Origin: Amoebophrya sp. AT5.2
Taxonomy: Eukaryota; Sar; Dinophyceae; Syndiniales; Amoebophryaceae
DNA: 44,495 bases
Reading direction: 5' to 3'
Assembly (NCBI GenBank): GCA_005223375.1
Contig: RXOD01003852.1
Coordinates: 1 to 44,495, forward strand
A model generated the notes under the pieces. That model was not told the origin of the DNA, did not search any database, and saw only the letters and a program-made list of their open reading frames with translations. Made by a program: the position numbers and the translations under genes. Positions 1 through 44,495 of this stretch are shown here, piece after piece (the stretch's first letter is position 1; every line of letters starts with the position of its first letter).

Positions 1-850
1 CCCGTTCTCCTTGATCCGTAGGAGACGTTGGGACGCAGAGCTACTTCTTCAACTCTACTCCTAGTCCTGAACCTGATGTGTGTAAAGTAAAAGTGACAAC
101 ACCCTCAACTTCAACGTCTATACACGACAGAAAAACATCTTCTACTACAACACGCGCGCGCTAGAGGTATTTTAGCGAAGCCATGTCAGCGGGGATCAAG
201 CATGAGCTTGCTTGCTTGGAAGCCGGTTTTGAGAGGATCGAAACACGATCACGCAGCTTATATATTCCACTACCACTTTCCTTTCTCAGGAGGAACCAGA
301 AGAACTACAACAAACATTCATACGTTGAGCACGCGGAGCTGCAGCACGTGCACGTCTAGGGATCGAAATATAATACGCACACGCGGCATCAATTCCTGGT
401 CCACGTGAAAAATTTTCGTTGTGGGTCGTGCCCTTGCCGTCACGATTCTTTTTCTTTTATACACAAGAAATATGGCGATGGCGTTGGCGGCCGCGGCGCG
501 GCTCCTGGATGAGGTAGATGCAAAGGCAAACATACAACTGCGACGGATCCCGGGAAAGAATAAGAGCGACAACGCACCAGGAAAACTAAGTAGTTGTCCC
601 TTGAATTTCTTGAGGTCTTTCAACATCTGCTCCACCTCATCATATCAATGCTCAATCATGTGCTCCATCGATCCATGTTAAATCAATTTTGGAGAACAGG
701 AAACGAGTGACGATCTGATGCAGGAGTCGAAGCCGAAAGAGACAACATCAACTTGCGAATCGTTTTCATTTCGTTGCAGAACAAGATGCCCTATATTATA
801 AACGCCTTCTAGAGCAAACGCAATCGCTATTGCGTGCTTACTGTCAGCAG
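1..850. other. Intergenic / 3' flank, possible unplaced exon
   Basis: No gene can be supported here. It is the 3' flank of the methyltransferase that ends at 851. On the minus strand around 570-640 there is a short reading frame with an amphipathic stretch (EVEQMLKDLKKFKGQLL) followed by a possible GT donor near 580. This could be one exon of the next gene of the array, but no partner exon is visible inside the window. The plus-strand frames have no recognisable content. Confidence 0.4.
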
Positions 851-2653
851 CTAGGCGACAAACGACGTCGCGTTGAGCATGACGGGGACGCAGTAATTGA
901 CCATGTAGTGGAAGGAGAGGCCGCCTTGGAAATCGAAGGAATCCGGGGAGTTCGTCCAGCAGTAGCGGCGAAGATTCCCAACATCACCATCATCATCCGT
1001 TTTGCCACGACCCATCCCAGCAACAACTCTTCTACCATCGCCCTGACCAGCACCGTCTGCTTGGCAGCACCAGCGTGCGTCCATTCGTTCTAAGAGCCGC
1101 ACGGCGTTCTCCGCGTTGTGCACGGCCTTCTTTATTCTTGCGGTCGAATTTCGCCAGCTCAAACCCTGCAGCGCTCCCAGCACGTGCGCGTGCAGGAAGC
1201 TTCGGCGGCGGTTTTCGAAAAAGTAGAACGCGTTCTCGAGCGGCAACGCAAGGTCGCTGTCCGGGCGGAAGAAATTTTCAATCGCTCCGAGCTGTCGTGG
1301 CTGTTCGTGTTCCGCCCCTGCTCGACCTCCTCGCTGCAGCCGCGCCTTGTGCAGCGACAGGACCGATAGCGGGGCGAGGACGTCGTCCCCTCCTTCGACG
1401 TCTTCGTTCTTCTCCACTTGCCCTTCTTGTTCCCCCCGCTCGTTATTTCCTTTTTCATGTGTCCCGGCGATCGCCCGCAGCACCCTCCGCTGGAAATCCT
1501 CGTCTCGGTGCAATCGGACCGGCCAGTCCGCCACATTGTCGCGTGCGTACAGCTCCAGCTCGGCGTTACTTCTAGATGAAACTGCACTACTTTTACTTTT
1601 TGCAACAGCACGACCTGAAAACAGCGCCTCCAGCAGCTCTTTCTTCCTCCACCGCAGCCGCAGGTCCTCGATCACATAGACCCCGTGTTTTGGGTGCAGC
1701 GCCGGCCACAAGTCTCGCAGCAGCGCCCGGTTCGCCAGGTTGTCGTGCAACCCGTCGTCGAGGATCACGTCGTAGAACGTCGAGGAGATGTCGTTATTCC
1801 GTTGTCTTGCCACAAACGCGGCCACCTCCGTTTGGTTCAGCGTGTTCAGAGTGAAGGTGGTAATCCTTTCTTTCCCGAAAACCATCGCCGCCGGCTCCAG
1901 GTCCACGCCGTGAATCTCCGCGTTCGGAAAGAAGGCCCGCCAGGTGTGCAGCCCTGGCGCTGGCGTCCGTGTGCGGAAGCGGTCCGCTCCCGCGTGCATT
2001 CGCCCGGTCTGCAGGACGTGAGGAGCTCCTGCAGCCCGGAGTGATGCACCCCGGTCTGCAGCTGCGCGAGAAACCTCGAGATCCGTGATGCCGATGCCAA
2101 TTTCGAGCACTTTCCGTACCGCGCAACGGTGCAGATAATTCACATTAGGATCATTCTTGCTCTTCTTCGCTCCTTTTATCCCGCCGAAGAAGAGCTCGTC
2201 GTAGATCACGCCGTAGTTGTTCAAAAAGCTCCCCCGATCGCTGCCGAAGTAGTCGAACAAGGCTCCCACCACGGAGTCTTTAGAAGTCGCATGAGCTGGG
2301 AGGGCCTGCGAGGACCTCTGCGCCCCGTCGTTTTCATCTTCACTCTCGGCGCTCGAGGACACGATCGCCAAGTATTTCGCGAGATGAAGATCGTCTTCGC
2401 CAGCCTCCCATTTCTTGCACCCCTCACGCAGGGCTTCCTCAAGCAGTGCACGGCCGGTAGGGGTAGCAAGGCTGTCGTCTCCATCTTGTGTAGGTGCCGC
2501 GTCCGACCCCGACCCGCGCAGCGGCGATAGGCTCGAAGCGAGGAGGAGGCACCGAGAGAAAGAACGAAGAACCGTCTTGAAGTAGACCGGTAACCGTTCG
2601 GCTTTGCGCAGAGAAAAGAAAAAGCGGTAGTTGGTCGAAGTTGCGGCCTTCAT
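851..2653 (-). CDS. MycE/ElmM-like SAM-dependent methyltransferase
   Basis: Single-exon protein of about 600 residues. The first ATG is at 2653; the open frame continues three codons upstream but only from a TTG. The central part has the layout of the class I S-adenosylmethionine methyltransferases related to sugar O-methyltransferases such as MycE and ElmM: a GSDRGSFLNNYGVIYDELF segment, motif I VLEIGIG, then WRAFFPNAEIHGVDLEP, and YDVILDDGLHD followed by GVYVIEDLR. The distance between VLEIGIG and WRAFFPNAEI is longer than I expect for the family, because of an Arg/Ala/His-rich insert of about 40 residues. The C-terminal 250 residues are not recognised. The N-terminus has a short hydrophobic patch (SRCLLLASSL) but no clear signal peptide. 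Substrate cannot be inferred. The next gene upstream is the HMG protein, same strand. Confidence 0.72.
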   Translation of the reverse strand: MKAATSTNYRFFFSLRKAERLPVYFKTVLRSFSRCLLLASSLSPLRGSGSDAAPTQDGDDSLATPTGRALLEEALREGCKKWEAGEDDLHLAKYLAIVSSSAESEDENDGAQRSSQALPAHATSKDSVVGALFDYFGSDRGSFLNNYGVIYDELFFGGIKGAKKSKNDPNVNYLHRCAVRKVLEIGIGITDLEVSRAAADRGASLRAAGAPHVLQTGRMHAGADRFRTRTPAPGLHTWRAFFPNAEIHGVDLEPAAMVFGKERITTFTLNTLNQTEVAAFVARQRNNDISSTFYDVILDDGLHDNLANRALLRDLWPALHPKHGVYVIEDLRLRWRKKELLEALFSGRAVAKSKSSAVSSRSNAELELYARDNVADWPVRLHRDEDFQRRVLRAIAGTHEKGNNERGEQEGQVEKNEDVEGGDDVLAPLSVLSLHKARLQRGGRAGAEHEQPRQLGAIENFFRPDSDLALPLENAFYFFENRRRSFLHAHVLGALQGLSWRNSTARIKKAVHNAENAVRLLERMDARWCCQADGAGQGDGRRVVAGMGRGKTDDDGDVGNLRRYCWTNSPDSFDFQGGLSFHYMVNYCVPVMLNATSFVA

Positions 2654-3554
2654 CAATGCCAATGACGTCCTCGCAGACGCAGACTTGAAAACATGGTACG
2701 GACAATGAATGCAGCGAAGAAAAGGTTGTGAGAGTAAGCACGCGTTGTTGTACTCGAAAAAAAAAAGTCAGATTCTTGCACTGCAGCGTACGACTACGGG
2801 TAAGCCAGAAGTACGCACGCACAACGATGACTTTAATATTAATTTTGCAGTTTCGGATTCGGACTTTCATCGCTGGCGGATGCCATCTTCCGAGCAGAAC
2901 AACAACTGTCCTCCTTCATCTTCTACTGTTACTGTCATTTTTTTTGTTCGCACGAGGAGGTTTATGCAGACGTCAACGGCATTGAAAATGGGCGCTGGTC
3001 TGAGCCTCTGAAAAAATGCGTTGCAGCGTCTTTTGATCATCATGAGGTCAGTGGTGGCATCTGACTGGACATTGATTCGCTTTCGCTATCATGATGATGT
3101 TTAGCACGTTCATTCGAGTTTTACTTTTATTGGATGATGATGTTGGTTCTTTCTGATGAATGTGCTGCTCGATAACGATGCCGCTGCCGCAAACCTTGCT
3201 CAGCGTCGCACCACAGACATCCCATGTTCGACATGCATGCATCGAGATCGAGCTCGAGCTGCGATCTATAAAATTAAAAAGTCGTTGTAGTTGTTCAATC
3301 CTGATGATGATCATAGCGCAATGAATCGAAGCGGGACGGACCGACTGTTTAGACAGATGAGAAGTCGTTATATGGCAATGGTGATAAACCTCCTGCGCCG
3401 AATTCTGATGATGACTACGCTTCAAAAAGTTAAGAGTGAGAGGCCCCCAACAGCGCTCCGCGTATGTATCTGATAGAAGGCGCGGATTAAGTGCTTTGCT
3501 CTCATCTGCTCGCACCGGGTTCAATCGATCTTCAAGAAAAAGATCAGCATCCAT
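2654..3554. other. Intergenic between HMG gene and methyltransferase gene
   Basis: About 900 bases between the stop of the HMG-box gene and the methyltransferase ATG. A 168-codon minus-strand frame opens immediately after the HMG stop (3048-3554), but its composition is unlike the neighbouring proteins, it has no recognisable domain, and it most likely lies in the 3' untranslated region. I see no RNA gene or mobile element. Confidence 0.5.
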
Positions 3555-6151
3555 CTATTCTTCCGCAGCCTCCTCGGGGCTCTCCTCCTCGTCGTCATCG
3601 ACTTCGACCTCCTCGGACACCTCCTCTTCGTCGGCAGGACTCTCCTCCGGCTGCGGCTCTTCGGCTGGAGACGGAGAAGTTGATCGATCAGGGTGTATCA
3701 AATCAACAATGCAACGCCAACGGTATTACGGATACGCTTCAAAATGGGTGCTCAACAGGATCAGCACGACCAGTTCGAGTTTATTGCGTTGCGCGTGATA
3801 CTGATAGCTAAGATATAACCAAACTTCCTCTACCTGCTCCTTCCGCGCCTTCCACTTTGCGTTTTTTGGATCCTGCGGCTTTCGGCTTGGTGGAGCTCGC
3901 GCGCTTCTTGTCCTTTTGGATGAGGGCGTTGAACTTCTTGAACTCTGGCGTCTTCTTAAACTCCTTCATGTCCGCCTCGTACTTCACAGCCAGCTCTTTG
4001 TGCTTCGCCTCGTACTTCTCCTTCTGCTCCGCGGAAAGCGCATCGTATTTGGCTGCAGGATACAAGATTAATATACTTCTTGTGTTGATGATGAACTTGA
4101 ACAAGAACATGAAGAAATTGAAACTCAAATTGAAAAACTTAAAATTGTAGGTTGCAACAAGGAACAACTAGAAGAGGGCCGTCGAAGTACTTACCACCAA
4201 AACCAAAATCAAACTCCCTTCAGTCTCACCTTTGATGACTGCTGATCGCTCCTTCATGCCAGCGGGCTTGCCTTGTGCCTTCAGCTCCTCAATGACGGTA
4301 GTGGTGACCTCCTGCGAATACAGAAAGTATGCGCTGCCCGGTTTCGTCGGCTGGCCGCTAGCCTTGAGCGCCTTCTTCGGGTCCAACTCCTGCTGCGCCG
4401 CTGTAAACCTTATTCGCCAACATCAAGAGAGTGTACTAGTGATGAGAACTCAACACAAGTTGTCTAGGTGAGGTTCTTGGGCTCTTTCAGTAGAATTATC
4501 GCCTTAATAGCCTCAGCCTCAGCCTCAAGCTCAACTACACTTCCTAGGTCGCGAGAGACAAGCTCGCACTTTCTTTCACTTCTAACTACTTAGGTCACAT
4601 ACGCATCAATAGAAGTGGGCGTAGGAATGAGTATGCACTTTTTTCCCGCGTCGGTTTCGTTCCATGCGGCGAGGTCTTTTCGGTATTGCTCTTTTTGCGC
4701 GGCGACCTTTTTCTCCAGTGCGTCTTTATCTGCTTGCGGCAGCGCGTCCCACCTCTGCTTGACGATGCCGGCGCGGGCCTTCATGTCTCCCGCGGGGAAG
4801 TTATGACGGGACCAATTGGTAAGTAGCAGTAGGCAACCAAGTGGTAAACGCTTTTCTTGGGGTGCTCTTCAGGCTCCCCTTTGGCGTTGGTCGTCCTGGG
4901 AAGAGCAGAAAAGCAGCCATCCGCGGTCGGAAGGACTGGCGCGCCGACAGCTGGCAATAAATCGTAATGCTAGGCGCCATATTTTGCCCTGCGCCTGCTG
5001 TCAGGCCCTATCACCATTGCAATCAGTGGCTTTCCAGCACTGCACCAGCCTCCCCCGGCCGCGACCTCCCAATGGCTCACCTACCCCGACCCTTGCCTAC
5101 CCCCTACCCCCCACGATTGGGCGTCTCTGGAACCGCCCCGGACTCTCTCGCGTCAAGCGGTTCAGAGCGCCTTGGCCGACGCTCGCCATCGCTGGGGCAA
5201 AAATCCGCCACCGCCTAGTGGGAACCCAACATCACCTAGCACTTACCGAGTCTCGTGCCCACTAACTTACCATCACTGGTCCGGTCATAGACGTTCTTCT
5301 TCTGCATCTCCTCCATGACCTCCTTCATGATCGAGGCACTGAACTGCATGTATCCGGACGCAGGCGCCTTCGGCATCCCCGACTCCTGCGCTTCCTTCTT
5401 CGCCGCAGCACCCTTCTTCTTCTTCTTGTGCGCGCCATCGGCCTGATGTAGATTCATCGGAGGATCGATGGAGGATCTTCTTTACCGGAAGATCTTCATA
5501 ATTGTTTGCAGATCTTCGTTTACCGGCGGGTACCTATGTATCAGATCATCCGATACTCGGATTTGCACGGCGAGAAGTAGGAGGCTCGAAGATACGAGAT
5601 CGATCATAAAATTAAACGTCATAGACACACATACTAAACCTAAGGACATGAATATAAGCAAGTACCTTGAGGTATTCCTTGTACTCGGCAGACTTTTTCC
5701 ACTCCTCCAGTTTCGCTTCGTAGCTCTTCTTTTGCTCGGCCGCAACGGTTTCCCACTTGGTTTTGTCGGCCACCTCCTTCCACATGTCGCCGAGCTTCTT
5801 GCCCATGTCCGCCATCTTCAGCTTGCCATCCGCAGCCTCCTCCTGCAGCTGCTTCATCACCTCCGGCCGCTTCTCATCGCAGAAAAGCCTGTGGTAGGAC
5901 GAGGTTGACGTCAATTAATAACCGAAGGCGGAATATGTGACTCATTCTGATAGATTGTGACTGTCGCGAGCGCTCGCGGTCGCCGGAAAACAAATATGAA
6001 ATAGAAGATGGCCATGGCGTTGGCGACAAATAAGGTCGTGATAAAAGTACATGAAGCCGCTTTTTGCCCGTGCTGGTCCGCCGTAGGTCTCCTGCTTGAC
6101 GCTCTTCTTCAGGGACACCTTGGCGTCCTTCGCGGGTACGTCGGCCGGCAT
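3555..6151 (-). CDS. Three-HMG-box protein with acidic tail (HMGB-like), 7 exons
   Basis: Likely DNA-bending chromatin protein of about 397 residues, ATG at 6151. Exons read from frame and splice motifs: about 6035-6151, 5666-5888, 5247-5442, 4639-4786, 4230-4408, 3834-4052, 3555-3664. Box 1 spans exons 1-2 (FMYFYHD, then EKRPEVMKQ, MWKEVADKTKW). Box 2 spans exons 3-4 (MPKAPASGYMQFSAS, then RWDALPQADKDAL). Box 3 spans exons 5-6 (KPGSAYFLYSQ, then YDALSAEQKEKYEAK). Exon 7 encodes an acidic C-terminal tail rich in Glu/Asp, as in animal HMGB proteins, ending at the TAG at 3555. A Lys run precedes box 2. The frame closes across exons 2-7 with GT-AG introns; the exon 1/2 junction has no in-frame canonical solution that I can find. 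Intron 3 is introner copy 1. Role in chromatin is known for the family; nuclear location is inferred. Confidence 0.85.
4804..5262 (+). mobile_element. Introner element copy 1 (inside HMG gene intron)
   Basis: A 459-base element occupying almost all of intron 3 of the HMG gene (intron about 4787-5246). The left end fits the consensus TGRCGRGRCCARWTGGTAA and is preceded by TA (4802-4803). The right end, read inward on the minus strand, is more diverged but keeps GGTAAGT at nearly the same distance from the border, and TA follows at 5263-5264. The interior matches copy 2 in at least three blocks in the same order: about 4851-4884, 4987-5035 and 5110-5139. The element is oriented + while its host gene is -, so it is antisense to transcription. 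The donor used by the host (exon ends at 5247) lies inside the right terminal repeat; the best in-frame acceptor is just outside the left end (exon resumes at 4786). No protein is encoded, so any transposition would have to be non-autonomous. Confidence 0.8.
5474..5526. repeat. Short imperfect direct repeat in HMG intron 2
   Basis: GATCTTCTTTACCGG at 5474-5488 recurs as GATCTTCGTTTACCGG at 5511-5526, with a further GATCTTC between. It lies in the intron between exons 2 and 3 of the HMG gene. Probably local slippage or duplication; no function is suggested. Confidence 0.6.
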
Positions 6152-6818
6152 TGTCGCTTACGTTTCTACTTTCAATTTCTTGTTTGTATGTGCGGTAGCA
6201 ACTAGCACAACAGTGCAACAAATTGGTTGTAGCTGTAGGTGTCAGAGTTTTTGAAAATAATAGTCCTGGATCAAGATCAGGTGGAAGCGCGGGATGATCA
6301 AGAGGATAAAGCTCAACACTTTGTCGTACTTGGTGTAGTTGATGTTGACCTTATCGGTTTTATTGTTGAGGGTATTTTCTGCAGATTTGTCGCCATTTGG
6401 GGAGAAAAAGAAATGCGGTTATTTATTAGATTCATTTGCTGATCGTGGCTCTTGGTGGTTGTTTCTCTCCAGCGTGCGTCTGCGTCGCCAACTGGTTTAT
6501 AACCGAATTGAATCGCGAACAGAGTTTCAGACTCATCGGGACAAAAGAGAACCAGAAGCAAGGAACCCTTGCCAACTCCGCTATACAGGATCTTTTTTTA
6601 GGTGAAGCGCGTTTCACGAATTCTGCAATCTTATCCTCGTCCGAACCCGAAGGAGAAATTAACAGCAGCCGCGTATTTGCTTTTGCGCAGCTTCGAACCA
6701 CACGACGGACGCGTATCAATAATTGCTCCCTCTCGGAGATGCAGATTTCTACTTCCGACGAGTCTTCATGTAATACAAGTGTTCGGCTCCAGCTGGCAGC
6801 TGCACGTGTGCCTCTTGC
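6152..6818. other. Intergenic, nothing recognised
   Basis: About 670 bases between the FkbM-type gene (3' end at 6819) and the HMG start at 6151. Short open frames on both strands (for example 6432-6719 minus) have no recognisable motif. It should hold the 3' untranslated region of the upstream gene and the trans-splice acceptor or 5' untranslated region of the HMG gene, but I cannot place either. Confidence 0.5.
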
Positions 6819-9174
6819 TTACAGCTCCGCTTTATCTTCCTCCCTCCCACCTCCATCATCACTCCCTTCTTCTTCCTCTTCCTCATCGTCCCCACCTCCC
6901 TTCTTCTTCAAGGCGCTTCTTGGTCTGTTTGTGCTGTAGTCGATTTTCGGCTGTTTGTGTTCGTGGAATCCGTGCGTTTTGTTGCCCATGATTCCTTCTT
7001 GCTCTGCTTTCGCGTTGCTAACGTAGTCCAGTTCTGTCAAAAGGTTCCCAAGTTTGACGTACACGTGGTCCCCCCCTAATACCGCCACCTTCCCGTACCC
7101 GTTTGTGAGCAGAATCGCGTCCACGGCGTAGAAGTTGTCAGGCTGCACCTCGATGAGCCAGACCTTGATGTCCCACTTTTCGAAGGGAAACACCTTCAGT
7201 TAGAGGCTGAAAAAATCTTCCGATCAGTGATGGTCATCACCGACTACAGCGATCTACCCGCCTGAGAAGGGTCGCCGGCAGCTTCCTATGCCATGCAATT
7301 TACTGAGCGATGGGACGCAACACCGATCACAGATGGAACGACGCAGCCTTCGCCGATGGGCCCGATGGGGGCCGATAAAAGTCGGAGTCTATTTTTAGTC
7401 CTACTTGCGATCCCAAAACTCTGGCCCCTCTGGAGCCACGGCAATCTCCCATGGCTCGTGGCAAGGAGGTGTTCTATTGATTCACGACTTGTGACCTCCC
7501 ATACCCAAACGACACGCCTGCACCTCGATGTTAAGCCAGACCTTGATGTCCATCGCTACACCTGGATTTTTTCAACTACCCTTAATTGAGGATCTCGACC
7601 TCCGCGTGTTCCGCGTCCAGGGACACGTAGTCCACGATCCGCTGCCCAAATTCGTTTCTAGGAAAATCGAAAAAGTTCCGCAGGATCGCGTCCAGGGGGA
7701 GACACACCGCGTCGAACTGGTGCCCCGCCTTCTTGGAGTTCTGCTGCGCGTGCACGTCGTACGTGTTGATGTCGGGGATGTCGCCGGTGGCCTCGTCGGG
7801 AACCGCGGCCTCGATCATGTCCTTCGCAAAGCTCATGGTCACCGTCTTCTCGAAGCTCCACACGCAGTGCGGCACCAGCTGGCAGCGGCGGTAGGTCTTG
7901 AACAGGTGGCTGTGGTACGGGTTCGGCTCCACGCAGATGCCCTCCCAGTGCAGGCACTTCTCGAAAAACAAAGTGTTCGAGTACTTGAACGGGTGGTAGG
8001 CACCCACCTCGGCAAAATAAAACTTCTCGCGAGCAGAGGGTGGGGAGGGACTTCCAGATGCTGCCGCACCCTGCACCGCCGTTGGGGTCACGACGCCGTT
8101 TATTATCTTCATCGGTCGTCCCGAGCCCGAGCCCGACGGAGAGGCACTACTAGTACTGCCCGCACCTCCATTATTTCCGCCCCCTTCCGGTTCCGCCTCT
8201 CCGCTTCGCTCCACGGCCTCCTTCGAGAAGAGGTTGTGGTAGATGAACCAGTCCTGCTGCCACTGGGTGGTCCAGCTGGCGGGCCGTTCCTTCGCGTGGA
8301 TGAACTCCTCGCATTCCACCATCGGCGACTGCGCCATCACTTCGTCGAACACGCTCTCGCTCGGAACCATGCCCAGACAGACGTTGTCCCCGCAGAAACT
8401 CCCCTCTCCGAGCACCGCCTCCCACGACCGCGACATCCAGCGACACTCCAGCTGCTGGTTGTGGCACGAGGACTCCGACTTGATGTAACCCAGAAAAATG
8501 CTGTCGATCTTGCGCGCGACGATGGAGACGTCCTCGAAGCTCACGTGGGGGTAGTGGAGGGAGAGGATAATCATGCTGCAGTAGGAGTCGAAGGAAGCGG
8601 CGTCCTTGAACCCGTTCACCCGGTTTTTCCCGTACGTATCCTGCAGCAGCCGCAGAATCTGCACCTCGTCGGTAGGAGGGGTTTCCTCATCACCTGAGGG
8701 ATCTGCGTCTTTTTCTGCGTCTGCCAGCCCGCCCACGCTATCCCTATCGCTGTGTTGACCAGGACTCTGATACTCCTCGTCCTCCCTGGATGAAGATGAA
8801 GATAGTCCCGCAACGTTGAGGAAGTGCACGTATGTGTGCTCGTACTTGGGGGGCTGCAGACGCGCGAAGATCTGGTGCGCGAGCAGCTCGTGGAAGGGCA
8901 CGAGGCCGAACATGCAGATGGTCATATGGGGCGGCACGTGCTCGACATAATCCTCCACCATGTGAAAGAACTCTGCAACGGCCGGCGCGTCACTGTCAGC
9001 AGCGGCGAGCCCTGCCGCGAAATAAAGCAGGACGATAGACAGCTGCGTCAGCCACAGCATTGATCTCGAGACTCGGAGCTTGCGGTCGCGGAGAATGGGG
9101 GCGCCGCAGCAGGCGCTGATGAACGGAGACGAAGACGAGGAAGTGGAAGACGACGAAGCAATAAAGACCTCCAT
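6819..9174 (-). CDS. FkbM-type methyltransferase with membrane anchor, 2 exons
   Basis: Protein of about 655 residues. The first in-frame ATG is at 9174; the open frame reaches 9354 only from a GTG. Exon 1 runs to about 7586 and exon 2 is about 6819-7194. A hydrophobic segment near residues 38-60 (LWLTQLSIVLLYFAAGLAAA) looks like a signal peptide or anchor. An unrecognised region follows, with Ser/Gly-rich linkers. The C-terminal third matches the FkbM/Methyltransf_21 fold: KFYFAEVGAYHP (motif I), GICVEPNPYH, CVWSFEKTVTMSFA, then DYVSLDAEHAEVEIL. Exon 2 completes the motif with FPFEKWDIKVWLIEV and ends in an acidic tail. The split falls exactly between SLDAEHAEVEIL and FPFEKW, so both exons are needed. 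The junction lacks an in-frame GT donor, and the intron carries an inverted repeat and a copy of exon 2 sequence. Substrate unknown. Confidence 0.78.
7143..7552. repeat. Exon-derived direct repeat flanking the FkbM intron body
   Basis: About 32 bases of exon 2 (7143-7174, encoding DIKVWLIEV on the minus strand) recur inside the intron at 7518-7552. The match is essentially perfect apart from a three-base insertion. The two copies are about 375 bases apart, close to the length of the intron, so the intron may have arisen by or with a local duplication of exon sequence. Confidence 0.75.
7195..7585 (-). other. Unusual intron with inverted-repeat ends in FkbM gene
   Basis: About 390 bases separating the two FkbM exons. 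Near both ends there is a perfect 10-base inverted repeat: TGAAAAAATC at 7208-7217 and its complement at 7565-7574. Exon 1 runs into TAA directly after EVEILN, and no GT lies between the conserved EIL codons and that stop, so the donor is non-canonical if the reading is right. The acceptor side is plausibly CTGAAG just before the GTG at 7193. The intron interior does not clearly match the introner family at 4804 and 22888. Confidence 0.55.
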
Positions 9175-9716
9175 TTTCTTCAGCTGAAGCCCTGTCGAAC
9201 TAGAAACTGAGGCTAGATCATCTACTTCTTCAGAAAGCAAGAGTAAGTCACCGTCACGAAGGAATGCGATTTCCCTGAGCGTTCTCCTGTGACGTTCAAG
9301 CTCGTCACGCCCACCGAATCGGCGGCCGCTGTAGGAGTCAGCCGGCGGGTGCACAGCGATTTGTTCCAGAAAAAAAATGATCTGATGACCAGGAGTACCA
9401 CGTCCACGACTTTGTCACATAGCCACAGGGATCCCGAATCCGAAACCGCGGATACCGAAAGGAGAGGACCGTCAATGAACACGCGCAACGAGGACTCAAA
9501 CACACGACAAGAACACGTTCGTCTGACGGACCTCTCGGTATTTCGTTTTTCCGCGATCTTGTGTGCAGTTCGTGCTCATCGCGTTCGCGACGCAGCCATT
9601 CTTGCGCTTGAAAACCAGTGCATCTTTTGATCATCAGCTCCCGTTTCAGACTCGCTCAAACAAGTTCAAGTGAGCGAGCCGAAGCCAGTAACTCTGTTAC
9701 ATCACACAGCTGCCTC
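9175..9716. other. Intergenic, nothing recognised
   Basis: About 540 bases between the TFIIS-like gene stop at 9717 and the FkbM ATG at 9174. Part is open in the FkbM frame up to 9354 but without an ATG. No motif, RNA gene or repeat was seen. Confidence 0.5.
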
Positions 9717-12700
9717 CTAGTCTCCTTCCCTCCATCTGTAGTCGCACTTGTTGCAGCGGTAGGAGGTGACTGGGTCTCCGTGGTCGTTGTGCCAGCCCCG
9801 CTGCACCGTTTGCGAGTAGATTTCGTCCGTGGCGCCGCACCGCCCGCAGGCCGTGCCGTCGCGCACCTTCGTGCCCTGCATGTCCTCCGCGAAGTTGCCG
9901 TTCCCCCTCGTCTTCCCCCGTTCTTCCAACAACAGGTCCTGCTCCTCCGCCGTCATTAGGAACTCCGCGGGGAGCAGGAACAGGTGGTAGAAGCACAGCT
10001 CCTCCCGGTTCAGCATTTCCAGCACGCGGGGCTTCGTCCGCAGCCGCGACCGCGCCTCGCGGACGCAAAAATCGTACCGCTTGCGGTCCTGGAACTTGCC
10101 CACGTAGCAAAAAATCGCCCCCTCCAGGTCCATAGCGTCCTTTTCCATCAGACCGGACTTCTTCAGCAACTCGATGCACTCCTCCCGGTGCTGCTTCGGA
10201 ATCCCGACCGTTGGCCCCTTATTGTCCGCCCTGTTCACCGCGCCGCTCTGCTGCGCCGCATTGGAAATACCTCCTGAAACCAGCGCGAGCGCGGCAGAAG
10301 TAGTGGTTCTGGTTGTAGCTGCCGAGGAGGCGCTGGAGTTCTTGGCCGCAGCTGGTAGTGGTGCAGCTCCTGCGGGAGCCCCGCCGGCGGGTTTATTCTT
10401 GGAGGCCACGACCAGCGCCAACTGCTGCTCGTTGTTGACGGCGGCTTTGAGAAAGTTCACCAGCTCCTTGGCCTCGTTGCGGCTTTTCGTCGGCAGGTTC
10501 GGGAGTTTCGACAGCTCCGTCAGGACCTTGCCGATGGAGCTCTGTTTCAGGACCTCTCTGTGGATCTTCGGCTTGTAGATCTGCAGCTGCTGCAAGTCTT
10601 GGCTGATCCGGGCAAAATCCGCCGCCGTCGGCGCCTTCCTCTCGCGGAAATCCAGCCGCGCGGCGATGCCCTTCACGCGCTTCAGCAGCTCGGGGTCAAC
10701 CGCGAGAGAAGACGACGTGGAGCTAGAAGTTGTAGTTGTTGCCGGCCGCTGCTGTTGCCCTTGCGGCTGCTTAGCACTGATCATGTTCGAGTTCGCCTTG
10801 GCGTTTTCTTCGCTCGAAGACGTGAACTCTGGTGGCTTGACGCGCTGCCACACGCCCGTGCCCACGTAGTAGTCCTGAGGCAACGTGTTCTTCCGCGGCA
10901 GGGAGGAGGTTGCTGAGAAACTACTCCCCTGGGGACCACCAGGTGGTCTCACAACTCCCCCAAAATTCGACGCCCCGCTTAAGTTTCGTGCGAAATTTTC
11001 GGAAGGACTCGGCCCACCTGACGATGCCATATTAGCGGCCACCGCAGAGGACGCAGTGGGCGTTTTGCCCCGGGAGGATTTGTTTTCCCTCACGGACTTC
11101 TCGAAAAAAACAAGCGGCGGCACGTCGCGGTCGGCGTACGACGGTTTTCCCACGATGCGATCCTCCCCCCTCTTGCTGCTCCCGAGCAGCACCGGGTTCT
11201 GCTCTTTCGGCTCCGTGCCCAGGAAATTCAAGTTGAGCGACACGACCTGCTTGCCGCCGGCGGCCCCTCCTCCTGCGACCGGAGAACGCCCGAGCGATCC
11301 AGATGATCCCGTGAAACTGATGCTGGCGGTCGAGGCAGATGCCGCAACCGCGGCGACAGATCCCGTGCGTTGCAGCTGGGATCGGGGTCGGTGTTTGTTC
11401 ACCTCCGCGTCCACCCCCGCCCCACTTCGTCGGCGGTCATCTCGCTCTCGGTCGATTACGCCCTTCACAGATGGATCTTGCCCTTGACTTGCGGGCGCTG
11501 GCGCTCCCTTGAGTACGTTCCGGAGGCGGGCCATTTCTTTTGTCGCTTTTGCGTCGCTCTCAGATTCCGCTGAGTTACTGCTGGGGGCCGCGCTCTTCCC
11601 GCTCGCCGCGTCGACATCGGCGGCTGCTGCTCTTGGCGGTACGGGAGGCGGCGGCCTGGAGGTGGACGCCACGGCCACTGCCCTTGGTGCAATGTTATCG
11701 AAATTAGAAGATGACGACGAGCTGCTGCTCACTCGTCGGCGCTTTGCATCTGCTTTTCCTAAGGTGTCAACATCTGGTGCAGCAGGTGCCACCGCTGAAG
11801 AGGGGGATGGTGCAGAGGAAGATGATTTTGAGTCATTCATGGCCGCCAGAACAGCGGCCGCTGAGGGTTTCGGACGCTGTTCTGTCACCTCCCGCGAGCC
11901 GCCGTGCTCCTGTGGTTGTTCGGCTTGGCGTTTATTGCCATTTATCGGATGCTGGCGCGCGGCAGCTACTGGTGGAGGTGAGGGTGATGAACCTCGTCCC
12001 GAGCTGCTAGATGACGATGAGCCTGACGAGGACGACGAGGAGGACTCGCCGCCGTCTGGTGACTCGGGGCGGTCCTTTCTGTTGGCTTTGGCAACCGGGA
12101 CAGGAGGAGCAGCAGCAACATCACTCTTGGGGCGGAGAACGTCCCCGGAGCTTCCACCCGCCGAGCCGCTTTTCGAAGCCGAACTTGTCGAGGCCGGCAC
12201 GCCCGAACCCGAGGATCCCGATGTAGGTTTGATAAAAATGTCATGCGTCGTGGTCACAATTTTCACCGGCGGTGAAGGTGCTGGCTTGTTTGTGTTTGTC
12301 GATATTTTTGTTGTCGAGCCCCTTCTTGCGACCAGCTCAATTTCTCCGGTGGCACCACCGGATGAAATCAGCCGGAATTCGAATACGGGTGCCGGGCGCA
12401 CGAATGTGGCTGCGATGTCCTGGAAGGCGGTTGCGGGGGTGCCGCGTGCATCTGCCCCTCGACCCGCAGGCGACTCCACATCGATCTCGAATTGCTGACC
12501 GTTGGCATCACCGCTTTCAACATCGCTTCCAGCTGGGCTGTTTTTCTGGGAAGACCTCCCCGGTACGCGTATCCTGGCGCGCCGCAGTGAGGCATCTCGC
12601 ACCGACTTGACGTACAGCGTCGCTTCTTGCGTGGCGACGATCCGCCCGACAGAGGCAAGGACGGTCTCCGGCGTGAAGAAGAAGCCACACTCAGCCTCGC

Positions 12701-12956
12701 TCGTCACCCGAAACGAAAAACTGGTGGTGCCTGCTGCTGCAGAAATGGTGCCAGCTTCTTGTTCATCACCTGCTCCTGCTTGGTGGACTACAAGTGGAAG
12801 CTTTTTTCCGGACAACTTGGCAAACGCCGTCGCAATATTGGCGAAAGTTTTCTTGAGCCCCACCTGCGGCAATGAGTACGACTTTCTTGTGCCGGCGCCG
12901 CTATGGTCCTCGTCCACGGCGTCTACAAGCGTGACTTTCACCTTCCCCGCGGACAT
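9717..12956 (-). CDS. TFIIS-like transcription elongation factor with long Ser-rich region
   Basis: Single exon, 1079 residues from the ATG at 12956; codons further upstream are open only from a GTG. The C-terminal part carries the TFIIS signature in order. First is an LW/TFIIS N-like helical domain (LQQLQIYKPKIHREVLKQ, SSIGKVLTELSKLPNLP, AKELVNFLKAAV). Next is a central-domain-like segment (HREECIELLKKSG to AEFLMTAEEQD). Last is a C-terminal zinc ribbon with Cys at about 1037, 1040, 1068 and 1071 and a final YRW. Family TFIIS stimulates transcript cleavage by RNA polymerase II through an Asp-Glu pair in the ribbon's acidic hairpin. Here that hairpin reads QRGWHNDHGDPVT, lacks the adjacent Asp-Glu pair and is about three residues longer. 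The first 700 residues are low-complexity Ser/Ala/Pro-rich sequence. Elongation factor is the best call; catalytic competence is doubtful. Confidence 0.8.
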   Translation of the reverse strand: MSAGKVKVTLVDAVDEDHSGAGTRKSYSLPQVGLKKTFANIATAFAKLSGKKLPLVVHQAGAGDEQEAGTISAAAGTTSFSFRVTSEAECGFFFTPETVLASVGRIVATQEATLYVKSVRDASLRRARIRVPGRSSQKNSPAGSDVESGDANGQQFEIDVESPAGRGADARGTPATAFQDIAATFVRPAPVFEFRLISSGGATGEIELVARRGSTTKISTNTNKPAPSPPVKIVTTTHDIFIKPTSGSSGSGVPASTSSASKSGSAGGSSGDVLRPKSDVAAAPPVPVAKANRKDRPESPDGGESSSSSSSGSSSSSSSGRGSSPSPPPVAAARQHPINGNKRQAEQPQEHGGSREVTEQRPKPSAAAVLAAMNDSKSSSSAPSPSSAVAPAAPDVDTLGKADAKRRRVSSSSSSSSNFDNIAPRAVAVASTSRPPPPVPPRAAAADVDAASGKSAAPSSNSAESESDAKATKEMARLRNVLKGAPAPASQGQDPSVKGVIDRERDDRRRSGAGVDAEVNKHRPRSQLQRTGSVAAVAASASTASISFTGSSGSLGRSPVAGGGAAGGKQVVSLNLNFLGTEPKEQNPVLLGSSKRGEDRIVGKPSYADRDVPPLVFFEKSVRENKSSRGKTPTASSAVAANMASSGGPSPSENFARNLSGASNFGGVVRPPGGPQGSSFSATSSLPRKNTLPQDYYVGTGVWQRVKPPEFTSSSEENAKANSNMISAKQPQGQQQRPATTTTSSSTSSSLAVDPELLKRVKGIAARLDFRERKAPTAADFARISQDLQQLQIYKPKIHREVLKQSSIGKVLTELSKLPNLPTKSRNEAKELVNFLKAAVNNEQQLALVVASKNKPAGGAPAGAAPLPAAAKNSSASSAATTRTTTSAALALVSGGISNAAQQSGAVNRADNKGPTVGIPKQHREECIELLKKSGLMEKDAMDLEGAIFCYVGKFQDRKRYDFCVREARSRLRTKPRVLEMLNREELCFYHLFLLPAEFLMTAEEQDLLLEERGKTRGNGNFAEDMQGTKVRDGTACGRCGATDEIYSQTVQRGWHNDHGDPVTSYRCNKCDYRWREGD

Positions 12957-14083
12957 TTCTTTATCCGCCACGTGCTGGTGGGGATCGATATCGATTTCGA
13001 TCGAACAAATCGATATAAGAAATAAGGATGGAAGGGGTAGGGGACCACGACGTCGACCCGGACTACGTTGTTTTGTCCGCCACGACACGACGAAGTATGG
13101 AAATCGGGATGGGGATGTTGCCGTGCGAGACTTGATTGTCAGGCTGCGAATCTCTGCTCGAAGACCATTTTAGCGAGTAAGATATCACGCCGGTCGAACA
13201 GAAGCTCATGACGCATGGATGCGTCACGAACAGCGTGCGTGCGAGAAGGTAAAAAACGTAAATGCCTGCCACATGGGATTCAAATGAGCTCTTTATGGTC
13301 TGCTCCGCAAAAAAAAAAGGCTGACGTGCGCATCCAGTGGTCACTCCCACTTGAAGTAGGAATCGTGCTTATTATTCTGAAATCAAAGGCAGAAGAACAA
13401 GATCATTATCATTTCAGATTCATCAACATCAGCCTTTGTGACCTACTGTCTGAGAAGCACGACGCTACCTGTTGAGTTTATTCTGTGAAGGAAACAAAAG
13501 CCACGAACATCGATGAAGAAGAAGAAGATCACGGCTCGTATACTAGATTGTTGCAGCTGCTGCACCAGAAGTATCCGGCGCCAGTCAGCACGAAGTGCAT
13601 CTCGTCTGTCTCAACATTTATTATGAACGAACGAACACGTGAGAGCAAGGAAGTCGCAAGCTGTTCTGCGGCGTTCATCACTTCTTGAAGTCGACAGCCT
13701 GTCGCTGGGACGTCGTGGTCTTCTCGAGTATTATAGTCGAACAATGAATAAATTTATTAGTGGTGGTCTCGTCCTGAATTCTCATCATTGGTGGCTTGCG
13801 TTTTGCGGACAACGGATTTTTGAACTTTCTAGGTAGAAGTCGCACATGCATTGCGTTTCGCGGACCAGAGCATCAGAAATCTGAGTTGAGTGTATTCGGC
13901 AATGAATCGGTTTCGTTTTTTTTGGTGGTGTCGCACAAGGATTGGCTCGATGAGGTGAGGAGAAGGTGTTTATGCCGTACAGCAAGAGGTGGTTTTAGCG
14001 TTTTTTTTTTTCAAGTCTAGGTCATGATGGTATTTTCGTAGGGCTAGGTTCGAAACAGGAACACCAACAGGAACAGTGCACGA
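12957..14083. other. Intergenic, no supported gene
   Basis: About 1.1 kb between the long membrane-protein gene (stop at 14084) and the TFIIS-like ATG. Short minus-strand frames at 13063-13350 and 13529-13744 have no recognisable motif and no partner exons. T-rich tracts near 13915-13922 and 13999-14011 on the plus strand are A-runs in the transcript sense, just downstream of the stop of the next gene upstream. Confidence 0.5.
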
Positions 14084-17000
14084 CTAGACGATCTTGATAT
14101 CCACGTCTGCGCCGCCGTCGAAGACTCGAACGACCTTGCGAGTTGGCAGGTGGCTCAGCGGAACACCCTCCTTTTCTTCTCCCGCGCAGCTGCCTGGCGT
14201 CCCTCCGCCCCTTCCTCCCAAATCCGCGTCACAGAAGAACGCGCACGCGAGCAGGTTTCCCGCCAGAAACAGCAGCCCGATCGATACCGCTATCCACGTC
14301 GCGTTGTTTCCCAGCATGAGCTCTCCGGGTGTGAACACGCTCGTGTAGATCAGGGATGCGATGCTTGATGGCGAGGAGTTGCCTGTAGAAGTTCTTGCTT
14401 CCTCCGACGTCGTGTCGCTAGCTGGAGATGAGGAAGTATATGGCGGGGTGGACGACCACTCACTCCCAGCTTCTTCGTCGTCAACTGCCTCCGAGGCCGG
14501 TGACTGCGGCGGGGCTACGCTGCGCTGACGCCGGTGATGTTGGTTATCACTCCCGGCTGAGCTGCTTGGCGGCGGGAAATTGCTAAACTCCCGATCGAAG
14601 AAAAAAGGCCCCTGGTGATCGTGGTGGTGTTCTTCTTCAACTGCTTCGAGAGGAGCAGGAGATCGGCGTGGCGCAGGCGAAGGCGCTTGCTGGTGCGCAT
14701 GCGGTGTGCCGCCGAGAAACAAGGCGGAAGTAGACGAAGGCGAGTTCAAGTAGTTTCCAGGACTGCTTCCAGCAGCCGTGCTGGGAGTGGCTTCATCGTG
14801 GCCACCTCCTCCTCGGTCGGGTACTCCGTTTTGTTCCGCCTCTCCGGGGCCTTCCTTTTGTTCGCGGACGACTCGTTTCAGCGAGGCGAGCACCTCGAGC
14901 GCTTCGCGCCTGGCATCCTCATTCGCGCCCCCGCGCGGGAGAAAATGCGCGTCGCCGGAATCGTCCTCGTCGTCGTGCTCATCTGTAGTGCTTGAAGCGG
15001 TTGTGGAGTTCACGCTGCCAGTGGTGTGACTAGCTAGAAACGAAGATGATCCGGGAGCGCTTCCCGGACTCGACCGGCTTGATGCGCCCGCGCCGGTCGA
15101 CGCAGCGGCCCCGCCTCCCTGTGGAGGCTCCACTGGGTCGCTGCGTACAGCATGGCCAACGTCCTCATTCTGCAAAACTCGTCCCGCAGAAGACCGGTCG
15201 TCGTCCAGCTGTGTTGTATTTTCAGCCGCATGAGGTCCGCTTCCTCTGCCGGCTTCCACGTCCTCGTCAGAGAACAAGTTGTCCACGACCGCGCCTTGTT
15301 CTATTTGTTTTGTGGTCGTGGAAGAAGATGGTGCTGCAGCTCCGGTTCCTTCATCAGAGGTTCCATGTTCCTCTTCGTCTTCCGGAAGGGATTTCATGCG
15401 CACCAATGGCAACCCCGCGCCCCCGCGTCGATACACCGTCCGAGTGGCAAGAACGCCTCGAAGTTCTGCGGGAGACCGAAAGACGTCGTCGATGTAGTCG
15501 CCGCCCGCGGCGCCGGAGGATAGCAGTGGCGGCACGGCAACAAAATTCCAGAGGTACAAGGGAACACCACGCGCCAGCCGCTCGGGACCGTAGGCCTGCA
15601 AATGCGGTGCGAGAAAGAGGTCGTAAGTCTTCCCTGCGACGACGTCTTTTCTACTTTCTTCGACTTCGCCGCGGCGTTGAGAGGAAGAACAGGAAGATGC
15701 AGTAGTTGCGTTGCCTCGCTCGAGGTCCAGCTCCGGGCTGGTCGGCCCCAGCACGGTCTCGCCGCTCTGGTGATCAGCATTCGCCGTTTCAAACTCCCGT
15801 CGTTTCAACGCATGATCCGCTAGTCGCCCGCCCGTGGACCACACGAACTTTTTCGCATCTCGCCCGTCTTGGTAGAGCCGGAAGCGGTAGGAGGTCGTGG
15901 CGATGGGGCTAGAATTGTTGCTGTAGCTGCTGCCGCCGACGATTAATCCGCGCCCCGCGCACACGAGCGCCAGGTCCTCGAGCGGCGTAGGTGCTGTCGC
16001 TTCAAAAGATGAAGAAGCAGGTGGAGCCTCCATTTTCATTTTTGTCGTGGTCCCCACGGCCACGCCGTCATGCGACTCCCAGCTCAGCTCTGCCCACGTG
16101 CGCTGATAGTTCAGCTCTGTAAGAGAAACGGCGGTGACGCGTTCGCTCTTGCGGTGGGGGTTCTGCGTCACCAATTTCACCGTTTTCATCGGCAGTGAAG
16201 TCAGGTACACGCCGGCAGGACAGCCATACAGAGCCTGCTCCTTCTGCTTCTGTTCTTTGGTTTCGGATGCGTTCTTGTCTTCTGGTTCGCGTAGAAGCTC
16301 TGCCCCAGCCGCGGCCATATGTTGACCGCTCGACGGGGCCACCAGCTCACGTCCACGTTCCTCTTCCTCTCTCGACGGAGCAGTGATGACCCAGTATAGC
16401 GTCTTTGCAGGGAACAGCTCATCTACTTTATTTTGTCTGCTATAGCGAGATGCACCAGGAGCAGCCGGCTGCTTATCTACTTCTTCCCGCATGTACAGGG
16501 CGAGGTTTACCTCCTGGTCCTGCAGCAGGTGCTGCTGTTCTCCATACCCATACCCGGGCCTCGCACTTCTTGTTGCGCTTCGCTCGCGTCGCAGCACGAA
16601 GCCTGCGTAGTTTCGGTAAGCGAGGGTGCCGGTATGGAGCGCAAACCGGTGGTCTCCGCTCGAGGGCACGACCACGCCGTTCTGGCAGGCCACCGGCGCA
16701 ACGAGTGGCACCGCGTGACAAGAATTGGAATTGGTCAAGCTGATCAAGCCGTTTACTATTTCGTTGGTACTGGTATGCCCCCTCTGCTCTCCAACGCCTC
16801 GAGCACGACATTCAAGAAGGTCGAAATACGAACGAAGAGCTGGCCGTGGTCGCGGGATTGATGATGGAGAAGTTCTACTTCCCCTCGGGGACGAGGAGCC
16901 CTGCACCGGCGGCGCGCCGGCGACGAGTCCGAGGGCCTCCAGGTCAAAGTGATCTTCTTCGTCGTGGTCGTCCCCGGCTTGATGGGTCCGCTGCCGTTGC

Positions 17001-18322
17001 GCACCAGAAGTTGTAGTGGTCTCCGCTGGCGCAGAAGTGCCAAAAGTTCCCTGTGCTGACCGGCGGCCGAGTTCCAAATCCTCAACGCTTCCCGACGGTG
17101 GAAAGGGGGAACTGCGCTCATGGCGATGGTGGCCACCCTGCTGCTCTCCGGAAGAACTACGTGCCGACTCGCGCAGCGGAATTCGGTCCGAGGGCAGTGA
17201 TCGTAACCCAGCCTCCAGATCGATATCCTCCACATTGATCCCCGCGGCCGGAATCAGATTCGCAAGTGGCATCACAGCAAGTTGGCCCGCCCGCAGCGCG
17301 GCAGCCTCCGCTTGCAGGCCCGCCACCTCCGCGGAGAGCTGACTTTTCGCCGCAAGCAGCTTCGAAGCGCGCTCGGAGAGAGTTTCGCCCTTCTCCAGAT
17401 CGATTTCGGCAGTTGCGGGGGCGGCTGTATTCGCTTTCCCTCTACTAGTACGGGTGGATACTGTCATTTTAGTACCATCGTCCGCCGCAGCGCTCGCCGC
17501 ATACACCTCGCGGGCGGACAGAGGAGCTGGTGGCTCCCTGGGATGCGAAAGACCCAGGCCGAGCTCCTCATCGTACTCGTCGCTCTCTGGTTCTTGTTTC
17601 CGTTCACCTCCCCGCCCCTGTGTCCGCGCCCCCGCACCCCCCCCAAATCCGACGATGTGCTTGCTCAGCTTCCCCAGCCGTTCTCGGAGATAGCGCACTG
17701 GGCTGAAGAGCTTGGAAGATGAAGCTGCTCCTGCTGTAGCAGATGAGTCAGATGAACCTCCTCCAGCATTTTCTTTTTGGACAGCTTTCATCTCCGCCTT
17801 CTGAAAGAAACGCACCAGCTGCCAGATGCTGGCGTCGATCTCGGCAAGCTGCTGGTTCTTTTGCTCGAGGCGGTTGCCTATCTCCAGCTCCGCGGCCGAG
17901 GGAGATTTTCCGGACCAGGATTCGCCGTCCCGCAGCGCAGCCGAGATGTAGTACACGCTCGACGACGGCGTCAGATGAGGGGCCTGCAGGGGCGGAGCTT
18001 GAACCGCGTAGTAAGTTCCCTCGACGGGGCAGTCCCAAGTCTTCGGAACTGCTACCATTTTTCCGGTCGTACTACCCCCGGCCCCCGTTCCGGAAAAAAA
18101 CACCAGCAGAACCGCTTCAAGGAAAAGCGTCCTAGTTCTCGTAGAAGGACGAGGAAACGCAAACGGGCGGGGAGCAGCCGCGTCGTGGTGAGGAAGGTGC
18201 CGCGACGAGCTTGTACGTGGACGGAAACAACGAAGAGGGCACAAACGGCGTCGCTTCCGCATCCCATCATGGTCCTTACCGCGGACATGATTGCCAGGAA
18301 CCGTCTTCGGTCTACGCCTCAT
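14084..18322 (-). CDS. Very long low-complexity membrane protein, hypothetical
   Basis: Uninterrupted 1412-codon frame with ATG at 18322; not recognised. A basic N-terminus leads to a hydrophobic segment near residues 64-80 (LFLEAVLLVFFSG), which may be a signal anchor. A second, stronger membrane segment lies close to the C-terminus (WIAVSIGLLFLAGNLLACAF), followed by a short tail of about 50 residues. Between them are Ser/Gly/Glu-rich stretches, a helical segment (LEIGNRLEQKNQQLAEIDA) and islands with more ordered composition, for example PLYLWNFVAVPPLL and YRNYAGFVLRRE. This suggests a type I or two-pass surface protein with a large lumenal or extracellular part. Internal ATGs at residues 21 and 88 are alternative starts; starting at 88 would lose the first hydrophobic segment. 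No catalytic motif is visible. Confidence 0.65.
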   Translation of the reverse strand: MRRRPKTVPGNHVRGKDHDGMRKRRRLCPLRCFRPRTSSSRHLPHHDAAAPRPFAFPRPSTRTRTLFLEAVLLVFFSGTGAGGSTTGKMVAVPKTWDCPVEGTYYAVQAPPLQAPHLTPSSSVYYISAALRDGESWSGKSPSAAELEIGNRLEQKNQQLAEIDASIWQLVRFFQKAEMKAVQKENAGGGSSDSSATAGAASSSKLFSPVRYLRERLGKLSKHIVGFGGGAGARTQGRGGERKQEPESDEYDEELGLGLSHPREPPAPLSAREVYAASAAADDGTKMTVSTRTSRGKANTAAPATAEIDLEKGETLSERASKLLAAKSQLSAEVAGLQAEAAALRAGQLAVMPLANLIPAAGINVEDIDLEAGLRSLPSDRIPLRESARSSSGEQQGGHHRHERSSPFPPSGSVEDLELGRRSAQGTFGTSAPAETTTTSGAQRQRTHQAGDDHDEEDHFDLEALGLVAGAPPVQGSSSPRGSRTSPSSIPRPRPALRSYFDLLECRARGVGEQRGHTSTNEIVNGLISLTNSNSCHAVPLVAPVACQNGVVVPSSGDHRFALHTGTLAYRNYAGFVLRRERSATRSARPGYGYGEQQHLLQDQEVNLALYMREEVDKQPAAPGASRYSRQNKVDELFPAKTLYWVITAPSREEEERGRELVAPSSGQHMAAAGAELLREPEDKNASETKEQKQKEQALYGCPAGVYLTSLPMKTVKLVTQNPHRKSERVTAVSLTELNYQRTWAELSWESHDGVAVGTTTKMKMEAPPASSSFEATAPTPLEDLALVCAGRGLIVGGSSYSNNSSPIATTSYRFRLYQDGRDAKKFVWSTGGRLADHALKRREFETANADHQSGETVLGPTSPELDLERGNATTASSCSSSQRRGEVEESRKDVVAGKTYDLFLAPHLQAYGPERLARGVPLYLWNFVAVPPLLSSGAAGGDYIDDVFRSPAELRGVLATRTVYRRGGAGLPLVRMKSLPEDEEEHGTSDEGTGAAAPSSSTTTKQIEQGAVVDNLFSDEDVEAGRGSGPHAAENTTQLDDDRSSAGRVLQNEDVGHAVRSDPVEPPQGGGAAASTGAGASSRSSPGSAPGSSSFLASHTTGSVNSTTASSTTDEHDDEDDSGDAHFLPRGGANEDARREALEVLASLKRVVREQKEGPGEAEQNGVPDRGGGGHDEATPSTAAGSSPGNYLNSPSSTSALFLGGTPHAHQQAPSPAPRRSPAPLEAVEEEHHHDHQGPFFFDREFSNFPPPSSSAGSDNQHHRRQRSVAPPQSPASEAVDDEEAGSEWSSTPPYTSSSPASDTTSEEARTSTGNSSPSSIASLIYTSVFTPGELMLGNNATWIAVSIGLLFLAGNLLACAFFCDADLGGRGGGTPGSCAGEEKEGVPLSHLPTRKVVRVFDGGADVDIKIV

Positions 18323-19159
18323 ACTGTGTAGTTGCTGTGTCGTTCGCCTGTCCTTCTTCGCCGATCGGGGCCCGCAGCAGCGGTTCTCGTTCTCCGTTCT
18401 ATGTCTTCTACAACTTGTTTATTTTGGTTTATTCTAGACTCGCTTTATGGTTATTTTCACGCTTCTCCATGTGTTGCGCGGCGGAGAACAGTAATCGCAC
18501 GAAGGAAAGACACCAACCACGGTAGGATCCAAAAGTAAACAACGAACGATCTATCACGAACACTACGAACCCGAGTAGAAAACAAAAAAGAAAAGCCGTT
18601 CTTGACTTGCGAGACGAGATGCGAAATAAGAAGTGATCATCCAATATATTTCATGTTGAACGCAAAACACGAGACTCGCTGGGCGGTAACGGTAAGGGTA
18701 AACACGCTTCACCGCTTTCCTATTTGCGAGCTATGCGCTTTTCTCCCATTCTGTCGGAGCAGGTGGGGCATCCATTGAAGAAGCCGGCAGCGGTGGCGGT
18801 GGGCCGTGCATCTTATTTCAGCAAAAAAAACACTTCTTGTTGATGAGTCTTGTGCTTGTCTGTCCGCGAGGTCGTCGGGAAATTCGTCCGAAATCGAAGT
18901 TCGACAAGTGGACGTCTTGCGTCGACAGCCTTCTTCTTCTTCTAGACGTAGACGCACTAGTACCTGTTCAATTTCAGCAGCCGTGCAGAATGAAATGCAA
19001 AAAACAAACACTCATCTGATCTCGGACGAAAAACGACAGCGTCGCCAGTGCAATATTAACTGAACGTACACGTAGCTAGTGCTAGTAGCTCAAGGTACAA
19101 CTAAGACTATTACTACGTTTCGAAGAATCGCTGGATGCCATCGCAGCATCGGACACTCT
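18323..19159. other. Intergenic, nothing recognised
   Basis: About 840 bases between the CKS1 stop and the ATG of the long membrane-protein gene. Short frames on both strands (18429-18644 and 18709-19011 minus) have no recognisable domain. It should contain the CKS1 3' untranslated region and the trans-splice acceptor of the gene that follows. Confidence 0.5.
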
Positions 19160-19720
19160 TCAGGCGTGCAGTTGGTTCGATTGTGAGGGGTCTTCGACGA
19201 TGCCGGTCAGCGGGTTGGTTCCCAGCGGCCGCCTGAAAAGCAGGATGTGGGGCTCCGGTCGGTGGCACTCGTAGTGGCACCATCCCCGGCTCTGCTGCAC
19301 GCCGAGGCCCCGCCACTGTTCCTCCGAAAGAAGCGTTCGCGTGTTCTTGTTCCCATACCTGGTGCGAAGGAAAAGTAGGAAGCCGTGTGTTACATGTTTC
19401 TGGATACACTTGTTCTAAGAGCTCGAGCACAAGTCATGGAAGAGGAAGAAGACGCATCCTTCCATCGGCGGATCCGGCTTCGGCTTCGGATACATCGAAG
19501 CACCAGATGAAGACCCCATATAAGGTTGGTTGGTAGTCGTACAAAGAATTATAAAAAAATAGAATGATGAAGTAAAAGCAAACATCGCGATTGTAACTAA
19601 GTACCCAAAGCTGGCGTACATCTTTTTCGCGATGTGCTTGGGGAGGATGACGTGCCGGTACTCGTAGGTATCATCCTGATACTTCTCGCTGTACTCGATC
19701 TCGTCCGGATAGTGAGGCAT
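19160..19720 (-). CDS. CKS1: Cyclin-dependent kinase regulatory subunit CKS1, 2 exons
   Basis: Small adaptor that binds cyclin-dependent kinases and phospho-sites in cell-cycle control. Exon 1 is 19620-19720 and exon 2 is 19160-19358, joined by a GT-AG intron of 261 bases with phase-2 borders that restore a Met codon; 99 residues in all. Exon 1 encodes [20 protein letters not shown] and [14 protein letters not shown]. Exon 2 encodes [18 protein letters not shown], then [17 protein letters not shown]. These are the hallmark CKS motifs, including the anion-binding and CDK-contact segments and the [13 protein letters not shown] strand involved in domain swapping. After FRRP the protein continues for about 20 residues to a TGA at 19160. 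Exon 1 reads on into the intron without a stop for about 200 bases, so the conserved motifs in exon 2 are what fix the junction. Confidence 0.96.
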
Positions 19721-20195
19721 CTTGGGCGTCTACTTCCAATGCACAACTGCTTGTCAACACACCGAAAATTTCCCTAGTGATTAACACGAATGAGAATGGT
19801 GCAAGAGGACCAGGACGAGCGACCCCATAGTACGGTGGTGCTAACGTAGTTTTGATCTAACTAACTCTAAACTCATTTATCTACTTTTTGAAAAAATCGG
19901 CGACAGAATTTATTAAACGAGCAGGGCCAAGGCTCTTGCTTCTTATGTCCGCGATGACTTTTACTTTATTTGTCTCGGGGTTCCTCGAAGACCCCTTCTT
20001 CTAGTACGCCGTCCCTTTTACTTGCTGTTATCAATCCATCGTTATCATCAATCCATCGTTCCTTGTCACGTCGCCGCTTTGCATTTTATCTCTTGCGGTT
20101 TGCGTTTGCTGTTGCTCGACGTCGTGCCTCAGGATGTCATGGCATGGGTCCGATGAACACGAAGGCCGGGTGCCAATTTTCTGGTTGCGCCCCAT

Positions 20196-20281
20196 CATCC
20201 TCATGCGCATCATGAGGATGAGGGGGATCATCCGATGAAGACGGCGAACGATGATTCCCCTCATCCTCATGCGTCGTCTTC
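20196..20281. repeat. Overlapping inverted repeats (alternative hairpins)
   Basis: Arms at 20211-20232 and 20250-20271 are complementary over 22 positions with one mismatch, around a 17-base loop. The first arm also pairs with 20196-20205 in a 10-base perfect hairpin (CATCCTCATG with CATGAGGATG). The loop sequence GAAGACGGCG near 20237 is nearly complementary to CGTCGTCTTC just beyond the second arm. The three pairings are mutually exclusive in part, so the RNA or DNA could switch between folds. Location is downstream of the coiled-coil gene and upstream of CKS1. Confidence 0.75.
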
Positions 20282-20377
20282 ATGTGACTCGACGGACTGC
20301 GACTGCGACAGTGTTACGCTTACGACGGGAAAAAATAAAATGAAAATCGTCTGCGAGGAGGACGCGAAAAATAAGCA

Positions 20378-20420
20378 TGCAGACGCAGTTAGCATGTACT
20401 GTTCTACTTCTGCGTCTGCA
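20378..20420. repeat. Perfect 11-base inverted repeat
   Basis: TGCAGACGCAG at 20378-20388 is exactly complementary to 20410-20420, with a 21-base loop. It lies about 95 bases downstream of the coiled-coil gene stop codon in the transcript sense (20513) and could form a stem in that transcript's 3' region. Confidence 0.7.
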
Positions 20421-20512
20421 CTTTCATGTGATTCTGAACCAGCTCACGGAGGTCCGCTGAGGAGCAGCGAGAAGACAAGAAGAGTGAACGCACTAAAACG
20501 ACCTTTGTTTAG

Positions 20513-23484
20513 CTATCGGTTCCCCAGCACTTTTTCCGCGAATTCGCCGCTGTCGATGTCTGCTCCCCGCAGAATCGCGATCGCTTCTTTCAAGGCTTCC
20601 GCTTCTCGGGTTCGCGTCTCTTGGTTGCGGTCGAAATTTTCGATCACTGGGATGCAAATCTTCCGCTCCCCAAACATGGTTTCCGATAACGAAAACTGCT
20701 CCCCCTTTAAGTTCTTCAGCTCTTCGTTCTCGGCCACCAGATCCTTCTTCGTCTCCGCGGCTTGCGACTCCAGTTCCGCGAGGGTCGTGCTGATGGCGAG
20801 CATCGAATTCTCATGGTCCTGTTTCAGCGTGTCGAAGGCCTCTACAACCTTGTCGAGGGAGGATTGGAGCTGGGCTTGGGCGGTGGAGGCCTCGTTTTTG
20901 ACGTTTTCCAGCATCTGCAGAACGCCGAAATGGTGGTCGTGCGTCTCGTACGCTTCGAACCTAACCGGCGGAGGCTCGTTCTTCGGCTGGCGCTTGTTGA
21001 GACGTCGACTCTCACCTGCTGCTGCGCTGAAGACCTGGACAAACGAAGCACTTTCGTCCGTTTCCCCGGGTTCATCTGCAGCGCCAGCTGCACTTGATGT
21101 TGTCCCAGCACCTTGTTCAACATCTCCCATCATCTCCTCCGCGATTGCGTCGTGCGCCTCTTTCTTGTCGTAAAATCCTTGTAAAGTCGCCAGCGCCTTC
21201 ACCAGCAGTTTCTGCACTGCAATTTGGTCCGCGATCTGCACCTGCAGATCTGCAGTCTCCGCTTCGAAATTTTTTTCCGCCTTCTCCATGTCTTTTTTTT
21301 GCTGCTTTTTCTGCTCCTTCGTCTCCTCTTCGTCTTTGAGCAGGGTCTCTTGTTTCGCTCCCAGCAGTTGGATTCCGACCTCCTTCTTTTCGATTTCGTT
21401 CGCCAGCCTCTGGTCCTCCAGCTCGTTGGCGTGCATGGAGGCCTGGCAACGGTTCTTCTCGTTCAGTTCCTCACGGTTTTCAGACTTCAAATCCATGATC
21501 AACCCGTCGATTCGCTGAATCACGGAAGCTAAGGCGCCGGACGTGCGGGACGCTGCAGGAGGCTGCGAGGATGATCCTGCTGCAGGGTCCACCTGCTGCG
21601 TTTTGCTATTGCTTCTTCCACTCGTGGTTCCTTGTTGCACTAAGCTGAGGAGCCGCGCATCCTTGCTCTGGTTGTATATCGGCCGGAAAAGAGAGTTGAG
21701 CCTGTCCAAAAGCTGTTCATCGGAGGGAGGCAATGAAGTCGACACTGCGGAGAGCTGCAGAAAACTCCTGTCCTGCAGCAGCTGCACTTTCGCAAAGGCA
21801 TCGCGCGCCTCGTCGGACGAGAGAATCTGGTGTGTTCAGAAAGAATGTTGAATACGTACTACACGTTGGAATCAATTTCACTTCATGCGCGAATGCGAAT
21901 CGCTAGGCTAAAGAATATAGAATATCAACTTCTAATTCAAAATCGAATCAGTCAAGGAGCAACAACCAGCATGACGAGGTCATAGAATCTGAATCACGCT
22001 TTAATAAGTAAGTAAGTACTTCCGTCGCCTCTGCTAGCGCTTTTCTTTCTTCCGATCGTTCTTTTGTCCGCAGGCCGTACATTTCATCACTGTCCTTGCA
22101 GATCTTCCGCGCCTCGCTTATCCAGCCGTCCAACGAGTCCAGCATCGCTTCCGCGTCCACGAGGGAAAGCTTGGCCTCCGCCTCCGCCTCGTGCGCCCGC
22201 GCCATGGCCTCGTGTTTTGTGGTCCGCTGCTGCCGCATCCGGTCCGCCTGCGCGTTTCGGTCTTGTCGGAGCTGCAAATACGCCGCTACCGCCTGCGCCT
22301 CGCCCGCGGTGGTTTCCTGCAGGTTTTGCTCAAACGTGGTCTGCATCTCGGTCAGCATACCGGTCACCGTGGCCGTGTCGAGCGGAGACTGCTGGAGCAG
22401 GAGGAGGGCAGCAGCCGTGGTCGAAGTGGTCGTCCCGAAGAGTTTTTCCTGCACGTCCGCGCTGAGCAGCTTTTGCTGGCCGCTCTGAACCACCTTGCTC
22501 TTCAGCTTCATCAGCATCGCGCCTGCGCGCGTGCCCGCGCTCGCGGATTTCGCGTTCTTCAGGACGACGATCGCCGCGTTGATCTGCGTCACGCTTTCCG
22601 TCAGCTCCAGGATCGCTTTTTGGTTTTCCTCCTGCTCTTTCTCGCGCCGCTCCTCCGCCTGGAGCAGTTCGCCAGCGACGGCGGCCAAGTCCTTCTCCAG
22701 CTCTTCCAGGGACAGTTTCCGCCGCGCGGCCTCCGCGCCCTGCGCCGCAATCTCGGAGTTGAGCTGCCGGATTTCCGCCTCCACGCCCTTCACGGCCTCC
22801 GTCTTCTCCACCGCGTTGTTCTTGCACCAACAGTCCATTTTGGTCTTCGCGTCGTCGTCCTCGTCCTGGTCCTGCTCGAGCTGACTATGGCGGGGCCAGA
22901 TGGTAACTAAGTGAGCAACTGGTAAATTACTGTGTAATGGGTTCTTCCCTCGGGTGGCGAGTTCGCTAAGGCACTCTAAGCGCCGGGCGGTTTCAGAGAT
23001 GCCCCATTGTGGGTTGGGGAAGGGGTGGCGTGGGGAGAGGAAACCGATTGGGAGGCAGAGGGATGCAGCGGTGGCGGAAAGCTGCTGACTACATTGGCGA
23101 TAGGGCCTGAAAGCAGGGCAAAGGCGGCGCCTAGGGTGGCGATTGGCTATGTCGGCTATAGGGTGCAAGAGTGGCGCCAAACCCGCCGACTGCGAAAAGA
23201 CTGCTTTTCTCCGACTGCTGCCCTCTTTTTAGGACCACCAAAGGGGACCCCGGAGAGCCCCCCCAAGATTTCACTTGCCACTTAGCCACTTACCATCTGG
23301 CCTCGCCATACTGACTCTCCATCTTCTCGAGCAGCTTCACAATCTTCGTGATGGCGCGCTGCTTCTTAGAAAGAGCGGGGGAGGCGAAGAGGACGGCGGC
23401 AACAGCGAATCCGACGAGGACCCTTGGCGGGGGGGACCGGGAGCCGAGCCATCTTGATGGGGAGGAGAGGAGCGAAACCGGCAT
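20513..23484 (-). CDS. Secreted dinoflagellate-type coiled-coil protein, 3 exons
   Basis: Protein of about 789 residues, ATG at 23484. Exons: 23294-23484, 22020-22884, 20513-21826; borders are phase 2 then phase 0 and close the frame. The N-terminus is a clear signal peptide (VLVGFAVAAVLFASPALS). After it come long coiled coils with recurring modules that I know from dinoflagellate proteomes: a KMDCWCKNN segment followed by Glu/Ala heptads, LDGWISEARKICKD, IQRIDGLIMDLKSENREEL followed by further coils, QKLLVKALATLQGFYDKK, and CIPVIENFDRN followed by EALKEAIAILRGADI near the end. The family is abundant in dinoflagellates; its function is not established as far as I know. Intron 1 is introner copy 2. 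Its conventional donor lies inside the element's repeat, so a few residues after SQYG (EAR) are encoded by the element itself. Secreted or endomembrane location is inferred from the signal peptide. Confidence 0.87.
22888..23308 (-). mobile_element. Introner element copy 2 (inside coiled-coil gene intron)
   Basis: A 421-base element with terminal inverted repeats: the left end TGGCGGGGCCAGATGGTAA and the right end, read inward, TGGCGAGGCCAGATGGTAA differ at one position in 19, and similarity continues after a five-base gap. TA lies exactly outside both ends (22886-22887 and 23309-23310), as expected of a TA target duplication. The interior matches copy 1 in reverse orientation in blocks at about 22985-23013, 23076-23119 and 23236-23270. 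Here the element is in the same orientation as its host gene, opposite to copy 1. The host donor (exon 1 ends at 23294) lies in the terminal repeat at the same point as in copy 1, and the acceptor CCATAG uses the target-site TA plus the next exon base. No protein is encoded. Confidence 0.88.
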
Positions 23485-24867
23485 CGCGGTGCCGTGCTGC
23501 TGGGGCGGAGATTGATGACCGCGGCACCCTTGCTCCTTCGCGGCACCGTGCGGAGGACGTTGCGCGGTTGGGGTCGCCTACGAAGCGGTGTAGCCCATCG
23601 TCTTAGTGACGAGGAAGCGCAGGCATCGCCTACGGAGGTCGACGCGTAGCGCGATGTGGTGCTACGTACAACTGAAGCGGTACTTGCGCTTTTGCATGCG
23701 GATTTTTCATAAAAGCTCGCGGTGGCGGCCCTGGTGGTTCTCACTACAACTGAAACGCTATTTGTTTCACGAAAGAAGTGATTTTCATTGTAGTACATGC
23801 TGCAGCAAGTGTTCGTGGTTTTGGTTTGTTCGCATCTGCATCAGCCCCCAATTTTTTGTGACCCATCGTGCGGATCTTCTCTCAGCCTCCGGCTGGTTCT
23901 TCAGCGTGGTATATCATTTTTCTGCTTGCTTCTTTAGAACTCTCAGTCGCCAGCACGCCACGACAGCTTCCGGCTCACTCAGTATCGAAAAGACCTAGCT
24001 TTTAGGAGTGGCACTGGCAGTGGCAGTGGACGCGACCGCGACCGCGACGCCGGGCCTCACATTAAGCTGTACACCAATCTAGTTCCCCTTGTTCCCGCCG
24101 CCGCCACGAACTACATCCAGGTGGCACACTCCGCGCCAGCGCATGACAATAAGCAAGGCGAAGCCCTGTCATCATGCGTCTCCGACATCTCTGACAGAAA
24201 GCGCAGCTACAGTGCGAATATTCGGTTTTCTCTGCAGGTACAGCAATAGCACGCGCATGGATCGAGGTATTTGAAGGAGAAGCGAGTTTGAATAGTTGTA
24301 GCTTTAAAAGGTCCATGATGTTGTGCTCGTCACCCTGACCGTCATCTTCTTCTACTACATCTACTGCTTCTGGTACTTTTTGACTTATCATCTTTTTTTG
24401 CGAAAATTTCGACGTGGACGCGGTCGCGGTGGTCGTTATCAATCTGTATCGAGCAAGTACACGACAACTTCAAAAGCATATCGCGCAGCACGATGGAAAC
24501 GCTGACTGAAATCTCGAACAAGACGTAAACGCCGGCTCTTTCCCGCATCCTTTCGCGGCTAGTACCCCGCACCAGAACCAGCTGCCGTCGCTGCCGTTGA
24601 CCTTTGATGAGAAGATTGCAGAAACAGACTCTCTGAATCGATGCGAGTGTTGTAGATGAATTCGGAAGTCGATGCCTTACATCACCTACAGACCACGTAT
24701 TTTCACCTCTACTGATGGACATCACCGGTTCCAGTAGAAACTAGACGTTGACGTACAACACGTATATATAAAACTACAACTACGTCATCAATCTTCGGTA
24801 CTAATACTATTACCAAACGCGCCTGCGATTGTTGCATGATGTGATCGCACGACCTCCAGCCGAGCAT
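23485..24867. other. Intergenic, possible small unassigned frames
   Basis: About 1.4 kb between the Cys-rich protein gene and the coiled-coil gene ATG. Two minus-strand frames (24062-24442, with a segment VEEDDGQGDEHNIMDLLKLQ, and 24342-24725) are long enough to be noticed but have no recognisable family and overlap each other. I do not call them genes. A small tandem repeat lies at about 24009-24051. Confidence 0.4.
24009..24051. repeat. Short tandem repeats (GGCAGT-type then GCGACC-type)
   Basis: Two adjacent hexamer runs: three near-units of GGCACT/GGCAGT followed by three near-units of GCGACC. They lie in the intergenic stretch downstream of the Cys-rich protein gene. Simple slippage is the likely origin. 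Confidence 0.7.
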
Positions 24868-25521
24868 TTACACCACCAGGCCTACGTGCTTCTTTTCCGC
24901 AGCTCCTCCTCCACTACTTCCCCCCGCGGTTACTGATTCCGATGTGTTTCCCGCCTCCATTTCCACGTCCACTGTCGCGGCCGGCTTCTTCGCGTCCTCC
25001 AATGCAAGCAAGCCAGAACGGGAACGAGCGGGCATATCCTGAAATCCGCTGCACTTGACGAAGTTGTCGTTGCACTTGTACTCCACGATGCAGGCCTTGC
25101 ACGCGTCCGACTTCGCGTCCAAGCACTTCATGGCGCAGTTTTCGAAGGTGCACTGGCCCAGGTACCCGAAGCAGTCCGCGCACGCTTTGCCGAAGTTTTC
25201 CCGCTTCATCACGCAGTCGGACATACACTCCTCGCCCAAATTGGGCTGGTCCTTGTGCCCAAACGCACGGATGCAGTGCCCAGTGTAGTTGCAGCCGGGG
25301 GCGCCCTGAAGGATGCAGGTGGACATGAAGGACTGCATATCCCCCTTCACGTGTTCCCAAATGGCGTGGTCGGCGGCGGAGCAGGCGGAGGATGTTGCTT
25401 CGAGGAGGGTCGTGGGGCTGCGCGAGGAGGACGTCGAGGAGAGAAAAGGAGCCACACCAGTCTGTCGAAAAACACTGGCGCCAGCAGCGGCAGCAACAGC
25501 TGTCGAGAGGAAGCCCGGCAT
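24868..25521 (-). CDS. Small secreted cysteine-rich protein, dinoflagellate family
   Basis: Single exon of 217 residues from the ATG at 25521; the open frame extends upstream to 25629 only from a TTG. The N-terminus (FLSTAVAAAAGASVF) is compatible with a signal peptide. The central 120 residues contain about 18 cysteines in a regular pattern: CSAADHAIWEHVKGD, then GCNYTGHCIRAFG, ECMSDCVMKRENFGKAC, CFGYLGQCTFENCAMKC, CKACIVEYKCNDNFVKCSG. The CFGxxGQCTxxNCxxxC segment recurs in small secreted proteins I know from dinoflagellates, whose function is not known to me. The C-terminus is Gly/Ser-rich and ends in KKHVGLVV. Disulfide bonding and secretion are inferred. The next gene upstream is the J-domain protein. 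Confidence 0.72.
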   Translation of the reverse strand: MPGFLSTAVAAAAGASVFRQTGVAPFLSSTSSSRSPTTLLEATSSACSAADHAIWEHVKGDMQSFMSTCILQGAPGCNYTGHCIRAFGHKDQPNLGEECMSDCVMKRENFGKACADCFGYLGQCTFENCAMKCLDAKSDACKACIVEYKCNDNFVKCSGFQDMPARSRSGLLALEDAKKPAATVDVEMEAGNTSESVTAGGSSGGGAAEKKHVGLVV

Positions 25522-26117
25522 TGTTTCGCGCCGTTGGAGAAGGACGGTATAGGAGATGAAGTCTGTCTGAAAGATCGATGCAGCTGTAAGGAAGAACGTC
25601 AAGTGCGGTACCAGAGGAGTATACAACAAGCCGAGATCGATGTTGATGATGATCCTTGTTGGTGCGCATTTTAGGATGGCGGCGAAATCACGTATGACAG
25701 TGCCGTCTTCTGTCGTTGAACGTGGGCCACGAACGATGAATCATCTTGAACATGAACAGGCACGGACTACAAAGAACCTTACTTCCCATGCCCGAACACA
25801 AAGGAACGAAAAACTTCGTTGCACCTACCGTGCGCTTCACGACGGTCGAGAAACGAACAGTAACCCGTGTTCGAGAAGCCTCGGCGAAATGAATTCTGAT
25901 TCGCCCTACAGGCGCAGGCGATGACGACCATAGGGATAGGACTGCGATTTCGATATAAAAAAGTTGCCTAGAAGACGAGGGGATCCACGCTGGTCGCCGA
26001 TGGTGCGGCGCCGGGAATCAGAGTCAAGTCATCACCATTGCGTATCGAAAAATGAGTTCGCGATATGGAAGGACTGGTGGATCATTTTCAAGCTCTGCTT
26101 CGTTTTTATCGTTATTC
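25522..26117. other. Intergenic, nothing recognised
   Basis: About 600 bases between the J-domain gene stop and the Cys-rich protein ATG. The J-domain gene's terminal sequence ACCTGTGAGAAT contains a possible GT donor overlapping the stop codon, so a further small exon could lie here, but I found no frame that would support it. Confidence 0.45.
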
Positions 26118-29100
26118 TCACAGGTAGATGTTTTCGGCAGAAGGAGCTGCATGCGGATGCGCCTCTTGATGCCAACTCCCCCCGCCGCCAGTAGATTCGC
26201 CTCGGCCGCCGCCGCCTCCGAATCCAGCGCACGTTAAAAACCGCTTAAGGTTCCCGAGGATGCGCTGCCACACCGTGCCGAGCCACTCTTTCACATGCGC
26301 CTTCCCACCGGAGGTCCGTTTTGTGGCCAGCACCTGCATCACCTTGCGACGCAAGAGGTCGAGAGAGTCCACAACCATCGACTGGTCGGCGTACGCGGCC
26401 ATGAGGAAAATTTTCGACCGCACATCGGTCGGCACGGCCAACCGGCTGTCGAGGTGAAGCAGAAACAGGAAGTGCTTCTCCAACCTGAGAAAGATCCGTG
26501 TCGATTTTGTTCGGTGTGCTTGTTGTGGAAAGCTCGAGCTGGTGTACATGGCAGTACGTAGGACATCGATATCGTCTTCCTACTTGGGTGCAACCAAAAA
26601 ATACAAGTTCGTTCGCGTAGGCAGATTTCTTACCTCGCTTGCGTGATTTCTCCTCTTTCGTGCGCGAGGTCCCACAAGGCGACGTCGAATATTTCGATTA
26701 GCTGCGCAACTAGATCCTCCTTCTCCGCCACCTCCATGCGGCCGCCCGCCAGTCCGTAGAGCGTGCTTTGCCAGTCTCGCGCCTCGTCGTTGATTTGCGA
26801 AAGGAAGCTCAAGTTTTTGTTGCGCAGCACCAGGTGCCGCTCCCGCAGCCGGTTCGTAGTCGCCTCCAGTTTCTTCTCCTTGGCTGTCTTGTTCCCGGAA
26901 GCAGAGCTTTCTTGGTCTTTATTGTTTTTCGAAGCTCCTTCGTCCTTGTTCTTTCTGCAGGCTTCTTTACTTTGTTCCGCGTCGGTCGCATTTTCTTCGG
27001 CAGAAGAACGGTCCTCGCGGTCCGGGTCCTGGGGGCGATTGGCGCGCTTGAGCCGGTCCCGCATCTCCAGGAGGAGGGCGCTCTATCGTGGCGGTCGTGA
27101 ATTGTATTTGGAGGGAGCCCATCTTGTTACGCTTTGCATGATTCGAAGACGACCAGAAGACTTTTGATGAAATTACAATGATCCGCGTGCAACAATGACC
27201 ATGACGGACGATCATTCCCGAAAGCGAAAGCGATTGAGTAAAGGAGGTCATGAGGTAAAAGCATCCCATACCACGCAATGCGTGCCACGCATACAGCAAA
27301 TAAGTACCATGCCCTTCACCACGTCCGAGGCCTTCATTGCGCACGAGATCGCCTCGTCCGCGGCCCTTCTTCCAGTCTGCTCCACTCGTTCCGAGGAGGA
27401 CACCAGCAGTTTCTTGCCCATCCGGTCACTTTGACTCTGCGATTTGCCGCTCGGGTCGGCCGATAACTTGGCCACTTTATCGACGGTTTGGGCCACGGCC
27501 AAACGGATCTTATCCAGAGACTCGGACATGACCAAGCAACTTGACGCAGAATCCCGACAAATCCGGATGCGGTCGGACAAAGCAGCACCATTCACCTGGG
27601 CGGGAACGTCCAACGTCCAGAATAAAGCAAACTCGTGAAGCAGATGAAGCTCGTGGTTGATCATAATTCTTATAGGAATCTGATGCAAGGAAGTAAAAAA
27701 GAAGCAAGCAGTGGATGATCTCGCTCTTTTCCGTTTCAATTCCATGAGATTGTAGTACTGTCCCCCGCCGAACGATCATGATGGAGAACATGCTCATGCT
27801 ATGCGGTAGCCATCTTCATGTTTCCCATCGTGATCGCTCGGCGGGGGGGGCTGCAAGAAATAATAAAAAACGCAGGTGGAGTATGGCTGATACAAATTCG
27901 CACAGCACTGCGCTCCCAGTTAAATCGGTATAATTTTCGGCTTGATGGTCGGCGGTCGTTCCAGAAGCAGACTCAACAGCTGCTGGTCCTCGTGCAGCAG
28001 CCGCGCTCGAGGTCGTTTTCTCGAGGTTCGCGATCGCCTGCGACGCCGCTTTGGCAACGGCCTGCGCGGAGCGCGCGGTCTGGGAGAAGAAGCCGCGAAG
28101 ACGCGCGCACAGCTCCAGCTCGTTGTAGAGCTCGGCGCGGAGCTGCTTGAAGTGCTTGGATCGCCCGCCGCTGATGTTCCGGATTCGGTGTGCAACATCC
28201 GCACAGACGTCCGCACGCTCCGACGCCTCCTGGCAAAACTGCTTGGCCGCCTTCAGACACTCTGCGGTCGATTTTCATTTTTTTAAATAGCGAGGGAGTA
28301 GAGACAGAGTCAGAGTTGTCGTGACGGTTGTAATCGCATGGCTACGGAGTCGGAGAAGAGGCAATTTCAGCGAGAAGACGGAGGCGGAGCAAGAAACTAC
28401 CGAGTAGACAAGAAGACGCAAAGAAATTCTACCCTCGAGCGTTTCGATTTGCGCCAATTTTGCCTGCAGTTCCTCTGGCTCCAGGCATGCTCCGTCTTCT
28501 TTCGTCACTTCGATCTTGCCGAAGTCACCGCCGGCATTCCCGGCGGCGTTTTTGCTTCGTTGGATGCAGCTGTACGCGCTTTGTAGTGCCTGAAACGCCT
28601 TCGGGTCGCCTCCCTTGTCCGGGTGCGCTGTGCGCGCCAGTTTGTGGAAGGCCTTCTTGGCCTCCTCCAGCGTGCTCTCCTTCGTGAGGCCCAGCACCTG
28701 GTACGCGTCCACGTTCTCGAAAAGGTCCAGCGTCTGCTTCAGGTCGTCGCGGATGCGCGCAGCCTTTATCACGTACTGCTCTAGCTGCGTGTTCTGCACG
28801 CGCAGCTTCTCCAGCGAGATCGCCTGATCGAGGGAGTTGTCCTTATCTCCAGCTCCACCACCCCCGCCCCCGACCTCGGAAGTAGAGGAGAGCGAGAGCG
28901 AGCTTTTGCGGCTCGCCGTCGTGGTGCTCGTCGTGGTCTCCAGGCTCGGGGTGTTCCACGTGGAGCCGTTTCGGGCTCCTCCGCTCGCCCCGCCGGATGT
29001 GAAGCGATACCGGGCCTGGTTCGCGGTTTTCAGCGGATCTGCCGATTGGGAGGTCGCGGTTGACTGACTGCCGAAAGCACCCCGGCTCCGCGCGTCGACG

Positions 29101-31187
29101 GCGTACTGGGTCAGTCCGAGCTCCGACGTTAGCAAGTCGCACACCGCAAGATCCGTCCACTCCCCCGACGACGTCCCGGTAGTCGACGCGCCACTGTTGC
29201 TGGAAGGAGCAATTCCTGTACAAGTACCTCCCGCTCCAACAACACCTGGAGAGACCAACCCGCCCAGCCCTAATGTTCCACCTCCTGTACTACTCGAATT
29301 CGTGATCGTAACGCCCACAAGCTGCTGCCGCACTAGTTCTGCCAAAATCTGGACCAGCAGGCGTTCTCGGTACGGGCGCTGTTGGAACTGGAGCTGCAGC
29401 TGGCGGAACGCTAGGCACAGCGCGTCGGCGTGCGGCGCCGCCTTTTTCACGCAGCCAAGCGCATACTCGATTGCCTCGATCGGGGAGCGCGCAAACACGC
29501 GGCCGTACACGAACGAGTACGCATTGATCGTGTTGCTGCCGAGCCCGGTACCGGCGGAAAGGGCGCGCAACAGCGACGACGGCTGTCTGGAGGAGGTTGA
29601 TGTTGTGCCGTCGAAGTCGACGGAAATGCTTGGCTTTGGATCGCATCCGGGGAGGTTGGGAGTGGGAGTGGCAGTCCCACGACCCGGAAGAAGATCCTCG
29701 CCCGCGCCGCCGTCTGCGCCGGCGTTTTCGCCCAGGGAGAAGTCTTCCGTCGCCGAGGCCTCTCCGTCCTCGCCAAAGACGCTGTCCAGGACCTGCATGA
29801 GGCAAAAGCGCCCGGGCACCTGCCCGAGCCGCCACTTCGCAATCGCGTCCACGGCGTCACGGGGCAAGGAGTGCCACTGATCCTCGCTGCAGTCCGGTTG
29901 CGAAGTCGGCGAGCTGCTGCTCGAGGAGCTGCTGCTGCTCGTCGAGAATCCATCGGAAATATTACCCCCATACACGGACTTCAGCTTTTGCAGCGCAGCA
30001 GTGCCCATCGTCCCGCCGCCACCAGCGGCGCCGGCAGGTTGATGTTGAGAGACAGAGGTGGAGCCGAAACTGTTGTGGTGATGTGCCGAAGACGAGGATG
30101 ACGACGAGCCGTAGGTGTAGCCGAAATACAGGCCGCTCGGCGTGGCCGAATCTGGCGCAGCGCGCATCTTCCAACGGTCGAGGAGACCATGGCCACCCTC
30201 AGGCTGGAGCGAACCGATGCCGCCGGACTGCTCGCTAGTGTAGCGCCCCAATTCAAACACGCTCGCGCTTGTTGGAGCAGATGAGGAAGAGGAGGCAGCC
30301 GTGCCTGTTGAAGATCTACTTGTGCGAGCCCCTTGTTGGCCTGGAGCTGCGCTCGCGGCGTTTGCTCCGGCTTCTGGTGCCGATGCCGCAGCTGCCGTCG
30401 AATTCGCCCTCTGTCGCGCAGACGCAGGGGATGTGTGATCGGCGGCAGCCTTCAGCGCACTGCCGACCGGTTGACTCGCATACAAGCCTTTTTTCGTTCG
30501 TTCATTTTTTACAGCGTCTTTTCCGTAGTTGACGCCCGCCTGCTCCTCCGCCGCAGCCACTGGGGATGGCATTCCGGCCTTGCCCTGGGTGATCAGGAAG
30601 ATTTCGTTATCGAGCGCGGACCCGTAGTTTCTAGCGTGCGACGAAGAAGAGGTTTCGCTCAGTGACGCTCCCGCAGCCCGATTGCGATCGCCTCCTCGTG
30701 CCCCAGAAGTCCCCCGATTCAACATGTCATCGTCAGGGTCCGACATTTTGCGCAGGCGCTCCCATTCCATGTGCCGACTCTGCAACGCGTTGAGCATGTT
30801 GCGGTCCCTCAACTCGGCCGCAGGGTCCCACCACTCCGCACCAGGTCGAAAGTCGTCCATGGTCACGCACCGCCCTCCGGACAGAATCTCCTGCGTCGTC
30901 GCTTTCCGGCTCGGTCCTCGGGGCCCCGCCTTGCCGCTGCTGGAGTTCTTGACAGAAGCAGCTCCGACCTTGATCGTCGCGGCAAGCGTTGCTGCGGCTT
31001 TGGTCGAAGCATGTTGCGTCCCCACAGACGGCTTCTGGGGGTAGGACTCCTTGCGAGATGCAGCTTTTCGTCGGGAAGTGCTGGGCTGCTCGGAAAAGTC
31101 TCCTGCGTCGAGACTTCGCCCTTTCTTCGCCGCTGTACCGCCGAGCGACTCCACGCCAGAGTGCCGCCGCGGGCGAGTCTGCTGCAT
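26118..31187 (-). CDS. J-domain (DnaJ class C) protein with helical C-terminus, 5 exons
   Basis: Probable Hsp70 co-chaperone of about 1403 residues. ATG at 31187; codons upstream are open only from TTG. Exons: 28433-31187, 27909-28261, 27308-27595, 26634-27082, 26118-26484, all with GT-AG borders and matching phases (1, 0, 0, 2). The first 800 residues are low-complexity Ser/Gly/Ala-rich. The J domain spans about residues 826-885: DAYQVLGLTKESTLEEAKKA, then FHKLARTAHPDKGG with the invariant HPD at about 855-857, then FQALQSAYSCIQ. There is no Gly/Phe or zinc-finger region, hence class C. Exons 2-5 encode a long charged helical extension (CLKAAKQFCQEASERADVC, YNELELCARLRGFF, DKIRLAVAQTVDKVAKL, NKNLSFLSQINDEARDW, LEKHFLFLLHLDSRL) that I do not recognise. 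It may bind a client or partner. Exon 2 is supported by composition and frame. Confidence 0.8.
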
Positions 31188-31659
31188 GATGAAAATTAAT
31201 GTTTCGCTCCTGTCGTTCTCGTTGCCGTTGGCTTCTTCATCCAACTACTGCGCAGTTGTCGAAGAAGATTAAGATTTGAACAGTCTGTAGCTCTCATGTC
31301 TTCAATCTACTTCTCCCTCTGCGAGTTGTTCCGCTTCTCACTCACTTTCACTACCATCCCACGCACTTTCACTAAAGCTTCTGCAAACGAGATTCTCATG
31401 CATGCTGGATAAACTACGAGACGGCGCGACGAACAGCAGGTGCAAGAGCAGCTACAGATCGACGACAATGAATGTTGATATCTCCTTGCTCACGATCACG
31501 ACGAACGGCCACATTTATTGCGTTTAGGTAGTCGGCTACACTTCTTCAAGGAAGTGCGCGCGACAGTGACTGCTCTTTTGACGAACCTGAAGAACAACCG
31601 CGACGTCTGTCAATCTCGTCTCTCCACCTGTTCCACACCAGTGTTGGTTTCATATTCGC
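31188..31659. other. Intergenic, nothing recognised
   Basis: About 470 bases between the quinone oxidoreductase stop and the J-domain ATG. An 11-base direct repeat CACTTTCACTA occurs at 31343-31353 and 31364-31374. No gene or RNA is seen. Confidence 0.5.
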
Positions 31660-32748
31660 TCAGTCTCCCTCACCCTGCTGCACGACCTGCAGGACGATTT
31701 TGCCTCCTGTGTCATTCACTTCTAGTCTTTCGTGCGCGTCCGCGACTTGCTCCAGTGGAAAAACCGTGTCCAGGTTCAGTTTGCTCTCAAGATCTTCATC
31801 TCGTCCAGCAAAAAGGTAGCGCTCTAGCACGTCCATGGAGAAATCCGCGACCAACTCCCTTTTGTAGGCCACCGAGCGGGCCCGCAGCGTGCTCGTCAGC
31901 ACCGAGAGGGACTTCCGAAAGACCGGCCCGAAGTTGAAGTCCGGCACTTTTGCTCCGCCCATCGCGGCGTAAACCACATACCGCGCGTCCCGGTTCGTCG
32001 CCTCCGACAGACACTTGAAAAACTCTGGACCCACCACCGGATCCAGGATCACATCGAACTTAGTAGCTTCTTCTTGTTTCGCACCAGCTTCCCCTTGTTT
32101 CGCACCGAAGAACTCGCTCCGCAGCAGCGCGTGATCCGCCCCTACCTTCCTGCAGAGCGCCAACTTTCCCTCCGACCGCGTCAGCGCCGTGACGTTTTTA
32201 CAAAAGATCACCTGTTTCGCGATTTGTATCCCCGCCAGCGAGACCGCGGACGCGCCGGCGTGCAAGAGCAGGTTTTCGTTTTTCTTCAAATCCGCGACCC
32301 TGCGCAGCAGCTGGTACGCCGTGAGCCACACCTCGGGGACGCAGGCGGCCTGCTTGAGCGATACGTAATCCGGCACGCGCATCAAAGACCCCGGCGCACA
32401 GGCGGCGTACTCAGCGTAGCCGCCGCCCTCGAGCAAACCCATCACGCGGTCGCCCACGCGCCATTTATTTGTGCTCGCCGGGGCGGGTGGTGGATTGTGA
32501 TTGTCGGTCTCGGAGACCTCCACCACTTCGCCGCTGCACTCGAGACCCATGATGTCCGAGGCACCGGGAGGCGGGGGGTACTTACCGACGCGTTGCAGGA
32601 GGTCCGCCCGATTCACAGCGGTGTAGTGGACCTTCACAAGCACGTTGTGCGTAGAGCTCAACGAAGGCAGCGCGTAGTCGCTGACAACGCGCATCGCCCC
32701 CCGGATGCTGGGGGCCGCCTTCGCGTTCTCGACGACGACAGCACGCAT
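31660..32748 (-). CDS. PIG3-like NAD(P)H quinone oxidoreductase (MDR family)
   Basis: Single exon, 362 residues from the ATG at 32748, the usual length for the family; 14 more codons are open from a GTG. It belongs to the zinc-free medium-chain dehydrogenase/reductases close to PIG3/TP53I3, which reduce quinones with NADPH. Visible motifs in order: MRAVVVENA at the start, VHYTAVNRADLLQRVGKYPP, GASDIMGLECSGEV, GDRVMGLLEGGGYAEYA, VPEVWLTAYQLL, LLLHAGASAVSLAGIQIAK, KVGADHALL, FDVILDPVVGPEF, and at the end a PLEQVADAHERLE segment followed by GGKIVLQV. The usual nucleotide-binding GASGVG is GASAVS here, so one expected glycine is missing. No targeting signal is obvious, so the enzyme is probably cytosolic. 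The neighbouring genes do not suggest a pathway. Confidence 0.93.
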   Translation of the reverse strand: MRAVVVENAKAAPSIRGAMRVVSDYALPSLSSTHNVLVKVHYTAVNRADLLQRVGKYPPPPGASDIMGLECSGEVVEVSETDNHNPPPAPASTNKWRVGDRVMGLLEGGGYAEYAACAPGSLMRVPDYVSLKQAACVPEVWLTAYQLLRRVADLKKNENLLLHAGASAVSLAGIQIAKQVIFCKNVTALTRSEGKLALCRKVGADHALLRSEFFGAKQGEAGAKQEEATKFDVILDPVVGPEFFKCLSEATNRDARYVVYAAMGGAKVPDFNFGPVFRKSLSVLTSTLRARSVAYKRELVADFSMDVLERYLFAGRDEDLESKLNLDTVFPLEQVADAHERLEVNDTGGKIVLQVVQQGEGD

Positions 32749-33412
32749 CCGATGGCTTTTGCTCAGCCGCTGAAGCTGATGCTCTTTCACAACCGGAACT
32801 GTCTCTGTCTTCTAAACTTATGATATCTTCACGTTCACGACGTAGACGTAGCAGCTTAAGCGTACACGTCACCGTCAGTGGTCCCTGCGTTGCAAGCGCT
32901 TCTCCTTCCGGATAGTATTTCAAAGAAATAGGATGGAGATCAGTGAAGCGGAGAGAGGAATAGAGCTTCACCTTGAATAAATCCACGTAAAAGACGGCAA
33001 GAATGGAAGTCGAAGTGGTACTAGAAAGAAACGATTGCGTCTGCATCACGACTTGATGTACCTCGGCGTGGGCGTCCACCTCGATCGGAGGGTCGATTGG
33101 AAAGCAGTGGTGCGCTCTCGCAAACGACAAAATCGAGGTGGGAATAATGCTGAGGAAAAGCCGGTTTGCTGTAGCATCGCGAACTACACTCGAAGGCGCA
33201 CCGATGTTTTGGCAAGTTCTTCGAGTTCTAGCGCGTGCGAAACAATCCAAAGAAATACTGAAGCGAATTCATGGTCATGGACATTGGATCAATAAGCAGC
33301 AGCTCTTACAGAATGGAGAAGCCAACATCGCCAAAGTTAGTTTGCGCTTGATGTTCACCTCCATCTTGGTCTTTCCTTTCGCTCGATTTTTTCGAATTCG
33401 ATTCTGTTTTCA
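32749..33412. other. Intergenic, nothing recognised
   Basis: About 660 bases between the small membrane-protein gene and the quinone oxidoreductase. A long minus-strand frame (32582-33250) overlaps the start of the oxidoreductase in another frame and shows no motif; it is judged fortuitous. Confidence 0.5.
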
Positions 33413-33853
33413 TTATAGCTTCGGCCTGTCGTTCGTCTTTTGAACTTCTTCTCGGATTCTTACTGGCGCAGGCGGGTTAGCAGATCCTATCCTGCTCTTG
33501 AAGACCTTTCGTGACTCGTCTTGCCTATGCTTGCTTGACGCTGCCTTCAACGGAAATTCCGCAACATCACGTTCACTATCTTCCGCCGTCGACGCTAGCG
33601 CGATGGTAAACATTTGGTAGACGCCCCGCCACCAGAGCCACGTGCCGAAACCGCCTGCGAGGATCAAAACGTAGGGGAAGTGATGCTCCGGGTGCGACTC
33701 GTTCCAGAGGCACTTGGCGCCAATCGCCGCCAGGCTCAGACTGAGCAACAAGACGCCGGTCACTGTCGGGTTCGTAAACGCCACTGCTAGGAAAAGCGCG
33801 ACGGAGGCCGGGCGCGAGGTGCTGGACGTCGACGGTCGGAGGACACGGCCCAT
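33413..33853 (-). CDS. Small membrane protein, hypothetical
   Basis: Single exon of 146 residues with ATG at 33853. The first half has two or three hydrophobic stretches: VALFLAVAF, VTGVLLLSLSLAAIGA and PYVLILAGGFGTWLWW followed by a shorter MFTIALA. The second half is hydrophilic and Lys/Arg/Glu-rich without motif. The pattern of two close membrane helices with a Trp/His-rich linker (CLWNESHPEHHFPY) recalls small ER or mitochondrial membrane subunits, but I cannot assign a family. The gene is co-oriented with its neighbours and has its own flanking intergenic sequence. Confidence 0.6.
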   Translation of the reverse strand: MGRVLRPSTSSTSRPASVALFLAVAFTNPTVTGVLLLSLSLAAIGAKCLWNESHPEHHFPYVLILAGGFGTWLWWRGVYQMFTIALASTAEDSERDVAEFPLKAASSKHRQDESRKVFKSRIGSANPPAPVRIREEVQKTNDRPKL

Positions 33854-34957
33854 TATATTGATTGATATTAAATGAAAAACTTGCTCTTGGATGTTTCACT
33901 TTCAACGAGCCATTGTACCAGCTCAGCAGATGAACACGGGCCGAAGTAGCAGCGCTGCGACTTGCTTGTTGATTCGTAGCTCTCATGCGTGGAAAAAAGG
34001 CGGCGTCATTCTCTCTGTCTCTGCCGCGTCACTGACAGTTACAGTAACTCGGTGCTGGCGGAAAATAGCACTCTGGTATTGCTATTGGTATTGCAGCTCA
34101 CGGAGGACCACATGTTGCTCCTTATAGATACTTTCGCTATCATGATCATCTACTCGTGGGGCTGGGGCCATTGCAATGACGATCAGGATGAACATGCGAC
34201 CACTGAGAGAGTAGCAGTAGCACTAGCAGTAGCAGAATTTTTAGGAAGCTACCAGCCGAGAATTCCAATTCTTACTCTATACACACACACGGACACGATC
34301 AGAAGGCGGGGCGAATCCTCGAATTTGATGCCACGAACGAAGCCGACAACAAGAACCAGATCGCCGGAGCACTGGTGCTCCTTTTCTATTTCTTCAAGTT
34401 GTAATATTTGGACGAACGGGAACGCGCAGTCACCGTCACGCGGGGCTACTGTATAATAAAAAAAAATGCGACTTGGCGTTGGCCAACATGGGATACACCA
34501 CGTAAAATGACACTACGGCGCCGCGCATCGGCCTGTCGGTGTCGGTGTCGCTCCTTGTATTTACTTATTCATTAGTTGTTCTTGTAAAAGATGAAGAGCA
34601 CTTCGCTCCGTTGACGTTGTCGTGTTCGTCACGACGGGATGATCATGTCGATGGAGACGCGTTCTGTTCATCGGTTGGTCGTGCTTCTTAACGCGCAAGT
34701 GTGAAAGTGGACGAGGTTGCTCATCTGCTGCGTGGTAGCAGCATCAAATTCAATTTCAAATCTCAGTGCGGCGCCATTTCTTGGACCGCGTGCCGTTCCA
34801 CCACTGGTCTGCTTCTTCAAAGAGTTAGTTTGTGAAATCTCTCTCTCTCTCTCTCTCTCTCTCAAAATTAGAATAAAAGGAGCAAAAGTTTGGTTTTGGT
34901 TCAGGAATATAGTAGGACAGCAAAGTGAAGAAGACAGTGTGCGCTTCTGGTTGCGAA
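33854..34957. other. Intergenic with CT microsatellite
   Basis: About 1.1 kb between the BspA-like gene stop and the small membrane-protein ATG. Apart from a CT microsatellite at 34839-34863 and an AGCAGT-type run near 34206-34235, no gene, RNA or element is recognised. Confidence 0.5.
34839..34863. repeat. (CT)n microsatellite
   Basis: About 12 perfect CT dinucleotides. On the minus (transcribed) strand it reads as a GA run just downstream of the BspA-like gene stop at 34958, so it would fall in that gene's 3' region. Confidence 0.95.
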
Positions 34958-35914
34958 TCAATTCTCAGCACCAGCGTCGATGCCAGCGCTGCTTTCTTGT
35001 TCCCCTTCCTCGCTGCCGTCTTCGTCGCTGCTGTCGGAAGCAGAGTAGCCGCTTTCGTACTCGTACATACTCTTGCAGTTCAACGGAGACCAACAATCGA
35101 GCGGCTCAGCAAACTCGTGACAGTCCGCGAACATGCGCTCCAACGTCTTCACGGACCCGACGTCCCAGCCGCTCAAGCCAGTCCCGGCAAATTTCGTGCA
35201 CCCGCAAAACATGTAGGCCATTGATGTGACCCCAGCAGTTTTCCAGCCGGACAAGTCGGGGTTGAAACCGGCCGGAACGAGTTCAGCTTTGAGAAAAGTC
35301 ATGCACTCCATGGGATACCTGTCGAAGGCGTCGGCATAAAAAAGATGCGACAGATCTGCGACGCCGGAAACGTCCCAAATGCGGAGCGGGCCACGCAGAG
35401 ACTCCACTTCTTCCATCGCTTGCCGCGCTGCAGCGTCTGCCTCGGGAGTCATGCTCTGCAGGGCGATGCGACACGCGTCATCCAACTGCTCCCGAGAAGT
35501 GAAAGGAGTGAACAGCCTGACGCCGAAGCTGACTCCGACCTCGTCCGCCTCGAAGTGATTCAAAGGAATGCGGTCAATGTCGGCGCAGAAATGCCGGAAG
35601 ACTGTCGCGCTCTGGTCTGCTTCTGCGGTATCTTCGGGATCGATCTGCTCCGGCGCAAGAGGCACCAACGGAATTGCCCCCATTTCCTGGGCAACCGCCT
35701 GCGTGGCGAGCACCTGGACGCATTCCCACTCGAAAGGCCCGTCGCAATCCATCGCCCCCCACTGCTCAGAGATCGCCTTCTTCAAGTCCTGGACCAAGAT
35801 GGTACCGGCGGCGGCGCGGAGTGCGGCAGTCTCGTCTTCGCTGAATACGGCAAAAAGGTGGCCGGTGGCCTCGCGACGGACCAGCAGGCGCGGTGCGTTC
35901 TGCTGATGAGCCAT
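34958..35914 (-). CDS. BspA-like surface-repeat protein (DUF285 type)
   Basis: Single exon, 318 residues from the ATG at 35914; codons upstream are open only from a TTG. The C-terminal half carries two to three copies of the DUF285/BspA-like leucine-rich repeat: IWDVSGVADLSHLFYAD, FNPDLSGWKTAGVTSMAYMF, FAGTGLSGWDVGSVKTLERM, and a decayed last unit (CHEFAEPLDCWSPLNCKSM). The pattern N-x-D-[IL]-S-x-W-[DN]-[VT]-x-x-V-x-x-M-x-x-M-F is characteristic. The N-terminal 170 residues (VRREATGHLFAVFSEDETAA onward) look like a ubiquitin-like or DUF285-associated head sometimes found in protist versions; I am unsure. The C-terminus is acidic and Ser-rich. There is no signal peptide, so an intracellular role is as likely as a surface one. 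Such repeats usually mediate protein binding. Confidence 0.8.
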   Translation of the reverse strand: MAHQQNAPRLLVRREATGHLFAVFSEDETAALRAAAGTILVQDLKKAISEQWGAMDCDGPFEWECVQVLATQAVAQEMGAIPLVPLAPEQIDPEDTAEADQSATVFRHFCADIDRIPLNHFEADEVGVSFGVRLFTPFTSREQLDDACRIALQSMTPEADAAARQAMEEVESLRGPLRIWDVSGVADLSHLFYADAFDRYPMECMTFLKAELVPAGFNPDLSGWKTAGVTSMAYMFCGCTKFAGTGLSGWDVGSVKTLERMFADCHEFAEPLDCWSPLNCKSMYEYESGYSASDSSDEDGSEEGEQESSAGIDAGAEN

Positions 35915-37005
35915 GATTTGTTTCAGATTCAGTTGCTCGACCCCAGACAGAGAACGAAGCCGATGCTGTGCACGAATGCGGATGCTGGCACGACTAGTCC
36001 CCAACTACAGCGTATAATGTAATTGATGTATAAATGTAAATTTAAATTAGAGCTTGTAAATTGTTCCGACCGCGATTCCTTCGTTCCTGGTAGTCATCAA
36101 GCTGCGGCCCAGGGCGTTGTTGATTAAAAACAAATGTCTGACGTTGTACGAGCACCAAGAGCCTCGACTTCAGTCACAGCTTGGCGGGATCAGAGGAGAA
36201 AAAGCAAAACCAAAAGAAAACTACAGGAGAAAGAATTACTATACAGGTACAGCGATTTTTCATGATAGATTGCAGCAGGGAGCATTGCATATACTCTGAA
36301 AATTTTAATAGAAGCAACAGCAAAACGGTCGCGCACGCGCGCGTCCAGTCACGACAGGCCGAGCGAAGATGGATTTTGTGCGCGTGGGGGTGGGTGCTGA
36401 TGCTTCTATTATAGAGTAGCATAAAGGATCAATTCATTAGCCTCATGGTTGCCGTATTTGCGGAAGAACGAGACGAAGGAACATCACTGCCCCAAGGATT
36501 GCTCTTCTTTCAGTAGTACGAGTTAAGGTTAACTGCAAGAAGTATCTATTTATAACTGCAAGAATTCATTGACGGACTGGAACTGGTGGTGGATCAATCT
36601 TTGCCATTGACGGAGATGTTGTTCCTTCGTCTTGGTGTCTTCGGTTTGGAATGAATCCCTTCGCAATTTCATGTGGTCTTGGTCATTCGTGACCTCTGAC
36701 ACTGATTTTCTTTTCCACCACACGCACCACACCAGCACAAGAGACCTCGTCCTATCGGAAGCAGCATTCCGTCTCCGCTGCCGCCCCAGCCCCTGCTTCT
36801 ACTGCCGGGACCCCGCCCACCTCCGCCTCTTCTGCCGGCCCTCCTCCCGCGCCAAGTCGCCAAGAAAAAAGCTGCTCCGGCGAAGGTTGCGCCACCCGTC
36901 GCGCAGGTTGCAAGGCGGCTCTCGCTCGAAAACGGGGGCCGTTTTGCAGAGGTTCTCCTCGCAGCTCGATCACCTTTCGCTAGTAGTTTGTCCGTTCATA
37001 GCACT
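35915..37005. other. Intergenic containing a duplicated gene tail
   Basis: About 1.1 kb between the Dpy-30-like gene stop and the BspA-like ATG. The part next to the stop contains a second copy of that gene's 3' end (36767-36852), described separately. The remainder (35915-36760) shows no gene or element. Confidence 0.55.
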
Positions 37006-37106
37006 TCACCCTTCCGTCTCCGCTGCCGCCCCTCCAGCCTTTGCTTCATCTACTGTCAGGGCCCCGGCGTCCACCTCCGCCTCTTCTGCCGGCCCTCCTC
37101 CCGCGC
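36767..37106. repeat. Direct duplication of a coding tail
   Basis: Copy 1 (37012-37106) lies inside the 3' end of the Dpy-30-like gene. Copy 2 (36767-36852) lies about 245 bases downstream. They share long identical stretches (for example CCTCCGCCTCTTCTGCCGGC) but differ in length by about nine bases. Copy 2 keeps an open frame on the minus strand (AGGGPAEEAEVGG, then AAAETECCFR and a stop) parallel to copy 1 (AGGGPAEEAEVDAG, then AAAETEG and a stop). Confidence 0.85.
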
Positions 37107-37509
37107 TTGACGCCGACTCCAGGTTCGAGCTGCCACCGCCGAGCCCGTACAGGGAGCCGCCGTCCTCCTCCCCCAGCAGCAATGCCCCCGGCTGCGCGGC
37201 CACCGCGTACTCCACCGGCTGTCTACCGGCCCAGCTCTCGACGTCTTTCGGTATCAAGGTCGAGCGCGAGCGCGTCCTTTCCAGGTGCGCCCAGCACGCG
37301 GAGAGCGAGCGCTGGTCCTCCCTCCCCATCTTGTCGTGGAGCATGCGCAGCATCACCTCAGACGGGTTCTCGGGTTTCTCGGAGAGAATCTTCTGAAAAA
37401 TCTCGGACAGGGTGGACTCGAAGCCCCACTTCTCCACGTACTCCTCGACCAAAGACTGCTTCGTGCTCCACTTGCGCGACCGGTGACGAGTGCCGCCCTT
37501 CTTGCCCAT
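37006..37509 (-). CDS. Dpy-30/RIIa-like small protein
   Basis: Single exon, 167 residues, ATG at 37509. The N-terminus is basic (MGKKGGTRHRSRKWSTKQ). Residues about 18-60 form a helical pair with the Dpy-30/RIIa dimerisation-docking look: LVEEYVEKWGFESTLSEIF, then ILSEKPENPSEVMLRMLHDK, where the KPxNPxExM element is typical. Such domains dimerise and dock onto amphipathic helices in MLL-type histone methyltransferase complexes or in flagellar radial spokes and adenylate kinases. Which applies here is unknown. The C-terminal third is Gly/Ala/Glu-rich low-complexity sequence and is duplicated downstream, so the present stop may be recent or an alternative tail may be spliced in (GGGTGAAG just at the stop could serve as a donor). 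Confidence 0.6.
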   Translation of the reverse strand: MGKKGGTRHRSRKWSTKQSLVEEYVEKWGFESTLSEIFQKILSEKPENPSEVMLRMLHDKMGREDQRSLSACWAHLERTRSRSTLIPKDVESWAGRQPVEYAVAAQPGALLLGEEDGGSLYGLGGGSSNLESASSAGGGPAEEAEVDAGALTVDEAKAGGAAAETEG

Positions 37510-38239
37510 GGTCGGAGGATCAGTGATCTTCTACTGCGTCTTCTAGCTAGGACAAACTTCGGAGAATCAAGATGAAGATGAACAAGTTCGCGCTCAGAGG
37601 AAGTACTATTATCGTCGAGTTTACGTATGAACCCAGCACCAGCAGCTGCAGGCGTGATACTACGGGGGTCCAGCGTACCGTCACGACTCGACAACGACTC
37701 GCTCTCGCACGAAAGACTCCGCCTCCCCCTCCGGCTTCATCGAGATATTGCGCGCTCCTGTTGTTTTCATCTGTTTTTACCCTCGTTGGCGCCGTCGACA
37801 ATATTTCTTTCGCTATCCTGGTCCTGCGAAGAAATTCAAGTTTATCTCTGTCTACGCAGTCGTCGATGCAGGGCAGAATATTAGAACGCGTAGGCGCACC
37901 ACGATGCCGAAATCGAAGCTTGATCAAGCTGTTTCGTAAGTAAATGCTAAGCCAAAGGCAAAGGCTTTTGCAGAGAGATGTGCGCAGTGAAGAACCGCAG
38001 AAGCCGCGCACTGGATCCCGATCCGGAAACAACGGAGTCAATTGCAGAAATTGTCGTCAGACGCTTCTCAATAGATACCCGAATGAAAGAACTGCAGCTT
38101 AAAAATTTGGTTCAAAAAAGAGTTTTTCTGTACTTGAGCTTGGTCTTCATGGAGATGGTGAGGCTTAAATTATAATGTACTCGCTCGATGTGGATGTCGT
38201 CACGCAATACCAATATCGCACATAAAACGTCGCGTCAGG
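37510..38239. other. Intergenic, nothing recognised
   Basis: About 730 bases between the AT-hook gene stop and the Dpy-30-like ATG. A 164-codon minus-strand frame (37547-38041) has no ATG at or after its start and no motif, so it is not called. Confidence 0.5.
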
Positions 38240-39604
38240 CTACGCTAGCTCCGACGATGATCCGTTTTGCAGTTGCGCGCTGTCCCTCTCCTTGTTTGAA
38301 CCCGAGGTAGAAGCAGCTGCACACGAAGACTTCGACTCCACATCGGCCGCTGGTTTCGGTTTTCCAAACCAGACGGCAAGCGACGGTTGATAGTATCCTG
38401 GTGAGCCCTGGTTGGACTTTGCCTTGATTTTGCCAGCCTGCTTCTGCTTCTTCGCTGGCGGGGTATGGTCGTCCCCTCGAACATCAGCGGGGGGCACCTC
38501 GTGAAGAGCATCCTCGTCGCCCTGAGCTTCCAAACCAGGAACGACCGTCTCTTTCGAGGAGGCTCGCTTCATGCTCTTCATCTTTTTCGTTTCGTGATCA
38601 TGGATGAGCAGGTCCTCAGCTTCAAGTTTGTGATCGTCCCCACCCCTCTCCGCCACGTCCACGGCATCAGCCAACGAATGCAACCCGGCCGCTTTCGCTT
38701 TTGCTTTCCCCGCCGGACGACCACGCTTTTTACCGGTTGCGCCGCCCTGAGCCTGCGCCTTCGCCTTCGCTACCGTGTTGTTCGCGGAAGAAGAGGATGA
38801 GAAGCTGCTCGCCACAACTGCTGCCGCACCCAGGCCACCGACATTCGTGAAACTCCCAAACAGGGAGAGGCCGATGTCCGCTTGCGACTGCGACACCTGG
38901 TTCGTTTCGTGATCGTCACCAACCCTCTTCGCGCCCTCCTTCTCGTCCCCGCTACCCATAGCGGCGTCCACGTCTACTTTCGGGACCTTCTTTGCGCCCT
39001 GTTTCGACTTCGCCGTTCCCGCCTTGGCCTTGGCCTTTGTCTTCATTTTACCAGCTGCCACTACTTGCATCCCCTTATTGTCCTCAGCACCCGCGGCCCT
39101 TTCGGCAGGCTCTTTATTTTTGCTGCTGGATGATGAAGATGATGAGGAAGAAGATGAGCTACTACTTCCAACTTGTTGCCGCCCAACATCTCCAGCTTCA
39201 TGGCGAGCACCATCTCCATCTCCATCGTCCTCGCCATCAACATCTACATCTTCCACCGCCCCACTGTCACGGCCCCCTGCTGCTCCTCGCCGTTCTTTTT
39301 TCAGTTTTTGCAGCGTTGCCTTCAGTTTTTTCTCCTCCTCCGTCTCCTTGCTCTCCACTTCGTTGTAGAGAAGCTCGATCTCTAGGCGCTTTCCGGTCGC
39401 CCCCCGATCCGTCGCGTTCCAGGCGGAGTCGTCGCGCTTGTGTCCCGCGATGGAGGGCTTTATGCTGTTTCCCTGCCAGCTTATTTCCAGTGTCTTGTCG
39501 AAGCGGTGGTTCAGGAGCGTCTTCACGGGTTCGAGCTCCGTCCCCTTCCGCCACCACCACGCAGGCGGGTGGTCGCGCCAAGGAACGAGACCCCAGTCAG
39601 GCAT
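38240..39604 (-). CDS. Lys/Ser-rich protein with AT-hook, probable nuclear protein
   Basis: Single exon, 454 residues, ATG at 39604. The first 85 residues look like a folded domain with several tryptophans: MPDWGLVPWRDHPPAWWWRK, LEPVKTLLNHRFDKTLEISW, GHKRDDSAWNATDRGATGKR, LEIELLYNEVESKE. I do not recognise it. The rest is low-complexity: acidic runs, a 15-residue Ser run, Lys/Ala stretches, and one AT-hook-like core (KKRGRPAGKAKAK) around residue 290. Near the C-terminus YYQPSLAVWFGKPKP stands out as an ordered motif. AT-hooks bind the minor groove of AT-rich DNA, so a chromatin-associated role is likely but rests on one short motif. No catalytic residues are visible. Confidence 0.65.
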   Translation of the reverse strand: MPDWGLVPWRDHPPAWWWRKGTELEPVKTLLNHRFDKTLEISWQGNSIKPSIAGHKRDDSAWNATDRGATGKRLEIELLYNEVESKETEEEKKLKATLQKLKKERRGAAGGRDSGAVEDVDVDGEDDGDGDGARHEAGDVGRQQVGSSSSSSSSSSSSSSSKNKEPAERAAGAEDNKGMQVVAAGKMKTKAKAKAGTAKSKQGAKKVPKVDVDAAMGSGDEKEGAKRVGDDHETNQVSQSQADIGLSLFGSFTNVGGLGAAAVVASSFSSSSSANNTVAKAKAQAQGGATGKKRGRPAGKAKAKAAGLHSLADAVDVAERGGDDHKLEAEDLLIHDHETKKMKSMKRASSKETVVPGLEAQGDEDALHEVPPADVRGDDHTPPAKKQKQAGKIKAKSNQGSPGYYQPSLAVWFGKPKPAADVESKSSCAAASTSGSNKERDSAQLQNGSSSELA

Positions 39605-39865
39605 GGTCTGTCGTTTCAGTTGTAAATTAATAAATTGAAATGTACTAGTCCTAGTGGCCGTGGAGGCATACTGATACTATGTATACATTCACGATCATCA
39701 TCATGGCTTTGGAGTACTAACTTAATATCCAGCGAATCGATGCCGATGGTGCGGAGGCGGCTCAAATCATTTTTTGGTCATGATATCAGATTCAGGGACT
39801 GTGAATGGCGTCCACCTCCACGACGACGACGACGAGGAGCGCATTATAGAAGTACAAGAAAACGA

Positions 39866-41810
39866 CTACTTTTCCCTTTTTACCCGTCCTTCGAAGGTGC
39901 GCAGCATCTCCCTGATCGTTCGCTTCACCTTCGCGAGGTAGACCAGCCGTTCGTCCCCGCACTTCCCCGCCGCGGCCTTTTTTTTCCTTTCCTCCTCGAT
40001 CTTCGCGTCGATGCCCCAGTCCACGATCAGGTCGTCCAGCAGCACCAGCGGGACGTCGCGGTCCTTCACGTACACCTTCGTGTAGTCCTTCGTGTTCGTC
40101 TCGAGCTTTTTGACCTCCTCCTCCCCCAGCTCGTTGCGGATGTTCTCGATGGTCTGCTCCCGGATGAACTTCTCCTTGTCCTTCACCCCCTGCGGCTTGA
40201 TGTTCTCCTTGCCCCCCCGCCAAGTCCCGCTCCCCCCCAGGCCCAGGGATCCCAGGTCCACCACGCCCGCGCCGTCCGCGGTTATTACCTCCCTGAAGTC
40301 GGCCTCGGCCTTCTCCCGGGAAGGCTCGTACGCCGGATCGGTGAGCCGCGTAAACCCGAACGTCGCGGCCGCAGCAGCGCTCCCAACGCCGATGCGCTGG
40401 CTGGTGGCGCACTGGTGCGGGTACTGGACAGCGATGAACCTGTAGCGATTGATGTCGGGGGTTTCGGCTTGAATGATAAGACTATGGAGAAAAGCAAACC
40501 GATCGGCCGCGAGCCTAGCGCCCCGTCTGCTCGCGAAATGCGCTACAAGGGTCGTATGCGACAGGCGAGCGGCGCGGTGAGCTTTGTCTTTGGTGTATCT
40601 ATCTACGTAAAGCATACCTCTTGTATCCCTCCTTGGCCATTTCTTCCTGGTGGTCTGCGCACCACTTGATGACGAAGTCGGCGTCGTCCGGCGACATCCA
40701 GCCTGTGATGTCGATGCCTCGCAGCTCCTCTGGCCGGCTTGCCGCGTCCTTGTATTTCATCGGGAACGCCGGCGCCGTTGCGTGCGGGAGCGGGCCCTGG
40801 AAGTCGGGCGCGCAGTGGTACACCTTCTCGCGCCGGAACGGCATCTGCACCTCCAATTTTGTGTACAGCTGCTGCCCCGCGTCCGTCTTCAGCCACGCGG
40901 CGTCGGCGGTGATCACGTCGGTGGAGTTTTTGAGCCGCAGCTTCAGCGGCGTCGTCCCGTAGTCCCGCGCGTTCGCGGCCATCGCCTGCACCGTGGCCAG
41001 GCTCCGCCGGTCCTTCACGTTCAGCCATTGGCATTTCTCCTTCTCTATTTCCGCCGGGTCGTACACCCAGGTGTCGCCCCCGACGAAGCTGCCGAACGCC
41101 GTTGCCCGCGACCGCCCCAGGTTGCCCTTGTCGCAGTGGACCCTGGTCGTCCCGTTCAGGTTCAGCGTGATCCCGCTGCTCCAGAACAGCCCGTTTCCGG
41201 ATTCCTTCCCGTCCTCCCGCTCTTTGCACACGCTCGTGGCCGCCATGAGCAGCAGGCAGAGCTCCTTCCCCGGGCCCGTGGACATCGCGTTCGAGAGCTT
41301 TCCGTACGGGCGGCAGGACACCAGCCCGAGGTTGTAGAAGTGCCGCGCCTTGGTCTTCTGTGTTTCCTTCTTGCTGTCCTCGTACACGTTGTTGCGGGCG
41401 TTCGACTTGGGAAACGTGTGCTCGTGCTTCAGCAGGTACTCCTCCACGATCTGCCACATTTCCTTGCTTTCCTTCCTCTGCCACATTCCGCGGAACACGG
41501 CCTCCAGATCCTGGTAGTTCTCCCGCTGCAGGCAGTCTGCGACGCGCTCGCGGTCCGTGAGCTTCACCCATTCCACGCCGGAGAGAGATCGCGCCAACGC
41601 GGCAGCCGCGTCGCGCAGCTCCGCTTTGCCGCGGCCGCCCTTCAAACCCTTCGCGCCGCCACTCTCGCCGTCGCTGCCGCCACTCGGGTCCTCACCGTCG
41701 TCGTGGGGCTGCGCTGCGAGCAGATCTTCTTCTTCGCCCTGCTGCAATTGTTCGACGTCCGGGTCCGCCACACCGCAGTTTTTCGTATCCTTTTTCTGGC
41801 CCATCTTCAT
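39866..41810 (-). CDS. 2-oxoglutarate/Fe(II) dioxygenase-like protein, 2 exons
   Basis: Protein of about 588 residues. The first ATG is at 41810 (a second at 41804); upstream codons are open only from GTG. Exon 1 is 40618-41810, exon 2 is 39866-40439, with a 178-base GT-AG intron in phase 2 that restores an Arg codon. The call rests on TRVHCDKGNLGRS (His 225 and Asp 227 as an HxD metal pair), AFGSFVGGDTWVYD after it, and PDFQGPLPHATAP (His 343 as the distal metal ligand), spaced as in TET/JBP-like and other dinoflagellate 2OG-Fe(II) proteins. The region between the ligands is longer than usual. A conserved-looking segment just upstream reads HFYNLGLVSCRPYGKLSNAM. The C-terminal part (exon 2) is charged and helical. 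Substrate is unknown; oxidation of nucleic acid or protein are both possible. Confidence 0.62.
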
Positions 41811-42715
41811 GCTCGGCGCTGCGCCCGTTTTTTTCAGCGCTATGCTGGTTCTAACGATGACGCCGGGGCCGGCAACAATTGGGGGTCCAGGAGCAGTGAG
41901 TAGTTTGTATACGCGATGAAAAACGACAAGTGCGTCTGCGTGCTGGCCGCCCTCGCTTGTTCGCACCTCCGTTCGTTTTCGGGGTTCTCGTTGTGCCTGA
42001 TCTTTTGATATGCCGGAGCTGGTGGAGAAACGTAAGTATCAGTCAGAGAGCAGAAGCAGCTCTCATCAAGCTCAACCTCAAATCTTAGTCTGTTTTTCTT
42101 TTTCTTTGCTTACCTCGCCTCGCTGCATCAGATTTTCACGCAGAAAATCGAAAGGAGAATGAAACGTTTGCAGGAGGATGAACTGTGCGTCAAACTCGAA
42201 TCTACTGTGTTACGGTTGATCAAGAGGTCGGTATCTAGGCTCCACTCGACGTCCATTTCTGGGGCCGTGTATTCCGCTCATGGTCCTTGTCGTGCTCTGT
42301 TCCTTCTCGAGCTCGACGTCGACCTCGACGCGGATAGCGATAGGGAGGAATGGTTGTAAATACTGCAGAGCAATGAGCACTTTCCTTCAGTTTCAGTTCC
42401 ACGACCACTCCAGGGAATAAGCAAGTAGATCAAAGTCTCACTGCGGCGACTCAGCTCAGTAGGAGGATCCAAGTCCGATGTCTTTCCAGGTACTGATTTT
42501 GGGCGAGACTCTCGAGGTCAAGTGGATCAGCCCTGGTTAATGGAGCGACGCTCACGTTCGCTCCGTGTCGTGTCATCATCTCGTCGCGGCTTCATGTGGC
42601 GTCGAGTACGCCAGCAATATACCCTACTGACTGGCGGGGTGACCGTGACGACCTCCACCGCCTCGAAAAACCAACTTCTTCTGCTTACACGACGACCGAA
42701 ACAGGGAGTGCCAGG
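41811..42715. other. Intergenic, nothing recognised
   Basis: About 900 bases between the phosphotransferase stop and the dioxygenase-like ATG. Open frames on both strands are short and without motif. No element ends like those of the introner copies are present. Confidence 0.5.
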
Positions 42716-44370
42716 TTATTTCTCCACCACTTCGAAGCTTCCTCCGCCCCTGCCCTCTGCGTCCTCTTCTAGTTTCCCTTTCTCAGACGTCCACCCCAGT
42801 TCCCGCCACATTTGTTCCGTTGAGCACTGCAAATAGGGGTCGTCGTGCCCCAGCTGCAGCTGGTAGTTCGATATGCACACCGAGGTCAACCGCCGCATCG
42901 TCGCGAATTCGAATATTGCGTCCCGCTGCAGCATCGCCGTCTGATCCGCCGCAAGGTTTTCAAGCAGATGTCTGTGCAGTCTCGCATCGTTGTCATCGTC
43001 ATCAACATCCCCCCAACCCCCCCTGATGCCGCACGTGTCCAGCCACCCGTCGACAAAGCTCTCGGCGCATTCCGCCGAGGGCGCGTAGGCGCTGCCGATG
43101 GCCGCATCCGCGAAGTCGTAGGAAACCATCAGGTCGCCGAAGTCGAGCAAGATCACTCGGTTTCTGTCCGCCTGGTAAATCAAGTTGTGGTCGTTCGGGT
43201 CCCCGTGCACGAGCGTCTGCCGAAGCGGAAAGAGGACATCTTCGCTCTTCATGTTGCCCTCAGCATCTTGATGGGCGTCTCGAAGATTGTTCTGTTGAAC
43301 GCGACGCCCAGCAGAGCCGTGCTTTCGCTTCGCCAGCCGCTGCCCCACAAACCGTTTCTTCCTCTCGTCAGTCATGCGCGAGCAGTATTTCGATATCACT
43401 GCTTCCAAGTTGTTCAGGTTCCACTCGGAGTCGGCGTTGAGCGTCCTCCAGAACGGACATCCTCCAGACTCCAGTTTCTTGGCGTAAAACGAGCGGAGCG
43501 CCTTCGACACGAGGCCGCTGCTACGGCCGGCCGCGTGCCACATGTTGCAGCCCTTGGGGGTGGTGTAGAAGTCGCTTTGCGGAAGATCGGAAACCAACTC
43601 GCCCTCCTCATACAAAAAAAGACGAGCCCAGTAGCTTGTTCTTGACGGGGGTGTCCTTGTTGCTGCTGATGTGCCAGTGGTTCCTCCTCCGACAAAGGTA
43701 GACTCTTCCTCTTGTGGCTCGTCCCCACCCAACAGCCTGCAGGACACACCTACCGTGGTTGTACAACAGCAAGACTCAGCAAGATTTAAATTTTCAATTT
43801 TTTAGGTTACTTTAGGTTTAGCTGTAGCTGCAGCTGCTACCTCGGCAGGAAGTATAAAATTGTAGGGAAAGCTTCTATAGATTTTATACTGCCCGGAAAG
43901 ACGAAGCGGCAGAAGTAGTCAGCGATGAGATGTGGTCCGAAAACGCGGGACACCGTTTCAGGCAGCAGCGCTACATCAACATCTTCATCTCGCTCCATCC
44001 TGAGTAGCCCTTTGTCGCTCTCCACCCGTCTGAGCACCCGGTGGGTGGGACACTCCTCCGCCTCGCAAAAGAGGATTGCCTCCGTCTGTGCTGCGATCAG
44101 CTCCAGGGGCTCGTCGGAATTTACCACCTTCAGCGTCACCTTCCTCTTCGTCGTCCTCCTTTCGCTTTCATCCTGGCCAGCCAGCTTGCGGTTGCGATCC
44201 TCGTACTCGTTCTGAAGACAACGATGCTCGAAGAGGTAGTTCCGGTCTCCGTACGAAGGCAAGGTCTTGAGAAAAGTGTACTCGCCCGGAGCGTAAACTC
44301 TGCTGAGGACGGGCTCGAAGCAAGCCCCATCGACGGCGGGCGGCCGGGTTTCCACCACGTTGTCCATCAT
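42716..44370 (-). CDS. Hydroxylysine-kinase-like APH-family phosphotransferase, 2 exons
   Basis: Protein of about 516 residues, ATG at 44370. Exon 1 is 43841-44370 and exon 2 is 42716-43736, with a 104-base GT-AG intron in phase 2. Exon 1 has FLKTLPSYGDRNYLFEH (the LPSYxDxN element of the N-lobe) and VTLKVVNSDEPLELIAAQTE (the ATP-anchoring Lys). Exon 2 continues the lobe (YWARLFLYEEGEL) and carries the catalytic loop LVHGDPNDHNLIYQ (HGD at about 354-356) and the metal-binding VILLDFGDLMVSYDFADAA (Asp at about 375). HGDxNDHN plus DFGD resembles hydroxylysine kinase/AGPHD1 most closely among aminoglycoside-phosphotransferase-fold kinases. In that family GTP-dependent phosphorylation of 5-hydroxylysine is known; the substrate here is inferred only. 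The insert between lobes (MTDERKKRFVGQRLAKRKH) is longer than usual. The neighbouring dioxygenase-like gene might invite a lysine-modification story, but nothing else supports it. Confidence 0.82.
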
Positions 44371-44495
44371 TTTTGCAGGTTTTATAGTACTACGCAGCGT
44401 ATTTGCCGGCCAGCGCCAGAATCAAAGAAATGATATCTTCAATTTCATCAACAGCACAGAATCATCTTAAAATTCGAGTAGACCCGAGCCGGTGG

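Follow-up and report, generated by a model that had tools for sequence, protein, structure and literature searches.

MITE-like introners of one large family lie in coding exons and are probably removed exactly, together with one copy of their target duplication

The window (the whole stretch of DNA analysed, 44,495 nucleotides long) contains two related elements, each of which interrupts a gene read from the minus strand. Copy 1 (488 nt, 4802-5289) is inserted in an HMG-box-like gene (minus strand), between a 5' coding exon that begins at a putative ATG (5290-5457, minus strand) and a 3' coding exon that runs to the stop codon (4590-4801, minus strand). It was delimited from the sequence and from the family ends, and it passed the frame test described below, in phase 0. 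Its left inverted repeat (4802-4824, plus strand) carries the motif GGTAAGT at 4818-4824, and its right inverted repeat (5265-5289, minus strand) contains a 2-nt insertion and carries GGTAAGT on the minus strand at 5271-5265. The target duplication that borders it reads GAAGT on the left (4797-4801) and GACGT on the right (5290-5294), with four of the five bases identical, the right-hand copy being placed from the sequence and from the 5-bp duplication found across the family. Copy 2 (425 nt, 22886-23310) lies in a coiled-coil gene (minus strand), between a 5' coding exon traced from its reading frame (23311-23484, minus strand) and a downstream coding exon, also defined by its frame (22020-22885, minus strand). 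It has a left inverted repeat (22886-22908, plus strand) with GGTAACT at 22902-22908, a right inverted repeat (23288-23310, minus strand) with GGTAAGT on the minus strand at 23294-23288, and an exact target duplication, CTGAC (22881-22885; 23311-23315). A putative ordinary GT...AG intron (21827-22019, minus strand), picked out by eye from the reading frame, is also present in the coiled-coil gene.

These borders replace those of the preliminary description (4804-5262 and 22888-23308), in which the right end of copy 1 had been missed because the 2-nt insertion hid it. The TA at the borders, which had been described as bordering the elements, is not a target duplication but opens the inverted repeat, and the duplication is the 5 bp lying outward of it. 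The motif GGTAAGT is present within the repeat, as had been described, at three of the four ends in the window, and the left end of copy 2 deviates from it. The two interiors are oriented oppositely relative to transcription (-1 for copy 1 and +1 for copy 2, both hosts being on the minus strand), in agreement with the earlier account. Regarding the host genes, the long coding frames on both sides of the elements stand. The HMG-box assignment has weak support (PF00505/PF09011, E about 0.0025, below the curated cut-offs), and a Pfam search of the copy 2 host exon (22020-22885) gave no match. In the window alone, the first 13 end bases with up to two mismatches occur 8 times against 7.1 expected, which is no excess; the four exact matches are the four element ends. 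An introner also sits at the same codon position in a second gene, on contig C878 (L052), which was called HMG-like by eye. The stretch aligned between it and copy 1 (L051:1499-1986) is 79% identical and the exons are very different beyond about 28 and 11 flanking bases, a situation due either to gene conversion around the intron or to an old shared insertion.

The proposal of an element family depended on further copies being present in the genome, and these were found. Indeed, the element-end pattern (up to two mismatches) has 742 matches, 384 and 358 by strand, in the 50.7-Mb genome of 2759 contigs, against 0 for the reversed pattern searched as a control in the same genome. A variant end pattern gave 200 matches, a set that overlaps with the 742, against 0 in its control. 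Full-element queries returned at least 41 matches each, scoring having covered 40 of 364 and 40 of 148 first-look candidates. Of the 58 ends of 29 copies taken from the loci found with DNA queries and from the window, 43 conform to the end pattern, which suggests about 500 copies; this estimate is crude, and on the density seen in the window the figure would be about 2280. The two window elements are true members of one large family of several hundred copies, and the inverted ends and related interiors that had been reported for them are borne out by end and interior matches throughout this family.

The copies studied come from 80 loci and 50 smaller stretches, picked non-randomly from the match lists and meant to lie away from contig ends. 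An end profile found 76 two-ended copies in them, to which window copy 1, with its right-end insertion, was added by hand; 67 of these 77 copies have a good duplication, and 66 were retained after one was dropped for too little flank. The elements are 176-574 nt long (median 446, 76 copies) and end in inverted repeats of about 23 nt (TATG....GACCAGRTGGTAAGT), of which the initial TA is part. By interior similarity, 40 of 40 copies in a first set and 75 of 76 usable ones in the larger set belong to a single family, and orientation is consistent in every interior-matching pair (710 of 710, later 2346 of 2346). Among the 66 copies, the median pairwise identity is 71% and that with the nearest neighbour 84%. 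When the two sides of a copy are compared within the coding set, the difference is 7% for the repeat core and 4-5% for the duplications, which had been selected for few mismatches. No sign of coding capacity was seen in the family. As in introners, many similar copies occupy non-homologous positions in varied genes and, as in MITEs, terminal inverted repeats are combined with a target duplication of fixed length. The earlier view of a non-autonomous, transposon-like and introner-like family is therefore supported.

Sixteen unpaired ends, among which window copy 1 is listed twice, were also recorded; 6 of them have a matching duplication nearby, where the partner end has probably decayed. A GC-rich palindrome (CCGCCCGGCGC..GCGCCGGGCGG) occurs in the interior of many copies (e.g., L010 and L101), in a region anchored in 48 of the 66; some copies have a different version that is still self-complementary, others are devoid of one arm, and an alignment fold of this palindrome gave no structure. 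A generic scan for inverted repeats with duplications over 278 kb returned 16 hits outside the family, some of them overlapping, against 2 in a block-shuffled control; these 16 have no common end by eye, and the scan caught only 1 hit of the known family. The only end-motif match among viral contigs, in a phage-like contig (L131:12105-12127), was judged to be due to chance, being single, without a partner end and situated in an open frame. Finally, the dinoflagellate spliced-leader pattern has 65 matches in the genome with up to three mismatches (18 exact) against 3 in the control, and the host would on this basis be a dinoflagellate, broadly defined.

The target duplication is 5 bp long. Among the 77 copies it is exact in 52, has one mismatch in 15 and is worse in 10; in the first 40 copies, 27 exact duplications were observed, against 0 in 200 rounds of re-paired flanks. 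The TA target duplication typical of Tc1/mariner was not found, the duplication being 5 bp long and varied in sequence, and the transposase families DDE_3 and IS1595 were not found in the genome by a family search in which the dynein control worked. A T just before and an A just after the duplication are almost absent (0.04 each; 52 exact copies, both directions). The phase of insertion is biased (32, 14 and 9 of the 55 coding copies), a bias that may be explained by this depletion of T and A. A preference for G or C at the first duplicated base was considered as a splice signal and rejected: seen in 24 of the first 27 coding copies, it vanished in the larger set (34 of 55) and was put down to chance.

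Borders and duplication can be seen directly at locus L012, where an empty-site duplicate of the insertion site is uninterrupted: it has CTACT only once and matches perfectly over some 60 bases spanning the junction. This duplicate (L012:1931-2081) is on the contig of the element itself, about 150 nt away. The region L012:1782-2081 contains a direct duplicate of the site without insertion, 85% identical over 153 nt. A separate empty-site paralogue in L056 was rejected, L056:5-155 being the same DNA as L012:1931-2081; the standing of the best explanation is unchanged by this correction because it is carried by the frame and domain evidence. The L012 element itself failed the frame test, and its joined protein has no match in the PDB. 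At another locus, belonging to one of the 66 copies (L081:183-745), the supposed element span contains a 72-nt stretch that matches the joined flanks at 97% identity, and the borders may be wrong there or the site locally duplicated.

The location of the elements relative to coding sequence was assessed with a codon model trained on long open reading frames of the window, which classified 203 of 224 pieces correctly (in sample); frames were called in all six frames and independently for each flank, over up to 150 nt. After removal of the element and 5 nt, the two flanks have the same strand and frame in 53 of the 66 copies; the other 13 did not give agreeing frames. Where both flanks are called with confidence, agreement is found in 42 of 44 copies. 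Removal of the element and 2 nt gives agreement in 52 of 66, as expected modulo 3, whereas removal of the element with 0, 1, 3, 4, 6 or 7 nt gives agreement in only 2-4 of 66. The joint criterion places 55 of the 66 copies in exons; applied in the same way to control points, it does so for 43% of 4000 random points of the window and for 35% of 2670 flank points (Fisher p 3e-15 for the comparison with the latter). Insertion is independent of orientation, as had been proposed from the two window copies: 30 of the 55 coding copies are oriented one way and 25 the other. In none of the 55 does the host frame stay open across the element and on to 30 bases past it.

Of 7 proteins obtained by joining the flanks, 6 matched solved structures, and each of these is ungapped at the junction in its best alignment, namely with a cystathionine beta-lyase (L010, where the junction, marked by a slash, falls within DYTRS/GNPTR), dynein AAA1 (L110), DNA polymerase epsilon (L003), a cGMP-dependent kinase (L022), a MAP kinase (L061) and a glycoside hydrolase of family 2 (L055, at both introner junctions). 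The L055 gene carries two introners and, between them, a GT...CTAG intron (1034-1199), and the three joins give one continuous protein. A Pfam domain spans the junction in 9 of 10 joined proteins, that of the copy 1 host being the weak one below the cut-off; in the tenth (L058), the domain stops ten residues before the junction. Two introner-bearing genes thus contain apparently ordinary GT-AG introns (L055:1034-1199; window 21827-22019), so that canonical splicing is very probably present in this organism.

The explanation that we favour, and hold to be quite probable on the evidence of the genomic sequence, is that these are MITE-like introners which sit in coding exons and are excised exactly with one copy of the duplication, probably from RNA and guided by a hairpin. 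The several hundred non-autonomous DNA transposons of this family would have inserted mostly into coding exons, in either orientation, and the transcript would lose each exonic copy together with one copy of the target duplication, which would give back the original message. The duplicated bases are arbitrary, so that borders placed there would not be recognisable by their sequence. Pairing of the two inverted repeats in the transcript could instead bring the duplicated bases side by side, and any cut position within the duplication would then yield an identical message. In silico, the ends fold onto each other in 54 of 55 copies; after shuffling of one end, they do so in 13 of 55. The pairing energy of a copy's own ends does not differ from that of ends taken from different copies (-32.4 vs -33.6, p 0.28); own ends pair no better than foreign ones, and there is therefore no sign of compensatory selection on the hairpin. 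Such a hairpin is to be expected of any MITE, and the pairing may serve only the transposase. We infer that removal takes place in RNA, that the hairpin guides it and that the enzymes at work could be either a site-tolerant spliceosome or another nuclease and ligase.

If the elements were ordinary spliceosomal introners, of the kind known from Aureococcus, the GGTAAGT of the upstream repeat would be the donor, an AG near the other end the acceptor, and the residues encoded by the repeat would be kept in the protein. The preliminary description had likewise proposed this donor, the acceptor being formed at or next to the far border. In its favour, GGTAAGT is a strong donor consensus, exact in 42 of the 55 upstream ends, and GT-AG-like introns do exist in the genome, one of them with a clear pyrimidine tract. 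However, the motif is not clearly better kept at the donor end than at the downstream end, where it is exact in 40 of 55; the T of its GT is kept in 52 upstream against 48 downstream ends, a gap mostly due to GC at the downstream ends, which leans slightly towards the donor model. The far border consists of CATA followed by an arbitrary target base and ends in AG in 19 of 55 copies, in AC in 16, in AA in 14 and in AT in 6. With the internal donor, an AG that is in frame and free of stops (in the last 80 nt of the element or the first 12 nt beyond) is available in only 33 of 55 copies, a middling value, since the counts for the sixteen dinucleotides run from 21 to 48. Use of this donor would also keep 17 nt of the repeat in the message. 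They bring in an in-frame stop in 5 of 55 copies, and the opposite end, put in the same place, does so equally in 5 of 55, which means that nothing keeps stops out of the kept repeat. Two of the five stop-bearing copies are in cystathionine-lyase-like and cyclic-nucleotide-binding kinase-like genes, in which the exact join is ungapped against relatives, and the kept residues would interrupt conserved motifs such as DYTRS/GNPTR. Ordinary splicing of this type is consequently improbable, and GGTAAGT would more simply be part of a repeat bound by the transposase.

A spliceosome that used unusual sites inside the duplicated bases, helped by the hairpin or by U1 bound to the nearby GGUAAGU, would account for the exact removal, and the GT-AG introns indicate that the machinery is very probably at hand. 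On the other hand, the duplication has no preferred dinucleotides, and a GT/GC/GA-AG pair within it that would give the empty-site message is found in only 5 of 55 copies; canonical GT-AG introners, as judged at the border placed here, are thus not what was found. This version of events is possible, though we would lean against it. U1 and U2 were not found in the genome, by searches that also missed both in every control genome. It could also be supposed that the copies are gene-destroying insertions, or that they are eliminated from the DNA in another life stage. In ciliates, precise DNA elimination of TA-ended elements is known, and exact removal from RNA is here deduced from coding frames. 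Against this, the flanks are open and in register, coding exons show an enrichment of the elements and not a depletion, the hosts include dynein-like, DNA polymerase epsilon-like and MAP-kinase-like genes, and two diverged HMG-box-like genes, each with an open frame, have kept copies at the same site. Destruction or elimination is accordingly very improbable, even more so than ordinary splicing.

Within the favoured explanation, exact excision from the transcript, the most far-reaching version would be an RNA excision pathway independent of both the spliceosome and RtcB, which would recognise only the paired repeats, whatever the target or orientation, and operate beside GT-AG splicing in the same gene. 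We put this forward tentatively and regard it as rather doubtful. If it were true, coding exons would be a safe landing site for a transposon. The candidate ligase RtcB was not found in the 2759-contig assembly by a search of the same kind as that which found 17 dynein matches. How introner-type elements that lack splice signals are removed is a question to which the Amoebophrya genomes gave rise. It can be tested directly on the present family, whose borders are exactly placed and whose hundreds of copies lie in both orientations and in conserved hosts; at least one host gene with an ordinary GT-AG intron offers an internal control. To judge from this family, others like it may also escape surveys that consider only GT/GC/GA-AG introns.

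MITEs are short, non-coding elements with inverted repeats, a uniform target duplication and a high copy number, and the family resembles them in its short non-coding form, its inverted repeats, its uniform duplication and its number of copies. Unlike MITEs, it is found mainly in coding exons, with the frame kept across the elements. TIR/TSD introners were reportedly treated by Huff et al. in 2016. Among the introner papers listed by literature searches, none describes the present family in its title or in the abstract opening shown. In the portion of the survey by Gozashti et al. (2022; PMC9860276) relied on here, the TIR/TSD introners of Aureococcus, Micromonas, Symbiodinium and others are presented as non-autonomous DNA transposons that create introns, some families having TSDs of 3-9 bp and/or TIRs, and as having splice sites that are either carried or recruited. 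The family described here is likewise a non-autonomous DNA transposon with TIRs and a TSD, and it differs from the examples given in that portion, whose splice sites are carried or recruited from the target, in having no such sites at the border placed here. In SOS splicing, as outlined in part of a review (PMC13247085), transposon RNA is cut from the mRNA of metazoans and the message is healed, with RTCB as the ligase; a removal of transposon RNA and a healed message would be common to both systems, whereas RtcB was not found in the genome studied here.

The closest counterparts are the introner elements of Amoebophrya A25 and A120. According to the sections of Farhat et al. (2021; PMC7789003) drawn on here, they have inverted repeats of 8-20 nt (the A120 motif starts with TAT), direct repeats of 3-5 nt at the border, no clear splice dinucleotides, a predicted hairpin and no internal transposase gene, and they co-exist with canonical introns. 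The same sections report 252 and 1954 introner families, whose junctions come from RNA-seq, no U1 found in A25 or A120, and two putative transposases, in A25 only. According to part of a later Amoebophrya genome paper (PMC12005148), such elements may be limited to some members of the genus. In contrast to what those sections of Farhat et al. describe, the copies studied here form one large family with related interiors, repeats of about 23 nt (somewhat longer than 8-20 nt) that contain GGTAAGT, and a uniform duplication of 5 bp, and their borders are read from the genomic sequence. On the same basis, what is shared with the A25 and A120 introners comprises a dinoflagellate lineage, the lack of an internal transposase gene, inverted repeats (starting with TAT, as in A120), short direct repeats at the border, the absence of a fixed splice dinucleotide, a predicted hairpin and canonical introns alongside. 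In summary, the anatomy of this family, as far as it can be read from sequence, fits the Amoebophrya kind of introner.
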